Below are positions 1 to 64,000 of a stretch of DNA of 64,000 nt, piece by piece. Origin of the DNA: Termitidicoccus mucosus (GTDB lineage Bacteria > Verrucomicrobiota > Verrucomicrobiia > Opitutales > Opitutaceae); assembly GCF_038725785.1 (NCBI RefSeq), contig NZ_CP109796.1, positions 7,564,501-7,628,500 on the forward strand. The letters are read 5' to 3'. The notes under the pieces are model-generated. The model was not told where the DNA came from. It was given only the letters and a program-made list of their open reading frames with translations, and did no database searches. Numbering within the stretch: the first letter of the stretch is position 1; each line of letters starts with the position of its first letter. Made by a program: the position numbers and the translations under genes.

Positions 1-2
1 TG

Positions 3-716
3 GGCGGGCCGCAAAGCGGGCCGCTGGCCGGGACGGGAGGAGTAATGGGCTTCATGGGCGGAACCGAGGGCGGCTGGTATGTCGCCGCAAGGACCGCGAC
101 CGCCGCCATTATCGGCGGCACCGCCGCCGAACTGACCGGAGGAAAATTCGTCAACGGCGCGGCCACCAGCGCCATGCAGCATTTGTTTAATGCGGAACAT
201 TCGCGTCCCGAGGACAAGCGTGATGAGAAGGTTAGTTTGGCGTTTTATGATAATAAGGACCCGGGAAATCCAGTGGAAAGGCTGGCTGGTCATGAGGATT
301 TTGAAGCAGCCGCTAACCAACGGAGTTCCAAGGCAATCCGTGTCAATAGGGAAGGTGATATAAAAGCCTATTTCAAGGCGAATCCCGGACAGGTGGACAG
401 CATCGGATTTTTTGGGCATGGCAACAAGGATGGAATATACATAAATGGGAAAGCGGTGTCCTCAAGCACCATAAGACTGATGATAAAGCACCTGACGCCA
501 TCCGGTAGCCTTTACATGTTCTCTTGCTATGTCGGCGATTACCAATATATGAATAGATTCGCAAGGTATTTGAGTGCGGATCAATCAATATGGGCGCACA
601 AGGACAGGGTAAACTATGGAATGCAATACACAAATAACGGAGTCGTTCATACCGGAAACATAAGCACCTATGGCGAAAATCAAACGCTTTGGATGTATAA
701 ATATACAAAAAAATGA
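3..716 (+). CDS. C-terminal end of an RHS-type polymorphic toxin (5' truncated by window edge)
   Basis: The reading frame is open to the left edge, so the ATG at 45 is probably internal. The first part (GTAAELTGGKFVNGAATSAM then QHLFN) is the Gly/Ala-rich segment that typically closes RHS or cell-wall-associated toxins before the variable tip. The tip, from about position 230, has a His in a FFGHGNKDGI context and a Cys in a MFSCYVGD context about 45 residues later. This His-then-Cys order after beta strands is typical of clan CD (caspase/gingipain-like) peptidases and related toxin tips. I infer a cysteine-protease-like effector domain; the exact family is not certain. Its stop overlaps the next gene by four bases (ATGA), as in toxin-immunity pairs. 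Confidence 0.6.
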   Translation, partial: GGPQSGPLAGTGGVMGFMGGTEGGWYVAARTATAAIIGGTAAELTGGKFVNGAATSAMQHLFNAEHSRPEDKRDEKVSLAFYDNKDPGNPVERLAGHEDFEAAANQRSSKAIRVNREGDIKAYFKANPGQVDSIGFFGHGNKDGIYINGKAVSSSTIRLMIKHLTPSGSLYMFSCYVGDYQYMNRFARYLSADQSIWAHKDRVNYGMQYTNNGVVHTGNISTYGENQTLWMYKYTKK

Positions 717-1285
717 AAATACTAAAAATTATAATTTTTATGATGATTGCACTTCATGCCATCAAAGCCGGCGGGGGCTCGAACGCGAGGGTCCAAGCCA
801 GCGCGCAAGCGGGGATACTGACCATCATTGAAAATGATGACGGGGAAACAGGGAAATATCATCTATTTTTTCGACTGTATATAATAAATACAGGAAAAAT
901 GAAAATAATGATCCCCACGGCAGGATTTCGCAAGGGCGGCGAAGGCGGCAGAGATTATTATACAAGCATTTTGAGATGGGATTTCTACCATACGCGCGAA
1001 GGCTCAACGATCATCCCTCCTGTCTCATCCCTAGGCATTGCAGAGCTGCTCCCAGGAGAATCCGCATTGATTTCATGGGAGGCTGATACTTATTGGAAGC
1101 CCCCTATGGAGAAAATATCTGTCAAGTTGGAAGTAGATGCTGACTTCCGTTCCAGATTCAACCTCGCGTTGACCGACTTGATGGTCGAAAATATTGAAAC
1201 TGGCTTCATAAAGGATGTTAAAGTTGTAAGTGAACCGCAGAAACCCCCGCAAGAGGCACCGCAAGAGGCAAACAAAAGGGGCTAG
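713..1285 (+). CDS. Exported hypothetical protein, candidate immunity protein
   Basis: 190 residues starting at the ATGA that overlaps the toxin stop, so the two are translationally coupled. The N-terminus (MKILKIIIFMMIALHAIKAG) is a signal peptide, followed by a beta-rich domain and a Pro/Glu/Gln-rich tail (EPQKPPQEAPQEA). I do not recognise the family. Position directly behind a toxin tip suggests an immunity role, acting in the periplasm because of the signal peptide; this is inference. Base composition is lower in GC than the chromosome-like genes further right, as is usual for toxin tips and immunity genes. Confidence 0.5.
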   Translation: MKILKIIIFMMIALHAIKAGGGSNARVQASAQAGILTIIENDDGETGKYHLFFRLYIINTGKMKIMIPTAGFRKGGEGGRDYYTSILRWDFYHTREGSTIIPPVSSLGIAELLPGESALISWEADTYWKPPMEKISVKLEVDADFRSRFNLALTDLMVENIETGFIKDVKVVSEPQKPPQEAPQEANKRG

Positions 1286-1434
1286 GGGGATTATTGTTGA
1301 TTTCTTCTATCTCGACCAGAAAAGCCCTATGCCAATCAGCCCAATCCAGCATCCTTTCAATTTTCCGCCATCTATCCGCGATTTCAGGCCTATGAAAGAA
1401 ACGAAAATCAACAATAATCCCCCTAGCCCCTTTT
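1274..1434. repeat. Foldback element A with 30-bp inverted arms
   Basis: The arms 1274-1303 and 1405-1434 are perfect reverse complements (AAAAGGGGCTAGGGGGATTA begins the left arm) around a loop of about 100 bases. The left arm covers the end of the preceding gene, and the right arm runs into a T-tract, so it could also stop transcription. The inner ends (TTGATTT / AAATCAA) match those of element B at 2228. This suggests a small family of REP/RAYT-like or MITE-like foldback elements. Confidence 0.65.
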
Positions 1435-1501
1435 TTTTGGGGGTTAACCACACGCGCCCCTCCCCTTACGGTTTTCTCCGCAACCACAAACCCGTCCTGT
1501 C

Positions 1502-2119
1502 ATGAAAACACACCTGTCCAAACTGGCCCTGTTGTCCATCGGTCTGCTCTCCGCCGGCGTAATGCTGTCCGCGCAAACCGCCGGCTTCGTCAAAAAAACC
1601 AGCTACGGCATGACCGTCGGCGCGAACGTCGCGCGGCTGACCATCGAAGGGATGCCCTCCGGCACCTTGGCCAAATCCAAGAGCGGTTTCCAGTTTGGAG
1701 CCTTCGCCGACTGCGCCTTCCATCAAAACTGGTCGCTGATTCCCGAGCTGCGTTACATCCAGAAGGGCGGGAAATATGAATCCGGCGGACTCATCGCCGA
1801 ATTCGAACTGGACTATGTGGAGGCTCCCGTGAACGTGGCTTTCAAAATCGACATGGGCGACGGCGGCAGGGCGCTGCTTTTCGGCGGCGTGTATCTGGCC
1901 GGCAAAGTGGCTGACAAGGCCGAGATCGGGGGACAACGCGAGGGCATAGATGACGTCAAAACCCTCGACTACGGCCTGAATCTTGGCGCGGGCTACCAAT
2001 ACGGCAGGTTTTCCTTGAAACTCCAATACAGCAAGGGGCTGGCGAACATCAGCGACACTTCCGGCATCACGGTCAAAAACAAGGAATGTGTTTCCCTGTC
2101 AGTCGGCTGCTCGTTTTGA
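1502..2119 (+). CDS. Outer-membrane beta-barrel protein (PorT/OMP_b-brl-like)
   Basis: 205 residues. The first 25 (MKTHLSKLALLSIGLLSAG..LSAQ) form a signal peptide. The rest alternates polar and hydrophobic residues in amphipathic strands (for example WSLIPELRYIQKGGKYE and YGRFSLKLQYSKGLANI), with Gly-rich turns and the motif LNLGAGYQYG, ending in Phe (SVGCSF), a C-terminal signature of outer-membrane barrels. Length and pattern fit the porin-like 8-stranded barrel family common in Bacteroidota and Verrucomicrobiota. Role unknown. It stands alone between two foldback elements with no operon partner. Confidence 0.7.
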   Translation: MKTHLSKLALLSIGLLSAGVMLSAQTAGFVKKTSYGMTVGANVARLTIEGMPSGTLAKSKSGFQFGAFADCAFHQNWSLIPELRYIQKGGKYESGGLIAEFELDYVEAPVNVAFKIDMGDGGRALLFGGVYLAGKVADKAEIGGQREGIDDVKTLDYGLNLGAGYQYGRFSLKLQYSKGLANISDTSGITVKNKECVSLSVGCSF

Positions 2120-2227
2120 GCGCGAATGGGCGGGTTCAGCCATTTATTTCAAGATCGACCCGATGGCGCGCCGAGGTCTACAACGGCAAAAAATTCACCC
2201 TCACCGAGCCGTAGGTTTTTGGACCAA

Positions 2228-2368
2228 GCTGAAGGAGTCAGGTCGATGTTTGTTGATTTCTCCCATACCAAAATCCTTGTAAATAATCCAATCACCACCA
2301 ACTGCTCTTTTATTCCGTGTCACAACCAATGCAAAAATCAACAAACATCGACCTGACCCCTTCGGCTT
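2228..2368. repeat. Foldback element B with about 32-bp imperfect inverted arms
   Basis: Left arm 2228-2259 and right arm 2335-2368 are inverted copies with about two mismatches. The outer part (AAGGAGTCAGGTCGATG) resembles the GGGTCAGGTC-type ends often seen in REP/RAYT-associated repeats. The inner boundary TTGATTT/AAATCAA is shared with element A. The rest of 2120-2422 shows no gene. Confidence 0.6.
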
Positions 2369-2422
2369 TGCTTAGAGACAGGGCAGCTTTCGCCGACGAA
2401 TTATCCCAATCCAGATCCTCCC

Positions 2423-2731
2423 ATGTCGGCAGCACCGGCCCGATATGAGCCTACATCGGAGGGCGAAGTCGTGAGAATGAGGGAAGGTAAAGGCCCTACC
2501 ACTCAAGCAACGCATGGAACGGACAACATTGAGGCGCATCACCGTCAGCAGGTTCCGGTATCGGAGGGAGGAGTTATTGACGAATTGACCCAAAGCACGC
2601 ACAGAGGCCCAGGAGCGCATACGCGTCACGATAAATCTTCGCAGTTGACCCCGGCACAACGTTCCAAAGAAATCAGAGAGCACTACAAGACGCGCGGTTC
2701 AGAATACATTTTACCAGGCGAAGGAATATGA
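2423..2731 (+). CDS. Orphan HNH-like toxin tail (RHS tip fragment)
   Basis: 102 residues, low in hydrophobics, with EAHHRQQ, THRGPGAH and TRHD blocks. This His-rich spacing resembles HNH/endonuclease VII-type nuclease tips of polymorphic toxins. The frame extends upstream of the ATG without a stop for some codons, so this is likely the displaced C-terminal end of a larger toxin. Its stop overlaps the start of the SUKH immunity gene (ATGA), which supports a toxin-immunity pair. Which exact nuclease family it belongs to, and whether it is expressed alone, cannot be told from the sequence. Confidence 0.5.
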   Translation: MSAAPARYEPTSEGEVVRMREGKGPTTQATHGTDNIEAHHRQQVPVSEGGVIDELTQSTHRGPGAHTRHDKSSQLTPAQRSKEIREHYKTRGSEYILPGEGI

Positions 2732-3171
2732 TGACGAAAGACGAAATTCGGTTGATGTTGCGTTCGATTCCCGACGTTAGGGCTGCTGACTTTAATCAGC
2801 CCACTGAGGCGGATTGGGTTTCGCTCGAAGCGACGTTCAATACCCGATTTCCGCCAGAGTTTAAGGCGTTCATCGAGTTGATGGCTGAATTTTCTTTTCC
2901 GGGAGACATCTACAATGTGACTTCAGCAGGCCAAACGAACGGTAACGATTCGATCATGACGGTTTACGCCAACGAAAAGTCGTCGTCCAGTTGGCCTGAG
3001 CGTTTGGTTCCGTTCTACGGAATAGGAAATGGAGACTACTTCGCACTGGGGGTCGATGATGGAGCGGTTTATTATCGTTATCATGAGGATCAATGCGTCG
3101 AAAAATATAGCGCGTCATTTGACGAATGGTTGCGGCGACTGCCCTCTTTCATGAACGGAGACCCAAATTAG
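2728..3171 (+). CDS. SMI1/KNR4 (SUKH) family immunity protein
   Basis: 147 residues. The block LEATFNTRFPPEFKAFIEL followed by a central aromatic/acidic region, and the late YGIGNGDYFALGVDDGAVYYRYHED segment, are the usual SUKH landmarks (PxxYxxFL-like helix, then GxGDxFxLDxxxxxV). SUKH proteins bind and neutralise nuclease toxins of contact-dependent and RHS systems. The coupled start with the preceding HNH-like tail fits this. No signal peptide, so it acts in the cytoplasm. Confidence 0.8.
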   Translation: MMTKDEIRLMLRSIPDVRAADFNQPTEADWVSLEATFNTRFPPEFKAFIELMAEFSFPGDIYNVTSAGQTNGNDSIMTVYANEKSSSSWPERLVPFYGIGNGDYFALGVDDGAVYYRYHEDQCVEKYSASFDEWLRRLPSFMNGDPN

Positions 3172-3183
3172 GGACAGGTTAAA

Positions 3184-3666
3184 ATGAAGATGTCGAAAAA
3201 AACTTTAGAGGTGGTTTTTGACCGAGTTCTTCAAACTGCCGGATTCACGAAGAAAACGGCAGCTTGGTATCGGCAAGCGCCCGGTGCGCTTCAACTCCTT
3301 GACATCCAAAAGTCGGCTTATCGGGCACAATTTTATGTCAACCTGTGTTGTGTGCCTAACGGGATGGTGGTGGAAGGTATGCCACTGCCTAAAGAGCATA
3401 AATGCCCCATAGGCATTCGTCTTACTGCTGCGTTTAGCGAGCGAGCCAAGGAAGTCGAAGATCTACTCAATCTCGAAAACCCGATTGATCCGATACAACG
3501 TTCAGAAAAGTTAGCCATGATTTTAGAAACATTGGCACTCCCTTTTTTTGAACACATGAGGGACGCAGTGTCTTTGAAGATGGCGATTGAGAAAGGTGTT
3601 TTTCAACGAGGTCGGGTGAATTTAAAAGCAAAGGTCTATCTGAAGGTGAATGAACCTCAGCAGTGA
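3184..3666 (+). CDS. DUF4304 domain protein
   Basis: 160 residues, 12 bases after the SUKH gene and on the same strand. The N-terminal FDRVLQTAGFTKKTAAWYRQAPGALQLLDIQKS segment, followed by a beta strand with the residues QFYVNLCC, is typical of DUF4304, a cytoplasmic family often found in immunity-gene clusters. The late GRVNLKAKVYL strand also fits. Function is unknown. Location behind SUKH suggests a second immunity or accessory gene of a former toxin locus. Confidence 0.7.
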   Translation: MKMSKKTLEVVFDRVLQTAGFTKKTAAWYRQAPGALQLLDIQKSAYRAQFYVNLCCVPNGMVVEGMPLPKEHKCPIGIRLTAAFSERAKEVEDLLNLENPIDPIQRSEKLAMILETLALPFFEHMRDAVSLKMAIEKGVFQRGRVNLKAKVYLKVNEPQQ

Positions 3667-4287
3667 CGTCGCTGGCAACGCAAACGCCTTCCAATCCCAT
3701 GCAAGCGCGAGTGGCAACATCGTTCGGAGCGGAGTGAACCACTCCAAGCCAACCATAGCAACCGATATGCCAAGTGAGGCAGAACGCAATGAACAGTTCT
3801 TCGGCTGCAATCCCTTCTACTTGGAAACTTCGAAGTCAAAACTCTCCTACATCAAACTGAACATCCCAATGACTTGTCCGCCACGTGCCACTTTTGTGCT
3901 CCTCGCGTCCGCTATGCGGGCACCCGTAGCAGAGCATCCCTGCGCTTCGCTTCGGGACCGCACCTTACGGTGCCGGCCATCTCCGCGCTGCCGCGCTCCG
4001 TCCCGGGTCAACCCGATTACTGTTCCCACGGTCTCTTTTATCCGCGATGAACTCGTCGAAATCTGCGGTAGGGATGCGACTGCCCATGCTATGTGAAAAA
4101 CAATAATCCTAAACGTCCGGATTATTGTAAATTGCATTCTTTTGATTTCCATTTCGAAAACTATTGCATGTTAAGCCGCCCCAGATTCCAATTCTGTCGT
4201 TATTTGAGTCTCGCAGGAAATTTCTCAAGCATAACGCTCGTCAGCATTCCGCGCTGACAGCTACCCACACCCACATCATCGATACCC
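3667..4287. other. Gene-free stretch with a hairpin
   Basis: No convincing gene. Frames that stay open here are Arg/Ser/Pro-rich and lack start signals. At 4100-4109 and 4119-4128 a perfect 10-bp inverted repeat (ACAATAATCC / GGATTATTGT) is present without a long T-tract. The GC-rich block 3880-4020 looks like degenerate repeat DNA. Confidence 0.4.
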
Positions 4288-4998
4288 ATGAAAAACCCAA
4301 ATGCTAATACCGCAATCCTCATAGGTTTGCTCCTGATTTTGCTTACTGCCTCATGTTCAAAAGACACAAGCGCCGTTGCACCGTCCAGCGATGATGCAAA
4401 ACTCAAGGAGGCGCTTGCGTTGCCGGTTGCGGATGTATTTTCACTGGAAAGAAACGGCGAGGTGGTGAAGTGCAATGTAAAGATAGATTTTGCGCCGTAT
4501 AAGGATATCTTTTTTACCCGAAACCAAACGGGAATTGCCAAAAAACGTATATTCGTGAGCAGGCTCAAACCCGGGGTGCTGGCCTTTGAGGATGCTCTTC
4601 CCGATGCCAAGGCTTACTATTACTGGATGGCTGTTATCCCGCTCAAAGGACCGCGTCAAAACTTTGGTCCAATAAGGGTGGACCCTGACACCAATAACAA
4701 GGGGACCTACGTTGACGTGGCGACTGTGTATAAATGGAAGGCCATGCGAACCTATTCGAAGGCAACCATTGCCTGGAGTTTTCCCAAGGAGAATATAGAA
4801 GTGATAGAAATTCTTCGGAAAACCAGCATAACTGATTACGCCAAGCGCAAGTCAGTGCTTAAAACGCTGGAGAGAGAAGGCAGCATGAGTGATCCTTTGC
4901 CTGATTCGGAGGCTGATTATTGGTATTGGGTCGAGGTCACGCTTACCAATGGAAGAATCATCGCTCAAGGCCCCTTGAAGGCGGAGTTTTCCGAATAA
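4288..4998 (+). CDS. Lipoprotein with two FN3-like domains
   Basis: 236 residues. A hydrophobic leader ends in a lipobox (LTASC, Cys about residue 23), so the protein is likely lipid-anchored. Two repeated units follow: one ends ALPDAKAYYYWMAVIPLKGPRQNFGPI, the other LPDSEADYWYWVEVTLTNGRIIAQGPL. The D-x-x-Y-x-Y-W-V motif is the late strand of a fibronectin III-like fold. Role unknown. An 8-bp inverted repeat lies about 20 bases downstream (5017-5024/5056-5063) and could weakly terminate. Confidence 0.6.
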   Translation: MKNPNANTAILIGLLLILLTASCSKDTSAVAPSSDDAKLKEALALPVADVFSLERNGEVVKCNVKIDFAPYKDIFFTRNQTGIAKKRIFVSRLKPGVLAFEDALPDAKAYYYWMAVIPLKGPRQNFGPIRVDPDTNNKGTYVDVATVYKWKAMRTYSKATIAWSFPKENIEVIEILRKTSITDYAKRKSVLKTLEREGSMSDPLPDSEADYWYWVEVTLTNGRIIAQGPLKAEFSE

Positions 4999-5156
4999 TA
5001 GCGAGGCGTGCAAAAAGGCCAGGCGAAACGCGCCAGACAGGCGTCAGCAAAACCAGCCTGGCCATTCACTTGGCTGTTTTCTTCCTCATCAACCAGCGAG
5101 AGTTGCAATAATATAATTGGTCGTGACGATATTTTAAACAGAGCCGGCATAATGAA

Positions 5157-7547
5157 ATGATCATGCGAAACATATTTCTCCTCAAATTCTGCACAAGCAT
5201 TCTCATGATTAGCGCCGTATGTTGTGCTAATGCAACCGCTGGTTTCGATTATGCATTCTCGAAAGACGAAATACCAACGTTTGCACTCAAGGATGAGAGC
5301 AGGGATGTAAAAAAATACATGAGCCTGGGCACATGGAGTGCAGCAGGAGGCGCAGGCTGGAAAGATGCGGCGCGTGTGACCCTCGATTATAACCTGATTC
5401 AGGTCGGGGCGAAAGAAAAGCCAGAGGAAGGTACCGCGAAGAAACTGATCTCATCGGTGGAGGACATGCATGCCTCCACCTCGTCCCGGAAAAATCTCCA
5501 AACCTCGATGGTCGCATTCGCCGGGGTTTCGGAGCGTCGCAAGACGATGGTCTTTGAAATAAACACAGACGCCCGCGTCGCATTGTACAACAACGGGGTG
5601 CTTGTGAAAGAATTGCCGGATGACAACCTTGGCACACACGACCGGGCGGTCGATTTCTACATTCCTGTGCCGCTCGAAAAGGGTGAGAATATCATAATAA
5701 TAAAAACACTGTCGAACGGAGCCCCGTCTGCATTGCAGATTACGGCAATGCCCGACCTAGGCACGGAACTGCAAACGGCCTTGGATGCAAACAATGGATT
5801 GTTATCAGAGAAAATAGCCCGGCAAAACGAGCCGCCGAGACTCAAATGGCCGTCCGCATTAAGCCGGCTTTGCGTTACAATAGACGTTGTCGATGCCATG
5901 GACGAAAAGCCGGTGTTCACAAAAATGAACATGAGGAATGGGTATGCCATCCGAAACACCACAAGCAACCTTGCGGACGGCCTCTACAGAATCACCTGCA
6001 AGGCGGCCCAGGAGTCATTCGAGGAATATTTTGTCATCGGCCGACCGAGAGCGTTGTTTGAGCGCATAAAAAAGCGAATCAATGAAGCAGACATCCCAAA
6101 TGACGACATAAAATTGAACGTCGATGCTCAGCTCAAACGCGGAGAAATCCTGTTCGCACAGGCCAATTATGACCCGGACGGCAACGAGTGGCAGGAAAAG
6201 ACCGTTTATACGCTGACCAGTCTGGCCTCCATGGCCAACACATTAAAAAACAATCATCAAGACATATCACAGAGCATTCCCGGGATGCATATTAGAGGAT
6301 TTGTTTCGAATATAGATAAATCAATACAACATTACAGATTGTTCGCCCCATCCGGTTATAATCCCGACCAAGGCATCCCGTTGTTGATCATAATGCCGAC
6401 CCCGTTTGCAGCCAAAGAAAATCCTTTCATCGCCAGCCCATTTGTGGCCGCGCACCAAAATGCTGTTTTGATAGGCAGAATCGCAGAGAAGCATGGTTTT
6501 GCCGTGCTCTGGCCCGGCTATAGAAGCGCCCCCATGGGGTGGACTTATGAATCGGCGCATGTTGACGAAGCAATCCGCGCGGTGCAAAAAGACTATGCCA
6601 TCGATAAAACCAGAACCAGTGTATACGGCTCCTGCGGAGCAGGTTTTTTTGCGGGTCGATTAGTGTCAAAATATCCCCGGCGTTTTGCCGCAGTCGTGTA
6701 CAACAAGGGCATATTTTCCAGAAAACTCTCGGCTCAAGACAACATGGGCCCGATACAGCCTTGGATTGAAGCCACAAATCCGGATAACCACATTATTGAC
6801 AGTAAAAACATCAGGATACTTCTTGTTCATGACGGCTCCCGAAGAATGGGGCATGGTGAGATCGAGTTATCAAAGGAGTTTCTGGAAAAAGCCCGTCAGA
6901 AAGGTGCCGTTGCCGAAGCGCGCTTGGACCAGCCGTTGTATACGACGCCCGACTGGGACATGATCTTTAAATGGCTGGAATCATGCCGGAACGCAAATGT
7001 GAGCGAAGCACCATCCGACTTTCTCAAAACCGCGGGTTATGAAGGCCCCGTATCTGAAATCTTCTCAACCCCATTCATTATCGTGAGGGGAACGGCAGGT
7101 GCCTCGGCAAACAATATAACCTCAATGGTGGAGTTCATCAAAACAACCTATGCAAAGCAATTTTATGGGGCCGAACCGATTGTGAAAAACGATTATGAGG
7201 TGACCGAGCATGAGATGAACAATTATTCGCTTGTTTTGGTTGGAAACCCGAAAAGTAACCATATTTGGCATAAACTTCAAAAGGATATTCCAATCAGCAC
7301 CACTACATTCGATCTTAGCATAGGCTCCCATATTTTCGCCAAGGATTCGGCTTTCGTCTCGATTTTCACGCATCCAAAAAATGCGAATAATTTTATTCTT
7401 ACAATTGGTGCTTTCGATTTAAAATATCTGGCACTGGCCAAAAAAGCGGACTTGTACAAGGCATGGTATGATGGTCAAGTTTTTGAGCCAAGAGGCAGCG
7501 CTCACCAGACACACACAATTCCAAAGCTCAACCTGTTTGGCAACTAA
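5157..7547 (+). CDS. Large exported alpha/beta hydrolase with Cys at the nucleophile position
   Basis: 796 residues with a signal peptide (about 1-27). Residues 30-300 are beta-rich, probably carbohydrate- or protein-binding. The alpha/beta hydrolase core begins near residue 385 (YRLFAPSGYNPDQGIPLLIIMPTP) and runs to about 620. At the nucleophile elbow the sequence is TSVYGSCGAGFFAGRLVSKYP. By comparison with esterase/prolyl-oligopeptidase relatives (YGxSxGG) the usual Ser is Cys493 and the following Gly is Ala. A later LLVHDGSRRMGHGEIE segment supplies acidic and His candidates. About 175 further residues follow the core. It may be an esterase or peptidase, or an inactive relative. It is monocistronic, ending in a clear terminator. 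Confidence 0.6.
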   Translation: MIMRNIFLLKFCTSILMISAVCCANATAGFDYAFSKDEIPTFALKDESRDVKKYMSLGTWSAAGGAGWKDAARVTLDYNLIQVGAKEKPEEGTAKKLISSVEDMHASTSSRKNLQTSMVAFAGVSERRKTMVFEINTDARVALYNNGVLVKELPDDNLGTHDRAVDFYIPVPLEKGENIIIIKTLSNGAPSALQITAMPDLGTELQTALDANNGLLSEKIARQNEPPRLKWPSALSRLCVTIDVVDAMDEKPVFTKMNMRNGYAIRNTTSNLADGLYRITCKAAQESFEEYFVIGRPRALFERIKKRINEADIPNDDIKLNVDAQLKRGEILFAQANYDPDGNEWQEKTVYTLTSLASMANTLKNNHQDISQSIPGMHIRGFVSNIDKSIQHYRLFAPSGYNPDQGIPLLIIMPTPFAAKENPFIASPFVAAHQNAVLIGRIAEKHGFAVLWPGYRSAPMGWTYESAHVDEAIRAVQKDYAIDKTRTSVYGSCGAGFFAGRLVSKYPRRFAAVVYNKGIFSRKLSAQDNMGPIQPWIEATNPDNHIIDSKNIRILLVHDGSRRMGHGEIELSKEFLEKARQKGAVAEARLDQPLYTTPDWDMIFKWLESCRNANVSEAPSDFLKTAGYEGPVSEIFSTPFIIVRGTAGASANNITSMVEFIKTTYAKQFYGAEPIVKNDYEVTEHEMNNYSLVLVGNPKSNHIWHKLQKDIPISTTTFDLSIGSHIFAKDSAFVSIFTHPKNANNFILTIGAFDLKYLALAKKADLYKAWYDGQVFEPRGSAHQTHTIPKLNLFGN

Positions 7548-7556
7548 TTCCGCGGA

Positions 7557-7578
7557 GGACTGGTTACAGTCCTTTTTT
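7557..7578 (+). terminator. Intrinsic terminator after the hydrolase
   Basis: A perfect 6-bp stem (GGACTG, loop GTTA, CAGTCC) is followed directly by six T residues, ten bases after the hydrolase stop codon. Confidence 0.85.
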
Positions 7579-7640
7579 CAGCGCAACTGGTGTTTTTTTA
7601 GGGTTCCTCATACGTCTTTTATTTATCTATGACTTTTGGA

Positions 7641-8549
7641 CTAAGTCGTGCGAATTCGTGGCAGATAGGCACGAGGCGGCACTCCGAACTGTCGTTTGAA
7701 CTGAACCGTCAAATGGCTGTGGTCCGAAAATCCAGTCATGTAGGCGACTTGATTGACCGTATAAGAGCCGGTTTCGATCAAGGCTTTCGCGCGAAGGAGC
7801 CGGGCGCGTAACACATATTGCTCCGGAGTGACACCGAGCGTAGCCTTGAACAGCACGCTGAAATGGTTCGGACTTAGCCGAGCCTCCCGCGCCAGCATGG
7901 CCAGGGTGATTTTCTCGCCGAGATGAGCTTCGATATAGTCGGTAACTCTGTGGAGCGTTGCGTCACCAAGCTGGCGTTTGGCTGCCGTCCGGGGTTTGTG
8001 CCTTTCCGCTAAAACAAGGAGAACACGAGCGGCCAGACAATGGCCCAAGGCGGCAACGTGGTCAAAAGCGTCCATTCTCTCGCGGTGGCTTTCACGTTTC
8101 AATTCGCTTGTCAGACCAGCAATTAAGGGATCCTGCATCGAATAACATTCGAGTGGTTCCACCAACACCTCGGAGACGAGATTGGGACCAAAGCTATCCA
8201 CCCAGCTTCGCTTCAAATTAAGCAGGATCGCGCAGGCGTCGTGCAGCCATCGCTTGGAATGCCGAATATCGGCGGGCAGAATGCCAACTTCCCCTTGCCG
8301 AAGTGTATGGCTGAATCTGTCTCCGCGCCGGGCGTGCCAGGCTAATTCGCAAGCGCAGGCTTCGCATGGGATCAGAATTTCGAGTTCATTCGGCAAAGCG
8401 TCCGTGGACCAATGAGCTTTGACCCGTCCGCAAAAGACGCACACTTCCGGTCGCGCTTTGACACAATGCGGAGATGGCTGATGCGTCAGACGACAAATCA
8501 GCGACCTTGTTATAAATGAAGGCTCGTTCTGGCCACGATGGACGGACAT
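7641..8549 (-). CDS. AraC-family transcriptional regulator
   Basis: The last 100 residues carry the AraC double helix-turn-helix: HRVTDYIEAHLGEKITLAML, then LSPNHFSVLFKATLGVTPEQY and the second helix pair ending VAYMTGFSDHSHLTVQFKRQFGVPPRAY. The N-terminal half is a cupin-like sensor. It is rich in cysteines (CVFCG and CEACAC blocks near residues 40-75), which could bind a metal or sense redox. I chose the ATG at 8549; a GTG at 8567 is also possible. It follows a TonB-receptor gene on the same strand after a 400-base gap, so it may regulate that receptor. Confidence 0.85.
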   Translation of the reverse strand: MSVHRGQNEPSFITRSLICRLTHQPSPHCVKARPEVCVFCGRVKAHWSTDALPNELEILIPCEACACELAWHARRGDRFSHTLRQGEVGILPADIRHSKRWLHDACAILLNLKRSWVDSFGPNLVSEVLVEPLECYSMQDPLIAGLTSELKRESHRERMDAFDHVAALGHCLAARVLLVLAERHKPRTAAKRQLGDATLHRVTDYIEAHLGEKITLAMLAREARLSPNHFSVLFKATLGVTPEQYVLRARLLRAKALIETGSYTVNQVAYMTGFSDHSHLTVQFKRQFGVPPRAYLPRIRTT

Positions 8550-8877
8550 AACCGCAGCACACGCCACGGTGACAGTGATGCGGCGGTGGGGGATTCATTA
8601 TAGCTTGCTCATTCGATATCGGCTTGGAAATAACCATGAAAAGCTTTTATATAAATATGATTGGTTCTCCGCAGGCGAATCGGTCGCTACAGTTGGCAGT
8701 TGTCGCTGACGGATAAATCGCATTCCCAAGTGTTGTAATTGAAAACACTACGATGCGTACGGATGATGACCGAGGAAATTTGATGGTGTTTGGTTCTCGC
8801 GAATCAAGATCCGCCCCGCCGGGTGGCGACGTGGGCTTTAGTCACCATCACGCGGCCGATAGCGGCCGCGATGAAGA

Positions 8878-8955
8878 CGCACCGCTATCGGTGAGAAGAA
8901 TGCCAGCTTTGCCTTGACGATACGTGTGACTGAATCTGTCTCTGCGTCGGGCATG
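8878..8955 (-). pseudogene. Remnant of a second AraC regulator
   Basis: On the minus strand this stretch encodes HARRRDRFSHTYRQGKAGIL, closely matching HARRGDRFSHTLRQGEVGIL inside the intact AraC gene (about 8265-8340). Flanking sequence does not continue the match, so only about 26 codons survive. The rest of 8550-8981 holds no gene. It includes a GC-rich palindrome near 8855-8870. Confidence 0.65.
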
Positions 8956-8981
8956 CCCACGAATTCTTGTGGCAGAACAGG

Positions 8982-11141
8982 TCAGAACTCGACGCCGGCA
9001 GTCACGAAGAAAGTGCGCGGGCGCACCGGGCCGTATAAATAGGTCGGATCACGGTCTTCACCGTTATCGAAGAGATCCTTCTGGCGGTCATCGAAGAGGT
9101 TGCGCACGCCAGCGCCCAGTTTCAGCTCCAGGTGCGGCGAGAGGTGGAAAGTTTTGGAGACATTCAAATCGAGCTCCCAGAACTTGGGAGTCTTGCGATA
9201 GATGTCCGCTTCTTCCCCGACGGCCAGCATGCTGCCCGTGTAGTTGAGCAGGGACGCGATCTGCCAACCCGAATCGTGTTCATAGATGACGGAAAACAGG
9301 CCGGTCCATTCGGGCCGTTCGATGAACTCGCGTGTGGTCAGGCCGGTGACGCGGGTGATGGGATCGTCGAAACGCGCGCGGATGTAGCTGATGCTGCCCT
9401 CGAGGCGCAACCCACGGCCCACCACCCATTGAAAACCGTTTTCCCAGACAAAGACCTTGGCATCGGGGCCGTTGACGCGTTCCCAAATGCCCGTGTCGTT
9501 GGGATCGCTGTCGTCGATGTCGAAGGTGTCGTGCAGGAGCGTGTAGTGAAATGTCGAACTGAGCACGAGACGTTTGCCGAAGGAGGGAACCCACCAATCG
9601 GCGCCGAGCGTAAAGGAATCCGAGCGTTCCTCCTCGAGGTCGGGAGAGTTGCGCAGAAAAATGGCGCCGCCGGAGCTCACGCCGATATGCAGATCCTCGT
9701 TATAGGCGCCGGGGGCGTTGAAGCCCGCCGAATAGGAGGCGCGCAGGGTAAGAGCATCAATCGGCTCGTAACGCAACGCGATGCGCGGCGAGAAGATGGT
9801 GCCGTCCACGTTGTCATGCCGGTCCACCCGCACGCCTGGGACGAGTTCGAGCCCGGGCAGGAGGGTCCAGATGTCTTGGACGAAGAGTCCGTAGGTGCCG
9901 AAATCGTCGCTGGTGTCAGCGAGGGCAGGGTCGTTGGGGCGGCTTTCCTCCAGTTTCTCGTAGCGGTATTGCGCACCGTAAACGAGTTCGTGCGCACCGA
10001 GTTTTTGGGTGATTTGTCCGTCGAGAAAAAGGACTTGATTCCGCGTGTCGCTCCAGATGCGGCTGGCGACGGCGTTGATCGCGGCCTGATTGGCGGGATC
10101 AGCGGCGAAATCGGCCAGCGCAGCCTCCTCGGCGGGCGTGGGATTGTCGGGATCGGCGAATCCGCCGGCCTCGTCGAAAGCGGTGAACTCGGCGTCGGCT
10201 CGTGCGCCATAAAAGGCGTCGCGCTGCAGGTGCAGATAGGAGCCGCGCACGGAGTAGAATAGGCTGGGCGTGAGCTGCTGTTCCCATTGCAGGTTCAGCA
10301 TGTGGATTTTGTGTGCCAGCGATTCGGCCACACGGGACTGCTCCTCGGGCAGATCAAGCTGGTCGCCGCCGCGGTGCGACTGGTCGATGTATTGGTAGGT
10401 GGCCTTGAGCAGTTTGTTCTCGTCGGGACGATAGAAGAACTGGAGACCGCCGACTTTGCTTTTGAACTCGGGCAGCTCGGTGAATCCGTCGGTCGTCAGA
10501 TCAAGTCCCTCCCGATCTTCCCAGAGACCATAGGCGGTGAGGGCAAATTTCCCGGACTGACTCAGGTGGCTGGCCTTGAAGGTAAACTTCCACTCGTCCG
10601 CATCGTTCTTCAAGTTGGAATAGGTCAGCAGGGCGCTGGTGTGGTTGTGCGTCGGCATCGCGGTGATGAGGTTGACGACGCCGGCGATGGCCTCCGGACC
10701 GTAAAGGACGGAGCTGCTGCCTTTGACGATTTCGATGCGGTCGATAAAGATTGTTGGAAAAAGATCGGCGCCATAAACCTTGGCGAGTCCCGAATAGAGC
10801 GGCGCACCGTCGAACAGGATCGCCGTGTAGTCGGTGCTGAGACCGAGGAGTTGGATTTCGTTGAGACCGCAGTTGGAGCAACTCGACTCAAACCGGGCGC
10901 TCGGCACCAGCCGCAGGCTGTCGGCGAGGGTCACTCCACCGTGAGCTTTAATCTCGGAAGCGAGAAAAAATTCGGTTTTGATGGGTGCATCAGAGGCCAA
11001 ACGCTCCGTGCGCGTGCCGGTGGAAACGGTGATGCGTTCCATGTTGATGACCTCGTCCTCAGGATGAGGTGCGCTGTGGGCATCATAACCATTTGTTATG
11101 ATTGCAGCTGCGATGACGAACTGTGCGATTTCGCGTTTCAT
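8982..11141 (-). CDS. TonB-dependent outer-membrane receptor with CxxC plug motif
   Basis: 719 residues. Signal peptide about 1-24, then a TonB-box-like MERITVSTG segment. The plug domain (about 50-165) contains VKGSSSVLYGPEAIAGVVNLIT, the classic plug end, and an unusual SSCSNCGLNE motif (Cys88, Cys91). Similar CxxC plugs occur in a Bacteroidota receptor subfamily. The 22-strand barrel follows and ends in Phe (TAGVEF). It is the last receptor of the minus-strand metal island and probably imports a metal or metal complex; substrate is not certain. Intact, unlike its neighbours. Confidence 0.85.
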   Translation of the reverse strand: MKREIAQFVIAAAIITNGYDAHSAPHPEDEVINMERITVSTGTRTERLASDAPIKTEFFLASEIKAHGGVTLADSLRLVPSARFESSCSNCGLNEIQLLGLSTDYTAILFDGAPLYSGLAKVYGADLFPTIFIDRIEIVKGSSSVLYGPEAIAGVVNLITAMPTHNHTSALLTYSNLKNDADEWKFTFKASHLSQSGKFALTAYGLWEDREGLDLTTDGFTELPEFKSKVGGLQFFYRPDENKLLKATYQYIDQSHRGGDQLDLPEEQSRVAESLAHKIHMLNLQWEQQLTPSLFYSVRGSYLHLQRDAFYGARADAEFTAFDEAGGFADPDNPTPAEEAALADFAADPANQAAINAVASRIWSDTRNQVLFLDGQITQKLGAHELVYGAQYRYEKLEESRPNDPALADTSDDFGTYGLFVQDIWTLLPGLELVPGVRVDRHDNVDGTIFSPRIALRYEPIDALTLRASYSAGFNAPGAYNEDLHIGVSSGGAIFLRNSPDLEEERSDSFTLGADWWVPSFGKRLVLSSTFHYTLLHDTFDIDDSDPNDTGIWERVNGPDAKVFVWENGFQWVVGRGLRLEGSISYIRARFDDPITRVTGLTTREFIERPEWTGLFSVIYEHDSGWQIASLLNYTGSMLAVGEEADIYRKTPKFWELDLNVSKTFHLSPHLELKLGAGVRNLFDDRQKDLFDNGEDRDPTYLYGPVRPRTFFVTAGVEF

Positions 11142-11280
11142 AATATATGGATTGAGAAACTGTTTCGGAAAAATTGCTTCATGTAGAGGTGAGGACTCAG
11201 TACCAATATAATATATTCCCTATGCTCTATTCATTATAAGGATTATCAAATGGATTATATTATGCCGATTCTCCATAGTC
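11142..11280 (-). promoter_or_regulatory. AT-rich promoter region of the CxxC receptor
   Basis: This gap is far richer in A/T than its flanks. On the minus strand it contains an exact TATAAT (11233-11238, complement) and several overlapping AT-rich hexamers, but no strong -35 box. It suggests that the receptor has its own promoter in addition to any read-through from the ABC-2 genes. Confidence 0.4.
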
Positions 11281-12816
11281 TTAACCGGCGTGTCCCTTTT
11301 CATTTCGATAGTTTCTGATTGGATCTCTGTCCCGGCGGCTCACCGCTGCGGCAGATGCGTGTTCAGGACCTTCGCGTTGGGCGCCAGGATGGCCTGCCTG
11401 GGATGACCGCAGCCCCCGACACGCCCCCAGGGCGATCAGCGCGGACGCCGCAAACAGTGCAACCAGTGGGACCAACGTCCGCCTCGCGGCCGCCCCGGCG
11501 GGTTCGTCCTCGAATGCAAACGCCGGAGCGCCGTCGAAATCGGTGAACGTTTTTTTCGCCAGCACCAAGGGCTGGATGTAGCCGCGCAGCGTGTCGTGAT
11601 ACGCGTCCGCCTGCGCAACGAACAGGCGGTGGCGTTCCGGCCCGGAGCCGCCGAGGTCGTTGAAGGCCGCCTGGACGAGGAGCGCAGGCGAGAGGAAGCG
11701 CAGCGCGTCAACCAGCTTTTGCTGGCGCGCGATCCGCTCCGCGTGGCGGGCGCGCACCGGGGCGAGCAGGCGCTCCTGCTCGCGGTAGCCGGCGTCGGCC
11801 ACCAGTGCGGGATCGGGCGCGCCCGCCGACCGCGCGTCCGGCGACGCGAGTTCGGGGTGATCCTCGAAGTATGCCGCGAGCAACTCGCTTTGCCGGTTGC
11901 GCGCGTCGGACTCCGCATCACGTTGCGCCCCGACAAACTCCAAGTGCGAGGGTGCCGGACCGAGTGTCTTCGCCACGACGTTGATCGTCGCGGGGACGAC
12001 GAGGGTGAACAGCAGCCACGCGCCCGCCAGCGCAACCGCGTTGGCCGCAGAGGAGCCGCCGCGCGCGTTCGCCGCGAGGGCCAACGCCACCCAGAACACG
12101 CCGTAGGCGACCGTCAGGACCGCCCACAGGGCGAAACGTCCGCCTCCGCCTGCGGAGAATCCTCCGGCCCACGCGAACGCGGCGGACGCGAAGAGCAAAA
12201 ATACGCCGAGAACGTATCCGCCCGCCACGGCCCCACGCGCCACCATGACGCCCGTGATCGAGGATCGCTGGAGCAGCAGCAGGGAGAGCGTGCCGCGCTC
12301 CCGCTCTCCGGACAGCAGGTTGTAGGTGAGCGCGAGCAGCAACAGCGGCAGGATATAGACCACGACGAAGGCCGCGTCGAAACGCCCGAGTAACTGGTGC
12401 TGCGGATTGTCATACCCAACCCCGGCGAGCGATTGCTCGCGCGACCGATAGGTGACTTTGAAAAGCGATGGATAAAGATCGTCCTGACCGACGGTGAGCA
12501 TGCCGGCGGAGAGCGGAGGCTTCGCGGCGTAACCGGCGAGGTAGAAGCGACCGAAGCCGGCCGGGTTGCGCGGGTCGCGGAAGGCGGCGACTTCGGCCTC
12601 GCCGGCGTCGAGCCTCGCCGCGAATGCGCGGGCTTCCCGGGCGAGCGCGACCGTGTTGGCCTGTGCCTCGGCCTGCAGCGCGCGACGCGCGTGAGCGTGG
12701 CTCGCGCCGTTGGCGACGGCAAAAAGCGTGAGCGCGGCGAGCAGGGCCGCGAGCAGCCACGGAGCGAGGTCGGCCCGCAGGTGACGGAGTTCCCATTTCA
12801 AAAGACGGCTGGACAT
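11281..12816 (-). CDS. ABC-2 type permease (DUF3526/NosY-like), second subunit
   Basis: 511 residues. An N-terminal membrane helix (APWLLAALLAALTLFAVANG) is followed by a periplasmic loop of about 130 residues. The cytoplasmic marker LLSGERERGTLSLLLLQ follows, typical of ABC-2 exporters of the NosY/GldF kind, and then several membrane helices. Another large loop (about 290-420) precedes the last helix near residue 470. It follows the frameshifted permease by seven bases, so the two probably form the membrane part of one exporter with the ATPase at 19752-20453. Substrate unknown. Confidence 0.75.
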   Translation of the reverse strand: MSSRLLKWELRHLRADLAPWLLAALLAALTLFAVANGASHAHARRALQAEAQANTVALAREARAFAARLDAGEAEVAAFRDPRNPAGFGRFYLAGYAAKPPLSAGMLTVGQDDLYPSLFKVTYRSREQSLAGVGYDNPQHQLLGRFDAAFVVVYILPLLLLALTYNLLSGERERGTLSLLLLQRSSITGVMVARGAVAGGYVLGVFLLFASAAFAWAGGFSAGGGGRFALWAVLTVAYGVFWVALALAANARGGSSAANAVALAGAWLLFTLVVPATINVVAKTLGPAPSHLEFVGAQRDAESDARNRQSELLAAYFEDHPELASPDARSAGAPDPALVADAGYREQERLLAPVRARHAERIARQQKLVDALRFLSPALLVQAAFNDLGGSGPERHRLFVAQADAYHDTLRGYIQPLVLAKKTFTDFDGAPAFAFEDEPAGAAARRTLVPLVALFAASALIALGACRGLRSSQAGHPGAQREGPEHASAAAVSRRDRDPIRNYRNEKGHAG

Positions 12817-12823
12817 GAGGAAG

Positions 12824-14228
12824 TCAAAGAGGGTTGAGGGTGCGCGCGGCCCGCACGAGCAGCAGGGGCGCGAGCATCAGCCAGAGGGCGAGTGCAAGGA
12901 GGAGACGGACTGGGCGCGCAGCGCCGCAGAGGGTGACGGTGGGTGGTAGACGAAAGGGGGCATTTTCGCCCACAGGCCGGCGTCGGCCAGATAGGTCGAG
13001 CCGTCGCGCGGGCCGTTGAAAATCAGGTCACCGTTCAACTCGCGTTGAAGCAGGCGGCGGTGCTGTTCGGCGGCGCCGATGAAGTCACGGTGGTGCGCGA
13101 AATCGGTGCCCGCGAGGGATTGCGAGACCTGCCGCACGGCCTGAAAGGGCGCGATCCACGCGAGCGAGCGGACGAGGTCGTTTTGCGCTTCGATGCGGTC
13201 GAACAGCCGCCCGAACACGTCGTCGAAGACGCGGTTTCCCTCCTCGCCCGCCTGAAGGAAGAGGCCGCGCGAATTGACCGGCAAATCCTCCGGGCGAGAC
13301 ACACCGAAGCGGCCCATCAGCTCCGCCTCCAGTCTGCGCTGCTCGGCGAGGTGAAAATCGGGCGCGCCGAAACGCATGCGCAATTCCTCGCGCACTGCGA
13401 CCGGAGAGGTCAGCGGATGAAGCCGCGCGGCCAGCTCGATGGCGGCGCGCGGCAGCAGCAGGCCGTTGAGCGTCCATAGTCCGAGCAGGATGACAAGCGA
13501 GGCACGCGAGGTTCGAGCGAGCGCCGAGACTGCCAATGAGCCGGCCAGAACACTGCGAGATAGACGAGATGCACGGCGGCGAATAGCACGAGGCGAAGCC
13601 ACGTGCCGCTGGTGAGCGTGCCTTCGCGGGCGAGCCATACGGCGAGCGAGCCCACCACAACGGCGGGGACCACTGCGAGGGTGAGCGCGGCGGCTTGTCC
13701 GAACATCTTGCCCAACAGCCAGCGAGCGGGAGAAACGCCGAGGGCGAATACCTGCCGGAGCGTTCCGCGCTCGCGTTCGCCGGCCACGGTGCCGAAGCAG
13801 TTCACGATGATGAGCAGGGGGAGCAGGAGCTGCAGCACGAGGACGGCGGTGAGCTCGCCGAAGCGTTGCGCGGCGGTGGCGTCCTCGGCGGGTTTGCCGG
13901 TAAAGTCGTTCTGGTTGTGCGCCTCCAGCCAAACGACCGAGCCCACATAGGGTTCGATCCCGGGATCAAGCAGGGCAGGGGAGAGGCGGGGCTTGAAGAC
14001 GTGGAGGCCGTAATGAGCGGCGGAGTGCGGGTTTTTGTCCGGCTGGCCGATCCAGTGTGCGTGCTCGTGGCGGACGGCGGCGGCACGGCGCGCGGCGAGG
14101 TCGCGCTGGAACGACCAGCCCGCGAGGAGCGCGGCGGCGAGCAGCAGGCCCACGAGGGCGGCGCAGAGGCGGAAGCGTCCGTCGCGGAGCGTGGCGGTGA
14201 ATTCGTGGCGGGCGATGACGGTGATCAT
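12824..14228 (-). pseudogene. ABC-2 type permease, first subunit, broken by two frameshifts
   Basis: Starts with HEFTATLRDGRFRLCAALVGLLLAAALL and has the GERERGTLRQVFALGVSP marker, so it is a paralogue of the next permease. Near 13545 the frame breaks after VHLVYLAVFW and resumes one frame over as GSLAVSALARTSRASLVILL. Near 12905 it breaks again and continues as RLLLALALWLMLAPLLLVRA to a stop at 12824. Both look like loss of one base. Read with two corrections, a full-length permease of about 468 residues results. Either the sequence has errors here or the gene is dead. Confidence 0.7.
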
Positions 14229-14284
14229 GGCGGCGGGGGAGCGCGCGGCTTTTCGGGAGGGAAGGCCGCGCGCGGAACCGGATT

Positions 14285-16365
14285 TCAGAAAGCGAAGCGC
14301 ACGCCGGCGATGACTTCACATTCCGGGCGCGGATCCAGCGCAAGATCTCCTCCGGATGCGTAGGCCACCTCGCTGCTGTTTTTGATGGGCTGCCAGGTCA
14401 GCCCGAGAGTGAACTGCCAGCGTTTCATTTCGTAAGCCGCACGGAAGTCGTAGCGCGCGTAGGGCCGCGCGTGGTGGAGCACGCCGCTCAGGAAATAGGG
14501 GATGCCGGAAATGTAATAAGCGTCTGCATTGAGCAGGATGAGACGGGTTTCGGCCAAGGTGAGGGTATAGGCAAGGCCGGCTTTCCACGTGTCGCCCGGC
14601 ACGGACAAGCGGTCGGCCGTGCCCGGGGCGGCAGTGTCGATGCGGGCGCGCACGATGCGGGCGTAGCCAGCGTAAAGGGAAAGGTTTTTCGCAGGCAGCC
14701 ATTCGAGCTGCACTTCCCAGCCATCGCGGGTGGTCTCGCCGACGTTTTCATAGACGCCGGGCGAGACTTGCGTCGTTTCATCGTCGTTTTCCGTATGATA
14801 GCCTTCGACCGAGAACCTCCAACCGGGCGCGAACCCGAAGCGCAGGCCAAGATCGAAGGACCCCACCGTGGACGACTCCAGCCCGGACACGGACGCACCA
14901 CCAGGTGCATCGAGCGGACCGGTGCCGGAATAGGGACTGAGCTCGTTCGATGCAGGCGGGCGGAATCCCTGTCCGTAATTGGCGAAAATTTCCAACCGGC
15001 TGGCCGGCGTGAGCACGAGGCCGATGCGTGGAGTGAAAACCGGACGACTGTAGGTGGCCGAAGCATCGGGCTGGCGACGATTCCCGATATCGTAATCGAA
15101 ACCATCGGCGCGAATGCCACCAACGAGCTTGAGCGCGTTTGCGAGCTTCCACTGGGCTTGGACAAACGCGCCGTAGGCAGCAGGTCGAGATCGTAGTTAA
15201 AGGCATAGTTGGTGGTCGGAACGTTGTCCGACCAAAGGCGCGACTCGGCGTCGCCGCGGTCATAGCGTCCTTCAAGGCCGACAGTCAGCGAACCGCGGTT
15301 GCCGACAAGGAAGTTTCGCAATGCACGGGCGCCCAAGATATCGCGTCGGTCGTAAAGCACGTTGAGGTTGGTTGCCGTGGCCCCTACCGCACGGGTGCGC
15401 TCGTAATACTCGTAGCCGAGGGAGGCATTCCAGCCTTCTTCGCTTCTGGCGGGCGCGCGGGTGAAGACGAGGCTGGCCCGGGTGGCCTCACCCCACGCGG
15501 GCGCAGTATAGGGATCGCGATCGCGGGCGCTGACCGCGCCGGAGCGCAGATCGCCCAGACGCAGCATGCCGGAGGCGTTCCAATAGGCGCGCTGAAAGGC
15601 GGCGCGGGCGGCCCACACACCATCTGCATGGAGAATGGAGGTCTTTCCGAAAAGACTCAGCCGGTCGGAGTCCGCGTGGTCGCGGTATCCGTCCGAGTGC
15701 CGGGCATCAGCGGCGAACAGTCCTTGCACGCCACGCGTCTGGCCGGAGGCGGTCAGCGCACCGTGGAGATAGCCATGGCTGCCCGCGTCCACTCGGGCCG
15801 ACGCATCCGGGGCCACCGAACGCGTGACAATGTTGACCGCACCGGCGCGGTTCTGATTGCCATAGAGCGCGGAGAATGGTCCCTTGATGACCTCAATGCG
15901 CTCGATCATCTCCGGTGTGAGCCAGCTCAGGTCATTCATACCGTCGGAGAGCGCGGAGGAGGGGAGGTTTTGCGCGATGCCGTCCACGTAAACCGCGACG
16001 TCGGCGCCATGGGTGCGGGTAAGAAAACCGCGCATCTTGATTGAAGTGCCGGTGTCGCCTTGGTTGAGATTGTGCGCCATGATGCCGGGCACGCGGCGCA
16101 GGAGACCGCCAAAGTCGCCCGTAAAATTCGTGCGCTCCAGCGAGTCGTGGTCGATGATGCTGACGGACGCCGGCAGGCCCGTGCTTTGCAGCGTGATGTC
16201 GCCGATGCCGAGCGCGTTGTCACCGACGACCTTGTAGCGGTCAAGCCTGACGATTTCCCCATCGGACTCCCCGGTTGGGGCGGGAACGATGGTCTGAGCC
16301 GACAGGGCGGATGTGAAAAGAATCAGAGGGATGGATAACAAACGAGTATGATAAGGGGAGTGCAT
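14285..16365 (-). pseudogene. TonB-dependent receptor with one frameshift
   Basis: The N-terminal part (signal peptide LLSIPLILFTSALSAQ, TonB-box-like RLDRYKVVG, plug end IKGPFSALYGNQNRAGAVNIV) lies in one frame down to about 15180. After YAFNYDLDLL the homologous text resumes one base over as AYGAFVQAQWKLANALKL and runs on through LEIFANYGQGFRPPASNE to a terminal Phe (VRFAF) at 14285. Restored length is about 693 residues, normal for the family. The plug resembles siderophore/metal-complex receptors. The gene lies between a CobW/His-rich gene and the ABC-2 permeases on the same strand. Confidence 0.75.
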
Positions 16366-16479
16366 GGGTTGGTCTGGATAAATGCGTATAAACACAATCC
16401 GGCCGCCAGTGGCGGACGCGGACAAATGACAGGGTTACGAATAAAACACCGGACCGCGCAGGGACCGGCGGACGAACAA

Positions 16480-18336
16480 TCAAGCCAATTTAGACCCGCG
16501 GCGGCGCACGCCCCGGCGGCAACGCATGCGGATCACCGCCAGTACCGGCACCGGTGGAAAAGTGGCCACCCGTATGGCAAGCACACGCTCTATGAAAGCC
16601 GTCGCCGGCAGCCCGATTGCAACGAGCACGTGGCCGCTTGAGAAAAGTGTGATAATGCAGCCGGAGTCATCATGGTCGTGTCCATTCGCGCCGGCCATTC
16701 CTTCGGCAAGTTTGCCATCGTGCGTGTCGGACGCAGGGGAGGCATGATGCTCGTCACAGTGCACATATCCGGAATGCCTGAGATGGCCGCAAAGCCATTC
16801 GTGCGCGGCAGAACTTGCTGCAAACACGTTCAGTGCCAATATCACCATCACGCCCAGCACCGCCATGAGGCGGTGCAAGCGAGGCGTATAATGGGTGCGG
16901 GGGAAGGTCATCGAAATGTGTGGTGGAATGAGCCTAGCAAAGTCGTCAAGCCTCCGCGATCCATCAGGCACTGCGTGCCCTGCAATCACTCCATCTGTCA
17001 CCAAGCAGCGTTTAAATCCTTCGACCAATTCATCTCGGTTGAGATTTCGGCCGATAAAAACGAACGTGTTCACGCGCGACTCGTCGCCCCATGGGCGGTC
17101 GAGGCGTCCGTCAAAGAGCATGTGCACCCCCTGAAAAACCAGCCGTTGGTCGCTGCCGTGGACAGCCAGCACGCCCTTGCTGCGGAAGATGTCGTTGCCC
17201 TTCGTGCGCAACAACACGTCCAGCCACTCGTTCAATCGCTTTCCATCGAGATTTCCGGGCAGGCTTACGCCTACGGACGTCACCTCTTCGTCGTGCTCAT
17301 GGTCGGGCTTGAAGGTGTGCTCCCATTTCGGCGCAACGCCTTCGCCCGCGATGTGGAGCGCGGCATTGAACTCATCCGGATGGTGCTGGGTGAACAGAGC
17401 GTAAAGCCCTGCCCTTTTTACAAGCACGGGAAAAACTGCCGGAAAAGCAGAAAAACTCAGTTGTTGGTGCGTTTCACCCGGCAGGATGGCGTCACCGGGG
17501 CGCAGAACCGTCTCCCAATCCGAAAAAGTCCGCACCGCCGCCTCGCGGGCGGTCGTGATGTCAGTCTCGCTCAGACTGGCAACCGGCAGCAATGTCACGC
17601 TCATCTCGGGATCGGGTCCTTCATCGATGGTCAAGGCCGCTTTGCCAGCGGGCAGTTCATAGACGCCCGCCCACTCGAACGGATATTCCGGCTCCAAGAA
17701 CTGCGGGTCGATTTCCGTGGCCCGAGAGAGATTAAAGCCGCCTACGCCCAGCACCCGATCCAAGGCAATCTCCCCGTTGCGCGTCCGATGGATTTTCGCG
17801 GCAGCGTTCATTTTCCGCAGACGAGCTTCCAATGCGTTTAGCTCGTTTGGTTCCACGAGATCAATCTTGTTCAAGAGGATCACATCCGCGAATGCGACCT
17901 GTTCCCGCGCTTCATCGGAGTCGTCGAGATGCAGCGCGATGTGTTCGTCTACGACGGTGACGATCGCATCGAGGCGGAAGACCTCGCGAATTTCGGGGTC
18001 GGTGAAAAACGTCTGCGCCACTGGACCGGGATCGGCGAGCCCAGTAGTTTCGATGAGCACCGCATCAAGGGGCTCCTTGCGCTTGGCCAGCCGGGTGAGA
18101 ATACGGATGAGATCGCCGCGCACGGTGCAGCAAATGCAGCCATTGTTCATTTCGAACAACTCCTCATCGCTTTGGATGACGAGTTGGTTATCAACGCCAA
18201 CCTCGCCAAACTCGTTTTCGATGACGGCGATCTTCTTGCCGTGCTGTTCGGTGAGAATGCGGTTGAGCAGCGTGGTCTTTCCTGCGCCGAGAAAGCCAGT
18301 GAGGATAGTCACAGGGATGGGATTCTTTGGGTTCAT
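16480..18336 (-). CDS. COG0523/CobW-family GTPase, apparently fused to a His-rich membrane domain
   Basis: Residues 1-470 form a G3E-family metallochaperone: Walker [10 protein letters not shown] at 14-22, the metal-binding CxCC motif at 67-70 (NNGCICC), NKID at 156-159 and a CobW C-terminal domain. A short His-rich stretch (DHEHDEE) lies near 355. Members of this family deliver zinc or other metals under starvation. After about residue 460 the frame runs on through a copy of the 16-base motif into a 143-residue His-rich membrane protein starting at Met476. In the other two loci that protein is separate, so the fusion may reflect a lost stop codon. Start is unambiguous at the ATG 14 bases after the amidase gene. 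Confidence 0.85.
16490..16911 (-). CDS. His-rich membrane protein A (paralogue of 20673 and 28596)
   Basis: Begins at the ATG 23 bases after a motif copy, exactly as in paralogue B. An N-terminal membrane helix ([19 protein letters not shown]) is followed by AAHEWLCGH, then a periplasmic stretch with many His and Asp. [17 protein letters not shown], the conserved Cys-bearing second helix, comes next. The family ends in a Pro-rich tail ([10 protein letters not shown] in paralogue C). Here that tail is found one frame over, ending at 16490, so a frameshift lies near 16530. Role unknown; the His-rich periplasmic loop suggests metal binding. Confidence 0.6.
16935..16950 (-). promoter_or_regulatory. 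16-base conserved motif, copy 1
   Basis: CTTGACGACTTTGCTA on the minus strand, 23 bases before the ATG of His-rich protein A. Here it is also translated as LDDFA within the long CobW frame. Confidence 0.65.
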
Positions 18337-18349
18337 AATGGAAATTCGT

Positions 18350-18940
18350 TCAGCCGAATCTCGCGTGCATCGCCGCGATGGGAAAATTTCGGCCGGGACA
18401 AACGGTGCGCCCGGGATTGATTTCGCGGTGCACCGCGAAACGCACCGGAGTCTTTACTACATCTGCTTTGAGATATTCGACCAACGCGATGAAAGAACGA
18501 AGTTGCCCCGGCGTGGGTTGGGTTTCCTCAAAATTCCCAACGCAACAAATGCCGATGCCGACTTGGTTGACCGCCTCGTCGTGGACATGTCCCCCGGCGA
18601 ACTGCTTCAACCAGCGTCCGCCAATTTCAATTTCGCCGTCACCCGATCGGCTTCCGTTGCCAATGACGAAGTGATAAGCGAGGCCATGCTCCATGCCGTG
18701 AGACCGATGATAGCGGTCGAATATCGCCGCGTTCCCGACAGCGGTTCCGCTATGATGACCCACAATGATTTTCCAGCGGTCGGGAACGATGGTGAGCGCT
18801 CGGGTCGTCGCTGCGACACGATCCAATGCCGCCGGGCGGCTTCGCCCCGCAATCGTCTTGGCTGCGCCGCGAAGCGCCACCGAGCTTCCGAGCAGAGCCA
18901 GCCCAATGAGAAAGGTGCGACGGTTATGCTTCGAGATCAT
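18350..18940 (-). CDS. N-acetylmuramoyl-L-alanine amidase (PGRP/amidase_2 type), Tat-exported
   Basis: 196 residues. The leader [18 protein letters not shown] has the twin-arginine pattern. The amidase core shows all three zinc ligands of the family: His in IVGHHSGT, His in [10 protein letters not shown] and Cys in TVCPGRNFP. It cleaves the lactyl-Ala bond in peptidoglycan, in the periplasm. It overlaps the methyltransferase by four bases and precedes CobW by 13, so it is in the same operon. Zinc amidases are known members of some Zur regulons together with COG0523 proteins; regulation here is inferred. Confidence 0.85.
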
Positions 18941-19635
18941 TTTTCACGTCGCGCATACCAAGCGTGAATCAACAGGGACTGCGAAAATTGCACGGCCGAG
19001 GGGAAGCCTGCTTCGGCGAGCAATGCTTCCATTGCCTCGGCCGGTAGCAGCCCGACCTCGCGAGCGTAGGCGGCAAGCATGCCCTGAATCTGTTCCTCGT
19101 TCGCTCCCGAGTAACGCATCATCCGCTGCCAGACGCCAAGCAGGCTCTCGTGCTGGCCGCGCGGAGCAGTCGTGAGATCGGCGCTGACGAGCAATCCGCC
19201 CGGACGAAGCCGGGACGCGATCTCGCAAAAAAAACCAACGCGCTGCGCCCGGTCCGTGAGAAACTGAGAAACAAGAATCGCCGTGGCGGCATGGAACTTA
19301 ACCTCGGCAGGAAGTTCATGCACGTAGGCCGCATGGAAATCGCAGCGGTCGGCGATGCCCGCCGCCGCAACGCGTCGCTTGCAAACGTCGAGCATAGGCG
19401 CAGAGGGATCGACCGCCGCGAAGCGCCAGCCGGGAAAGAATCGTGCGAGGGCGATCAGTTCTGCGCCGGTGCCGACGCCAAGACAAAGAACATGGGCATC
19501 GCGCGGCAGTTCCTGAAAAACCAAGTTCATCTGCAAATGCAGACTGTCGCGCAACGGTGCCAGTTTTGTCCAGCGGTCGTCGTAAGACTCGGCGTGTTGC
19601 CGGTCGAATTTCATGGGAGCATTGGATGGATTCAT
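18937..19635 (-). CDS. SAM-dependent class I methyltransferase
   Basis: About 232 residues from the ATG at 19635 (another ATG at 19614 is also possible). SAM-binding motif I is VLCLGVGTGAELIAL, with the acidic end of strand 2 in FAAVDPSAPML. The later LRPGGLLVSADL is the usual post-II strand. The fold and length fit small-molecule or lipid methyltransferases; the substrate cannot be told. The stop overlaps the amidase start, and it follows the ABC ATPase by about 116 bases. Confidence 0.75.
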   Translation of the reverse strand: MNPSNAPMKFDRQHAESYDDRWTKLAPLRDSLHLQMNLVFQELPRDAHVLCLGVGTGAELIALARFFPGWRFAAVDPSAPMLDVCKRRVAAAGIADRCDFHAAYVHELPAEVKFHAATAILVSQFLTDRAQRVGFFCEIASRLRPGGLLVSADLTTAPRGQHESLLGVWQRMMRYSGANEEQIQGMLAAYAREVGLLPAEAMEALLAEAGFPSAVQFSQSLLIHAWYARREK

Positions 19636-19751
19636 CGGGATCGAAGGTTTGTTTAGAAATGGAATGTCTAGGCGGCCTTCGCCGCGACTGCAGTCTGCGT
19701 CGGCATCATGTGCATGGAATCGGCATCGTAGCCTTGGTTGGAGGCACACAC

Positions 19752-20453
19752 TCAGGCGCGCATGGTTTCGAGGTAGAGTTTTTCGAGATCAGCGTGACTG
19801 ATTTCTGCGGCGGTGAGTTCGCGCACCAACTGACCGCGGCGCATGATGCCCACGCGCGTAGCGTCTTCCTTCGCGCGGAAAAGATCGTGCGTGGCCATGA
19901 GAATGGCGACGCCGCGGCTTCGGAGTTGTCCGAGCAGTCGGCTGAACTCATGCGATGCACTTGGATCAAGGCCGCTGGTGGGCTCATCAAGCAGGAGCGC
20001 TTTCGCCTTTTTTGCCAAGGCGATCGCGATGCCGACTTTCTGTCGCATGCCCTTGGAGTACCCGCTCACGCGGCGATCATGGGCCTCGCACTGCAAACCG
20101 GCATCATCAAGAAATGCGTGTAGCTCACTGTCGGAATAACGATGCCCGCCGAGTTCGGCGAAATAAGCCAGATTTTCCACACCGCTGAAGTGCCCGTAGA
20201 GGTTTACCTGCTCGGGGATGTAGGCGAGACGGCGTTTGGTTTCCAGGGGCTCGATTGCGACATCGAGTCCATCAATCAAGGCACGCCCGGAATCAGGCTT
20301 CAAGAACCCGAGCAGGCAATTGATCGTGGTGGTCTTGCCCGCGCCATTGGGGCCAAGCAGGGCAAAAAGCTCACCCGATGCGATTTGGAAGGAGAGTACA
20401 TCGATGGCGGTGTTGCCGTTGAAGCGCTTGGTGAGGTTGTCGATGATGAGCAT
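19752..20453 (-). CDS. ABC transporter ATP-binding protein (ABC-2 exporter type)
   Basis: 233 residues from the ATG at 20453. Walker A is GPNGAGKTT, the signature is SGYSKGMRQK, Walker B is ALLLDEPTSGLDP and the switch His is MATHDLF. Similarity is to the NosF/GldA-type ATPases that work with GERERG-bearing ABC-2 permeases, two of which lie downstream at 11281-14228 on the same strand. I infer one exporter interrupted by unrelated genes. Confidence 0.85.
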   Translation of the reverse strand: MLIIDNLTKRFNGNTAIDVLSFQIASGELFALLGPNGAGKTTTINCLLGFLKPDSGRALIDGLDVAIEPLETKRRLAYIPEQVNLYGHFSGVENLAYFAELGGHRYSDSELHAFLDDAGLQCEAHDRRVSGYSKGMRQKVGIAIALAKKAKALLLDEPTSGLDPSASHEFSRLLGQLRSRGVAILMATHDLFRAKEDATRVGIMRRGQLVRELTAAEISHADLEKLYLETMRA

Positions 20454-20672
20454 GGTGGGAGAGGGTGAGAGTGTGTGTTTAATTGGACTTGGGAAACGTC
20501 TCGCGCAGGCACCTGTCGGCTGCGGTGTGTGATACGAAAGATAACAAACGGTTGTGTAAGGACATGTCTGGCCTGTGTTCGGGCAGAAGGGCACACTGCG
20601 TCCGTGAACGGACTGCGGATGTGCGGGCACTCCGGATTGCACGGACCCCGGAGATTGCTCAGCGATGCGAAT

Positions 20673-21059
20673 TCAGGCCAGCGGAGGGCCACAACCGTGC
20701 GGCCACCTGTGATCAACAGAAACGAGCGCGAGAACACGCGTGGGAAAACCCGACACTATCCGCACGATCGCGATAAAAAGCGACAGAGCGAAGAACAGCG
20801 CAGCCAATACATGGCCTTGCGCAAAAAGGGTGACCACACACCCCTCGGCAGAGTCGATGTCACCGGCCTCGCCGTGCTGATGGGCTGGCGAAGCGTCCTC
20901 ACGGTGTGAACAGGCATGAGACTCCGCTTCGTGATGGCAAAACAGCTCGTGCCAGTCGGACCGCACCGCCAGCACGCTCAACATCAGGATCAACGCCACG
21001 CCCAACACGCTCGCAATGCGGTACAGCGTCGTTGGGTGGAGGCGGTTGAAGGTGAACAT
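20673..21059 (-). CDS. His-rich membrane protein B
   Basis: 128 residues from the ATG at 21059, 23 bases after motif copy 2. N-terminal helix LYRIASVLGVALILMLSVLAV, then DWHELFCHHEAESHACSH, a His/Asp/Glu-rich periplasmic loop, GCVVTLFAQGHVLAALF as the second helix and a short tail ending GPPLA. The same order of landmarks is in proteins A and C. It heads the minus-strand run toward the ABC ATPase. Its size and the Cys/His pattern are reminiscent of DUF2946-type proteins, but I cannot assign a family. Metal binding is inferred. Confidence 0.65.
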   Translation of the reverse strand: MFTFNRLHPTTLYRIASVLGVALILMLSVLAVRSDWHELFCHHEAESHACSHREDASPAHQHGEAGDIDSAEGCVVTLFAQGHVLAALFFALSLFIAIVRIVSGFPTRVLALVSVDHRWPHGCGPPLA

Positions 21060-21082
21060 GGCTCGTGTTGGAAGAAGTAGAG

Positions 21083-21098
21083 TAGCAGAGTCGTCAAG
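21083..21098 (-). promoter_or_regulatory. 16-base conserved motif, copy 2
   Basis: CTTGACGACTCTGCTA on the minus strand, one mismatch to copy 1, again 23 bases before a His-rich protein start. Confidence 0.65.
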
Positions 21099-21240
21099 GG
21101 GCAATAGATCCAGCGGATTATGTCTTATTCTGTCGTCTAACCTAATCGGATACGATCTTTACGGGCAATACTGCTATCATGATCCTGATAATATCAGTCG
21201 AGGTCTTTTGGCACTTATTACATTGATAGGCATCAATATA
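21099..21240 (-). promoter_or_regulatory. AT-rich promoter/operator region of the His-rich B operon
   Basis: About 140 bases without a gene. It holds a palindrome at 21185-21197 (CTGATAATATCAG) whose form resembles Fur/Zur-family operators, and a CATAAT box just upstream of the 16-base motif. A -35 box is not clear. Confidence 0.4.
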
Positions 21241-22521
21241 CTAAGAATGTGTAAATGAGATGACTTGCTCATTCAAGGCCCGACCCAATGCATCTGCGTC
21301 TAGGTTCACGCCGATCAGCACGATTTCCTGACGTCGATCGCCGGACGGCTCCTGCCAGAATTCGCGGAGGGAATCGGGTATGGCGGAAAACGGCACGCTC
21401 CCGCGCTCGACCAAAGCAGCCGCCCAAGGGCCGAGATAGTCGATCCGCGTCTCGCGACCGGCGACAGAAAGGAACCCGATGCGATTGGGCTCCTCCACAC
21501 TCCAGAAAAATCCCTTGGCGCGCACCAGACCGGGCCAGCCTTGCTCGAAAAATTTCCGCAGACGCGCCGCCGCACAGGGTTTCCGACCCGTGTAAAGAAA
21601 ACTTCCAAGTCCATAGCGGGCGGCAAAATCACTGCGGCCCGGCACCGGAAATAATTTGCCGGCTGGCGTACGGACACAATGAGTCTGTGAGCGTATTCTT
21701 AACTCCGGTGAGGAACATGCTATTTTTCGGGCTTGATTGAGTGCGTCCATCCAGTTTGCGCCTCGACGCGTTTGGATTGGATCGAAACGACAAGCCCCAG
21801 GCCAGACACCATCCGGTAGACAGGCGTTCTTGGTCTTGATGAGTTCCGCTCGCAAATTGAGCCCCCTGATTTGTGCGGAAACCGTTTCGCTCTCTGCTGA
21901 AGTTACGAGGTCTATCTTATTCAAAAAAATGACATCAGCACATTCCACCTGCTCTACCATCAATGTGAACAAGGATTGATGCGCGCCGACAACCTTCCCC
22001 AATGCGTCTGCGTTCAATCTATGTTCTTCCAGCGAGGCCTGGAACCAGGCGGCAGCATCCACCACAGTGATGAGCACATGAAGGGTCGCCACCTCGTCCA
22101 GACGTGGACCAACGATGTTTGTTTGATAGAAAAGATCCGTCACCGGGCGTGGTTCTGCGGCCCCGCTGCTCTCGATGATGATGTGATCAAACTTGCCGCT
22201 GGTGGCCAATTCCACAATGGCATCACCGAGCGCGTCCCTCGCCGTGCAGCACACGCAGCCATTACCCAAGGCCACGGTGGAGGCGATGCTCGCAGAGGAC
22301 TCGGATGGTAGCATTTTCTCCAGAAAGAGGGCGTCGATATTGATCTCGTTGAGATCATTGACGACGATCGCCACACGCAGGCCATGTGGAGTTTTTTTTA
22401 GGAGTTGCTGTAACAGCGTTGTCTTGCCCGCGCCGAGAAAACCGCTGATCACGGTCACGTCGGGCCTGAACTTCGACCCGGATGCCAACTGACCAAGCAG
22501 ACTGGGATCAAACAAGCGCAT
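21241..22521 (-). CDS. COG0523/CobW-family GTPase, second copy
   Basis: About 426 residues from the ATG at 22521, which has a GAAGG element ten bases upstream. An earlier in-frame region is Arg/Pro-rich and overlaps dcd, so it was not used. Walker [12 protein letters not shown] near 30, the metal site GNGCVCCTARD near 95, IIIESSG as Walker B and LNKIDL as the guanine motif. The C-terminal CobW domain ends with QEIVLIGVNLD near 405. It lies 50 bases after dcd, in the same orientation, and is divergent enough from the other two to be a separate subfamily. Confidence 0.85.
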   Translation of the reverse strand: MRLFDPSLLGQLASGSKFRPDVTVISGFLGAGKTTLLQQLLKKTPHGLRVAIVVNDLNEINIDALFLEKMLPSESSASIASTVALGNGCVCCTARDALGDAIVELATSGKFDHIIIESSGAAEPRPVTDLFYQTNIVGPRLDEVATLHVLITVVDAAAWFQASLEEHRLNADALGKVVGAHQSLFTLMVEQVECADVIFLNKIDLVTSAESETVSAQIRGLNLRAELIKTKNACLPDGVWPGACRFDPIQTRRGANWMDALNQARKIACSSPELRIRSQTHCVRTPAGKLFPVPGRSDFAARYGLGSFLYTGRKPCAAARLRKFFEQGWPGLVRAKGFFWSVEEPNRIGFLSVAGRETRIDYLGPWAAALVERGSVPFSAIPDSLREFWQEPSGDRRQEIVLIGVNLDADALGRALNEQVISFTHS

Positions 22522-22570
22522 GGTTTCGCTGCCTTCGCGGTCAATTGTTGATGATGATCCTCGAACCGAA

Positions 22571-23152
22571 TCAGACTTTCGGCGGCGTAATGCGCTGTTT
22601 CTGGTGCTGGTATTTCCCTTCACGGGTCCGGTAGGATACCTTGCAGGGTTCGGCAGTGAAAAAGAGCATCTGCACAATGCCTTCGCCAGCATAGATGCGA
22701 CAATCGGCGGCCGATGAATTAGAAAATTCCAGCGTGAGATGTCCCTGCCATCCAGCCTCGGCCGGAGTAACGTTGGCGATAATGCCGCAGCGCGCATAGG
22801 TGCTTTTGCCCACACAGATTGCCGTCACGTCTGGCGGCAGGTCGAGCTGCTCCACCGCTACTCCAAGACCGTAGCTGCGACCAGGCAGGATAAAAAAACG
22901 ACCGCTCGCGTCTTCCTGTAGCAACACTTTTTCCAAGTTGCGTGGATTGAAATTCTTCGGATCCACTACCGTGCCCGGCACGTGACGAAATACCTTAAAT
23001 TCCCGGGGCGAAAGCCGCAGGTCGTAACCGTAACTGGACAAGCCAAAGGAGAGTGTGGGATGCCCGTCGGCCACGCGCACGAGTTCGGGCGAGAAGGGAC
23101 GAATCATGCCCGCGCGGGCACGGGTGGAAATTTGGCGGTCGTTGAGGATCAT
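22571..23152 (-). CDS. dcd: dCTP deaminase
   Basis: 193 residues from the ATG at 23152 (MILNDRQISTRA, the usual family start). Signature blocks are SSYGYDLRLS, VCVGKSTYARCGIIANVTPAEAGWQG split across the core (here AICVGKSTYARCG), and LEFSNSSAADCRIYAGEGI. It converts dCTP to dUTP for thymidylate synthesis and needs no zinc, unlike the zinc-dependent dCMP deaminase route. That fits its place among zinc-sparing genes. Confidence 0.9.
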   Translation of the reverse strand: MILNDRQISTRARAGMIRPFSPELVRVADGHPTLSFGLSSYGYDLRLSPREFKVFRHVPGTVVDPKNFNPRNLEKVLLQEDASGRFFILPGRSYGLGVAVEQLDLPPDVTAICVGKSTYARCGIIANVTPAEAGWQGHLTLEFSNSSAADCRIYAGEGIVQMLFFTAEPCKVSYRTREGKYQHQKQRITPPKV

Positions 23153-23391
23153 GTTTTCGAAAGAGGCCGGGCGAGGAGAATTGCCAGACACGGATGCCGG
23201 TGACGCAAGGTCAAGTATATCGAGGACGGTGCGCAGGTTCGCAGCCATGTCTGCGGGGAGTGGTTTCGCGTTCGCTCTCAAATTGTTCAAGCGCGGAAAA
23301 TTGGCAGATACTCTTGTTGTCCACGTCGGTGAGCATGGCCATCTTCAGGCAAGACCGGTTCCTCCGTGTTGCCAAGGGGGGAGCAGTAAAC

Positions 23392-25148
23392 TCATGTGCA
23401 GGCAGTGGCGGTTGCTGTTTCAGGATTGGCCTCGGCTTGCACACGCTTGAAGAAGGCGTCCACGCTGATCACGCCCTCGTCGCCATTCACCCGTGAACGG
23501 ATGGATACGCTTTCAGTGGCGACCTCGCGCTTTCCAAGGACCACAGCAAACGGCACCTTGTCGGCCTGCGCCCGGCGGATTTTGGCGCCAACCGGATCGC
23601 GCTGGGCATCAATCGTCACTCGCAATCCAGCCCGGCGGGCGCGGGCGGCGAGTTGAGTAGCGAACTCCGTCTGCCCGTCGGTGATGGGCAGAAAACGAAT
23701 CTGCTCAGGTGCGAGCCAGAGCGGAAAGTCGCCGGCATAGTGTTCGATGAGCAGCCCCATAAAACGCTCGATGGAACCGAACACGGCGCGATGAATCATC
23801 ACAGGACGATGCGGTTTCCCGTCGCGGCCAGTATATTCGAGCCCGAAGCGTTCGGGCAGGCTGAAATCCACTTGGATCGTGCCGATTTGCCAAGAGCGCC
23901 CCAGCGCGTCGAGCGCCATGAAATCGAGCTTTGGTCCGTAAAACGCCGCCTCGCCGAGTCCCTCGGTGTGCTCCAGCCCGAGTTCCGTCACAACCGTGCG
24001 GATACATGCTTCGGCCGGTGCCCAGAGCGTATCCCCGCCTGCATACTTGGCGGTATTGGCCGGGTCGCGCAGCGACACGCGGCAGCGTGTTTTCAGGTCG
24101 AAAATGGCCATCACTTCCTGAACAAGTCGCAGGCATTGTTTGAATTCATCTTGCAATTGCTCAGGCGTGCAAAGGATGTGCCCGTCATCCTGAGTGAAGC
24201 CGCGCACGCGCACGAGGCCGTTGAGTTCGCCCGATTGCTCCTGGCGATACACGGTGCCGAATTCCGCATAGCGTTGCGGCAGGTCGCGGTAGCTGCGCGG
24301 CTCCGACGTGTAGGCCATCAGGTGCATCGGACAATTCATCGGTTTTAGTAAAAACTCCCGATCCTCGATGTGGATGGGCTCATACATGCTATTCGCATAG
24401 TAAGGATAATGACCGGATGTCTTATAAAGATCGATGGAGCCGATATGCGGCGAGTAAAGTCGCTCATAGCCATATTCGATGAGTTTGGCGGAAATGAGTT
24501 TTCCAGTTCGGTTCGGATGATCGCGCCTTTCGGCAGCAACAGGGGCAGACCGCTGCCGATGCTCGCATCAATACGAAACAAATGGAGCTGCTGTCCCAGT
24601 TTGCGGTGATCACGGCGTGCGGCCTCGGCGAGCGCAGCGAGGTGTGCATCCAGCTCTTCTTGGCTGGCGAAGGCCGTGCCGTAGATGCGCTGGAGTTGGC
24701 CAAGTTTTTCGTCTCCCCGGTGCCAGGCGCCGGCAATGGAAAGCAGCTTGAACGCCGCGACCTTGCCGGTGGAGATGACGTGCGTGCCGGCGCACAGGTC
24801 GGTGAAATCGCCGTTGGTATAGAGTGTCACCGGCTCGCCTTCAGGGATATCGTCGAGTCGGCCGAGTTTGTAGGTTTGTCCGCGTCCGGTGAAAAAGCGG
24901 AGCGCCTCCTCGCGCGAAACCTCACGGCGAACGAAGGGTTGGTTTTCGGCTACGATGCGTGCCATCTCTGCCTCGATGACGGATAGATCTTGCATCGTGA
25001 AGCGTTGAGGTCCGCCGAAATCGTAATAAAAACCGGTGTCGGTCGGCGGCCCGATATCAAGGAGCACCTCGGGAAAGAGGCGCGATACGGCGGCACCGAG
25101 CACATGCGCGGTGGAATGCCGAAGTTCCTGCACAGAAGTCATGGACAT
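23392..25148 (-). pseudogene. thrS: Threonyl-tRNA synthetase lacking the TGS domain, one frameshift
   Basis: The upstream part has the second editing-domain motifs (HSTAH, DLCAGTH) and begins the catalytic core. Near 24500 the frame breaks after TELEN and resumes one base over as ISAKLIEYGYERLYSPHIG, continuing through KPMNCPMHLMAY, YRQEQSGELNGL, GFTQDDGHIL and MIHRAVFGSIERF to an anticodon-binding domain. Restored length is about 585 residues. The N-terminal TGS domain of ordinary ThrRS is absent. The catalytic zinc ligands (Cys of NCPMH, His of DGHIL, His of MIHRA) are retained. It sits among zinc-response genes, as ThrRS paralogues do in some Zur regulons. Confidence 0.8.
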
Positions 25149-25188
25149 AAAAGAGAGAACGAAAGAGGATTACGGAAAGATGTGGTGC

Positions 25189-25473
25189 TTAGTCGAAAAG
25201 CCATGCCTGGGCGGCGACCTTGTTTTTCTCGTCTGTCAGCACGACAAGGCCGCCTTCACTCACCGCCCGCAAGTAATAGGCAAAGGCGAGCAACTTCACT
25301 TCTTCCATGGTGCGGCAGCGCAGCAGGAGCGTGGAGAGTTCGTTGTTATTGGGCTCCGTGGAAATCACCATGGCCGTCGCAGAGAAACACTCCGAAAGAT
25401 TTCGATCCCGCAATGTGTCAATAATCGCCAAGGGTGCGGGGACGGAAGGCGGTCGAGGAAAAACGGCAATTTC
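25189..25473 (-). CDS. Small protein of unknown function, possibly frameshifted
   Basis: The ATG at 25473 lies 20 bases after motif copy 3 and encodes MKLPFFLDRLPSP before the frame becomes poor. One base over, from about 25435, the text AIIDTLRDRNLSECFSATAM continues with LAFAYYLRAVSEGGLVVLTD and stops at 25189. Joining the two by one inserted base gives about 94 residues. If the frame is not broken, a TTG start at 25431 gives 80 residues. I do not recognise it. It precedes the ThrRS gene by 40 bases. Confidence 0.45.
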   Translation of the reverse strand, partial: EIAVFPRPPSVPAPLAIIDTLRDRNLSECFSATAMVISTEPNNNELSTLLLRCRTMEEVKLLAFAYYLRAVSEGGLVVLTDEKNKVAAQAWLFD

Positions 25474-25493
25474 ATGGAGGGTAACTCACAGCC

Positions 25494-25509
25494 TAGCAAA
25501 GTCGTCAAG
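25494..25509 (-). promoter_or_regulatory. 16-base conserved motif, copy 3
   Basis: CTTGACGACTTTGCTA on the minus strand, identical to copy 1, upstream of the small protein and ThrRS genes. Confidence 0.65.
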
Positions 25510-25546
25510 CGGGGCGCGTTCCATCTGCTGGATTCGCATAACGACA

Positions 25547-26077
25547 TCACACCGGGCAGCATTCGCATGGAAGGGGAGGTGGAAACATTTCCCCGGCGAT
25601 TCGTGTAAATAATATATCGTGTCCCCGATCCGACCACACGACCGGCCAGGCCCGCACCACGGCAAATTTTTCCGGATGCACGGTGCGCAATTCCCGCAGG
25701 TCTTTGAGCACGCAGTCACAGACATCGACAACGCCGTCGATTTCGTAGCAACGCACGCGCCGGTCCGTTTCCAGAATCGCAGACACTTGCTGCAATTTCC
25801 ACGGCTGACCTTGAAAGATTTCTGCCGCTTCCGGCGCGGCGAGATTCAATTCGCGAAAAACCCGGCAGTCGCGCAGTACTCGCGTCATTTCGTCATTCAA
25901 GCGGTGAAGTTCGTCTCCATCTGGTGCGCATGAAAGACCAAAGTCCGCATAAAACCCGGTGGCGGTTTCACCGCTGTCGCCCAGCGTTGCCTGCGGCCAT
26001 TGCCGTATTCCCGCGGCCACCAGCACATGCGCGAGCAGGTGTTTGGCCTTGTGTAAGGTAACAACGGCGGGATTCAT
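25547..26077 (-). CDS. Free-standing ThrRS editing-domain-like protein
   Basis: 176 residues. KHLLAHVL gives the HxxxH motif of the ThrRS/AlaRS second additional domain, and GFYADFGLS, LNDEMTRVLRDCRVF and VRCYEIDGVVDVCDC align in order with the editing domain of the ThrRS next door. The CxxxH half of the site is incomplete: Cys is present, the His position is Leu. There is no catalytic core. Known free-standing domains of this kind hydrolyse misacylated tRNA; here the missing His leaves activity open. It starts at the ATGA overlapping the hisI stop, so the two are coupled. Confidence 0.65.
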   Translation of the reverse strand: MNPAVVTLHKAKHLLAHVLVAAGIRQWPQATLGDSGETATGFYADFGLSCAPDGDELHRLNDEMTRVLRDCRVFRELNLAAPEAAEIFQGQPWKLQQVSAILETDRRVRCYEIDGVVDVCDCVLKDLRELRTVHPEKFAVVRAWPVVWSDRGHDILFTRIAGEMFPPPLPCECCPV

Positions 26078-26559
26078 GACGCTACTCGGGTTGACTTGGA
26101 CGGGAGCGAGGAGGCGGCCAAGCCGTAGGCTTTCACGGGATCGAAAGTTTTTTGGGCTTCAAGAAAAATGAGGGAAAAATCCGTGTCTGCCGTGGGCCGG
26201 GCAAGCTGGCGAAAGAAACAGGACCGGTATCCAACATGGCATGACGCGCCGCCATCGACTTTTACCTTGATAAGCACGGCATCCTGGTCGTCGTCGATGA
26301 TAAGTGAAATCACATGCTGAAAGAGGCCGGATTGCTCCCCCTTCTTCCAGAGCTTTTGACGCGAACGGGAATAATAATGGGCGAGGCCGGTCTCGATGGT
26401 TTTGGCTAGCGCCTCAGGATTCATCCATCCCAGCATCAGCACTTCGCCGGAGGCATGATCCTGGGTAATGCAAGGGATGAGGTCGTGCTCATTGAATTTG
26501 GGGCGCAATTTGTCGCCTTCTTCGATCTCGAAAAGAGTGGTTTGCGGGAGGAATTGCAT
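26074..26559 (-). CDS. hisI: Phosphoribosyl-AMP cyclohydrolase paralogue
   Basis: 161 residues from the ATG at 26559. PCITQDHASGEVLMLGWMNPEAL, YYSRSRQKLWKKGEQSG and GGASCHVGYRSCFFRQ are the family blocks. HisI opens the adenine ring of phosphoribosyl-AMP in histidine synthesis and normally uses a zinc held by three Cys. The pair in CHVGYRSC is present, but the D-C-D-x-D site reads D-D-D-Q-D, so the third Cys is Asp. HisI paralogues near COG0523 genes are known Zur targets. This one may work with another metal. Motif copy 4 lies 15 bases before the start. Confidence 0.85.
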   Translation of the reverse strand: MQFLPQTTLFEIEEGDKLRPKFNEHDLIPCITQDHASGEVLMLGWMNPEALAKTIETGLAHYYSRSRQKLWKKGEQSGLFQHVISLIIDDDQDAVLIKVKVDGGASCHVGYRSCFFRQLARPTADTDFSLIFLEAQKTFDPVKAYGLAASSLPSKSTRVAS

Positions 26560-26574
26560 GCGAAAACTGAAGCG

Positions 26575-26590
26575 TAGCAAAGTCGTCAAG
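26575..26590 (-). promoter_or_regulatory. 16-base conserved motif, copy 4
   Basis: CTTGACGACTTTGCTA on the minus strand, identical to copies 1 and 3, 15 bases before the hisI start. Confidence 0.7.
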
Positions 26591-26652
26591 AGGGTTTCCG
26601 AGTACGGGCATCTCAACCATTCAACGCAGGGGGCATACTGGACACTTGCTGA

Positions 26653-27951
26653 CTACTCCCATTTTGGAAATGGATCGTGCAACTCGCGCCACGCGCTTGG
26701 CATTTTGCGCATCTCCGTATCAGTAAGCAGGCAGGCGTCGAGTTGCGCGGTAATGGCCTCGCGATCCATTGCCCCCGTGCCGATAAATACCAGTTCCTGG
26801 CGTCGGTCACCAAACGGCTCTCGCCAATTTTTCATGATGGCGTTAAACGATGCGGTTGATGCCGGCCAGTATTCCTCACTCATGGCAGCCCACCAGTTGC
26901 CCGATGGCTCGCACTTGCAGATGCCTCCCGCGTGCGACCATTCGCCGACCCAGTCCATGCGCGTGGCGAGGAAGAAAAAACCCTTCGAGCGCACCACGTT
27001 TTCCGGCGGATGCGAAGCCCATGCCCAAAATCGCTCTGGATGAAATGGTCGTCGTGCGCGGTACACGAAACTCATAACCCCATGCTCATCCATTTCCGAA
27101 TGCGCCTCACCACGCAGGGTTCGCAGCCACATCGGAGATTTCGATGCGTCATCTAAAGAAAAGCGTCCTGTGTTGAGCATTTCCTGTATCGGTACACGTC
27201 CGTGTTCAGCGGTAATGAAGCGTGCGTCGGGATTGAGCGTGCGCACCATATGAGTGACGAGCGCTAGCGTGTCCGCATCCACGAGATCGCATTTATTGAG
27301 CACAATGACATCGGCGAATTCAATTTGCTCGGCCAGCAACGGTGCAAGCGAGCGCTCGTCATTGCTCCCGTTCACCTGACCGCGATCTCGCAGTGAGTCG
27401 CCGGAACTGTAGTCTTTGAGAAAATTAAATGCATCCACGACCGTCACCATCGTGTCCAGCCGCGCCACCGCACCAAGGCTCACGCCGTCCTCCCCGGCAA
27501 ACGTAAATGTTTCCGCCACCGGCAAAGGCTCCGCTATGCCCGTGGATTCAATCAACAAATAATCAAAACGCCCTTCACGTGCCAATCGAGCCACTTCGAC
27601 GAGCAAATCCTCCCGCAAGGTGCAGCAGATGCAACCGTTGGACAATTCGACGATTTTTTCTTCTCGCAACGACACCGCCGCCGCACCCCGTCCGACGAGG
27701 GCCGCATCGATGTTAACCTCCGCCATATCGTTCACGATGAGCGCGACGCGCAGCCCTTCGCGGTTGGTGAGGATGTGGTTGAGCAAAGTGGTTTTCCCGG
27801 AGCCAAGAAACCCGGACAACACGGTGACAGGCAGACGTGGATCGGTGACCTCGATTTCGATGGCGCCATCGAGCGGCTGTGTTTTTTTTGCAGTATGCAT
27901 AGGGAAGAGATAATGAATTCTGGTTTGGGATGGATTGGTTCTGGAAGCCAT
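26653..27951 (-). CDS. COG0523/CobW-family GTPase, third copy (YciC/ZagA-like)
   Basis: 432 residues from 27951; an inner ATG at 27900 gives 415 and a more usual N-terminus. Walker [18 protein letters not shown], metal site [31 protein letters not shown] and VLNKCDLV are all present. The C-terminal CobW domain contains [20 protein letters not shown] and ends [19 protein letters not shown]. This layout matches zinc-responsive YciC/ZagA proteins more closely than cobalamin CobW. It follows the small protein by seven bases in one transcription unit. Confidence 0.9.
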
Positions 27952-27958
27952 CCAGCAT

Positions 27959-28180
27959 TCACTTGGTCGTCTCTGTCAGAGCTCGTTCAAACCAACCGAT
28001 GACAGACTCGAGATGCGCCCGGCCATAAATACGAATGAATTCGCGTGTTTGCCGGTCCTCGGTGTTGCGTAGCGCCGAGATGCGCCGATTGCAAAATTCA
28101 GGGCTAAGCGTAAGGGCGCATCTTACTTCGATGCAATGCCTCCATTCGCTGTAATTTGTGGGGATAAAAACATCTCGCAT
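27959..28180 (-). CDS. Small helical protein of unknown function
   Basis: 73 residues from the ATG at 28180; a TTG at 28216 is possible. [21 protein letters not shown], then [14 protein letters not shown] and [21 protein letters not shown] form three predicted helices. There is no membrane segment. It leads the third CobW gene and follows motif copy 5, so it probably belongs to the same response. I do not recognise the family. Confidence 0.55.
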
Positions 28181-28245
28181 GGCTTTGGTTGTGTTTAAAA
28201 TCAAATCCACCCACAATCCGAAGCGCGGGTGGCGAAACAGTAGCT

Positions 28246-28261
28246 TAGCAAAGTCGTCAAG
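28246..28261 (-). promoter_or_regulatory. 16-base conserved motif, copy 5
   Basis: CTTGACGACTTTGCTA on the minus strand, 65 bases before the small protein's ATG. Flanked by GC and AGC so that the whole 20-mer is weakly dyadic (GCTT...AAGC). Confidence 0.65.
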
Positions 28262-28555
28262 CGGAGCCGATGCGAACGCACTCGCTTAAGAAGCCCCTGA
28301 AAAAATTTCTAATGACGACGAGCGGTTGGAACTCTCAGCGCTGGTTCCATCGGCAATCGGAACATCGCCCTCATCAACACCGGCACCACCCGAATCTCCA
28401 TCCAAAATGTCATGGTGACCGAAACGATTGGTCCCGGTGGTCTTGACCAAAATCGGGCATCTACACGACGGCTGGCGTGTGAATTTTGTCGCCCTTGGCA
28501 AACCCTTGCGGTCGATGGGGCTCATTGGCACCATCAGGAATGTGGATGCGGCACG
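28262..28555. other. Gene-free stretch with coding-like fragments
   Basis: Plus-strand text such as NIALINTGTTRISIQNVMV and GLIGTIRNVDAARLTALL appears in separate frames, with no start or continuous frame. It looks like a decayed gene end. I see nothing intact. Confidence 0.35.
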
Positions 28556-28571
28556 CTTGACAGCTTTGTTA
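28556..28571 (+). promoter_or_regulatory. 16-base motif, degenerate copy 6
   Basis: CTTGACAGCTTTGTTA on the plus strand, 13 of 16 matches to the others and 24 bases before the start of His-rich protein C, the same distance as for A and B. Confidence 0.5.
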
Positions 28572-28595
28572 GGCTAGATCGTTTTTATCCAAGTC

Positions 28596-29006
28596 ATGAT
28601 CTTCGCGCAACTACGTCGACACCCGTTTTGGCAGCGCCTTATCGCGTTGACAGGTGTGACGTTAATCATCGCGCTCAGTCTGTTGGCGGTCAACTCCGCG
28701 GCTCATGAATGGGTGTGCGCGCATCATGGCAACACATTGGATAATGAATTGCATCATGCCCGCGACAGTTATGGTGCGGGACATGACGGTGCATCAGCCT
28801 CACACACCGTCAACCATGCGGACGACTCTGCGGGCGGTTGCATCGTTACGCTTTTTGCCAATGGCCATGTGCTTGGTTTGCTCGTTGCGTTGATAGCGCT
28901 GGCCATCTTGCAGCCGCGTCTCGAACAGGTTTTCTCCGAGAAAAAGTTTGTTTTTTCTCGCATGGCGCATGCGCTGCCACCGGGACGCGCGCCGCCGTTG
29001 AGCTGA
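28596..29006 (+). CDS. His-rich membrane protein C
   Basis: 136 residues. Membrane helix RLIALTGVTLIIALSLLAV, then AAHEWVCAHHG, a loop with many His (HH, HD, SH, NH) and Asp, GGCIVTLFANGHVLGLLVAL as the second helix, and a tail ending [12 protein letters not shown]. This is the most complete copy of the three paralogues. It precedes a TonB receptor by 350 bases on the same strand. The conserved HE-x-x-C-x-H and C-x-x-T-L-F-x-x-G-H motifs and His-rich periplasmic loop suggest metal binding next to a transport system. Confidence 0.65.
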   Translation: MIFAQLRRHPFWQRLIALTGVTLIIALSLLAVNSAAHEWVCAHHGNTLDNELHHARDSYGAGHDGASASHTVNHADDSAGGCIVTLFANGHVLGLLVALIALAILQPRLEQVFSEKKFVFSRMAHALPPGRAPPLS

Positions 29007-29355
29007 ATTCCCTTTCTTTTCACGCAAAACATACCGGCCGCACACGGTTCGGAGTTTGTTTGTCGTTTTATCTCACGCTCGTCCACCTGCCTGCTGACGC
29101 ATTGAGATCCGTCGATGCGCAGAGCCAGGAGCGCATGATGGACCGGAAAATTCCGCCGGCAAGCAGCATGCAGCTGCCATGATTGGGATAATTGCATGAG
29201 ATTCCACTAATCTTAAAGATTTTTGATCATAGTATACGAAGTCGCCACGACTTGTAGTCTTGGCCTCCATGTTCCGCCTCAACCCAGTCAGTAACAATCC
29301 GAGGTTGCAGTCTATTCGGTTCCCCATCCCCGGATAAAATCCACCAGTCATTTCC
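29007..29355. other. Intergenic region before the TonB receptor
   Basis: No gene seen. The part 29190-29240 is AT-rich with short dyads (AATCTTAAAGATT, TTGATCATA) and may hold the receptor promoter. Confidence 0.35.
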
Positions 29356-31488
29356 ATGTCCGCCTCTCAATTCGCTCAGTCAATCGCAGGTCCTTCAACA
29401 ACTAATTATAAACGCAATCGCTGCCATCTTCATATCGGCCTCACAAGTTCCCTTATTCTATTCATTGCGACAAATATACTGATACGAGCGCAGCCCGCAT
29501 CCGTCGCTTCTGCCCATGATGAATCGCCTGTATCGCTGGAACGCTTTGTGGTTACTTCCAGCCGGAGTATGCAGCCGCTGGCCGACATTCCGCAACGGGT
29601 TGAATTGATCGATGGGGCTGCGGTGTCCGAGGCTCCTTCCTGGACTTTTGTTGATGTGTTGAAAAAGGGCGCATCCGTGGACGTAATCCAATATCCGACC
29701 GGCTCGTCCGGTATCGGGTTGCGTGGTTTTCGGCCGGAGTATTCCGGAACCAATCAGCATGTCCTGATTCTGATCGACGGCCGGCCTGCCGGGGTGACGG
29801 GGCTCGGCACGCTGCCGATGGTCGCCGTCGAGCGTGTCGAAATTCTCAAGGGTCCGGCCTCGTCGCTTTACGGTGCCTCCGCCATGGGCGGTGTGGTGAA
29901 CATTATCACCAAGCGCTCTTCCGGACCGGTCGGCGGATCGCTCCAGACTAACGTTGGCAGCTTCGAAACCGGCGATATCTGGGCCAGCACTGGCGGGGGC
30001 AATCCGGCCAAGCTCGATTTCGATGTGGCGGCCCGCGTCTTCATCCGCGATCACGACGTGCGTCTCGGCAATGGAGAAACCTGGGAGCACACCAAGGCCA
30101 AAAACTACTCCGGGCTGGTCCGACTCGGTCGCGACCTCGGCAAACACTGGCGGATCGATCTCAAGGCGGGGGCATTTCTCGGACGCGACGTGGAAAACCC
30201 CGGTGCTTATTCCGGTGGTGGAATTAAGCAAACTTCGCTTGATCGCGACCAATACCACGGCGACGTGCGCCTGGTCGGATGGCTTGCCGATCACACCGTG
30301 CAAACGACCATCTTCGGTGCTTACGAGTCTGAGGATACCAACACGCAGACCAAAGGCACTTCCCCCTATCTGTCCAGTCGGCGCAAGACCGACTGGCAGG
30401 GCATCCAGATTCAAGATTCCTGGCAACCTGCCCATTGGCTCGCGTTGATTGGCGGATTCGATTACAATCTCGTCGAAAACAAAATCATATCCTACAATGC
30501 CAATGGGACACGCAAGGCGCCCTACGCGCCCAATAATACCCAGGCCACCAACGGTGTTTTTCTCGAGAACATAATGAAATTTATCGATGATCGCCTTATA
30601 CTTAACGTCGGTGCCCGCTATGATGATATTGAACTGGAGTTGAATGAAACACCCTACAGCACCGGAGTGACTCCAGGCACGGAGAGCTTCGACACCATCA
30701 ACCCGCGGGCAGGTATCGTATATCGACTGGATTCCGCGTGGCGGATCCACGCCACCATGGGCAGCGCCTTTGTGTCTCCCTCTGCCAACCAAGTCGCCGG
30801 AAGGACGGAGGAAGTGGTAGGCGACCAAATGCGTGTCGCTATCGGAAATCCCGATCTTGACCCCGAATCAAGCACGACGTGGGACGTCGGCATCGGTTAC
30901 GACCGCTCTTGGATTGCGGTCGATCTCACGTATTTTCACACCGAGGTGAAAAACATGATCGGCAGCAAGTACGTCACGAACACGCCGACCTATCGGGAAA
31001 CGCATTATTATAATGCCGACACCGCGACCCAGTCAGGCATCGAGGCCCAGGTCGACCTCGACTTCAGTCGCTGGCTGCGCGCGAAAAAAGGTTCCTGGAT
31101 GTTTCACGGATCAGCAACCAAGCTCATCGAGCGCAAGCAGCACTCCCAGGTGGAAGGTGATTCTGTGATCAGAAACGTCGCCGACCTCAAGCTCAACGCC
31201 TCACTGTCTTGGCGTCATGCTTCCTGGCGTGCCAGCGTGTCGGCCCGCTACGTCAAGGGCATGTGGGATGAAGACAATAGCACCGGCAAGATTTATACAA
31301 ACGGGATCGGCGGCGCGTATGAATATCCGTCCTTTGTGATTTGGGATGCCTCGATCGGACGTTATTTTGGAGAAAAACACTCGGTATGGCTGAAAGGGGA
31401 AAACCTGACCGACCGGTTTTATTACGAGAAAGGTGATTATTATCAGCCGGGCTTCTCCTTTTCCGCGAGCTACCGCTTTAATTTCTGA
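29356..31488 (+). CDS. TonB-dependent outer-membrane receptor
   Basis: 710 residues, intact. A long basic leader precedes the hydrophobic signal (SSLILFIATNILIRAQ), then a TonB-box-like SLERFVVTSS. The plug (about 65-190) ends ILKGPASSLYGASAMGGVVNIIT. The barrel closes with NLTDRFYYEKGDYYQPGF and terminal Phe (YRFNF). It heads a receptor/ExbB-like/DUF2149/CobN-like unit that parallels the hmu haem-uptake loci of Bacteroidota, so a tetrapyrrole or metal complex is a likely substrate; this is inference. Confidence 0.85.
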   Translation: MSASQFAQSIAGPSTTNYKRNRCHLHIGLTSSLILFIATNILIRAQPASVASAHDESPVSLERFVVTSSRSMQPLADIPQRVELIDGAAVSEAPSWTFVDVLKKGASVDVIQYPTGSSGIGLRGFRPEYSGTNQHVLILIDGRPAGVTGLGTLPMVAVERVEILKGPASSLYGASAMGGVVNIITKRSSGPVGGSLQTNVGSFETGDIWASTGGGNPAKLDFDVAARVFIRDHDVRLGNGETWEHTKAKNYSGLVRLGRDLGKHWRIDLKAGAFLGRDVENPGAYSGGGIKQTSLDRDQYHGDVRLVGWLADHTVQTTIFGAYESEDTNTQTKGTSPYLSSRRKTDWQGIQIQDSWQPAHWLALIGGFDYNLVENKIISYNANGTRKAPYAPNNTQATNGVFLENIMKFIDDRLILNVGARYDDIELELNETPYSTGVTPGTESFDTINPRAGIVYRLDSAWRIHATMGSAFVSPSANQVAGRTEEVVGDQMRVAIGNPDLDPESSTTWDVGIGYDRSWIAVDLTYFHTEVKNMIGSKYVTNTPTYRETHYYNADTATQSGIEAQVDLDFSRWLRAKKGSWMFHGSATKLIERKQHSQVEGDSVIRNVADLKLNASLSWRHASWRASVSARYVKGMWDEDNSTGKIYTNGIGGAYEYPSFVIWDASIGRYFGEKHSVWLKGENLTDRFYYEKGDYYQPGFSFSASYRFNF

Positions 31489-31524
31489 CCAGCCCGGCAA
31501 AATGGAGAAAAATCATAATAAATC

Positions 31525-32085
31525 ATGACTGCGATTGATCAAATCCGCGAACTGTTGCACCACGTGGCCGGCGTGCTGGTCTGGCCCGTGCTCATCGGCC
31601 TGATCGGCCTGGCCGGCGCCATGCTGGTCGCCTTCGGGTCGTTTCTCCGGGAGGCATGGGACCGGCGCAGAGGCCGGCGGACCTCGTTTCAAAATGACTG
31701 CCGCGAACTCGATGCGACGGCGAAAAGCGACCCGGATGGTCGCCTTGACTTGAGACTGGAGCACCTCCTGCAAGCAGCCGAGCGTCGCCGCTGGCGCTCA
31801 CTCGGACGCCTGCGCCTGGCGGTTCGCGTCGGCCCCTCGCTCGGCCTGATGGGCACGCTGATCCCCATGGCGGACGCGCTGCAGGGACTGGCCGAGGGCA
31901 ATCTCCCGGCGCTGGCCAGCAACATGGTCACCGCCTTCGCCGCCACCGTGATCGGGCTTTCCGTGAGCGTCTCGGCCTATCTGATCGCCGCGGCCCGCGA
32001 AAGCTGGGTCCGGGCGGACAGCGAGGCGCTGGCCTTCTTTGCCGAGCATCTGCTCGATAAAAATCCAACCTCCAAGGACACATGA
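31525..32085 (+). CDS. MotA/TolQ/ExbB-family proton channel protein
   Basis: 186 residues with three membrane helices: LVWPVLIGLIGLAGAMLVAF near 20, VGPSLGLMGTLIPMADAL near 105, and MVTAFAATVIGLSVSVSAYL near 140. The GPSLGLMGTLIPM and TAFAATVIGL blocks are the ExbB/TolQ core. It would energise outer-membrane transport with the DUF2149 protein, whose start overlaps by four bases. It lies 36 bases after the receptor gene. Confidence 0.85.
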   Translation: MTAIDQIRELLHHVAGVLVWPVLIGLIGLAGAMLVAFGSFLREAWDRRRGRRTSFQNDCRELDATAKSDPDGRLDLRLEHLLQAAERRRWRSLGRLRLAVRVGPSLGLMGTLIPMADALQGLAEGNLPALASNMVTAFAATVIGLSVSVSAYLIAAARESWVRADSEALAFFAEHLLDKNPTSKDT

Positions 32086-32453
32086 AACCGGCCCCCCTGC
32101 GCTTTGTCTCCCGGCGACGTCTGGCCCCGCACGGCGCCGCCCCCGGTGAGGATGAGGATCCCCTCGCCGGCATCGCCAACCTCTTCGACGTAAGCGTGGC
32201 CTTCATCGTCGCGCTCCTCATCGCCCTGTTTGCCTTGTTCTCGGCCGGCACGTTCCTCGACAAAAACTCCGAGGTCACGCTGGTCAAGACCACCGCGGAC
32301 GGCGAGACCGAGATCATCACGAAAAAAGGCGAGGAGATCAAGGTGCAGAAAGTCACCGATAAAAACCTCTCCGGCCAAGGCACCCGCCTCGGCACCGCCT
32401 ACCGCCTCGCCAGCGGCCAGGTCGTCTACGTGCCCGAAACCGACACGCCATAA
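32082..32453 (+). CDS. DUF2149 protein (ExbD-like partner)
   Basis: 123 residues, coupled to the ExbB-like gene through ATGA. EDPLAGIANLFDVSVAFIVALLIALF is the DUF2149 signature: an acidic start followed by a single membrane helix. The periplasmic part is a small beta domain. The arrangement (one N-terminal helix, periplasmic tail, next to ExbB) suggests an ExbD/TolR-like role. Confidence 0.85.
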   Translation: MKPAPLRFVSRRRLAPHGAAPGEDEDPLAGIANLFDVSVAFIVALLIALFALFSAGTFLDKNSEVTLVKTTADGETEIITKKGEEIKVQKVTDKNLSGQGTRLGTAYRLASGQVVYVPETDTP

Positions 32454-32479
32454 TTCCGCTCCGATCATCCTTTTTTAAT

Positions 32480-35400
32480 ATGACCCGATTACTCGCCCTG
32501 TCTGTGTGCCTCCTTCTCCACTCCTTGCTTTCCGCCGAGCCAGTGCGCCTGGCCTTCGTTTATGCCGGTGGCGAAAGCACCGGGCCTGATACCATTCGGC
32601 GTGCGACCGCATCGCTCGCGCCCGAGGTTGAACTGTCGCTGTTTGCTCCGGGTTCAGGCGGAGACGCCCTCACGCCGGATGTCGATCTCGGTTCGTTTGA
32701 TCTTATCTTCATCGACGGCTCCGACGAGGGTGAAGAAAACCTCGCCCGTTTCGTTGCGGCGAGGGACCGGACCAGGGTCGTCGTGGTCAATCCCACGGCC
32801 AAACTGACCGGCAACGTCTCGTTGGCCGAGCACCCTTGGCTCGAAACCTACTGGGCCAACGCCTCGCAGGACAACTACCGCGGACTCGTACGCTATCTCG
32901 TCAGGCGGGTGCTCGATCGTCCACTGCCCGGCGGCGAGGCTCCCGCGCCCATCGTGTATCCGCCGGTCGCGTTTTATCATCCCGACGCCCCCGCCTTCTT
33001 TTCCACGCTGGACGATGCGCTCGCCTGGTACGGCCGGCGCCAAGGTGAACCGGGCGCGCATGTCTTCGATCCGGCCAAGCTTACCATCGGCATTTATTTT
33101 CACATGGCGACGTATCGCTCGGGCAATCACGCCCAAGTCGACGCGCTCGTGCGAGCGATCGAAAAACGAGGGCACAACGTGCTCGCCCTCATGCGGCGAG
33201 GTAATCCGGATTTTACCACCCTGCTCATGCGCGGCGGGAGACCCGTCATCGACGTGCTCCTCACCATGGGAGAGAGCTTTATTAGCGACCAAAACGAAGA
33301 AGAACGGCTGGCTCCACTGCGGCAGATGAATGTGCCCATCCTCGGAGCCCTCACCCAATACCGGCTGACGGAGCGGCAGTTTGCGGAGGCGCCCAGCGCC
33401 ATCCACCCGGGCCTGACGCCTTTCGTCATTTATGCGGAACGCGCGGGCGGGATCGAGCCGATGGTGGTGGCCGGAAAAAACGACGCGTCCGGACTGGATC
33501 GCCGCAGCGTCCCCTTTCCCGCCCAGATCGAATGGCGCGCCGATCGCGCCGTCGCCTGGGCGCGGCTGCATCGCGCGGCCAACGCGGAAAAACGCATCGT
33601 CTTCACCTACTGGAGCGAAGGCGGAGGCAAGGCCAATGTCGGCGGCGATCCGGACGATTTCCTCGACGTGCCCGCCAGCCTAGTGAGCCTGCTGCGTGAA
33701 ATGCGGGCGCGCGGTTACGACACGGGGCCGGACGCCATGCCCGATCGCGACGGCCTGGTGGCGCGGATGTCCCGGGAAACCTCGAATGTCGGCAACTGGG
33801 CTCCGGGCGAACTTGCCGCGCGCGTGAAGAATGCCGAGGTCGCGCTCCTGCCGGAGGCGCTTTACCGCTCCTGGTTCGACGAGCTGCCCGCCGCCCGCCG
33901 GGCGGAGATCGTCGAGATGTGGGGTCCGCCGCCGGGCGACATCATGGTGCACACCGACGACAACGGAAACCGGTTTCTCGTCCTCCCGAAGATCCAGCTC
34001 GGCAACATCCTCATCGCGCCGCATCCCGACTGGGGCTACCTCCAGAGCAATCGGGCGCTCATGTCAGCCGGCGCCCTGCCGCCCCATCACCAGTACCTCG
34101 CGTTCTTCCTCTGGCTCCAACGCGAATGGAAGGCCGACGCCTGGGTCAGCCTCTTCTCCAACATCGTGCTCCAGCCCGGCAAGGCGGCGGACGACCACAT
34201 CGGCATCCTGCTGGGGAATCTCCCGCACATCCATCCGGAGCGACTGGGCGCGAACGGCAGCATCGGCAACAAGCGCAAAGCCATGGCCCAGACGGTGAGT
34301 TGGTACAACATCGTCACGCCGGCCGACGCCGGGCTCCCACTCACGGAGTTGAAGGCCCAACTCGCCCGCTACGAGGAGCAGCCCGATCCCGGGCTGCGCG
34401 CGCAGGCCGAGTCGGTGATCCGAAAAGAGATCGTCCGCAACGGACTCGACCGTGCCCTCGCTCCGCTCGACATTACCGCCGCTCCGTTCGGGAAACTCAT
34501 TGAAGCCCTGAATCGTTATCTGGCCGATTTGGAACGCGCCCACGCGCCGCACGGCACCCGGGTGCTCGGCGAGATCCCCTCCGGCCCCGCGCTCTCCGAC
34601 ATGGTCACGGCCATGCTTGGTCACAATTTTTTGGATACACTCGCCCGCCCCGCCGGTGCCGCGCCGACATCCGGCGAGACCGCCCGATCCCTGGTTTCCG
34701 CAGTGGTTGCGGACGGCACCGCTCCAGCCGAGGCGCTCGCCGCGCACGGTTGCGCCGTCACCCCGGAAGCCGAGGCGCAATTGAGGCTCGCCGTCGATTA
34801 TGCCGGACGCCTCCGCGAGGCCCCGCGCGAGCTGGCCTCGCTGCTGGCCGCGCTCGAAGGCTCCTATATCGATCCCGGACCGATGGACGAACCGATCCGG
34901 CGTCCGGATTCGGTTCCGCCCGGCCGCTCGCTCTACAACTTTGACCAGTCGGCCGTGCCGACACCCGAAGCCGAGGCCATCGGCGTGAAGCAGGCCGAGG
35001 CATTGATCGCCGCGCATCGGGAAAAACACGGCGGAGCTTATCCCACCAAACTCGCCTTTGTCCTCTGGTCCGCCGAAATCGCCAAAAATAATGGCGTGAC
35101 CGAGGCGCAGATTCTCCACCTGCTGGGCACCCGCGCCGTCCGCAACGAACGCGGACAGGTCACCGGGGTGGAGCTTATTCCCCGCGAGGAACTGGGGCGG
35201 CCTCGCGTCGACGTGCTCGCCACCACCAGCGGCGCATACCGTGACGGCTATCCCGACAAGATCGATCTCATCGCCGCCGCCGTGCGCCTGGCCGCCGCCA
35301 GCCCCGAGGCCGACAATCCCGTGTCCCTTGCCACCGACACCACGGAAAAAAAGCTCAAGGTGCTCGGAACCGATCCCGCCCGCGCCAACGCCCTCGCCCT

Positions 35401-36511
35401 TGCCCGCGTGTTCTCACCCGCGCCCAACGCCTATTCGCCGAGCATCCAGTTTCTCGCCAAATCCGGCGACCAGCGTGGGGACGAGGCCCGCATGGCCGAT
35501 CTTTACACCCGGCGCCTGAGTCATGCCTACGGCGGTGGCCTTTACGGCGAGCCGGCTCGCGCCGCCTTTGAGCAAAATGTCGGCGCGATCGATGCCGCCA
35601 CACTCTCGCGCACCAGCAATGTCAACGGCCTGCTCGACCATCCCATGTCGGCCGGGTTTCTTGGCGGGCTCAACCTCGCCGCCAAAGCCGTCACCGGACG
35701 CGACGTTGATCTTTACGTGAGCAACCTGCGCGATGCACGCGACACCTCCATCGAACCCGCCAGCCGTGCGCTCCAGACCGAACTGCGCGCGCGTTATTTC
35801 AATCCGAAATGGCTCAACGAAATGAAGGCTCACGGCTACGATGGAGCCCGGACTATGATGTTCATGACCGATCATCTCGATTTGTGGGACAGCACCGCCA
35901 CCCAGACCGTCGGCACCGCCGACTGGGCGGAGGTGAAGGCCGTCTATGTCGACGACAAACTCGGCCTCGACCTCGATGCTTTTTTCGAACGTTACAATCC
36001 TCACGCTCAACAGGTGCTCCTCTCCAACCTGCTTGGCGCCGCGAAGCGCGGTCACTGGAACGCCTCCGCCGCTGATCTGGCTCAAGTCGCCCGTCGCCTC
36101 GCGCAATCGGCCATTGATCACGGAGCCGTGTGCGAGGCCGGAGTGTGCCGCAATCAGGCGCTCACCGAGTTCATCGGCCAGTCGCTGACGGGAGCACCCG
36201 ACGCTGCGGAACTCGTCAAGAATTACCAGGCGGCACTCGATCACGTCACGGGTCGCGCCCCGGCCGCACCCGCGCCAGCGACCGCCCCATCAGCGGCCGC
36301 GCCCACCCCGACGGCGGCAGCACCCGCGACTCCCGGCTCGCCGCCGCCTGAAGGCACGGTAAGCGTGCAGGGTCGCGTGCTGGAGGAGGTCTCCCGCACG
36401 CCGATAGCTTCAGATGTGGGCATGACGGCATCGCATCGAACTCTCTGGCTGACTGCAATCACAGCATTGTGCCTCCTTCTTTTCGGATGGTTTCGCCGCC
36501 CGGCAAATTGA
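32480..36511 (+). CDS. CobN-like chelatase, exported and membrane-anchored (HmuS-type)
   Basis: 1343 residues, full CobN/BchH/ChlH length. Unlike cytoplasmic CobN it has a signal peptide (RLLALSVCLLLHSLLSAEP) and a C-terminal membrane helix (LWLTAITALCLLLFGWF) after a Pro/Ala-rich linker of about 70 residues, so the catalytic body lies in the periplasm. Core marks include TIGIYFHMATYRSG, VLLTMGESF, the VHTDDNGNRFLVLPKIQLGN region and the DDHIGILLGNLPHIHPE block. Such proteins next to ExbB/DUF2149 and a TonB receptor are HmuS-like; HmuS has been linked to removing iron from haem. Metal and direction here are not known. Confidence 0.85.
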   Translation: MTRLLALSVCLLLHSLLSAEPVRLAFVYAGGESTGPDTIRRATASLAPEVELSLFAPGSGGDALTPDVDLGSFDLIFIDGSDEGEENLARFVAARDRTRVVVVNPTAKLTGNVSLAEHPWLETYWANASQDNYRGLVRYLVRRVLDRPLPGGEAPAPIVYPPVAFYHPDAPAFFSTLDDALAWYGRRQGEPGAHVFDPAKLTIGIYFHMATYRSGNHAQVDALVRAIEKRGHNVLALMRRGNPDFTTLLMRGGRPVIDVLLTMGESFISDQNEEERLAPLRQMNVPILGALTQYRLTERQFAEAPSAIHPGLTPFVIYAERAGGIEPMVVAGKNDASGLDRRSVPFPAQIEWRADRAVAWARLHRAANAEKRIVFTYWSEGGGKANVGGDPDDFLDVPASLVSLLREMRARGYDTGPDAMPDRDGLVARMSRETSNVGNWAPGELAARVKNAEVALLPEALYRSWFDELPAARRAEIVEMWGPPPGDIMVHTDDNGNRFLVLPKIQLGNILIAPHPDWGYLQSNRALMSAGALPPHHQYLAFFLWLQREWKADAWVSLFSNIVLQPGKAADDHIGILLGNLPHIHPERLGANGSIGNKRKAMAQTVSWYNIVTPADAGLPLTELKAQLARYEEQPDPGLRAQAESVIRKEIVRNGLDRALAPLDITAAPFGKLIEALNRYLADLERAHAPHGTRVLGEIPSGPALSDMVTAMLGHNFLDTLARPAGAAPTSGETARSLVSAVVADGTAPAEALAAHGCAVTPEAEAQLRLAVDYAGRLREAPRELASLLAALEGSYIDPGPMDEPIRRPDSVPPGRSLYNFDQSAVPTPEAEAIGVKQAEALIAAHREKHGGAYPTKLAFVLWSAEIAKNNGVTEAQILHLLGTRAVRNERGQVTGVELIPREELGRPRVDVLATTSGAYRDGYPDKIDLIAAAVRLAAASPEADNPVSLATDTTEKKLKVLGTDPARANALALARVFSPAPNAYSPSIQFLAKSGDQRGDEARMADLYTRRLSHAYGGGLYGEPARAAFEQNVGAIDAATLSRTSNVNGLLDHPMSAGFLGGLNLAAKAVTGRDVDLYVSNLRDARDTSIEPASRALQTELRARYFNPKWLNEMKAHGYDGARTMMFMTDHLDLWDSTATQTVGTADWAEVKAVYVDDKLGLDLDAFFERYNPHAQQVLLSNLLGAAKRGHWNASAADLAQVARRLAQSAIDHGAVCEAGVCRNQALTEFIGQSLTGAPDAAELVKNYQAALDHVTGRAPAAPAPATAPSAAAPTPTAAAPATPGSPPPEGTVSVQGRVLEEVSRTPIASDVGMTASHRTLWLTAITALCLLLFGWFRRPAN

Positions 36512-36692
36512 ACCTATATTCCGCTGCGGTAGCCCTAGCTTGCATTATTAGGAAAGTTGTAAGAGTTGGTGCATGAATTCCGAACTATTTGCCCTTGTTG
36601 GTCTGGATGTGGCACGATGACTGGGTGTGACCAAGTGCGAGTAACCTAACCACCGTATGTCTCCTCCGGGATTACCTTGTTTGCGAATTTAG

Positions 36693-36740
36693 TTGACATT
36701 TAGCCCTTTCAGACCAGTCGTTAGACCAGTCTTATTTGCT
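36693..36740 (+). promoter_or_regulatory. Promoter/operator of the Phd-VapC pair
   Basis: A TTGACA box lies at 36693-36698 and two direct copies of AGACCAGTC (about 36711-36719 and 36723-36731) stand just before the antitoxin ATG, a usual place for Phd autoregulation. The -10 box is weak. The preceding stretch from 36512 shows no gene. Confidence 0.45.
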
Positions 36741-37004
36741 ATGATCACATCCTCTGCAAAGCCTTCAAAAACAGTCGGTGCCTACGAGGCCAAAACCAAA
36801 CTGCCCGAGTTGCTCGATCAAGTTGAGCGTGGTCGAGTGATCGTTATCACCCGCCACGCTCGCAACGTGGCACGCCTCATCCCCGATAACCAACCCAGCA
36901 TTGATCGCTCTGTTTTCACCAGAATACGGGCGCTCCGGGCCAAGCTCACGCTGCCCAAGGGCGAAACGACCAAGGATCTCATCAACGCTGGCCGGCGTAT
37001 CTGA
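36741..37004 (+). CDS. Phd/YefM-type antitoxin
   Basis: 87 residues from the ATG at 36741. KTVGAYEAKTKLPELLDQVERGRVIVITRHARNVARLIP is the Phd N-terminal DNA-binding fold (V-G-x-x-E-A-K-x-x-L-x-x-L-L). The C-terminal part (FTRIRALRAKLTLPKGETTKDLINAGRR) would wrap the toxin. It lies three bases before the PIN toxin gene. It probably represses the shared promoter through the direct repeats upstream. Confidence 0.9.
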   Translation: MITSSAKPSKTVGAYEAKTKLPELLDQVERGRVIVITRHARNVARLIPDNQPSIDRSVFTRIRALRAKLTLPKGETTKDLINAGRRI

Positions 37005-37007
37005 CCG

Positions 37008-37421
37008 ATGACTCTTGTAATCGACGGCTCCACGGCGCTTGGTTTTCTGCTCACTGATGAGCAACCGGACATTGCCCTTAAGGCTCTTGAAGCCGTGGAA
37101 AATGGGATTTCCACAATAGTTCCTGCGCATTGGTGCGTGGAGGTGGCCAATGGTCTTATTATGGCGGAAAGGCGAAAGCGCGCATCGCAAGCCGACATCA
37201 CGGAGGCGCTCCACTTGGTTGCGGCTTTGCCTGTCGTAACGGACGATGAAACCGCCCAGCATGCGGTCAGCGATACAGCCGCACTTGCGCGTCAATACGG
37301 TCTCACAATCTACGATGCGGCCTATCTGGAACTTGCCATGCGCCGTGGTGCATCTCTCGCAACCTCGGATAGTGCCCTCGCGAAAGCAGCCAAGGCGGCT
37401 GGCGTTGCTATTTTCTCATGA
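37008..37421 (+). CDS. vapC: PIN-domain RNase toxin (VapC)
   Basis: 137 residues. The acidic PIN residues are in order: Asp in LVIDGSTALG, Glu in CVEVANGL, Asp in TIYDAAYLELA and Asp in ATSDSALAKAA. These coordinate the metal for RNA cleavage, typically of tRNA or rRNA. Paired with the Phd-type antitoxin just upstream. Intact. Confidence 0.9.
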   Translation: MTLVIDGSTALGFLLTDEQPDIALKALEAVENGISTIVPAHWCVEVANGLIMAERRKRASQADITEALHLVAALPVVTDDETAQHAVSDTAALARQYGLTIYDAAYLELAMRRGASLATSDSALAKAAKAAGVAIFS

Positions 37422-37569
37422 CTCAAAGCCTATCCGGGATGGCCTTTTCGCTGGCTTGAGCATTCACAGAAAAGGATGATGAGGCAGACTGAGTTTTATC
37501 AATTTGGGAATTAGCACAACTCCGTTAAGTAATACTTGAGTTGTTGCTGCTGACTGACCGCCTGTCGGC

Positions 37570-38297
37570 ATGATGACAGCCAAGCAGATTGCGGTAATCC
37601 GACAGCAATTGCAGGGCTTCGTGGAGGAGTTCGCCGAAGAACTGGGGCGCAGCGAACGCCGCCATGGTGCGGCAAATATTTGGAGGGCTTGTTGCGGGAG
37701 GGAGAGTGCAAGTCGATCGAACCGCTGGCGGTCCGCGTCGGCGGGAGCGACCAGGTGCTCCAGCAGTTCGTCAACCAGAGCCCGTGGGACCATGCCGCTG
37801 TGCTGCACCGGCTGCGCCAGCACATGGGCCGGCGAGCCTAGGCCGGCGGAGTGCTGGTGCTCGATGACACCAGCCTGCCCAAGCAGGGCCGCCACTCGGT
37901 CGGAGTCGCCCGCCAGTATTGCGGGGCCTCGGGCAAGATTGCCAATTGCCAGAGCGTGGTGACCTGGCATTGGACGGGCGCCGGCCTGCACTGGCCGCTC
38001 ACTGCCCAACTCTATCTTCCGCCCGAGTGGACTGATGATCCCGGGCGGATGATCAGGGCGGGGGTGCCTGCGCACGCGCAGGCGTTCCGGGAAAAATGGC
38101 GCATCGCACTCGCCTTGCTCGACGAGATGAAGCCGCAGTTGCCGGCCTATCAGGCCATCGTCTTCGATGCTGGCTACGGAGTCGTGCAGCCCCTGCTGGC
38201 GGAACTGGATAAACGGCAGGAGCCCTACGTGGCTCAAGTTCTTGGCAATATCGCCGCGTGGCCGGCCGAAGCCGTGGCCACCCTCAATCCGGCACGG
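37570..38297 (+). pseudogene. IS701-type transposase remnant
   Basis: The start (TAKQIAVIRQQLQGFVEEFA) is in one frame. Near 37676 it shifts to LEGLLREGECKSIEPLAVRV and QFVNQSPWDHAAVLHRLRQH, a TAG stop follows at 37839-37841, then VLVLDDTSLPKQGRHSVG and VARQYCGASGKIANCQ, the first DDE block of IS701-like transposases. The C-terminal third is missing: at about 38297 the sequence switches to a piece of an ABC ATPase. Dead by frameshift, stop and truncation. Terminal inverted repeats are not visible. Confidence 0.75.
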
Positions 38298-38466
38298 CGT
38301 GGCCGACCGGGTGGCGCTGCTCGTGCCAGGCGGGCTGCGCGTGACGGGGACGTCCGCCGAGGTGTTGCGCGAGGAGATACTGCGCCCGGTGTATGGCGGG
38401 CGGCTGGAAGTGTTCGCCCACTCCGCCAGCGGCAGCCCCGTGGTGCTGCCGCTGGCCGCGCGGTGA
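38297..38466 (+). pseudogene. C-terminal fragment of an ABC ATPase (BtuD/FecE-like)
   Basis: GVADRVALLVPGGLRVTGTS followed by AEVLREEILRPVYGGRLEVF and VVLPLAAR is the end of a vitamin B12/iron-siderophore type ABC ATPase (adrv-x-L-x-x-G-x-x-x-x-G-x-P-x-E-V-L). The front of the gene has been replaced by the transposase remnant. Its stop lies six bases from the convergent transporter gene. Confidence 0.6.
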
Positions 38467-38472
38467 GGCGCG

Positions 38473-40137
38473 TCACGCGGCGAAAAACACCAGCATTTGC
38501 GCGGTGAGCACGCGCAGCAGCATGACGAGCGGATACACGGTCGCGTAGGCGACGGACGTGCCCGTGCCCTCGTGGGTCTGCTGGGCGAAGGCGAGCGCGG
38601 GCGGATCGGTCATCGACCCCGCGAGCAACCCGCAGGTCTCCGGTAGCGGCAGGCGCGCGAAGCGGCGCGCCATCCACGCGGTGAACATCACCGGCACCAG
38701 CGTGATCGCGGTGCCCAGTGCCATCCAGCCGAGGCCCTGCACGCTGAACAGATACTGGAAAAACATGTCGCCCGACTTGAGCCCCACGCAGGCGAGGAAA
38801 AGCACGATGCCGATCTCGCGCAGGGCGAGGCTGGCATTCGGCGGCACATACCAAACCATCGGGCCGATGCTGCCGAGGCGGCCGAGCAGAATCGCCACGA
38901 CCAGCGGCCCGCCCGCGAGTCCGAGCCGCACCGGCGCGGGCAATCCCGGCAGCGCTACCGGCACCATGCCGAGTAGGACGCCCAAGAGGATGCCGAGAAA
39001 AAACGGCCCCACGCGCGTGTGGTCGAGTTCCTTGGGCGAATCGCCGAGCAGGCGCGCCGTCTCGGCGATGGCGTCGGAGGTGCCGACGAGCGTGAGAATG
39101 TCGCCGAACTGCACGCGCAGCCCCGGCTCTGGCGCGAATTCCATGCCATGGCGTGACAAGCGCGTGGCGGCCACGCCGAAACGCGCCTGCAACTGGAGGG
39201 TGGTAAAGTTCTTCCCGATGACCTCGCGGTGCGTGACGATCACCCGGCGGTTGATCACCGGGCCGTCCAGTTCGCGCAAATCCTGCGCCGCCTCGCCGCC
39301 CGCTAGCATGCGCGCCTGCGCGAGCGCGTCGGGCAGGCCGACGACGAGCAACTGGTCGCCGGCGGCGAGCACATGGGCGGGCGTAGGCACGCAAAGCGTG
39401 TCGCCGCGCCGCAGGCGCGAGACATTCAACCCGCGCACCTTGGCAAAGGAACCGGCGATCGTGGAGCCCGCCAGCCCCGGGTTGCGCACCTCCAGGTTCG
39501 CGCGCCCGACTTTCGGCTCCTCCCGGGCCATCGGCGAGGCCGCCTCGGCCGCGCCGCTGGCCGGCAGCCGACGCGCGACGAACCTCCGCGCCGCGAACAT
39601 GGCGATGATCACGCCGCACACGCCAAACGGATAGGCCAGCGCGTAGGCGACGCCCTGCGTCTGCACGGCCTCGTCGCCCGCGCCGATCTCGACGAGCGCC
39701 TGTTGCGCGGCGGCGAGGCTGGGGGTGTTGGTCGTCGCGCCGGACAGCAGGCCCGCCGCCACCGGCAGCGGCATGCCTGAGAGGTGCAGAATCACCACGC
39801 AGACCGCGACGCCGAGCAGGACATTGCCCGCCGCCAGCAGATTGAGCTTCAGCCCCGTGCGGCGCAGCGACGAAAAAAAGCCGGGGCCGAGCTGGAGTCC
39901 GATGGAAAAGACAAACAGGATCAGCCCGAACTCGCGAATGAACTCGAGCACGTGATGCTCCACCCTCACCCCTGACCGCGCGAAAACGAGCCCCGCGAAC
40001 AACACGCCGGCGATGCCGACGCTCACCTTGCCGATTCTCAACCGGCTGAGCGCGAGCCCGCCCGCCGCGACCAAGGCAAACGCGATGAGCTGGTGCCCCG
40101 CGGTCGAGTGCTCCCAGAAGCGAAGCCACGCGTTCAT
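38473..40137 (-). CDS. AspT/YidE-type putative transporter with two TrkA-C domains
   Basis: 554 residues from the ATG at 40137, which has GAGAGG nine bases upstream. About five membrane helices form each half (GLILFVFSIGLQLGPGFF and ATTNTPSLAAAQQAL in the first, GIVLFLACVGLKSGDMFF and GSMTDPPALAFAQQ in the second). These are repeated family motifs of the aspartate-alanine exchanger superfamily. Two RCK_C/TrkA-C domains lie between (about 190-345). Known members exchange amino acids or dicarboxylates; others are unassigned. Here the gene follows a cobalamin riboswitch, so a B12-linked substrate is conceivable. Confidence 0.8.
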   Translation of the reverse strand: MNAWLRFWEHSTAGHQLIAFALVAAGGLALSRLRIGKVSVGIAGVLFAGLVFARSGVRVEHHVLEFIREFGLILFVFSIGLQLGPGFFSSLRRTGLKLNLLAAGNVLLGVAVCVVILHLSGMPLPVAAGLLSGATTNTPSLAAAQQALVEIGAGDEAVQTQGVAYALAYPFGVCGVIIAMFAARRFVARRLPASGAAEAASPMAREEPKVGRANLEVRNPGLAGSTIAGSFAKVRGLNVSRLRRGDTLCVPTPAHVLAAGDQLLVVGLPDALAQARMLAGGEAAQDLRELDGPVINRRVIVTHREVIGKNFTTLQLQARFGVAATRLSRHGMEFAPEPGLRVQFGDILTLVGTSDAIAETARLLGDSPKELDHTRVGPFFLGILLGVLLGMVPVALPGLPAPVRLGLAGGPLVVAILLGRLGSIGPMVWYVPPNASLALREIGIVLFLACVGLKSGDMFFQYLFSVQGLGWMALGTAITLVPVMFTAWMARRFARLPLPETCGLLAGSMTDPPALAFAQQTHEGTGTSVAYATVYPLVMLLRVLTAQMLVFFAA

Positions 40138-40331
40138 GCCGCACCGCCTCTCGCCGGGACAAGGGACGCCGTGTATCCTGTATCCAGATACATTTCGACA
40201 GGCAAACAACGGCGCCGCCCGGGGTTGAAACGGGCGGCGCACGCGATGATGAATGGATAAACGCCCGCGGATATGCGGGACGAGAACGGAAGGCCGGAAG
40301 ACCGTCCGCCGGGTGTGGGTAGCAGCCTCAT
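40134..40331 (-). CDS. Possible small ORF in the riboswitch leader
   Basis: 65 codons from an ATG in the conserved CATCGCACGAATGAGG context to a TGA that overlaps the transporter ATG (ATGA). Arg/Gly/Pro-rich, with no recognisable domain. It could be a coupled leader peptide or chance; the terminator-like hairpin lies inside it. Confidence 0.2.
   Translation of the reverse strand: MRLLPTPGGRSSGLPFSSRISAGVYPFIIACAARFNPGRRRCLPVEMYLDTGYTASLVPARGGAA
40212..40240 (-). terminator. Strong GC hairpin in the transporter leader
   Basis: A perfect 10-bp stem (GCGCCGCCCG / CGGGCGGCGC) with a 9-base loop stands between the riboswitch and the transporter start. On the minus strand it is followed by CGTTGTTT. 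It may be the riboswitch-controlled terminator. Confidence 0.5.
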
Positions 40332-40399
40332 TCGTGCGATGAAGTAAAGTCGGCCAAGCCTCGCCGTTGGGACGGGGCGATGGCCGGATTGCGTTGCCG

Positions 40400-40680
40400 C
40401 CGGCAGGGATGTTCGGACTCCGGGCTTCAGGAGACGCGTGTGGCGCGCTCCAGCCATTGGCCGGCCTTCACCCGCTCGCAGACGAGAGGATTGGCGTTGC
40501 CCGGAGCGCGTGTTCTCGAAATGCGTCCGGTGGACAATGTCACCCGTAACCGCAGCGCGACTGTGGCCGGTTTGCACGGCCTTTCCCGCTGCCGGGGATG
40601 GTGTGAAAAAGAACGGGGCGAATTATCGGTTTCGCACCGGTGGCGTGCAAGGACTTTCTCGCCGCACAAATTGCCATTCA
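40400..40680 (-). ncRNA. Cobalamin riboswitch (upstream of the transporter)
   Basis: Read on the minus strand the core is GGGAAAGGCCGTGCAAACCG then GCCACAGTCGCGCTGCGGT, matching the conserved GGGAA, paired arm and ACAGTCGC segments of the adenosylcobalamin aptamer. The 3' B12 box follows as CGGAGTCCGAACATCCCTGCC (40402-40422). The 5' border is approximate. Cobalamin binding would usually shut off the downstream transporter. Confidence 0.8.
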
Positions 40681-40779
40681 CACGCCTGCGGCGGATAAAC
40701 CGGCAGAACACCGGCGCCGATGCCCATGCGCATTTCCCTGCCTGTAAGCCTGCTGCAAAAACCCGCGACATGCCACTTG

Positions 40780-41100
40780 ACTTCCGGGCATTGCCGTCGC
40801 TCATTCGCCCCCTGTTTTTTGATAAATGACAAAATGTGCAGCGGACGGGGAATGCCGTGAGAATCGGCGACAGTCGCGCTGCGGTATCGAGTCACTCGTC
40901 CCAATTTCCAGACACCACCATTCCGCGCCGCCAGCGCGCCGCATGGCAGTTTCGGGAAGCAAAGCACAGCCGGAAAAGGCCGCGCACAGTCGCGCGCGCC
41001 AGTTCGGTCAAGACGAAGGGATGGGGTCCGCGCCAGGTTCCTCAAGCAGGCGCCGCGCGGAAAAACTCGGAGTCCGAACACCCGGCTGCACACGCCAGAG
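40780..41100 (+). ncRNA. Cobalamin riboswitch (upstream of nrdA)
   Basis: Core GGGGAATGCCGTGAGAATCG then GCGACAGTCGCGCTGCGGT starts near 40846, and the B12 box CGGAGTCCGAACACCCGGCTG lies near 41070-41090. The two riboswitches share ACAGTCGCGCTGCGGT and CGGAGTCCGAACA. The 5' border is approximate. B12-controlled class I ribonucleotide reductase is known where a B12-dependent NrdJ also exists (for example Streptomyces), and the same logic is likely here. Confidence 0.85.
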
Positions 41101-41146
41101 AAACCAACCGAAAACCGCTCCCTCATCGCACGAATGAAAGGACTTC

Positions 41147-43699
41147 ATGCCAACCCGCACCGTTCCGGACGCGGCCGCCACTGACGCGGCCGTCCGACAC
41201 CCCGACGCGCCAAACCACGCGGACATTTCCGCAGCGCGCCCGCCGCCCGGCGGCCACACCGGCGCGACCACATCCCCCGGCATCGCCGCAGGTCCGCCCG
41301 CCCATCCGGCACCGAACCATGCCTCCGCGCGCCCGCGCACCGGCACGGTCGGTTTTCCTGTCTCCGCGCCTTCTTCAATCCCTCCGCCGCCCTCTTCCCG
41401 CATGACCTATATCGTCAAGGACAACGGCAAACGCCGCCTCCCTTTCGACGCGACGCGCATCAGCCGCTACCTCGATCAAATCCACGCCGAGTTTCCCCAA
41501 CTCGATCTCGCCGACTACAAGCAAAAGCTCCTCGCCTTCATCGGCACGCGCGACGATTTCGCGGCTGACGACCTGATCGATCACATGATCCGCGAAGCCG
41601 AGTCGCGCACCGACGTCCACCTGCCGCAATGGGACGCGTTTGCCGCGCGCCTCTACCTCAACAAGCTCTATAAGAAAGCCAGCAAAAACCGCTTCTACGA
41701 CGCCGACGACCGCTACGGCTCCTACGTCGGCCTTCAGGAAAGCCTCGCCGGGCGCGGGATTTATTCCGGCGATATTCTCCGCGCCTATTCGAAGGACGAA
41801 CTCATCGAGGCCGGCCTCCTCATCGACCCGGAGAAAGACAAACTCTTCAACTACCCCGGCCTCTACCTGCTCGCCACGCGCTATCTCGCCAGTCCCGAGC
41901 TCGGCGAAGTCTACGAGCTTCCGCAGGAACGCTGGCTCACCATCGCGCTTTGCCTCATGCAAAACGAGCCGCGCGCCACCCGGCTCGCCCTCGTCCGCGA
42001 GGCCTACTGGGCGCTCAGCAACCTCTACATGACCGTGGCCACGCCCACGCTCACCAACGCCGGCAAGCGCGGCGGCCAGCTCTCCAGTTGCTTCATCGAC
42101 ACCGTGGACGACTCGCTCCAGGGCATCTACGACAGCAACACCGACTGCGCCCGCGTCAGCAAACACGGCGGCGGTGTCGGCGCCTACCTCGGCTTCATCC
42201 GCTCCAGCGGCTCCGCCATCCGCGGCGTCGCGCGCGCCAGCGGCGGCGTCATTCCCTGGGTCAAGCAGCTCAACAACACCGCCGTCAGCGTTGACCAGCT
42301 CGGCCAGCGCAAGGGCGCCATCGCCGTTTACCTCGACGTTTTCCACAAGGACATCGAAGCCTTCCTCGACCTCCGCCTCAACAACGGCGACCAGCGCCTC
42401 CGCGCCCACGACATCTTCACCTCCGTCTGCATCCCCGACATTTTCATGGAGGCCGTCGAACGCCGCGGCGACTGGTATCTCTTCGACCCGCACGAGGTGC
42501 ATGAGAAGAAAGGCTGGTATCTCCAAGATTTCTACGACGAGCGGCGAGGCTCCGGCACCTTCCGGGAAAAATACCGGGAACTCGTTTCCGACGAGACCAT
42601 CGGCAAGAAGATCGTCAAGGCCATCGACATCGCCAAGCGCATCATGCTCAGCCAGCTTGAGACCGGCACGCCCTTCATGTTCTACCGCGACGAGGTCAAC
42701 CGCATGAACCCCAACAAGCACCTCGGCATGATCTACTCCAGCAACCTCTGCACCGAGATCCTGCAAAACATGAGCCCCACCCGCGTCATCCAGGAAATCA
42801 TCAGCGGGGACCAGATCGTCACCACGAAAAAGGCCGGCGACTTCGTCGTCTGCAACCTCTCCTCCATCAACCTCGCGCGCGCCGTCACCGCCGACGAGAA
42901 AAACGCCGAGCTCATCACCGAGCGCCCCACGCTCGAACGCCTCATCGACATCCAGGTCCGCATGCTCGACAACGTCATCGACCTCAACCGGCTCCCCGTC
43001 CCGCAGGCCGCCATCACCAATCAGAAATACCGCGCCATCGGCCTCGGCACCTTCGGCTGGCACCACCTCCTCGCGCTCAAGGGCATCGACTGGAACTCGC
43101 CCGCCGCCGAGGACTACGCCGACGCATTGTATCAGGAAATCAACTACATCGCCATCCGGGCCAGCCACGCGCTCGCGAAGGAGAAAGGCCCGGGCAAGGC
43201 CTTCCGCGGCAGCGAATGGCAGACCGGCGAGTATTTTCAGCGCCGCGGCTACACCTCCGAACGCTGGCGGAAACTCGCCGCCGCCGTGTCCGACGGAGGG
43301 CTGCGCAACGCCTGGCTCATCGCCGTCGCTCCCAATATGAGCACCGCTCAAATCGCCGGCTCCACCGCCTCCATCGACCCGATCTTCAGCGTGTTTTATT
43401 ACGAGGAAAAGAAGGACTACCGCCGCCCTGTCATCGCGCCCGACCTCTCGCTGGAGACCTATCCCTACTACGAACGCGGCGCCTACAAGCTCGACCAGTT
43501 CGCCAGCATCCGCCAGAACGCGCGCCGCCAGCGTCACGTGGACCAGTCGCAGAGCTTCAACTTCTACGTCCCCAGCGCCATCAAGGCCGGCAAACTCCTC
43601 GAACTCCACCTCACCGCTTGGCGTGAAGGGCTCAAGACCACCTATTACGTCCGCTCCAACGACATCGACATCAACGAATGCGAATGGTGCTCCAGCTAG
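41147..43699 (+). CDS. nrdA: Class I ribonucleoside-diphosphate reductase, alpha subunit
   Basis: 850 residues from the ATG at 41147, which has AAAGGA four bases upstream. The first 85 residues are a Pro/Ala/His-rich extension not usual in NrdA; the standard ATP-cone starts at Met86 (41402, MTYIVKDNGKRRLPFD). The radical/active-site Cys are in QLSSCFIDT, NLCTEIL and FVVCNLSSINL, and the C-terminal pair is ECEWCSS for thioredoxin-type reduction. It reduces ribonucleotides for DNA synthesis with NrdB. It is preceded by a cobalamin riboswitch. Confidence 0.95.
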   Translation: MPTRTVPDAAATDAAVRHPDAPNHADISAARPPPGGHTGATTSPGIAAGPPAHPAPNHASARPRTGTVGFPVSAPSSIPPPPSSRMTYIVKDNGKRRLPFDATRISRYLDQIHAEFPQLDLADYKQKLLAFIGTRDDFAADDLIDHMIREAESRTDVHLPQWDAFAARLYLNKLYKKASKNRFYDADDRYGSYVGLQESLAGRGIYSGDILRAYSKDELIEAGLLIDPEKDKLFNYPGLYLLATRYLASPELGEVYELPQERWLTIALCLMQNEPRATRLALVREAYWALSNLYMTVATPTLTNAGKRGGQLSSCFIDTVDDSLQGIYDSNTDCARVSKHGGGVGAYLGFIRSSGSAIRGVARASGGVIPWVKQLNNTAVSVDQLGQRKGAIAVYLDVFHKDIEAFLDLRLNNGDQRLRAHDIFTSVCIPDIFMEAVERRGDWYLFDPHEVHEKKGWYLQDFYDERRGSGTFREKYRELVSDETIGKKIVKAIDIAKRIMLSQLETGTPFMFYRDEVNRMNPNKHLGMIYSSNLCTEILQNMSPTRVIQEIISGDQIVTTKKAGDFVVCNLSSINLARAVTADEKNAELITERPTLERLIDIQVRMLDNVIDLNRLPVPQAAITNQKYRAIGLGTFGWHHLLALKGIDWNSPAAEDYADALYQEINYIAIRASHALAKEKGPGKAFRGSEWQTGEYFQRRGYTSERWRKLAAAVSDGGLRNAWLIAVAPNMSTAQIAGSTASIDPIFSVFYYEEKKDYRRPVIAPDLSLETYPYYERGAYKLDQFASIRQNARRQRHVDQSQSFNFYVPSAIKAGKLLELHLTAWREGLKTTYYVRSNDIDINECEWCSS

Positions 43700-43762
43700 A
43701 GCCTGAAGGCTGAGAGCGCCCACCCAACAATTCTTAATTTTTAATTATTAATTCTTAATTCC

Positions 43763-44815
43763 ATGCCCGACCTCTCCACCGCTCCCCTCCGCCGCATCAA
43801 GATCCTCGATCCGCTCAGCCCCAATCGCACCACCGCCATCATCAACGGCGCCACCAGCGGCATCCTCAACTGGAACGACATCCCTTACCCCTCCTTCTAC
43901 CGCGCCTACAAGGAGCTCTCCACCAACTTCTGGATACCCGACGAGGTGGACATGAAAGGCGACGCCAAACAATACCCGCTCCTCTCCGAACGCGAAAAAT
44001 ACGCCTACAACGCCATCATCGGCCTGCTCGCCACCCTCGATTCCCCGCAGACGCGCTTCATCTACAACGTCGCCGAATACGTCACCGATCCCGCCGTCCA
44101 CGCCAACACCGCCATCATCGCGCAGCAGGAGGTCATCCACAACGAGAGCTACTCCTACGTCCTGGCCTCCATCACCAACCTCCAGGAGCAGAATCGCGTC
44201 TTCGAACTCGCCCGCACCCACCCCACCATCATCAGGCGCAACCAGCCCATCATGGACGCTTACGACACGTTCATGACCGGCAAAACCGCGCCCCACCTCG
44301 TCCGCGCCCTCATCCAGTCGAGCATCCTCGAAGGCATCAACTTCTACAGCGGCTTCGCCTATTTCTACAATCTGGTCCGCCAGAACAAAATGACCGGCAC
44401 GGGCAAAATCATCAGCTTCATCAACCGCGACGAACTCGCGCATTCGAAATTCATCAGCGAAGTCATCCGCGCCATCCTCGGCGAAAACCCCGAACTCCAG
44501 ACCGACGCCCTCATCGACTACACGCACGCCGCCTTCCGCCACGCCGTCGAGCTGGAGAGCGAATGGTCGGAGGAAGTCCTAACCGGCATCGACGGCATCG
44601 ACGTCGCCGAGATGGTCGGCTACGTGAAATACCGCGCCAACAAGATGCTCGGCATGCTCGGCATTCCCGAGATGTATCCAGAATTCGGAGACAATACCAT
44701 GCCCTGGATTCGCGCCTACGCCGACAACTTCACGCAGACGAAGACCGACTTCTTCGAGATGCGCAACGCCAGCTACAAAAAGACGAACCAGGACAACGGC
44801 TTCGACGACTTGTGA
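43763..44815 (+). CDS. nrdB: Class I ribonucleoside-diphosphate reductase, beta subunit
   Basis: 350 residues. All di-metal ligands can be seen: Asp in LLATLDSPQ, Glu and His in QQEVIHNESYSY, Glu in SILEGINFYSG, and Glu and His in NRDELAHSKF. The radical Tyr is four residues after the first His (HNESY), so it is a tyrosyl-radical enzyme, not the Phe-bearing class Ic. The tail NQDNGFDDL binds the alpha subunit. The 63-base gap after nrdA is AT-rich with repeated AATTCTTAA. Confidence 0.95.
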   Translation: MPDLSTAPLRRIKILDPLSPNRTTAIINGATSGILNWNDIPYPSFYRAYKELSTNFWIPDEVDMKGDAKQYPLLSEREKYAYNAIIGLLATLDSPQTRFIYNVAEYVTDPAVHANTAIIAQQEVIHNESYSYVLASITNLQEQNRVFELARTHPTIIRRNQPIMDAYDTFMTGKTAPHLVRALIQSSILEGINFYSGFAYFYNLVRQNKMTGTGKIISFINRDELAHSKFISEVIRAILGENPELQTDALIDYTHAAFRHAVELESEWSEEVLTGIDGIDVAEMVGYVKYRANKMLGMLGIPEMYPEFGDNTMPWIRAYADNFTQTKTDFFEMRNASYKKTNQDNGFDDL

Positions 44816-44846
44816 CGCCCGCACGCCGCCTTCGCCCATCCCGGCC

Positions 44847-45311
44847 ATGCGCATCCTCCTTGCCTACGACTCCCTCAGCGGCAACACCCGCGAAGCATCC
44901 CGGCTCGTGCACGGGCAACTCGCCGCCAGCGGGCACGACGTCGCCGAAATCTGCGTCTCCACCATCGCCGACCATCCCACCGTCCTCGCCATGCAATACG
45001 ACCTCCACCTCCTCGGCACGTGGACGGGCGGACTCGGCCGCACGCCCGCCGGCATGAAGTCCTTCGTTGCCCGCCTTTCCAGGCTCCCCTCAGAGTTCCA
45101 GCCAAAAAACATCGCGCTCTTCGGCACCGGCGAAACCCAATGGGGCATGCAATGGTTCTGCGGCGCCCTCGACCGCCTCGCCGCGTATTACAAAACTGAA
45201 TACCCGCTCCTGAAGCTTGAGCAAATGCCGTCCGGCGACTCCTCCCGCCGGCAAATCGCCGCCTGGGTCGCCGCCGTCCTCGCCCGTCGCGCCGCCGCCT
45301 CCCCGGCCTGA
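44847..45311 (+). CDS. Flavodoxin-like protein (NrdI-like partner)
   Basis: 154 residues. ILLAYDSLSGNTREASRLV is the FMN phosphate-binding loop (S-x-S-G-N-T) and LLGTWTGGLGRTPAGMKSF the second FMN loop. ALFGTGETQWGMQWFCGALD completes the flavodoxin fold. It follows nrdB by 31 bases and precedes a thioredoxin. Its likely job is to deliver electrons to, or assemble the cofactor of, the reductase, as NrdI does for class Ib. The exact subfamily is uncertain. Confidence 0.75.
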   Translation: MRILLAYDSLSGNTREASRLVHGQLAASGHDVAEICVSTIADHPTVLAMQYDLHLLGTWTGGLGRTPAGMKSFVARLSRLPSEFQPKNIALFGTGETQWGMQWFCGALDRLAAYYKTEYPLLKLEQMPSGDSSRRQIAAWVAAVLARRAAASPA

Positions 45312-45347
45312 CACACCCTGCCTGTTTCCCGCATCCCCTCCGCTTCC

Positions 45348-45674
45348 ATGCAGACAATCGCCATCACCACCGCCGCCGAATTCGAAGCGCTGAAACAAAC
45401 CACGCCGCGCCTTCTCGCCGATTTCTGGAAGGAAAACTGCGTGAATTGCAAAATGCTCGAACTCGCCTTCCAGAAACTCGTGCAAACCAGCCCCGAAATC
45501 CTCGCGCCCACCACGCTCGCCAAACTCAAGCTCGAAGACCTCGGCGAGTCGCTGTTCCTCGCCCATAACATCCGCCAGGCCCCCACACTTGTCCTCTACC
45601 AGGGCGCCCGGGAAAACGCACGGCTCAGCGGTTTTATTCCCCCGGAAAAAATCGCCTCCCTTCTCTCCTCCTGA
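45348..45674 (+). CDS. Thioredoxin-fold protein
   Basis: 108 residues. LLADFWKENCVNCKMLELAF carries the active site as CVNC rather than CGPC, and the cis-Pro is in RQAPTLVLYQG. The rest fits the thioredoxin fold. Cytoplasmic. It closes the nrd operon and most likely reduces the NrdA C-terminal cysteines. Confidence 0.85.
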   Translation: MQTIAITTAAEFEALKQTTPRLLADFWKENCVNCKMLELAFQKLVQTSPEILAPTTLAKLKLEDLGESLFLAHNIRQAPTLVLYQGARENARLSGFIPPEKIASLLSS

Positions 45675-45765
45675 GGCCCGGGGCATTGGTTCCGCTTGAA
45701 AAAGCATCGCGAAACAGAGTCTATTTCTTGTTCTTTCAAATCGCGCCCCCGGTGGGGCGCGTAAA

Positions 45766-45923
45766 CCGCCGTGGACGGGGAAGCCCTCGGCGTTCACGCC
45801 CACCGCCACCAGGATGCTCACGTTTTTGACTTCGCCGCCCCAACAACTGAGCTTCAGCCAGATGCCGTCGAGATAAAAGTAGGCGTGTGCACCCTAGAGT
45901 GGCCTCGCGCGACAGGCGTCGAT
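45766..45923 (-). pseudogene. IS256/Mutator-type transposase remnant
   Basis: On the minus strand the text IDACRARPL, a TAG stop, then GAHAYFYLDGIWLKLSCWGG and EVKNVSILVAVGVNAEGF is the first catalytic Asp region of Mutator/IS256 transposases (R-P-L-x-G-x-x-x-Y-x-x-L-D-G-I). Only about 50 codons remain. The flanking 45924-46185 shows no gene. Confidence 0.7.
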
Positions 45924-46185
45924 TTACAACGCGATCTTTTTCAAGGACGAGGGGGCTCACGCGAGCGCTCCAAATCGCCTCGGTGATGCTCGGCTAATCT
46001 CGCATCGCTTAAGCAATAAGTTGCGCCATTGCATTGCGCAGGTCGCGTTCCGGATTTTATCAGGTGCGGACACCCCGGTTCGGCGCTTACAATTAGCCTG
46101 CGAGATGCCCGATTTTACTCTGCCGTTGATTCGCGGGGCTACCAACGCAGCTCGAAATATTTGGCTTCAACCCGGAAAAAGTAAC

Positions 46186-47091
46186 TCAGGACGGGATTAA
46201 GCGTAATCGACGCCCTTGCTGATTCACCGAGATTTTTCCACTTTCAATCCCATAAGAAAACAGCGCCTCTGCCACCGCGTCCTGCAGATTGTGCTCAATC
46301 GTCTGCCGCAGGGGGCGCGCGCCTAGGTGGGGATGAAATCCCTCGCGCATCAGAAATTCCAATACCTCCCGGGAGACCTCCAGGTCGAATCCGACGGATC
46401 GCAAACGGTTGACCTCGGCCGCGAGGTGCAATGCGGCGATTTCCCGCTGCACCTCAGGCGTCAACCGTCCGAAAACGAACTTGTCCGGAATCCGGGCAAG
46501 GATTTCGGGACGCAGGGATTCGGCTACGCGCCGCAGCACGGCCCGTTCAATGCTGGTGAGGCTCGATCGGACCATGCGCATCGCTTCCGCCGCGCCAAGA
46601 TTCGAGGTGAAGGCGATGTAGTCATTGCGGAACGAAACCACTTGTCCGGTGGCCAGCGTGAGGTGCCCGGGTTCCAGCATCTGAATGAACAGATCGAAAA
46701 CTTTGGGGTGGGCCTTTTCCAACTCGTCGAAGAGCCAGATGCGGCGCTCTGCTCCGTGCGCCGCCCGGCCAATCGCGCCGCCTTCCGAGCCATCGGCCCC
46801 CAGCAGGCGTTCGATCGCATCGGGGCGCTGATACTCGGAAAGGTCGAACCTCCGCACCAAATTCTCTCCGAAGAGATATTGGCCAACCAGTAAAACCGAC
46901 TCCGTTTTACCGGTTCCTGTCGGGCCGACGGAGAGAAAAATACCCCGTGGCCGATCTGTCCGCGTCAGGCCAAGTTCGCCGCGAACGAACACCGCAGCCA
47001 GACGGGGCAACACGTGGTCCTGTCCACGTAAATGCGCGCGGAGATGCCCCTCAATTCCTTGGAGCCGGAGGAGCTGTTCACGATTTGCCAT
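46186..47091 (-). CDS. Clp-type AAA ATPase, single domain
   Basis: 301 residues. Walker A is VGPTGTGKTE near 55, Walker B is RIWLFDELEKAHPKVFDLF near 120, and the sensor region AFTSNLGAAEAM follows. The C-terminal small domain (PHLGARPLRQTIEHNLQDAVAEALF) is the ClpB/ClpA D2 type. There is no N-terminal Clp domain and no first AAA module, so it is a solo D2-like unfoldase. It overlaps the preceding repressor gene by 14 bases. In mobile DNA such proteins may help transfer or regulate proteins; role here is not known. Confidence 0.75.
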   Translation of the reverse strand: MANREQLLRLQGIEGHLRAHLRGQDHVLPRLAAVFVRGELGLTRTDRPRGIFLSVGPTGTGKTESVLLVGQYLFGENLVRRFDLSEYQRPDAIERLLGADGSEGGAIGRAAHGAERRIWLFDELEKAHPKVFDLFIQMLEPGHLTLATGQVVSFRNDYIAFTSNLGAAEAMRMVRSSLTSIERAVLRRVAESLRPEILARIPDKFVFGRLTPEVQREIAALHLAAEVNRLRSVGFDLEVSREVLEFLMREGFHPHLGARPLRQTIEHNLQDAVAEALFSYGIESGKISVNQQGRRLRLIPS

Positions 47092-47548
47092 GCCGTTTCG
47101 GTTTGGCCGCCGACTTGGTGCGCGGGCGCCGCGGAAAATCCCTCAAGAATTTCTTCACCGCCGGAGCCCACGACGCCGGTTTGGGTGCGGTACGCAGAGT
47201 CGCACGGACGACATAGGCACGATTGGCGGTGATGTTTTTATCCGCAAGGTCCGTAATCACCCGATCGAGCTTCTCGATCAAACGGGGAGGCAGATCCACC
47301 GTGGGAATGTCTGCGATATTGTCAGTTTCGCGCGGGCCAGTTTTGGCCGCATAGTCGCGATGGAGCAAGACGGCGGCCGCGAACATCTCGGTTTCGGAGG
47401 TGAGCTCAATCAAGGCCCGAAGTACCGTGCCTCGACGGACGGCCGCACCCAGGCGTCGCAGCCCGAGCGTCTGGGTGTTCAGTGCTTCCACGTCGGAAGG
47501 GTAGAACGAGAAGCTGACTTTGATAGGGACCGAGGTGTCGGAACTCAT
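47078..47548 (-). CDS. Double ribbon-helix-helix DNA-binding protein candidate
   Basis: 156 residues from the ATG at 47548. Two similar segments, PIKVSFSFYPSDVEALNTQT with LRRGTVLRALIEL-like helices, and TVDLPPRLIEKLDRVITDL with NRAYVVRATLR, each fit a beta-strand/helix/helix ribbon-helix-helix unit. A basic tail (RRPRTKSAAKPKRHGKS) follows. Its start abuts the 19-bp inverted repeat, so I infer it represses itself and the divergent conjugation operon. A TTG start at 47584 would lie inside the operator. Confidence 0.55.
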   Translation of the reverse strand: MSSDTSVPIKVSFSFYPSDVEALNTQTLGLRRLGAAVRRGTVLRALIELTSETEMFAAAVLLHRDYAAKTGPRETDNIADIPTVDLPPRLIEKLDRVITDLADKNITANRAYVVRATLRTAPKPASWAPAVKKFLRDFPRRPRTKSAAKPKRHGKS

Positions 47549-47550
47549 AT

Positions 47551-47615
47551 TTAACCCATAAACCCATAAAATAAGCGTTGACAAGCGGCAATTTTCTTAT
47601 GGGTTTATGGGTTAA
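47551..47615. promoter_or_regulatory. Divergent operator: 19-bp inverted repeat
   Basis: TTAACCCATAAACCCATAA at 47551-47569 and its exact complement at 47597-47615 flank 27 bases. Each arm itself contains ACCCATA twice. The plus-strand pilin ATG starts within the right arm's end (47615) and the minus-strand ATG lies three bases beyond the left arm. A TTGACA sits between the arms at 47578-47583. Confidence 0.7.
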
Positions 47616-47914
47616 TGATACTGTTTCCCTCATCTTCTGCCACGGTCTCGGCGCTTGTGCTTCCTTCGCCGCTTTTCGTGCAGATCCAGCAGCTCAAAGA
47701 CGGCTTCGGCCTGGCCCTCGCCGTTCTCTTCATGTTCGGTTTTTTCTGGGGAGTGATTAAAATCTGGTCGGGGGCCAACGCCATCAGCAAAGGCGACCCC
47801 GACGGCAAAGCCGGCATCGTGGCCGGCATCATCATCGCGGCGGCAGCCACGATTATGGCCGCCCTATTCAGCATATTCGGTCTCCAAGATGCCGTGATTA
47901 CACCCCGCTTCTGA
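47615..47914 (+). CDS. VirB2/TrbC-like pilin
   Basis: 99 residues. The leader is followed by two membrane helices, FGLALAVLFMFGFFWGVIKIW and AGIVAGIIIAAAATIMAALF, joined by a short polar loop, as in VirB2/TrbC conjugative pilins. It is the first gene of the T4SS operon. There is no Shine-Dalgarno sequence: the ATG directly follows the operator arm, so a leaderless transcript is possible. Confidence 0.7.
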   Translation: MILFPSSSATVSALVLPSPLFVQIQQLKDGFGLALAVLFMFGFFWGVIKIWSGANAISKGDPDGKAGIVAGIIIAAAATIMAALFSIFGLQDAVITPRF

Positions 47915-47916
47915 CC

Positions 47917-48240
47917 ATGGCCGATCTACGCTATACCGAGACAAATGCAGCCGATGACTCGGCAGGACGCGTCTTTGGACTGGATGGCAATCTGTATCTG
48001 CCGGTTCTGCTCGCCATGCTCGGCGCGCTGGCGTTGTTCGCGATTCTCACCTTGGTGTTCAAGGTAGGTTTTATCCTGGCCGGCTTCATCGTCGCCGTGC
48101 CGTTGGTCGGTGTCCTGGGCTGGATCCTGTTGCTGAAACAAGGCAAGCCGGCCGGCTATGATCGAGACCTGCTGGAGCAGCTTTTGAGCAACGGTAATTT
48201 CACGCGGATTGCTGCCGAACAGGGGAGGGTAGTGGAATGA
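47917..48240 (+). CDS. VirB3-like inner-membrane protein
   Basis: 107 residues with a polar N-terminus (RYTETNAADDSAGRVFGLDG) and two close membrane helices between about 28 and 75. Small size, position right after the pilin and right before VirB4, and four-base overlap with VirB4 (ATGA) are typical of VirB3, the VirB4 partner. Confidence 0.65.
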   Translation: MADLRYTETNAADDSAGRVFGLDGNLYLPVLLAMLGALALFAILTLVFKVGFILAGFIVAVPLVGVLGWILLLKQGKPAGYDRDLLEQLLSNGNFTRIAAEQGRVVE

Positions 48241-50873
48241 AACCACATGACAAAGCTCCCAATGGAGTCTTTTGTGATGGGCTGATTCTTTATGGGTTTC
48301 CTGAGCGTGGCGCGATTGCCGCGAAGGGTTTTTGGATCGAACCGCCCGACCAAAGGGGAGCCAGCGTGGCTCGCCTCAATGCCTTTCAGGACCAAGTGCG
48401 TGCCGTCCTGGCGTTGGCCACACCCGGTCGCCGACTGCAACTGCAATGGTCCTGTGACGCCGACTACCGGTGCGAACTGCTGGCCTATCACGGTGCCACC
48501 CAGAAGGTGACTCACCCCGGTGTCCGCCGAGTGCGCAATGAACGTTTTATCCGCTATTGGGAGCGCATGCAGGCCCGGACATTGCGACGGGAGCGCCTAG
48601 CACTCTTCCTTTCCATCGAGATTTCCCGGTATGCCGGCAACGCGCAAACCCCCGGCGGACTCCGGGCACATTATGCGGCCGTGATCGGTGAATTACAGGC
48701 GCAGTTCGAGGATTTTGCCCACACCCTGTGCACCCTCTTTCAGGGGGAAACTCCGGTGACGGCAATGGGAGACGAGGAACACTGCCGCTACCTGCGTGAC
48801 TTTCTCAATCCTTCCGCAACTGAGCACAACGAGCAGTTTGTCCGATTCGATCCCGGGCTCACGATCCAGGAACAATGCTGGTTCAGCGAGGGTGTCGGCC
48901 AGCCCGAAGGCGGCTTCGTCCTCGACGGTCAGTATCATGCCATCCTCACCCTCGACCGCTGGCCCCAGCGGACGCGGTCGGGCATCATCACCCATCTGAC
49001 CGGCCTGCCGTTCCTCGATTATCGTATTACAGTCAATATCACTCCAGAGATCGCGCGCGGGGAAATCCGACGGGAGGAAAAGGCCATCGAACGGCTGGCT
49101 GGCGAGTACGCCGACCAAAAACGGCATTCGCTCGCCGTGGCGCTGCGCAAGAAGGAGCGGAAAGTCGAAAACCTCGCCAGCGGTTTCGTCCGCCCATTCG
49201 AGGTGGGTTATATCATCCGGCTGTGGGCGCCGACCCGCGAGGCTCTGCGCGAGAAAATCACGGCCATGCAGGCGGCGATTCATGCGATGGATGGCGCGCA
49301 ATATTTCGAGTGCGCCATTCCGACGACGGCCAAAAAGCTCTTTTTCGCCTCCTGGCCGGGCTGGACTCATTCCTCCTATCGCCATCGCAACCACTACGCC
49401 GAGGACAACTATCTCGCCGATTTGCTGCCCTTTTCCGCCACTTTCACCGGCGCGCTCGCCATTGCGGAGGCGATTTACGACGGCAGCCATCAAAACCTCG
49501 TGGGCCTCGCCACTGCCGTGGGCGGTTCGCCGCAACATGCCGTGCTTCTCGGCATGACCGGCGCCGGCAAGTCGGCGGTCATGCACGACCTGCTCATGCA
49601 GACGGCGGCATTGTTTGCCTATACCGTGATCATCGAGGAAGGGCTCTCCTATCGTCCCTTTACCGAAACGCTCGGGGAAACCCCGATCATCGTCCATCCC
49701 GACGCTGCATTGACGATCAACTACCTCGACACGCAGGGACTTCCCTTGACGCAGCTTCACCTCGCGAGCGCCGTGGCCCTGCTGTCACGGATGATCGGAG
49801 TTCCGGGAAGCGATGAGCGTCTCGCCTTGCGATCAGCCCAGCTCACCCAATACCTGCACCAGCTCTACCGCGATGCCTTCACCGAATGGGCGCGACGCCA
49901 TCCGGAGCGGGCGATGGAGGCCAGCCGACTGGCCTGCGCGGCGCATCGCTGGCGTCTGCGCCTGCCCGCCGGCACGACTCCGCTGGATGCGTTTGTCGAA
50001 CTGCGGGATCGACGGGCCGCCGGTGATGAGGAGGCGCAGCAATTCGTCGCCGACTTGAGCGAGGCGGACCTCACGCAGTTCGCCCAAGATCCGACGACGG
50101 AACGGCTGGTCGGACAGACCGCTTGCGCACTTTTCGCGCCCGAGGATCATCCCACCCACGGTGCGTTGGTGGATCTGCTCGCCTTTGCTCGTTTCCCCGA
50201 GCACCCCAAGGAGGAAATCGACCGGCTGGCAACATTGCTTCGCGCCTGGAGCGCCGATGGCGCCTACGGCCAGCTCTTCGATGGCGTGACCACTGTTTCC
50301 TTGCGCCGTCCGGTCGCGCATTTCGAGCTTGGCTACGTGCCCGAGCAGGCCGTGGAACTCAAGGCCGCCACGGGACTCCTCATTTCCGGTTTTGCACGGC
50401 AACACATCCTGGCGCTGCCGCGTGTCCAAAGGAAACGGATCATCTTCGAGGAAGTGGCCCGTTTTCTCGACGTTCCAGGCGGAGAAACGATCGTCGCGGA
50501 AAGTTACGCCCAGCTCCGCAAGTTCAATTGTTGGGCCGTGAGCATCGTGCAGCAATACGCGCGCTTCAAAACCTCGCGCATACGACCGGCGGTGATCGGC
50601 AACGCCAAGCAATTTTTTCTCATGCGCCAATCCGACCGGGGGGACCTGTCGGACCTGGCCGCAGATCTCGCGCTGCCGGAAAGCGCCATCGACGTCATCC
50701 AACATTACCCGCTGCCCGAGCAGCTTCCCGCCGCGCAGCGCCATTCCGCGTTGTGCTATTTCGCCCCCACCTCGCAGCCGCCGCAATGCGGCACGCTGCG
50801 CCACATTGAACCTCCCGCCCAAAACACGGAGCCCGCCCATGCCATCACCTCGACTGCTGCTCTCGTTGCTTAG
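48237..50873 (+). CDS. virB4: VirB4/TraC-family conjugation ATPase
   Basis: 878 residues. Walker A GMTGAGKS at about 439-446 and Walker B RKRIIFEEVARF near 733, followed by SIVQQYARF, are the VirB4 marks. The N-terminal 400 residues form the VirB4 N-domain that binds the membrane complex. It powers substrate transfer and pilus assembly. Length fits the family. The end overlaps the next lipoprotein gene. Confidence 0.9.
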   Translation: MKPHDKAPNGVFCDGLILYGFPERGAIAAKGFWIEPPDQRGASVARLNAFQDQVRAVLALATPGRRLQLQWSCDADYRCELLAYHGATQKVTHPGVRRVRNERFIRYWERMQARTLRRERLALFLSIEISRYAGNAQTPGGLRAHYAAVIGELQAQFEDFAHTLCTLFQGETPVTAMGDEEHCRYLRDFLNPSATEHNEQFVRFDPGLTIQEQCWFSEGVGQPEGGFVLDGQYHAILTLDRWPQRTRSGIITHLTGLPFLDYRITVNITPEIARGEIRREEKAIERLAGEYADQKRHSLAVALRKKERKVENLASGFVRPFEVGYIIRLWAPTREALREKITAMQAAIHAMDGAQYFECAIPTTAKKLFFASWPGWTHSSYRHRNHYAEDNYLADLLPFSATFTGALAIAEAIYDGSHQNLVGLATAVGGSPQHAVLLGMTGAGKSAVMHDLLMQTAALFAYTVIIEEGLSYRPFTETLGETPIIVHPDAALTINYLDTQGLPLTQLHLASAVALLSRMIGVPGSDERLALRSAQLTQYLHQLYRDAFTEWARRHPERAMEASRLACAAHRWRLRLPAGTTPLDAFVELRDRRAAGDEEAQQFVADLSEADLTQFAQDPTTERLVGQTACALFAPEDHPTHGALVDLLAFARFPEHPKEEIDRLATLLRAWSADGAYGQLFDGVTTVSLRRPVAHFELGYVPEQAVELKAATGLLISGFARQHILALPRVQRKRIIFEEVARFLDVPGGETIVAESYAQLRKFNCWAVSIVQQYARFKTSRIRPAVIGNAKQFFLMRQSDRGDLSDLAADLALPESAIDVIQHYPLPEQLPAAQRHSALCYFAPTSQPPQCGTLRHIEPPAQNTEPAHAITSTAALVA

Positions 50874-51102
50874 TGTAATCCTCCTTCTCGTCGGGTGCGC
50901 TTCCGCGCCGAAGCCCTCTGCCCCCGAGAGCCCGACAGCGCAAGCCGCCAAGGCTCGTTACTGGGCGATCCAGGCCGCGCAGAAGCCCGCTCCGGTTTCT
51001 TCGGAATTCGAACTTCTGCCCATCGTTCGTCCAGAACGAACCGTGGACGGCGTTATCGTCAACCCCTCCACGGACTATCTCCCCATTCGTCGCATCCCAT
51101 GA
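50839..51102 (+). CDS. Small lipoprotein (VirB7-like)
   Basis: 87 residues from the inner ATG at 50839. LLLSLLSVILLLVGCASAPK is a signal peptide with lipobox (LVGC). The mature part is short, Pro-rich and ends PSTDYLPIRRIP. VirB7-like lipoproteins stabilise VirB9 in the outer-membrane core. Lies within the VirB4 3' end and overlaps the next gene. Confidence 0.6.
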   Translation: MPSPRLLLSLLSVILLLVGCASAPKPSAPESPTAQAAKARYWAIQAAQKPAPVSSEFELLPIVRPERTVDGVIVNPSTDYLPIRRIP

Positions 51103-51917
51103 CTCCATATCGATTTTTAATCCTTCTTTTTATCGGCGCGCCGGCGGCGTTTGCCCAATGGATCGTCAATGATCCGATCAATACCGTCATCAACACGGCG
51201 ATTCAATCGGCCCAGGCCGCCAATCATGTCGAAACGCTCCGGCAGTGGGCGAGCCAGCTGGAAAAACTCAATCGGCAAATCCGCCAGTTGGAAGATCAAC
51301 TCGCCGAGCAGCGGCGGATTCGCGAGGTGCTGGGCGATCCCACGCTGGCCGGTTCGCAAATGGTCATGGACAAACTCGCTCCCGAAGAACTCGCCCGCAC
51401 CTATGGAGAGACGTTGCGAGCCGTCCGCCGCTTGGCGGATGCGACCGCCTCTTTGCGTCGCACCGCTGAGGGCATTTACGGTGAACTCGACGATCTCACG
51501 ACGCTGAATCAGCGTTTCACGCGCCAGACGGGGACCTACCGGCGCTACGCGGCCGTCGATCAGCAGGCGGAGAACCTGAGCCGGGTGCACGACGAAACAG
51601 AATCGCGCCGTCTCGTCCTGCAAGCCGATCTGGCGCAGTCGCTGGCCGCCTTGCAACAGGCTCCGACCCAAGCGGAGGTTGACAAGCTGAACGTCAAGGT
51701 TGCCGCGCTCAACGGTCAACTCGCCGTGATCGCCGCGCGGCGTCGGGACGAGAGCGAAAAACTACAGGCCCAACAGATCGAGAACGAAAATCAGGCCGCC
51801 AAAGAGCGACAGGATATGATCGAGAAGCAAATCGCGGAGGAGCGGCAGACGCTCAGCGCGGTGAATGCGTGGCAGCGCTCCGTGCGCCTCACGCCGGACA
51901 GCTATACGCGCCCATGA
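51099..51917 (+). CDS. VirB5/TrbJ-like protein
   Basis: 272 residues from the ATGA at 51099. Signal peptide FLILLFIGAPAAFAQW, then INTVINTAIQSAQAANHVET and long helices rich in Glu/Gln/Arg, including ASQLEKLNRQIRQLEDQLAE. This mix of a short exported start and a long helical, coiled-coil body is typical of VirB5/TrbJ, a minor pilus component and adhesin. Last 60 residues are strongly helical. Confidence 0.7.
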   Translation: MTPYRFLILLFIGAPAAFAQWIVNDPINTVINTAIQSAQAANHVETLRQWASQLEKLNRQIRQLEDQLAEQRRIREVLGDPTLAGSQMVMDKLAPEELARTYGETLRAVRRLADATASLRRTAEGIYGELDDLTTLNQRFTRQTGTYRRYAAVDQQAENLSRVHDETESRRLVLQADLAQSLAALQQAPTQAEVDKLNVKVAALNGQLAVIAARRRDESEKLQAQQIENENQAAKERQDMIEKQIAEERQTLSAVNAWQRSVRLTPDSYTRP

Positions 51918-52171
51918 AGAAAATGTTTTTCGGTCTCCTCTTCCTTGCGGCCGGCCTCGGCCTTTGTGGCTACCTCGTGCACCGGAACAACCAGCGCGCA
52001 CGCACGACGGTCCCGGCCTCAGACAGCGGCGGACATCGCCCAATGAACGAGTGGCAGAAAAGCATCTCGCTCGATACGCGCACCGATTACACGCGCCAAG
52101 AGATTGAACAAGCCATGGAGAAACTCCGGCAGGAAGAACGGCGCCAAAAGCCGGAGGAGGGTCGCAACTGA
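51914..52171 (+). CDS. Small single-helix membrane protein
   Basis: 85 residues, start overlapping by four bases. KMFFGLLFLAAGLGLCGYLV is a membrane helix or signal, then a charged tail (DYTRQEIEQAMEKLRQEERR) likely helical. Probably an accessory subunit of the channel; no family known to me. Confidence 0.5.
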   Translation: MKKMFFGLLFLAAGLGLCGYLVHRNNQRARTTVPASDSGGHRPMNEWQKSISLDTRTDYTRQEIEQAMEKLRQEERRQKPEEGRN

Positions 52172-53205
52172 TGGAGCACTTTGTTCCAGGCGTGCGCGGC
52201 GCCATTCTTGGCCTCACCGACACCTTGAGGTTCGTGGTGTTCTTCGTCGCGGTCATCGGTCTCGTGATGCAGGTGCACCGGGCGCGGGCCGACATGGAAA
52301 GTCTGGTGCGTCCACTGGTGCGGGCCGTGCTCGTGGTCGGCATCATCGCGACCCTGCCGCACTGGTTCGGGTTCACGGAACGCATTTTTCTGAACCTCGC
52401 GGATGTGGTGAACGAACGCTACACCGAGCATCCCATGCAAACGGCCACACTGTTGCGGGACAGCGTGGCGGAAAACCCCGATGAGTTCAGCCTGCGCCGC
52501 ATCGGTGAATCGCTCTACCGCGCGAGCCTCTGGGCCGCCGCCAAGCTCATCGTGCTGATCGCGAGCCTTCTGCAACTCCCCTTTCTTCTGCTGCAATACC
52601 TGCTCAAACTCCTGTGCTATTTGTTCCTGCCGATTGCGCTCGGGCTCATGCTGGTGCCCTCGCTCACGTCGCTCGCGGTTCGATATGTGCAGCAGACCAT
52701 CGCCGTGCTGGCATGGCCGGTGGGTTTCGCAGTCACCGAACTGGTCGCCTACCATCTGCTCACGGCTTATCAGCAAAATCTGGCGGCCGCTCACGGCATC
52801 GGTCCGGGCGAAATTCATGCGGCATCGTTTGCCAGTTTTCTGGGCGCGCTGCTCGCCGCCTTGTGGCTGATTCTCGGCACGCTTGGCACACCTTTTCTGA
52901 TGCAGGCATTGATCTGTTCGGGTTCGCCGCTTTCTACGGGCGGAACTTCCAGTCTCCAGCAGCTCTATGCCATCCAGCAAATCGCGTGGATGATCAAATC
53001 GGTGAAGACTGGCGGCGCGGCGTTGCCTGCGATCGTTGCCAAAGCCGGCTCCGATTCCGGACCGAGAGGCGGCCCGACGATGCCGCCGCCTCCGCCACCC
53101 GCGCCGGTAACGCCCCCACCGCCGCCAGCGAACTCCACAGGTGATGCTCGCGCCCAAGCCGTCTTGGTCGCCGCCCAACTGCCCGTCCCCCACACCACGA
53201 TCTGA
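52171..53205 (+). CDS. VirB6/TrbL-like polytopic membrane protein
   Basis: 344 residues with at least five helices: FVVFFVAVIGLVMQV near 25, VRAVLVVGIIATLPHW near 50, LIVLIASLLQLPFLLLQYLL near 130, then FLPIALGLMLVPSLTSLAV and LGALLAALWLILGTLGTPF. A Pro/Gly-rich cytoplasmic or periplasmic tail (PPPPPPAPVTPPPPPAN) follows. Matches VirB6/TrbL, the inner-membrane channel part of T4SS. Confidence 0.75.
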   Translation: MEHFVPGVRGAILGLTDTLRFVVFFVAVIGLVMQVHRARADMESLVRPLVRAVLVVGIIATLPHWFGFTERIFLNLADVVNERYTEHPMQTATLLRDSVAENPDEFSLRRIGESLYRASLWAAAKLIVLIASLLQLPFLLLQYLLKLLCYLFLPIALGLMLVPSLTSLAVRYVQQTIAVLAWPVGFAVTELVAYHLLTAYQQNLAAAHGIGPGEIHAASFASFLGALLAALWLILGTLGTPFLMQALICSGSPLSTGGTSSLQQLYAIQQIAWMIKSVKTGGAALPAIVAKAGSDSGPRGGPTMPPPPPPAPVTPPPPPANSTGDARAQAVLVAAQLPVPHTTI

Positions 53206-53210
53206 CACGT

Positions 53211-53870
53211 ATGAGCACAATCCTTCGTGAAACCTCGACCCCTCCTGGAAGACTCAACCCCAAAAAGGCTGTCCCCCGAGCTTGGCATCCGCTGGATATG
53301 TTCGTCAATCCCGCGGTGGCCGCTCGGCTTTGGTTCTTGGTTGCGGCGGCTGCGGTGGTGTTGAGCATCGTGCAACCGTATCTGCTCGTGCGGGCCTACC
53401 GCACCCGGGAACGTGTCGTCGTGCTCGATGGCAGCGGCACGTTCCATATCAGCCCGTTGCTGGCATTCGAGGAATCGGCCAAGCTGCATGAGCAGCACGC
53501 GCTGCTGGCTTGCCTCGCCTTGCTGCAACGCAACCCCGCTGGATTTGATCAACCGGAATTGCTCGAAAAGCTCTTCCTGCCGGAGGCCTTGCAACAGGCA
53601 CAAAGCGACTGGACCGGGAGCGCGGAGGAGTTTTCCCGCAAAAAACTGCACCAAAAGGTCGAGGTACTGAAACTCACCGTGCTGGAAACACGCGAGCAGG
53701 TCGTGCTCGTCCAAGCGGAAGGGCAACTGCTCCGCACCGGCAGCGTCGGACAACAGATTTTCACCGAAGCGCCTGCCTTCACTGCGCGATTCACTTTCGC
53801 GCGCAACCCCAACCTTGCGGCCAATGGCCGCTTCCCTCTCGCCGTATGGTATTACGAGCTTTCCTCCTGA
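53211..53870 (+). CDS. VirB8/TrbF-like protein
   Basis: 219 residues. One membrane helix near 37-60 (ARLWFLVAAAAVVLSIVQPY) with a periplasmic domain of about 150 residues (VVVLDGSGTFHISPLL, then helices and the terminal beta sheet ending FPLAVWYYELSS). This is the VirB8 arrangement, the assembly nucleus. It overlaps the next gene by 25 bases. Confidence 0.7.
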   Translation: MSTILRETSTPPGRLNPKKAVPRAWHPLDMFVNPAVAARLWFLVAAAAVVLSIVQPYLLVRAYRTRERVVVLDGSGTFHISPLLAFEESAKLHEQHALLACLALLQRNPAGFDQPELLEKLFLPEALQQAQSDWTGSAEEFSRKKLHQKVEVLKLTVLETREQVVLVQAEGQLLRTGSVGQQIFTEAPAFTARFTFARNPNLAANGRFPLAVWYYELSS

Positions 53871-54664
53871 CGCTTTTCTCCGGCGTGATGGCGTCCGGCA
53901 TCGCGGCTGGACCGGTCAAACGGTATCCGCTCGACGACCGGAGCGTGTATGCCGTTCGGGTTGGCACCGAAGCGCCCACGACCGTGATTTTTCCCGGTCC
54001 GGTCACGGCACTCGATGGCGCTGGCGTGTCACAACGGGCGGAAGAGGCGCCGCCTATTCTTATTTCGCACCAACCGGGGACACGCTTCTTCTCCGTGCGG
54101 GCGGTGCAGGCGGACGCCGTTGGCGCGGCCAACGTCATCTTCCGGGACCGCGTTTTTGCCTTCTCGTTTACCACTGAAGCAGAACCGGACCGCACCGTCA
54201 CGTTTTACGAACATCCGGCGAAAACCGCGCGCCGGGATGCCGCGCGCCCCATGCCGCACCAATTGCTCGCTCTGATCGATCAGGCGAAAGAATTCGTCGC
54301 CCTCTCCGAACAATACCCGGCTCTGGTACAACGGATCGAACGCACGACTCCACAAACAACAACGCTGGCGGGCGACATCACAACGACTGTCGAAGAAGTG
54401 CTTCGATTCGATGACGAGGACGCGCTGGTGTTGCGCGTTCGGTTCGAAAATCGAGGGAAGCAGGTGTTCCGCTACGCTCCCGCACACCTCGCGGTGTGGA
54501 TTGGCCAGGCCTGCTATCCCGTGGCACTGACCGATGCCCACGGAGAAGTGCCCGCCAAACACGCCGAAATCGTGACGGTTGTCATCCTCGGCAATCCCGA
54601 TGGGTCGCGGGGAGACATCTCCATAAAAAACACTTTCTCAATCGTCGCGCCGCCCTTGCCATGA
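53846..54664 (+). CDS. VirB9/TrbG-like protein
   Basis: 272 residues. Signal peptide AFLLTLFSGVMASGIAAG, an N-terminal beta domain (VYAVRVGTEAPTTVIFPGPV and FFSVRAVQADAVGAANVIF) and a C-terminal beta domain (ALVLRVRFENRGKQVFRY). The order of domains, size and position between VirB8 and VirB10 identify it as VirB9-like outer-core protein. ATGA overlap with the next gene. Confidence 0.75.
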   Translation: MVLRAFLLTLFSGVMASGIAAGPVKRYPLDDRSVYAVRVGTEAPTTVIFPGPVTALDGAGVSQRAEEAPPILISHQPGTRFFSVRAVQADAVGAANVIFRDRVFAFSFTTEAEPDRTVTFYEHPAKTARRDAARPMPHQLLALIDQAKEFVALSEQYPALVQRIERTTPQTTTLAGDITTTVEEVLRFDDEDALVLRVRFENRGKQVFRYAPAHLAVWIGQACYPVALTDAHGEVPAKHAEIVTVVILGNPDGSRGDISIKNTFSIVAPPLP

Positions 54665-55644
54665 AACTCGACGCCCAGTTTTTTAGCAGTCCAACCGGAC
54701 AACTCGTCGCCGTCGGGGTGCTGGCTGCGATCACCATGGGAATCGTCGCTTGGCAGCGTGCTCATCGTGACGTTCCCATGTCTCCGGCAAAGGCAGTCGC
54801 GCCTGCGTCATTGCCCAGGGTATTTGAGCGGACTGGTGCCCGCTTCGAACCACCGCCGGTTCCGCCTGCGCCAATTCCGGTAGCGGCGACAACACCCCCC
54901 GTATCCGCTTCGATCCCGCCGGTATTGCCACTTTCACTTTTTAGCATGCCCCCGACTTTTTCGGAAGAAGCGCCGTTCGTAGATGCACCCTTCGGCCGTC
55001 TGATCCCGTGCGAAACGGTGGTCACGCTCGAGTCGAATCGCCTGGAAACTCCGGTCATCGGTCTGGTTACCGAGGATGTCTGGCATAATGGCCGTCTCAT
55101 TATCCCGGCCGGCGCCGAGGTGCATGGGCGTGCCTCGCTCGACCGCGCTCGCGAGCGGCTGGCTGTGCAAGGGCGATGGATGATTGTCTGGCGCTCATCT
55201 GGCCGCGAGAACGGACGCGAACTTCGCGTCGATGGCATGGCGCTTGATCGTGAAATCGCGGCGGATGGCCAGTGGGGATCGCACGATGGTTCCGCCGGAT
55301 TGCGGGGCGAAATCCTGCGCACTGACGACTGGCGGGAAATCAAACTTTTCGCGGCAACCTTTCTCTCCGTTGCCACTTCAGCACTTCAGGACACGCGCAG
55401 TACGGCGGGCCTGCTCGGCGAAACTGCAGTGCCGGCGGCGACCGCCCGCAATGCTACTCTCGCGGGTACGAGCGCGATTCTCCGCGAATACGCGCAGCAG
55501 CTTCGCGATGTCGTGGCCCACGATGGTTTCTATGTCCGGGTCCCGGCAGGCAAGCCGTTTTATCTCTATGTCACCCAAACCCTCGACGCGCTCGACCGCC
55601 CGGCGACCGCGCCTGCAACCGGCTCCATGCCGTCACAACCATGA
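54661..55644 (+). CDS. VirB10/TrbI-like protein
   Basis: 327 residues from the ATGA at 54661. One N-terminal helix (LVAVGVLAAITMGIVAWQ), a Pro-rich periplasmic spacer (about 45-95), then the conserved LIPCETVVTLESNRLETPVIG, IIPAGAEVHGRASLDRARER and VRVPAGKPFYLYVTQTLDA blocks of the VirB10 beta-barrel domain. Spans both membranes and gates the channel. Confidence 0.8.
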   Translation: MKLDAQFFSSPTGQLVAVGVLAAITMGIVAWQRAHRDVPMSPAKAVAPASLPRVFERTGARFEPPPVPPAPIPVAATTPPVSASIPPVLPLSLFSMPPTFSEEAPFVDAPFGRLIPCETVVTLESNRLETPVIGLVTEDVWHNGRLIIPAGAEVHGRASLDRARERLAVQGRWMIVWRSSGRENGRELRVDGMALDREIAADGQWGSHDGSAGLRGEILRTDDWREIKLFAATFLSVATSALQDTRSTAGLLGETAVPAATARNATLAGTSAILREYAQQLRDVVAHDGFYVRVPAGKPFYLYVTQTLDALDRPATAPATGSMPSQP

Positions 55645-56387
55645 GAATTTTCGTTGCCTTGTCTGTTCTGGCACTGGCGGGATGCCAAACCAAGCCTGCG
55701 GAGAATCTGCCTGCTCCCTTGCCGCTGGCGGATCCCGCGCCTGTCTCCGACGCGCGCATTCCAGCCACGATCAGCCACTATACGCTCGGCGCCTACGTCG
55801 ATCCGGAAAACGAGCTGATCCGTCACGAGGCTCATAAAATTCAACGCGTCGAAAACGCCGCACGATGGGATCTTCGCCCGGCACCGCAATCATCGCCGCT
55901 GGTTCCACTCTCTGAAAAAAACGGGGCACCGTCGGCTACATCCGCCACGGTGGTTACGGAAGCCCATTTCAAGGAACCGGTGATTTTGGCTCAGGATGTA
56001 GAACTGCCGCACGCTTTGGAATCGGATATGCCGTCCTCGGCACCCGTTAATCCGGTTGTCGAACTCGAACCCGCAATTATGCCGAATGCAGATGGTGTGA
56101 TCGATCTCGTAGCGGTCGCTCTTGCGGCCGATGAGGAGATTAATCCATTCGCGGTGCGTGGTGTCGCTACGGATGCGTTGCGGGAGATCACGCTTCATAT
56201 TGACGGAATCGTGAGCGGAGCCACCCCGTGCGTGCTCGTCAACGGACGCACGGTGGTGCCAGGCGAATCGGTCGAGGGACTCACGCTTATCCGGATCGAA
56301 CCGGATTCAGCCCTGTTCCGTTACGAGGCGCACCGCATCCGCATTCCCGTAACCGGAAAGTCCACGCGAATCCGCCTTGCCCTCTGA
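55641..56387 (+). CDS. Lipoprotein, GspB/PilP-like C-terminal domain
   Basis: 248 residues, coupled by ATGA to VirB10. Signal and lipobox (RIFVALSVLALAGCQTK), a low-complexity linker and a C-terminal beta domain (LREITLHIDGIVSGATPCVL, VNGRTVVPGESVEGLTLIRI, ALFRYEAHRIRIPV). The pattern of 'I-x-x-I-x-x-G, V-L-V-N-G, G-x-x-x-x-x-L-x-x-I' matches GspB/GspC/PilP periplasmic domains that bind secretins. This gene joins the T4SS set to the pilus set. Confidence 0.6.
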   Translation: MRIFVALSVLALAGCQTKPAENLPAPLPLADPAPVSDARIPATISHYTLGAYVDPENELIRHEAHKIQRVENAARWDLRPAPQSSPLVPLSEKNGAPSATSATVVTEAHFKEPVILAQDVELPHALESDMPSSAPVNPVVELEPAIMPNADGVIDLVAVALAADEEINPFAVRGVATDALREITLHIDGIVSGATPCVLVNGRTVVPGESVEGLTLIRIEPDSALFRYEAHRIRIPVTGKSTRIRLAL

Positions 56388-56388
56388 C

Positions 56389-57591
56389 ATGCCTACCTAC
56401 GCCGCCATTTTTATCGATTCGCAGGGATGCCGCCGTTCCGAGCATTTCGAGGCACGGGATCGACATCAGCTCAAACAAGCCTTGCGAGCGAAATCACTTT
56501 GGCTGGTTTCCGCGCAGGAGATGAAAGCCAGTCGAAAACTCACGCGACTGACGATCCCCGTGCGTGACTTCGTGCCATTGCTGCACCAACTCGAATTGCA
56601 GTTGCGGGCCGGTGTTACCGCCGATCTCGCCCTTGCCCAATTGGCTGGAGATGCTCCTCCGGGAGCGATCCACACCGTATTGAGCCACCTCTGTCGGGAG
56701 GTATCTCAAGGTCAGTCGATCCACCAGGCTTGTCGGACTTTTCCAAGGTTGTTTCCGTTGCACTTGCGGGCGGTCATCGCGGCGGGCGAGGTTTCCGCGC
56801 AACTGCCAGAATCTTTGCGCGCGCTCGCCGCGCATCTGACCAGCATTGACAGCCTCCGTCGTACCGCGCGGCGCGCACTCATCTACCCCGCGATTGTTCT
56901 GACCGCGACGGCGGGGCTTGTCATCTTCCTCTTGGGCAGCGTGGTGCCTCGGTTTGCGGAAATCTTCACATCACTCCATCTGGCGCTTCCTCTGATCACC
57001 GTCGTGCTCATCCGCACCAGTGAGCTGATGCACGTGCACACGCTGGCCTTGCTGACAATCACCATTGCATTGGGCTTTGCGTTTGCGGTGGCGGCGCACT
57101 CTCCTGCGCTGCGCCGGCGACGGGATGCGTTGTTGTTGAAAATCCCCTTATGGGGCGATGTCATTCGTCATCTGGCGACAGCACGGTTTGCCGCGCATGG
57201 CCGACTGCTGCATGAAGCTGGCGTCCCTCTTCTGGATGCCCTCACTTCTGGCGCGGAGCTGACCGGCCACGCCGTGCTCGCAAACCAACTGCTGGCGGCG
57301 CGCGACGCCGTTGCGGCAGGACGACCTCTCTATGCCGCCTTGCCCAAGGGGCATGCGTTCCCGCCTTTCATGATCCCGGCGCTGAAAGCCGGAGAAACCA
57401 CCGGCCAACTTGGGGCGGCGCTTCGGCACATCGAAGATTACGCGAGCACTCGCGCGCGTGAACGGCTGACGACCGCACTCGCGCTGCTCGAACCGGTTGT
57501 GATGGCCCTGTTGGCGGCAGTGGTCGGCGCCATCGCTTTATCGTTTTTCCTGCCCCTCGTTTCGCTCCTCGGGAGTGTCAACCCCCATTGA
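56389..57591 (+). CDS. GspF/PilC-like platform protein
   Basis: 400 residues. Two similar GspF domains, each starting with a helix bundle (LLHQLELQLRAGVTADLALA near 60 and FAAHGRLLHEAGVPLLDALT near 265), each followed by membrane helices (ALIYPAIVLTATAGLVIFLL, LLEPVVMALLAAVVGAIALS). Start follows the lipoprotein stop by one base. It is the inner-membrane rotor/platform of type IV pilus or T2SS machines. Confidence 0.85.
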   Translation: MPTYAAIFIDSQGCRRSEHFEARDRHQLKQALRAKSLWLVSAQEMKASRKLTRLTIPVRDFVPLLHQLELQLRAGVTADLALAQLAGDAPPGAIHTVLSHLCREVSQGQSIHQACRTFPRLFPLHLRAVIAAGEVSAQLPESLRALAAHLTSIDSLRRTARRALIYPAIVLTATAGLVIFLLGSVVPRFAEIFTSLHLALPLITVVLIRTSELMHVHTLALLTITIALGFAFAVAAHSPALRRRRDALLLKIPLWGDVIRHLATARFAAHGRLLHEAGVPLLDALTSGAELTGHAVLANQLLAARDAVAAGRPLYAALPKGHAFPPFMIPALKAGETTGQLGAALRHIEDYASTRARERLTTALALLEPVVMALLAAVVGAIALSFFLPLVSLLGSVNPH

Positions 57592-57594
57592 CCG

Positions 57595-58530
57595 ATGACG
57601 TGTAATTCCCATCTGCATCGGTGTGCCTGTTTGGCGAAGCGCGGTTTTTCGCTCCTCGAAATCGTACTCGTCCTGTTTGTGATCGGCGTGCTGGCGTCCG
57701 TGTTGCTGCCTTCGACCCGGGACATGGTGGAACGCAGCCAGCGGGAGGCGGAGGCGCGTTCCTTGGCGGAACTGGCCGCCACGATTACGCAGTCCTTCGA
57801 TGCGACCGATCTGTCTCTGCTGAACATCGCCGCCCTTCCTGGCACAATCGGAGAGAGCGACACCGCTACGGCCTTTTCCACTTCGACCACTGCTCCCTAT
57901 ACCATGACGGCTTCGAACTCATGGTTCGCCAAGGCAGGCCGATTGCGTGGACTTGTTCCGGTAATCGGCGCCGCTCCGATTCCCTCCGTCCAGCCCGAAC
58001 TGGCCCGCCTTGCCTTTAATCGAAACGGGAATCCGCGTCTGCTGTTTGCCGGACCGGATGAACCAGATCGCCAGCGCTTCCTGCTCCTGAGTCTAGCCGG
58101 GCGGAGCGAACAACTGGCGCTGCCGACCTATGAAGCTGGCGGCGCTTGGTTCGATGCCATTTGGAACCATGACTGGGAAAATCGCTCCGCCGGTCTTCCC
58201 GGTTATTGGGTCAGCCGACTCACGGGTGCTCAGGTCTCGGCCTGGATTCAAGGCAGCGGCGGTTTGACCCAAGTCAGCAAACTCTGCGTTCGCCGGATTG
58301 TTCTGCCCAAGTTCCGGCTGACGGTGAACAATAACCATCCGACCGAACAGGTGTTTGTGTCCTTCAATAATACGCCCGCTGCCTTTACGGCGGCGGCCAG
58401 CAGCGGGGCGAGCGTAACGCCGGAAATCCTCGGCGGCCGGCTCGTCATTATCCATCGCGGCTCCGCCTGGCCCGGCGTTGAGGCGCTGCGCTTCCATCTC
58501 CGCGAAAACGCCACTGTAACCGTCCAATAG
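57595..58530 (+). CDS. Prepilin-like protein with type III-type N-methylation motif
   Basis: 311 residues. After a short basic leader the text KRGFSLLEIVLVLFVIGVLA is the prepilin peptidase site (cleavage G/F, Glu at +5) and helix. The C-terminal part is a large beta-rich domain. Size exceeds the usual major pilin (about 150), so it may be a tip or minor pilin. Confidence 0.8.
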   Translation: MTCNSHLHRCACLAKRGFSLLEIVLVLFVIGVLASVLLPSTRDMVERSQREAEARSLAELAATITQSFDATDLSLLNIAALPGTIGESDTATAFSTSTTAPYTMTASNSWFAKAGRLRGLVPVIGAAPIPSVQPELARLAFNRNGNPRLLFAGPDEPDRQRFLLLSLAGRSEQLALPTYEAGGAWFDAIWNHDWENRSAGLPGYWVSRLTGAQVSAWIQGSGGLTQVSKLCVRRIVLPKFRLTVNNNHPTEQVFVSFNNTPAAFTAAASSGASVTPEILGGRLVIIHRGSAWPGVEALRFHLRENATVTVQ

Positions 58531-58531
58531 T

Positions 58532-60289
58532 ATGCATTCCTTCTTTTCCCTGCGGCGTATGGCCGCGCTCATTCTCAGTTTGATGGGGTTTGCCGCCCAT
58601 GTTTGTGCCGACGAAATCGTTTCATTTCTCGAATCGCGAAACGGCCAACTGAATATCGGAACCTACCAATACTGGTTCAACGTCAGCAGCCCACAAATCC
58701 TTCGCTTCCGGCTCGAAGCCCTCAGCGGCACGTCGAATATCACCATTTCTCGCCGTCGCCCTGATACCGGGGTGGATGAACTGATCTTCTTCGCCCGATA
58801 TGGCGGCTCCTACGGATCGCTTGGAGACAAAGGCTATCGTGAATTTAATCTCCAGGCTGGCGACCACACGATCCGGCTCAACAGCTCAATCACGAGCGGC
58901 TGGATAAGGATGACGGAAATCACCCTCGAAAATCCCCCTCCAGCCAACCAAGCCCCGAGCATCGAATGGCAGGAAGCTCCAAGTTCTGCCACGGTGGGGC
59001 AAACTTACCGCATTTCTGCATGCGCGCACGATCCGGATGGCAACTTGACGCAAGTCAACGTGTGGAAAAATGGACAGCCTTTCGCATTTGCCGGGGGAGG
59101 CAATGGCACGGACGGCGATTCCGGTAATTCCACTTCCGACAATACTCCAAGCACGGTTACATTTACCGCCCAGGCTGTGGATAGTGCCGGGCTCTCCTCT
59201 GCGGTCATTTCCCACGCCATCACCATTGATACGCCACCGAATGCCGCCCCGACGATCGCCTGGGGGGCTGTGCCTGCGGTGGTGGATAGCGGTCAGCGCT
59301 ATACCATCAGCGCACGTGCGACCGACCCGGATGGCAATTTGCGTACGATCCACATCTGGAAGGACGGCGGTGCCTTTGCCTCAACTGAAGGTGGAAACGG
59401 CTCCACGAGTGAAGCGAGTAATCAGAGTGCTGATACCGGACCACGCACCGTGACCTATATCGCCCGCGCAACGGATGCGTCCGGAGCAACCTCTCCGACC
59501 CTTACTCACACCGTTACAGTCGAAGCTCCCGTTCCGGTGCAGTTCTCACTCGTCACCTCCGCGGGCACAGGTGGCACCGTTTCGCCTGGCGGCCTTTTTA
59601 TGGAAGGGAGCTCCATATCGGTCACGGCCACTCCGGATGCCCTGCATGATTTCGTCGGATGGAGTGGCGACGCGTCTGGAACGAATAATCCCATCGCGAT
59701 TCTGATGAATCGCAACCGCGCCGTGCATGCGCTGTTTGCACTCAAGTCCTATTCCTTGGTGACCAGTGCCATTGGGAGCGGAATCGTTACCATGGGTGGC
59801 ACTTATCCGCACGGTTCCATCGTCACGATTTCGGCCACCCCTGCGCCCAATGCGCGATTCGCCGGCTGGGCGGGCGATGCCACCGGGATGGTCCCGACCG
59901 TGGTCATTGTGATGGATGCCCCCAAGTTGGTTCAGGCTGTGTTTGCGGACAAACAGGCGCAGACCATTTCATTTTCCGCCTTGGCCGACGTCAGCGTCGG
60001 CGCGGCCCCGTTTAGCCTAAACGCCGTCGCCTCTTCCGGTCTGCCCGTGTATTATGGGGTGAGCGGACCGGCCATGATTATGGGCAACCAACTCCAAGTC
60101 ATCGCTCCGGGCGTCGTTTCAGTCGAAGCGAGGCAGGATGGAAACGATTTCTACCTCCCGGCCCTGCCCGTGGTGCGGACGTTCAATGTTGTCGCGCCTG
60201 CGGTCCTCAAATACCGCGCGCCGAATCGCACGCTGCTGCAAAGCGAAACCAACCGTGGATTGGTGCCCTTCGTCATCGAGCAACCCTAA
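58532..60289 (+). CDS. Exported Ig/InlB-repeat adhesin candidate
   Basis: 585 residues with signal peptide (ILSLMGFAAHVCA). Two Ig-like repeats (about 145-235 and 238-330), each with P-x-I-x-W-x-x-x-P, ISACAHDPDGNL or ISARATDPDGNL, and VDSAGLSS/TDASGATS blocks. Then come two divergent InlB-B-like repeats (GTVSPGGLFMEGSSISVTAT..FVGWSGD and GIVTMGGTYPHGSIVTISAT..FAGWAGD) and a further beta domain. It lies between a prepilin and the secretin, as pilus adhesins do; the name is inference. Confidence 0.6.
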   Translation: MHSFFSLRRMAALILSLMGFAAHVCADEIVSFLESRNGQLNIGTYQYWFNVSSPQILRFRLEALSGTSNITISRRRPDTGVDELIFFARYGGSYGSLGDKGYREFNLQAGDHTIRLNSSITSGWIRMTEITLENPPPANQAPSIEWQEAPSSATVGQTYRISACAHDPDGNLTQVNVWKNGQPFAFAGGGNGTDGDSGNSTSDNTPSTVTFTAQAVDSAGLSSAVISHAITIDTPPNAAPTIAWGAVPAVVDSGQRYTISARATDPDGNLRTIHIWKDGGAFASTEGGNGSTSEASNQSADTGPRTVTYIARATDASGATSPTLTHTVTVEAPVPVQFSLVTSAGTGGTVSPGGLFMEGSSISVTATPDALHDFVGWSGDASGTNNPIAILMNRNRAVHALFALKSYSLVTSAIGSGIVTMGGTYPHGSIVTISATPAPNARFAGWAGDATGMVPTVVIVMDAPKLVQAVFADKQAQTISFSALADVSVGAAPFSLNAVASSGLPVYYGVSGPAMIMGNQLQVIAPGVVSVEARQDGNDFYLPALPVVRTFNVVAPAVLKYRAPNRTLLQSETNRGLVPFVIEQP

Positions 60290-60301
60290 ACTGTATTTAT
60301 A

Positions 60302-61693
60302 ATGAAAATACTTCTTTGCATCCTCTTTGTCGTGCCCGTGAGCGCCGCCATGCTTGATCAACCGGTCGAACGCTTGCGTTTCGAGTCCGCTGCTTTGCCT
60401 GATGCCTTGCGTTCTCTCGGCCGCGCCACGCACACGACGATTCTCGTCGATTCCGACATTATCGGAAAAGTCACTGTGGAGGTTGGCGGAGGCACCCTGC
60501 GCGATGCCTTGGCTGCCCTGACCGTCCCATACGATTATTTTTTCGAGGAACAAGGCACCGCCATTGCGGTGCGGCAACGCAAGACCGTCCTTTATGCCAT
60601 CGATTATCCGCAACTCACCCGGTCCGGTTTTGGGAGCGCGTCGATCACGTTGGGAGGAATGAATGGCGGCTATGATACAAGCCAGAATCTGCATGCGCAG
60701 AGCACCTACCCGAATCGATCAAACCAATCAATGGATGCCGCCTCGGATGCCACACAAGTTTCCATTTCGCAGGAAAATCCCAATACATTCTGGACCGGAC
60801 TGGAGACGGAGCTACGAACCATGCTTGGCGAGAAAGACAGCTTGGTGCTCAACCGCTTCAGTGGGATCGCGCAGGTCACAGCTCCGCTTTCGCGGCACGA
60901 CGTGATCCGCGCGTTCATCGAACTCGTGAACCACCGCATCTCGCGCCAAGTGGAAATTGAGGCGCGCTTGGTGGAAGTCACTTTGCGCGATGAACAGAAG
61001 CTCGGCGTCGATTGGGAACTGGCCACCAGCGCGCTCGGCGACTTGCGTCTCGCTGCCAGTGCGCCTCTCGCGGTTACCGGTGTCGGAGGCACTGTGTTTG
61101 GAAACAGTTCATTTGTGGCGAATCTCGGCCTCGGTAAAGCCACCGCGATTATTCAGGCCCTCAAACAACAGGGCGATGTCACTACCGTCGCGCAACCGCG
61201 ACTGCGAGCGCTCAACAACCAGACCGCCTTTATCAAGGTGGGCGAAGACCGGCCGTTTTTTCGTCTCCAACAATCCACTACTTACCAGCAGGCAGGCACG
61301 ACGGTGCCGTATAATCAGACCCAGGAGACGTTTTCCATCTCCACAATCACGATCGGCACCATCCTCGCGGTCACACCCCAAGTGGATAACGACGGCGTCA
61401 TCACACTGGACGTGCTGCCGGCCATCACGCGGCTGCAATCCATCGTGACCAGTCCGGACGGTAAGCAGACCGCCCCGGTCACCGAGGTCAAACAAGCCTC
61501 AACCATTGTGCGGCTCCGCAATGGCGAAACCGCCGTCATCGGCGGACTCATCTCCGAGGAAAGCGGCTCCAGCACACGCGCGGTGCCGGTACTGAGCCGC
61601 GTACCGCTCCTTGGCCTCGCCTTCCGCAGCCAAGCTACCCTGCGCAACCGCACCGAACTCGTGATCTTTCTCACCCCGCACTTGATCCCGTGA
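60302..61693 (+). CDS. Secretin (GspD/PilQ/PilN family)
   Basis: 463 residues. Signal MKILLCILFVVPVSAA, N0/STN-like domain near 25-100 (RFESAALPDALRSLGRATHT, IIGKVTVEVGGGTLRDALAA), then the secretin core: GDVTTVAQPRLRALNNQTAF, IGTILAVTPQVDNDGVITLD, AVIGGLISEES and the end RNRTELVIFLTPHLIP. It forms the outer-membrane gate for the pilus. Lacks the extra N1-N3 repeats of large GspD, more like the small pilus secretins. Confidence 0.85.
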   Translation: MKILLCILFVVPVSAAMLDQPVERLRFESAALPDALRSLGRATHTTILVDSDIIGKVTVEVGGGTLRDALAALTVPYDYFFEEQGTAIAVRQRKTVLYAIDYPQLTRSGFGSASITLGGMNGGYDTSQNLHAQSTYPNRSNQSMDAASDATQVSISQENPNTFWTGLETELRTMLGEKDSLVLNRFSGIAQVTAPLSRHDVIRAFIELVNHRISRQVEIEARLVEVTLRDEQKLGVDWELATSALGDLRLAASAPLAVTGVGGTVFGNSSFVANLGLGKATAIIQALKQQGDVTTVAQPRLRALNNQTAFIKVGEDRPFFRLQQSTTYQQAGTTVPYNQTQETFSISTITIGTILAVTPQVDNDGVITLDVLPAITRLQSIVTSPDGKQTAPVTEVKQASTIVRLRNGETAVIGGLISEESGSSTRAVPVLSRVPLLGLAFRSQATLRNRTELVIFLTPHLIP

Positions 61694-62892
61694 TACGTGA
61701 ATTGCTCCAGACGTTCCGGTCGCGCCCAACCGCACCGCCCACCGTGGTCGATCCGACCGTCGATGCCACGCGGATGCTCGATACGATTCTGCGCACCGCC
61801 GCCAGAGACGGTGCGAGCGACGTTCACTTCGAACCGAAGGAAACCGCACTGTTGGTTCGTTTTCGTCTCGATGGCGAAATGCACGATCATATCACCGTGC
61901 CGCTCGCGCAACGCGATGCCTTGCTCGCGCGTGGAAAAATTTTCGGAGGCATGGACATCACCGAGCGCCGGCTCCCGCAAGATGGACGAGCCGTGCTCAA
62001 GGAGGGCGGTCGGCGCTATCATCTGCGATTGAGCACACTTCCCACCGTGCACGGCGAAAATCTGGTCATCCGGCTTCTCGACCAGACCATGCCGGTCCAA
62101 TCCTTTACCGAACTGGGGCTGACGGAGCCTCAAGCGAACGCGCTTGAAAACGCACTCAACGGACCCGCCGGCCTGATCCTGCTCACAGGTCCGACCGGTT
62201 CGGGCAAGACGACGACACTGCACGCCGCGCTGCATGCCTTGGACTACCGTGGCCGGGTGATTCACACCCTGGAAGATCCAGTCGAATATGAATTCACGGC
62301 TATTCGCCAAACTGAGATTCGAGAAAAGATCGGGCTTACCTTCGCCTCTGCCCTGCGGGCGCTCCTGCGCCAAAATCCCGACGTGATGCTCGTCGGAGAA
62401 ATGCGCGATGCCGAGACCGCGCAACTGGCGATTCGTGGCGCGCTCACCGGGCACCTCGTGCTTTCAACCTTGCATACGAACGACGCACTTTCCGCAATCC
62501 CGCGTTTACGCGACCTCGGGGTCGAAAGTTTTCTCATTGCCGCATGCCTTCGGCTGGTTGCGGCTCAGCGGCTGGTGCGTCGTCTTTGTCCCGCTTGTCG
62601 GACACCGCATCCACAACTCGAACAATTGCGGCAACGTTACCGTTTGCCCGAAGGGCAATTTTATCAGTCGAGAGGTTGTCCGAAATGCCATGGGCGCGGT
62701 TTTTATGGGCGACTGGCGATCCATGAAGTCATCCCGGCGAAACCGTTTCTGGCTCCCATCGCCGCCGACGCCCCATTGGCCGACCTTGTTTCGCTCCGCG
62801 AATCCGAGGGATACCGTACGCTCTGGGATAGCGGGCTCCATGCGGCCGCGACCGGACTCACCACCGTGGAGGAGGTCGCACGCGTTCTCTGA
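61690..62892 (+). CDS. GspE/PilB-like pilus ATPase, short form
   Basis: 400 residues, ATGA-coupled to the secretin. N2E-like domain SDVHFEPKETALLVRFRLDG, Walker A TGPTGSGKTTT at 167-174, the acidic box and LVGEMRDAETAQLAIRGALT, the His box LVLSTLHTNDALSAI, and a four-Cys zinc site (CPACRTPH, GCPKCHGRGF). The N1E domain of PilB/GspE is absent, so the protein is about 150 residues shorter than usual. Confidence 0.85.
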   Translation: MIRELLQTFRSRPTAPPTVVDPTVDATRMLDTILRTAARDGASDVHFEPKETALLVRFRLDGEMHDHITVPLAQRDALLARGKIFGGMDITERRLPQDGRAVLKEGGRRYHLRLSTLPTVHGENLVIRLLDQTMPVQSFTELGLTEPQANALENALNGPAGLILLTGPTGSGKTTTLHAALHALDYRGRVIHTLEDPVEYEFTAIRQTEIREKIGLTFASALRALLRQNPDVMLVGEMRDAETAQLAIRGALTGHLVLSTLHTNDALSAIPRLRDLGVESFLIAACLRLVAAQRLVRRLCPACRTPHPQLEQLRQRYRLPEGQFYQSRGCPKCHGRGFYGRLAIHEVIPAKPFLAPIAADAPLADLVSLRESEGYRTLWDSGLHAAATGLTTVEEVARVL

Positions 62893-62940
62893 TTTTCCCG
62901 GGCTATGCGGCCGCGGCCCTTAACCTAAACCGTCCACCCT

Positions 62941-63696
62941 ATGAAAAAACATCTACCAAAATATCATCATTCCCAAGGCTATTCTCTGCTCGAACTCGTG
63001 CTCGTCCTCGCGATCGTCGCTGTATTGGTCGGGCTGCTGCTGCCGAAGGGTTTCGATGCCCTGCGCAACGCCCGCGTGCAACAGGTTGTGCGAACCGTCG
63101 ATACGCTCAAGACCGCCCTCGTGGATTACCTCGCGCTGGCCGGCGGCAACGGCAGCCTGCCTCGCACCGAGGGCATGGGCATACCTACCTCTGGAGCCGC
63201 CCTTACCGGCGCAACTGACATAGCCAAAAGCAACGCCGCCAGGCTTGATACCGTGTTGCTGGCCACGGGACGTTTGGAACGTCCGCTCTCGTTGCGTATG
63301 GGAACACAGACGTACATGTCCACAGGAACAGGCAACGAGCTCACTTGGAATCAGGCGGTGCTCGCGTTCGTCATGACGCCCGACGCTGCTCCCCAGCGGG
63401 ACTGGTCTGCCGTCACTCGGGCCGAGGCGCGCATGGCCAATCCCAGTCTGGTACCGTCCGCCGCACTGGGCGCCAACTTTTTGCTGGACGGTTTTACCAA
63501 TCTGAACGCGAACAGCATCGTCGCGTATCTCGTGATCCCTTCGTGCCCGGCACGCGACGCCTACGAACTCGCCATGGCGATGAACGGCGCGCAACTCGCA
63601 CCTTTGGAAGGCACGGCCAGCGATACCGGCCTTGTCGCCTATGCAGCCCCCACCAACGGAGTCACCGATGTATATGTTTACCTCACGTCCATCTGA
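62941..63696 (+). CDS. Second prepilin-like protein
   Basis: 251 residues. QGYSLLELVLVLAIVAVLVG is the peptidase site (G/Y, Glu at +5) and helix; a helical stretch then a beta-rich pilin head follow. It is smaller than the first prepilin and could be the major or a second pilin, as thin pili of IncI plasmids have. Confidence 0.8.
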   Translation: MKKHLPKYHHSQGYSLLELVLVLAIVAVLVGLLLPKGFDALRNARVQQVVRTVDTLKTALVDYLALAGGNGSLPRTEGMGIPTSGAALTGATDIAKSNAARLDTVLLATGRLERPLSLRMGTQTYMSTGTGNELTWNQAVLAFVMTPDAAPQRDWSAVTRAEARMANPSLVPSAALGANFLLDGFTNLNANSIVAYLVIPSCPARDAYELAMAMNGAQLAPLEGTASDTGLVAYAAPTNGVTDVYVYLTSI

Positions 63697-64000
63697 CCCG
63701 ACGGTCGCGTTGCTTTGGGGAGACCGCTGGTGGATTGACGGGCATCCCGAGCCAATCGTGTTTGGAGAAACCGGCCATGCATTCAAAGTGTTGCTGGCCC
63801 ATTTTGCCGAACACGGCAAACCGGCGAAACTCCGCCTCATCTATCAGCCGCCGTCGCTGGTGAGTGTGCCGGTGCAATGCCCGAACGGGAGCCGGGCCAC
63901 CTTGCAGGCGGCTTTGCAGGAGGAATACCCGTCTATCGCTCGAGCAGAGTGTGCCTGGAGCTACGAGCCGATCATTGGCCGACGCAACGAGACTTTGCTT
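63674..64000 (+). CDS. Start of a PilM/GspL-like gene (3' cut by window)
   Basis: 109 codons are visible, open to the right edge. The start at 63674 overlaps the prepilin end. The text ALLWGDRWWIDGHPEPIVFG and LPQPP-like LVSVPVQCPNGSRATLQAALQ suggests an actin-like PilM/GspL-type start, but no motif is decisive. Position in the pilus operon is the main support. Confidence 0.4.
   Translation, partial: MFTSRPSDPTVALLWGDRWWIDGHPEPIVFGETGHAFKVLLAHFAEHGKPAKLRLIYQPPSLVSVPVQCPNGSRATLQAALQEEYPSIARAECAWSYEPIIGRRNETLL

Follow-up and report, generated by a model that had tools for sequence, protein, structure and literature searches.

In P. acnes, cobalamin riboswitches are reported at nrdAB and nrdDG and none at nrdRJ (PMC3848588). 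A B12 riboswitch is likewise known for nrdABS of Streptomyces coelicolor (Borovok 2006, as cited in PMC4991794). M. tuberculosis ppe2 needs a uORF that overlaps it by AUGA; in its B12 riboswitch, the start of this uORF is covered by the hairpin that bears L13 (PMC11260477). The role of P13/L13 in cobalamin riboswitches has been published (PMC10653944, PMC9600662), and some members of the AAEx transporter family, such as SucE1, export succinate (PMC9527358). The locus compared with them here lies in a 64 kb stretch (the window) of a 7.9 Mb genome in two contigs.

Two head-to-head cobalamin-type aptamers

The aptamers and the genes that they precede are as follows.

40824-41090 (Rfam span 40796-41103), + strand: cobalamin-type aptamer, nrdAB leader; lineage model R1 76.2 bits, E 1.8e-25; RF00174 21.2 bits, E 0.0055, below gathering
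40610-40400 (Rfam span 40611-40385), - strand: cobalamin-type aptamer, transporter leader; R1 111.4 bits, E 1.2e-37; RF00174 19.3 bits, E 0.019, below gathering
41147-43699, + strand: nrdA, class I RNR large subunit; PF02867 525.9 bits; NF006665 1395 bits for 41402-43696
43763-44815, + strand: nrdB, class I RNR small subunit; PF00268 258 bits
44847-45311, + strand: flavodoxin-like protein after nrdB; PF00258 42.9 bits
45348-45674, + strand: thioredoxin-like protein; PF00085 40.4 bits
40137-38473, - strand: YidE-type transporter, AspT/YidE/YbjL (AAEx) family; PF06826 261.8 bits; TrkA_C 70 bits; NF003007 605 bits (cut-off 449)

Alongside RF00174 we used R1, a covariance model trained on 22 aptamers that belong to other genera within the family. 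The training loci came from Rfam and motif searches, and 22 of 27 were used; L006 (the window itself), L117 and L126 (other families) and L185 and L186 (same genus) were omitted. The 16 nt search motif was taken from the window's own core, so the core match of R1 is partly circular; the full-length match and the covariation in the training set are not. Among the four R1 matches listed for the 64 kb, the third best scored 9.3 bits, against 111.4 and 76.2 bits for the two aptamers. Rfam in gathering mode returned no match anywhere in the window, both RF00174 scores falling short of a cut-off (31.5 bits) that is the curators' annotation limit and no structural feature. In E-value mode RF00174 aligned end to end on either strand, with the core and the B12 box in order.

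The original prediction had proposed two aptamers with core and B12 boxes standing head to head, to be checked by a covariance-model search. Such a search finds them on both strands, at full length with R1 and RF00174; their 5' ends are about 210 nt apart. The span first given, 40400-41100, is right in place and slightly too narrow in extent (about 40385-41103, with hairpins reaching 40328 and 41137), and profile searches agree with the downstream genes that had been named, nrdA and nrdB on the + strand and the transporter on the - strand. No sigma-70-like promoter passed in a scan of 40100-41450.

Of 252 genomes in the family, 185 contain the core pattern CAGTYGCGCTRCGGTW and eight its reversed control (counted by hand from the table); downstream genes were read for part of these loci. 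In the R1 training alignment of 22 relatives, 14 of the 30 predicted pairs, in P3-P6 and the peripheral helices, show changes on both sides. The outer P4 pair takes six standard forms among 66 aptamers, a set in which the B12 box and core had to fit a regular expression; the loci dropped include L140, L157, L158, L163, L174, L176 and L188, and window duplicates were removed. The aptamer subtype is found family-wide and is partly hidden from Rfam's cut-off.

Six cobalamin-type aptamers are present in the genome. One lies upstream of class III nrdD, and the remaining ones outside the pair precede btuF with btuC- and btuD-like genes, an exbB-exbD-receptor set and a TonB-type receptor (by eye). 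The targets of sister aptamers, metE, btuF, btuB-like receptors, cobD-like genes and nrdD (all names except nrdD assigned by eye), are typical of B12 riboswitches. The pair in the window is a real, functional-looking switch pair of a known kind, with corrinoid binding predicted. Newer are the head-to-head arrangement, for which a search of the open-access literature found no earlier report, the transporter target and a subtype that Rfam's cut-off partly conceals.

Several neighbouring features were observed in passing. At 29356-36511 (+), a receptor-like ORF, an ExbB-like ORF and a CobN/Mg-chelatase-family protein (PF02514 799.8 bits) stand in a row, the ExbB-like ORF resembling by eye one behind aptamer L002. 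At 38302-38466 (+), the C-terminal end of a BtuD-like ATPase survives as a remnant (49 of 54 residues shared with the btuD-like ORF in L220), tail to tail with the transporter and in a region that also has a transposase-like ORF (37851-38507, by eye). Two CobW/G3E-GTPase-like ORFs and a threonyl-tRNA-synthetase-like pair (16480-18336, 26653-27951 and 23392-25148, all on the - strand) look by eye like a zinc-starvation set.

P13/L13 hairpins in the two leaders

The following elements lie between the aptamers and their genes.

41119-41142, + strand: P13/L13 hairpin of nrdA, UCC-C-UCAU-CGCACGA-AUGA-AA-GGA, read from the sequence; -3.0 kcal/mol alone, no better than shuffles
40342-40328, - strand: P13/L13 hairpin of the transporter leader, with AUG (40331-40329) in its 3' arm; -3.9 kcal/mol alone
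40331-40134, - strand: candidate leader ORF of 65 codons starting in P13; its stop TGA overlaps the transporter ATG (AUGA)
40244-40209, - strand: terminator-like hairpin inside the leader, followed by TGTTTG; -25.8 kcal/mol, GC-rich

The 15-mer TCATCGCACGAATGA occurs exactly at 41123-41137 (+) and 40342-40328 (-) and nowhere else in the window. It forms the hairpin UCAU-CGCACGA-AUGA with the loop CGCACGA. By the first rule applied, 63 of the 66 aptamers parsed in the order have such a P13/L13 hairpin after the B12 box, L117, L126 and L177 being without it; a laxer rule, used for the pair counts, gave 64 hairpins with U-A (56), A-U (7) or U-G (1) as the innermost P13 pair. Because nearly all parsed aptamers have P13/L13, TCATCGCACGAATGA was read as a regulatory hairpin and not as a mark of local duplication. 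The AUG of P13 was considered as a universal start codon and rejected, since seven of the 64 hairpins have UUG at that place.

The L13 loop begins with CGC, the complement of GCG in L5. An L5 of UCGCG is paired with an L13 of CGC(N)1-2GA in 11 of 12 aptamers, and an L5 of UUGCG (n = 51) with CGCA.. in 49, with another A-rich loop in two and with CGC(N)1-2GA in none; these counts come from related sequences and so do not represent independent events. Such matching of types is the pattern that a kissing loop would preserve, assuming a bulged helix for UCGCG, where the kissing helix needs a 2 nt bulge in L13 (3 bp without the bulge). Folded alone and compared with shuffles, neither P13 is more stable (z 0.72 for nrdA, z -0.66 for the transporter, aspT). 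The weakness of the nrdA hairpin fits, short of proof, a dependence on the kissing loop.

On the nrdA side, the 3' arm of P13 contains the Shine-Dalgarno sequence GGA (41140-41142), paired with UCC and 4 nt before the ATG at 41147. The Shine-Dalgarno sequences of the metE leaders L168 (UCCU/AGGA) and L187 (UCC/GGA) are likewise paired in P13. The ATG at 41147 adjoins the hairpin, and homology to other NrdA proteins begins at 41402 (MTYIVKDNG). The 85-codon open frame between them (41147-41401, +) is of low complexity and has a flat GC content by codon position (0.73/0.76/0.75); because this extension lacks codon periodicity, the ATG at 41147 is a candidate start of nrdA only. As a separate observation, an additional conserved element, GCGUGAGAG ... 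UGCUCUU, is found after P13 and close to the start codon in leaders before btuB-like receptors (L118, L121, L125, L172 and similar), and is absent from those of nrdA and aspT.

On the transporter side, the candidate leader ORF has a counterpart in the genome G620, a 66-codon ORF with the same AUGA overlap. The leader frame stays open in shuffles with frequencies of 0.39 and 0.58 for the two leaders, before a factor of one in three for the frame, and no Shine-Dalgarno sequence was seen before the AUG of the candidate ORF. Coupling of this ORF to the transporter gene is suggestive only, as the frame may be due to chance. The terminator-like hairpin also recurs in G620, likewise 87 nt downstream of the AUG, with -20.9 kcal/mol and followed by CTTTTT; the tails are U-rich in both. 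Terminator scans, which covered loops of 3-8 nt only, did not list the hairpin at 40244-40209.

RNR classes and the origins of the two leaders

The original prediction held that nrdAB, a B12-independent RNR, would be switched against a B12-dependent enzyme. This logic holds, a class II RNR being present in the genome. The nrdJ gene that was to be looked for is of a different type from the usual one: genome searches with TIGR02504 and PF02867 found the window's NrdA alone and no NrdJ. These searches had suggested the absence of a class II RNR, an interpretation abandoned when TIGR02505 recovered an RTPR-type gene (contig C1, 3284790-3287456; 888 residues). We take an active-site NPCxE and a C-terminal cysteine pair to be the class II RTPR motifs, and both occur in this protein. 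It has an ATP cone, NPCAE and a C-terminal CAGGAC, and it matches PDB entry 1l1l (E 3.9e-28) with the C-termini aligned. It was called RTPR-type and not filed under the equivalog because it scores below the TIGR02505 cut-off (207.2 versus 340 bits); this model matches in all ten genomes tested and exceeds its cut-off in none of them. R1 found no aptamer at the RTPR locus (L199), giving just a 15 nt match of 12 bits. The class III nrdD (PF13597 626 bits) has its aptamer upstream at C1 5232332-5232542.

One genome gives a complete predicted logic of B12-dependent RNR choice for classes I, II and III, with a class II RNR hidden from the usual NrdJ models and an aptamer subtype partly hidden from the Rfam cut-off. 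The original prediction, limited to the window, missed the RNR-linked nrdD aptamer and the recurrence of the transporter family described below.

RNRs of about 1100 residues in relatives were considered as NrdJ and rejected; that of L131 is by eye a class I NrdA with two ATP cones. On TIGR02504 (cut-off 400 bits) most of these proteins score 343-371 bits, and three of 61 genomes exceed the cut-off. It was also observed that L199 391-3057 and other RTPR-type RNRs of the family escape TIGR02504, PF02867 and the TIGR02505 cut-off; B12-dependent RNRs may be under-annotated.

The two leaders have different relatives. Among 20 aptamers placed in a tree, that of nrdA clusters with the metE aptamers of G524, G556, G710 and G719 (100/100). 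The transporter aptamer shares 88.6% identity with the genome's own nrdD aptamer, 2.4 Mb away, and these two group with aptamers of G620 and G621 (93/100), G621 being counted as an aptamer only, with its downstream gene past the contig end. In G620 the transporter and its riboswitch lie behind groEL (by eye), and the genome has no PF02867 match, i.e. no nrdA.

NrdA matches at E 1e-150 occur in eight of 387 genomes of the phylum, this one included, and NrdA is foreign to most of the phylum. The protein shares 85.5% identity with that of G524 and 79.7% with that of Listeria; in the NrdA tree it forms with G524 a sister group to Listeria (99/99). A riboswitch common to the two nrdA genes was rejected, no aptamer having been found upstream of the G524 gene. 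As a side observation, an nrdA in the record L070, which bears the title Bacillus subtilis SK7B5, has its place among Stenotrophomonas sequences (75% to the query), probably through contamination or a wrong label. The Shine-Dalgarno sequence and ATG of nrdA (AAAGGACUUCAUG) resemble those of metE in G719 (AACGGACUCCCAUG), from which we infer that nrdAB arrived by horizontal transfer as a set and was placed behind a metE-type leader already resident. The operon may originally have had a different riboswitch, since 16 of 80 fetched nrdA loci were scanned upstream and RF00174 was found in five of nine from Xanthomonadaceae (one of them cut 424 bp upstream), none of four from Listeria and none of three from Halomonadaceae.

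The transporter clears the YidE equivalog NF003007 (605 versus 449 bits) and misses the Asp/Ala antiporter equivalog TIGR03802 (222.1 versus 546.95 bits). Beyond this genome and G620, YidE/AspT-family genes stand behind cobalamin riboswitches in three of ten loci read: G070 (family f21), G054 and G138 (f20). The transporters of G070 and G054 were checked by profile and that of G138 by eye. With 333 and 328 bits on NF003007, the former two are below the cut-off and so belong to a different branch. Transporters of the YidE/AspT family recur behind B12 riboswitches in three families of the order. With the family named as a recurrent neighbour, its substrate becomes open to direct test. Searches of the open-access literature listed no paper that links AspT, YidE or a succinate transporter to a cobalamin riboswitch.

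Proposed control and comparison with known systems

The two aptamers very probably belong to independent class-I-type cobalamin riboswitches, one in the 5' leader of each divergent transcript, with B12 shutting both off. The ligand, the direction of control, the coupling and the attenuation are what we infer, as follows. Adenosylcobalamin or a related corrinoid would fill the aptamer, upon which L5 (AG-UCGCG-CU) would kiss L13 (CGCACGA) and stabilize the weak P13 hairpin. In the nrdA leader, P13 would pair with the Shine-Dalgarno GGA and stop translation of the nrdA-nrdB-flavodoxin-thioredoxin set. On the transporter side, the AUG in P13 may start the short leader ORF coupled to the transporter gene, and the terminator-like hairpin could act as a second brake. 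With B12 present, the class II enzyme would supply deoxynucleotides; without B12, class I (nrdAB) and class III (nrdD, through the sister aptamer) would be released.

E. coli YidE is an AAEx-family transporter, and B12 shortage would block methylmalonyl-CoA mutase and so favour succinate export. The transporter could be a putative B12-gated export valve for succinate or another C4 acid, although we consider this improbable. With B12, succinate would proceed to propionate through the B12-dependent mutase; without B12 it would have to exit, and an AAEx exporter would be released by the kind of switch that frees B12-independent RNRs and MetE. If this were so, B12 riboswitches would have gained control of the same transporter family repeatedly within the order.

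Several other readings of the locus were weighed. The shared 15-mer near the starts had been taken in the original prediction to suggest duplication of the whole control region, and the exact 15-mer and a 50 nt inverted repeat of 80% complementarity are what one ancestral region duplicated in place would leave. A 15-mer of this type is, however, common to nearly all aptamers of the family (P13/L13 in 63 of 66), the two aptamers of the window sit on different branches, one with metE aptamers of four other genomes (100/100) and one with nrdD (88.6% identical), G620 and G621, and G620 has the aspT riboswitch without an adjoining nrdAB. Duplication in place is highly improbable, and that claim was given up. 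That the aptamers are degenerate, non-binding relics with the core retained would suit their RF00174 scores below gathering, the aberrant L5 and the weak P13. Yet the same departures run across the family together with compensatory changes, and L001, a sister aptamer in the same genome, reaches the RF00174 gathering cut-off (32.7 bits), making this very unlikely.

It is also very improbable that the riboswitches activate, with the genes on when B12 is present: one activating corrinoid riboswitch is published (PMC10653944), but here P13 covers the Shine-Dalgarno sequence or the AUG, as in repressing types, and the targets are B12-independent isozymes and uptake genes. A more serious possibility, if a tentative one, concerns the transporter side, which might be controlled by attenuation alone, through a ligand-dependent terminator, with the leader ORF a chance frame. 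The matching offset of the terminator-like hairpin in two genera and the chances of an open frame (0.39 and 0.58) speak for it; the 3' arm of P13 is not part of the terminator, no direct switch between them was seen and the AUGA overlap is present in both genera, which speaks against it.

Taken as repressing class-I-type riboswitches, the two aptamers share with RF00174 class I the core, the B12 box, the P3-P6 junction, the peripheral helices and a P13/L13 predicted to be able to kiss L5 and mask the start. They differ in L5, where the consensus quoted in PMC10653944 is UCCCG and the form here is U(C/U)GCG with matching changes in L13. As in P. acnes, class I and class III RNRs stand behind cobalamin riboswitches and class II is free of one; unlike P. 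acnes, the class II enzyme is of RTPR type, and the nrdAB leader faces a second riboswitch and has a P13 that suggests control of translation. With nrdABS of S. coelicolor, as the citing source presents it, the locus shares a B12 riboswitch on a class Ia RNR and a class II enzyme in the genome, whereas the aptamer subtype, the neighbour and the likely level of control differ. In domain content the transporter resembles the AAEx family (AspT; SucE1, PMC9527358), with PF06826 and TrkA_C, and it falls below the TIGR03802 cut-off of AspT (222 of 547 bits). The closest precedent for its leader is the short ORF of ppe2, masked by an L13 hairpin and ending in an AUGA overlap, of which the frame and the overlap are seen here. 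Unlike ppe2, the predicted ORF has its AUG inside P13, no Shine-Dalgarno sequence seen before it and a terminator-like hairpin within it.

Follow-up and report, generated by a model that had tools for sequence, protein, structure and literature searches.

Gene organization of the operon

The right-hand part of the window, that is, of the whole 64,000-nucleotide stretch of Termitidicoccus mucosus DNA analysed here, is occupied by one gapless operon that runs beyond the window end (Table 1). The T4SS half has the order VirB2-B3-B4-B7-B5-orf85-B6-B8-B9-B10, and VirB10 is followed by GspB-GspF-prepilin-adhesin-secretin-GspE-prepilin-PilM/GspL-like. The gene junctions are overlaps or gaps of no more than 48 nt. 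The original prediction that genes of a VirB-type T4SS run unbroken into T4P/T2SS-like genes is confirmed, with 30 distinct Opitutaceae loci showing the arrangement. All 17 genes that it named are present in the window on a single strand, but the second prepilin gene follows GspE instead of preceding the adhesin gene. The predicted start at 47615 stands, but the operon ends at 64912, past the window, with the PilM/GspL-like gene.

Table 1. Features of the operon and its flank
Feature	Position	Strand	Evidence
ClpB-type single-AAA unfoldase-like gene, divergent from operon	46186..47091	-	Pfam AAA_2 1.4e-24, ClpB_D2-small 2.4e-15
156-aa gene, same direction as AAA gene	47078..47548	-	ORF; kept in second copy; no Pfam match
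VirB2-like pilin candidate	47615..47914	+	Size, TM pattern; no Pfam match
VirB3-like	47917..48240	+	Weak DUF3487 0.019; conserved position
VirB4/TraC-like ATPase	48237..50873	+	TIGR02746 TraC-F 8.3e-21, TIGR00929 VirB4 3.2e-16, PF19044 1.1e-5
Small lipoprotein, VirB7 position	50839..51102	+	Lipobox ...LLVGCAS in translation; conserved position
VirB5-like	51099..51917	+	PDB 1r8i profile match, E 0.0025, ~158 residues
orf85, small membrane protein	51914..52171	+	Kept in fused loci
VirB6-like polytopic membrane protein	52171..53205	+	Position, hydrophobic stretches, T4SS-only homologues; no Pfam/PDB match
VirB8-like	53211..53870	+	Position, N-terminal TM; no Pfam/PDB match
VirB9-like	53846..54664	+	Position, signal peptide, T4SS-only homologues; no PDB match
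VirB10 (TrbI family)	54661..55644	+	PF03743 6.9e-17, above cut-off
Chimeric lipoprotein: T4SS-lipoprotein N-terminus, GspB (T2SSB) C-terminus	55641..56387	+	T2SSB 2.3e-6, residues 198-236
GspF/PilC inner-membrane platform protein, TTG start	56377..57591	+	PF00482 9.6e-42; TIGR02120 3.5e-74
Prepilin 1, 311 aa, probable minor pilin	57595..58530	+	N_methyl 5e-4
Sec-exported modular adhesin: variable head, Ig/InlB-repeat stalk, conserved C-terminus	58532..60289	+	PF18998 2.2e-22, Big_7 0.0077
Secretin, nearest MSHA-type MshL	60302..61693	+	PF00263 1.6e-41; TIGR02519 211 bits (cut-off 250)
GspE/PilB assembly ATPase	61690..62892	+	PF00437 6.7e-116
Prepilin 2, GspG-like N-terminus, probable major pilin	62941..63696	+	N_methyl 2e-5; GspG 5e-7
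PilM/GspL-like gene, 414 aa	63668..64912 (window part 63668..64000)	+	L122 orthologue structure

The scores of VirB4 for TIGR02746 and TIGR00929 are both under the curated cut-offs, and PDB profile searches with VirB4, B6, B8 and B9 found no homologue. The structure matched by the VirB5-like protein is TraC, the VirB5 homologue of pKM101. Only position and conservation support the names given to VirB6, VirB8, VirB9 and the small lipoprotein; the VirB8-like protein is 51-55% identical to its counterparts in T4SS-only elements, and the VirB2-like gene keeps its position in both fused and T4SS-only elements. VirB11 and VirB1 are absent from the operon. GspE, the sole PF00437 member of the operon, was considered as a VirB11 and this was ruled out (445 bits for GspE against 46 bits for VirB11). 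The ClpB-like AAA gene adjoins VirB2 in every fused locus with sufficient flank; fused, T4SS-only and plasmid types all have such a gene, either next to the T4SS or elsewhere on the element.

Failure of profile searches to assign the second half, or a promoter or terminator between the halves, would have spoken against the original prediction. Pfam and NCBIfam profiles place the second half in T4P/T2SS families, including GspF, the secretin, GspE and the prepilins. In a scan of the operon, promoter-like and terminator-like sites occur at or near shuffle background, and none lies in a gap able to split the halves. Co-transcription of the T4SS and T4P halves is inferred, there being no transcript data.

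The T4P/T2SS-like half and its adhesin

The length of prepilin 1 hardly varies (305-310 aa in 32 loci). Its structure model has a mean pLDDT of 61 and gave no usable Foldseek match, and no relatives were found among viral contigs. The N-terminal helix of prepilin 2 matches solved T4 pilins. Both prepilins are large by major-pilin standards. The model of the L122 orthologue of the PilM/GspL-like protein (pLDDT 85) retrieves PilM (5eou, 1.2e-8) and cyto-EpsL (2.3e-7) in Foldseek. No prepilin peptidase was found on the element, the only match in the genome being chromosomal and distant (C1:3,989,892). The fused loci have a single GspE and no PilT retraction ATPase; a PilT-like gene occurs in the plasmid and standalone types only.

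The adhesin heads fall into eight unrelated N-terminal groups, and the C-terminus is conserved. This grouping uses the N-terminal ~115 residues only; linkage via residues 20-260 gives a single cluster because the stalk repeats are common to the adhesins. Distances between heads are uncorrelated with those of VirB4 (rho -0.05), and distances between C-termini correlate with them (0.42). This suggests that the heads are swappable and that the transfer machine itself carries the means by which the element grips its next host, leaving recipient specificity open to direct test. In the fused operon of Opitutaceae strain TAV5, the adhesin profile finds no gene between prepilin 1 and the secretin, which raises the possibility that the adhesin is dispensable.

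In T4SS-only elements, too, VirB10 is followed by a lipoprotein, and the N-terminal part of the lipoprotein at the junction of the two halves shares 38-42% identity with it along 61-92 aa (best E 2e-11); the T2SSB match of the junction lipoprotein is slightly under the cut-off. The junction lipoprotein is a chimera of a T4SS-element lipoprotein and a secretin-binding type of domain. The VirB10-GspB junction is shown by every named locus whose contig reaches past it (25/25).

The element and its relatives

The operon is located at the right-hand end of an element of ~93 kb. A relaxase, whose absence would have spoken against the original prediction, and a coupling protein (T4CP) lie on the same element: a MobF relaxase (TrwC 3.3e-74) 67 kb and a T4CP (TrwB_AAD_bind 4e-12, TraG-D_C 6e-6) 62 kb upstream of the operon. 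In three related elements, the relaxase and T4CP genes are 1-7 kb from the operon. The window element's relaxase and T4CP are 74% and 82% identical to those adjoining the operon in one relative, as against 32-39% for those of T4SS-only elements. A sister element, ~95-99% identical, lies elsewhere in the genome and has at its left end a gene for a 697-aa serine recombinase, with 34-66% identical genes in four relatives. Unlike the sister, the window copy has no recombinase at its left end and may be immobile. No convincing direct repeats were found at the element ends.

The same operon order is found across genera of Opitutaceae, as shown by the synteny comparison of related genomes that was proposed with the original prediction. 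VirB4 distances correlate with those of GspE (rho 0.59) and GspF (0.62) over 20 loci. A divergent T4SS and T4P set is carried by a ~51-kb plasmid together with relaxase and T4CP homologues and a second, PilT-like ATPase. The contig of plasmid C2 is a tandem double and has indel errors. The chromosome of TAV5, an isolate cultured from termite gut, has the fused operon at about 5.19-5.21 Mb, and the TAV5 plasmid CP007054 has T4SS, T4P, T4CP and MobF genes, with the first two sets not contiguous. In the plasmid stretch examined, all genes but one SSB gene are annotated as hypothetical. Because this plasmid with its related T4SS is typed only as mobilizable, conjugation in Verrucomicrobiota may be underestimated. 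A search of a plasmid collection returned only the TAV5 plasmid and a weak VirB4 piece in Deinococcus.

In another, divergent type (L147-149), VirB3/B4/B5/B6-like genes are fused to T4P genes. These loci do not qualify as T4SS-free controls, as a divergent VirB4 and its neighbours are present; true T4SS-free pilus modules are X4858, G391b and G080. A core-less hybrid, in which the secretin replaces VirB7/9/10, is ruled out for them by VirB9/B10-like genes, which the element of L148 has on the same contig at a distance of ~25 kb and which the contig of L149 has as well.

T4SS-only elements of the same genome resemble the fused type in VirB4 (58-59% identical), VirB order, ClpB-like AAA gene, MobF relaxase and an o144-like gene. 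However, they have no GspF-to-PilM module, and three of the loci have a tyrosine integrase. In two T4SS-only elements of this genome, a YadA-type adhesin follows VirB10. The T4SS-only sisters, the YadA-adhesin version and the T4SS-free pilus module offer natural controls within the same genome.

Probable attachment and transfer functions in one operon

Our best reading, which we consider probable in the absence of transfer, pilus or transcript data, is that in this operon a family of Opitutaceae integrative conjugative elements encodes its transfer apparatus together with a built-in recipient-attachment machine. The predicted conjugation system with a built-in attachment pilus is supported in this form, and it remains undecided whether a pilus is polymerised or the adhesin is merely exported. 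A single transcription unit would give rise to a divergent VirB/TraC-type T4SS and a T4P/T2SS-like machine. The latter is inferred to export the Sec-secreted adhesin via its own secretin for display on a filament or the cell surface. The variable head would then bind the recipient, so that the donor grips it before DNA is sent, a step that is likewise inferred. Two features hint at attachment: the chimeric make-up of the junction lipoprotein, and the adhesin head groups, which are not in line with the phylogeny of the machine. The DNA presumably passes through VirB2-B10 and not through the secretin, and the chimeric lipoprotein may act as a tether between the secretin and the T4SS outer-membrane complex.

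We propose only tentatively, and with more doubt than confidence, that the T4SS and T4P are physically joined, the N-terminal part of the lipoprotein binding the T4SS outer-membrane complex and its GspB domain binding the pilus secretin. With such a bridge, attachment through the adhesin head would be mechanically linked to the opening step of the DNA channel. If this is true, it would be a composite secretion machine without earlier description; the lipoprotein is a specific candidate for connecting two machines that are regarded as separate.

It is quite possible, although we do not favor it, that the two machines are only co-regulated, a complete T4SS standing beside an independent T2SS-like adhesin exporter without a polymerised pilus and without contact between them. 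The fused type has just two prepilins and lacks a PilT-like retraction ATPase, and giant proteins of ~4000 aa adjoin a related T4SS-free module, which suggests protein export. The chimeric lipoprotein, however, combines a T4SS-element part with a secretin-binding type of domain, and the plasmid version does have a PilT-like ATPase. We find it improbable that the T4P machine helps to conduct the DNA, with the secretin as the outer-membrane exit, as proposed for PAPI-1. Transfer of PAPI-1 needs the T4P with only VirB4/VirD4 homologues (PMC12857230), and the L147-149 type fuses its VirB3/B4/B5/B6-like genes to T4P genes. However, the present operon includes VirB8/B9/B10, which L148/L149 have at another place on the operon's contig; moreover, the T4SS-only sisters in the same genome do entirely without T4P. 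A T4SS that delivers protein effectors or kills, with the T4P for contact, is very unlikely: common typing misses the divergent T4SS as conjugative, as for the TAV5 plasmid, but the same elements carry a MobF relaxase, T4CP and recombinase, and there are a duplication in the genome and a plasmid version. That a T4P operon landed behind a T4SS operon by chance has no support beyond the single window and is, on synteny, already refuted by the fixed order in 30 distinct loci and by comparable pairings of T4SS and T4P in the L147-149 type and on two plasmids.

If the operon does serve transfer with built-in attachment, it bears on how a conjugative recipient is chosen and held, a problem still unsolved and known chiefly from a small number of plasmids of enterobacteria. 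Throughout the present family, the putative attachment genes and the transfer genes are tied together in a single operon.

Comparison with known systems

The T4SS resembles F-type (TraC) and VirB-type systems in that VirB4 is nearest to F-type TraC, the relaxase is MobF and the T4CP is TrwB/TraD-like. However, the scores are far under curated cut-offs, VirB11 is lacking, and VirB6/8/9 are unrecognisable by sequence. The second half shares with the MSHA pilus and T2SS an MshL-like secretin, GspE, GspF, GspB-like and PilM/GspL-like proteins and two prepilins. In contrast to these systems, it sits in a conjugation operon, its fused type is without PilT, and its GspB is a lipoprotein chimera.

IncI-complex plasmids (R64, TP114) have a Dot/Icm-like T4SS and a thin type IVb pilus with the PilV adhesin. 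The present element, which is predicted to be conjugative, likewise combines a dedicated T4SS with a T2SS-related pilus, and like them it has a surface adhesin with constant and variable parts, which selects recipients in IncI (PMC9045228; PMC12857230) and would do so here. However, its T4SS is VirB/TraC-like with a TrbI-type VirB10 and not Dot/Icm-like, its secretin is MshL-like (211 bits) rather than of the PilN type IVB (96 bits), and one operon takes the place of two clusters. Here it is the N-terminal head, in a protein secreted on its own, that varies, whereas in IncI a minor pilin varies at its C-terminus. No shufflon was seen at the operon, which is gapless and without spare cassettes.

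The PAPI-1 island of Pseudomonas aeruginosa depends on its pilus for transfer, and recipients are recognised through this pilus (PMC5297154). PAPI-1 is likewise an integrated element with a pilus, but it has a 10-gene type IVb pilus cluster with VirB4 and VirD4 as the sole clear T4SS homologues (PMC12857230), whereas here VirB10 and VirB2-B9-like genes share the operon of the pilus genes. The best reading by analogy is that the element may work like IncI plasmids or PAPI-1 as a member of neither.

Organization of the operon

The operon starts at 47615 and runs on one strand. Seventeen of its genes lie within the window, and the 18th runs past the window's edge to 64912. All junctions are overlaps or gaps of at most 48 nt. 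The original prediction placed a VirB-type type IV secretion system (T4SS) and a type IV pilus (T4P)/T2SS-like machine in one unbroken transcription unit. Consistently, a consensus scan found no promoter or terminator positioned to divide the operon (2 promoter-like sites vs 5.0 ± 2.4 in shuffles; 24 terminator-like sites vs 17.8 ± 4.6). Profile searches also bear out the assignment of the second half to T4P/T2SS families, matching GspF (1e-41), the secretin (1.6e-41; nearest family MshL), GspE (7e-116), a GspB/T2SSB domain (2e-6) and two N-methyl prepilins. In the first half, VirB10 belongs to the TrbI family (7e-17), the nearest family of VirB4 is TraC-F (8e-21, below the cut-off), and VirB5 weakly matches the solved TraC of pKM101 (E 0.0025). 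VirB6, VirB8 and VirB9 have no recognisable match in Pfam or PDB; they are named only by their position, membrane pattern and conservation. A PilM/GspL-like gene comes last: the model of an orthologue (L122; pLDDT 85) matches PilM (1.2e-8) and cyto-EpsL (2.3e-7). VirB11 and VirB1 are absent from the operon, and PilT is absent in this fused type.

A probable conjugative element

The window spans C1:7,564,501-7,628,500 in the assembly of a member of the Opitutaceae; C1 is a contig of 7.82 Mb, and a second contig, C2, is 102 kb. A segment containing the operon is duplicated with 95.6% identity on C1. Leftward match blocks of 93–99% identity reach C1:7,539,807 in the window copy and 313,194 in the sister copy, and their extent makes the window copy ~93 kb long. 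It carries a MobF relaxase (TrwC, 3.3e-74) ~67 kb and a TrwB/TraD-like coupling protein (T4CP) ~62 kb upstream of VirB2, as expected if the operon belongs to a conjugation system. Their orthologues lie within 1–7 kb of the operon-bordering AAA gene in three relatives (G170a, G075a and G393), and those of G170a are 74% (relaxase) and 82% (T4CP) identical to the window's. Identity to the versions of T4SS-only elements, which have related VirB operons without the GspF-to-PilM module, is only 32–39%. At the left end of the sister copy, a 697-aa serine recombinase gene, with homologues 34–66% identical in four relatives, lies beside an obgE-like gene; the window copy is without this recombinase, which was lost or never present. 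Part of the cargo site is occupied by another stretch, of 56 kb, in the sister copy.

The AAA gene encodes a ClpB-like protein of ~300 aa with a single AAA domain. Homologues occur in relatives, on plasmid C2 and in T4SS-only elements, and nearly all of these elements have the gene alongside those for T4SS, T4CP and relaxase. A possible role is to unfold the relaxase so that it can be transported. The whole source genome (7.9 Mb) has at least 15 MobF (TrwC) relaxase genes and, by this count, its load of conjugative elements is unusually high.

Coordinates of features on contig C1 (five-digit or shorter positions are those of the window unless stated)
Feature	Position	Remark
Duplicated segment, window copy	46127-67892
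Duplicated segment, sister copy	C1:421,612-443,367
MobF relaxase	C1:7,545,150-7,547,747	window copy
T4CP	C1:7,549,735-7,551,177	window copy
Cargo between T4CP and T4SS	~7600-45700	zinc-homeostasis-like (COG0523-type GTPases, TonB receptors)
VapBC-like pair	36741-37421	cargo
nrd-like and thioredoxin genes	41147-45674	cargo
ClpB-like AAA gene	46186-47091	divergent from operon
YadA-type adhesin directly after VirB10	C1:2,984,595-2,987,237 (L042 14595-17237)	T4SS-only element; homologue in 4.81-Mb element
T4P/T2SS-like locus L103/L104	C1:4.846-4.873 Mb	no T4SS link

Conservation in Opitutaceae

Across the sampled phylum and relatives, long and strong matches to the prepilin-1 profile occur only in Opitutaceae; the search for independent fusions elsewhere in bacteria was not exhaustive. 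In a named scan, 84,980 species yielded 32 loci with prepilin 1, and 29 are of the fused type. T4SS and T4P genes share order and strand in 25 of these; in the other four, the contig has under 0.9 kb of sequence in front of prepilin 1. The majority of relatives are represented by metagenome-assembled genomes. Together with the window, the sister copy, two G170 loci and the TAV5 chromosome, 30 distinct fused loci are available. Judged from these sequences, the conserved order is not due to chance. One 4.5-kb contig bearing the operon (L133, PNKC01000108.1) is labelled Anaerolinea, probably, we infer, through a binning error.

Mantel tests over 20 complete loci show VirB4 distances to be correlated with those of GspE (rho 0.59, p 0.002) and GspF (rho 0.62, p 0.002), and more weakly with those of the secretin (rho 0.28, p 0.02) and prepilin 2 (rho 0.24, p 0.06). 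The two halves are therefore largely co-inherited, with some reassortment.

A variable adhesin and a junction lipoprotein

The adhesin candidate, a Sec-exported protein encoded between prepilin 1 and the secretin, ranges from 388 to 1696 aa in aligned length, whereas prepilin 1 has 305–310 aa throughout. InlB-type repeats occur in every variant scanned. The last 70 residues have a mean identity of 50%, and their distances follow those of VirB4 (rho 0.42, p 0.002). In contrast, the N-terminal heads of 31 loci form eight groups without detectable mutual similarity, and their distances show no correlation with those of VirB4 (rho −0.05, p 0.69). Heads can differ within two-operon genomes (G170a/b, G075a/b, L134/L139); an exception is the recent duplicate, window and sister copy, whose adhesins are 96% identical. 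In the TAV5 fused operon, no profile-recognised adhesin lies between prepilin 1 and the secretin. Two T4SS-only elements encode an 880-aa-class protein after VirB10; one of the two was scanned and proved to be a trimeric autotransporter of the YadA type (YadA_stalk 7e-32, anchor 6e-8). The operon region thus tends to hold surface attachment genes.

In T4SS-only elements, VirB10, or the YadA adhesin plus a small gene, is followed by a lipoprotein that lacks the GspB domain. Residues 8–90 of the window's GspB-like protein match one such lipoprotein (38% over 92 aa, E 2e-11) and others (41% over 61 aa). The match recurs in G170a (6e-11), L124 (8e-10), L126 (2e-13) and C2 (4e-7); in the remaining fused loci similarity is weak and confined to a coiled stretch. 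Composition shuffles gave a best E of 0.005 in 260 trials. GspB of chromosomal modules without a T4SS does not match the lipoprotein. The C-terminal T2SSB part is common to these modules (2e-10 to 9e-15) and absent from T4SS-only lipoproteins. The window's protein thus combines a lipoprotein of T4SS elements with a domain of the T4P. In known systems, domains of the GspB/GspC/PilP type bind the N-domains of secretins, so the protein may tether the T4SS to the secretin, which is plausible but has not been demonstrated.

Related types

C2 (102,402 bp; L026–L031) is a ~51.2-kb plasmid doubled in tandem by a faulty assembly with many indel frameshifts. It carries a third, divergent version: relaxase, T4CP, VirB4 to VirB10, GspB, GspF and prepilin 1, followed by PilT-like, secretin, GspE and prepilin 2 genes. 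More distant VirB4 genes and neighbours are fused to the same T4P genes in L147–L149. Among them, L148 and L149 represent a second, divergent lineage, in which VirB3/B4/B5/B6-like genes are joined to T4P genes and VirB9/B10-like genes share the contig (~25 kb away on L148's element). On the TAV5 plasmid CP007054.1, a T4SS and T4P set that looks complete lies scattered rather than contiguous, and T4CP and relaxase genes are present too; the plasmid is typed mobilizable only, and the stretch examined is annotated as hypothetical save one SSB gene. The fused operon of the TAV5 chromosome (~5.19 Mb) has a tandem pair of prepilin-2 copies.

The T4SS-free chromosomal modules (X4858, G391b, G080) have a PilT-like ATPase and ~4000-aa proteins. 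L103/L104, G391b and G080 are T4P/T2SS-like and encode two ATPases along with a repeat protein of ~4000 aa. The source genome also has six T4SS-only loci and one fragment, all without the GspF-to-PilM module; VirB4 of the intact copies is 58–59% identical to the window's. Fused loci form one clade in the T4P tree, where C2 groups with L148/L149; in the T4SS tree, C2 stands farthest from the rest. The simpler reading, although not proven, is that the T4P was ancestral and then lost in T4SS-only elements.

Proposed mechanism and comparison with known systems

Gene content and arrangement are observed, whereas the following steps are inferred from them. Most likely, the donor would co-express both machines. 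The secretin would export a pilus or pseudopilus together with the adhesin, whose head is presumed to bind a recipient surface structure. DNA processed by the MobF relaxase and brought by the T4CP may then pass through the T4SS. Assembly of a true pilus is uncertain: the two prepilins are large, and a gene for a retraction ATPase is missing.

No operon of this kind is described in the literature searched, which does not prove absence, and Verrucomicrobiota are missing from a 2025 review of T4SSs. IncI plasmids combine a Dot/Icm-like T4SS with a type IV pilus from two clusters and select recipients by PilV variants (PMC12857230; PMC9045228); the PAPI-1 pilus recognises LPS (PMC5297154). The fused operon resembles both in its proposed mode of working. 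However, it belongs to neither, differing in T4SS class, pilus class, gene order and position of the variable region.
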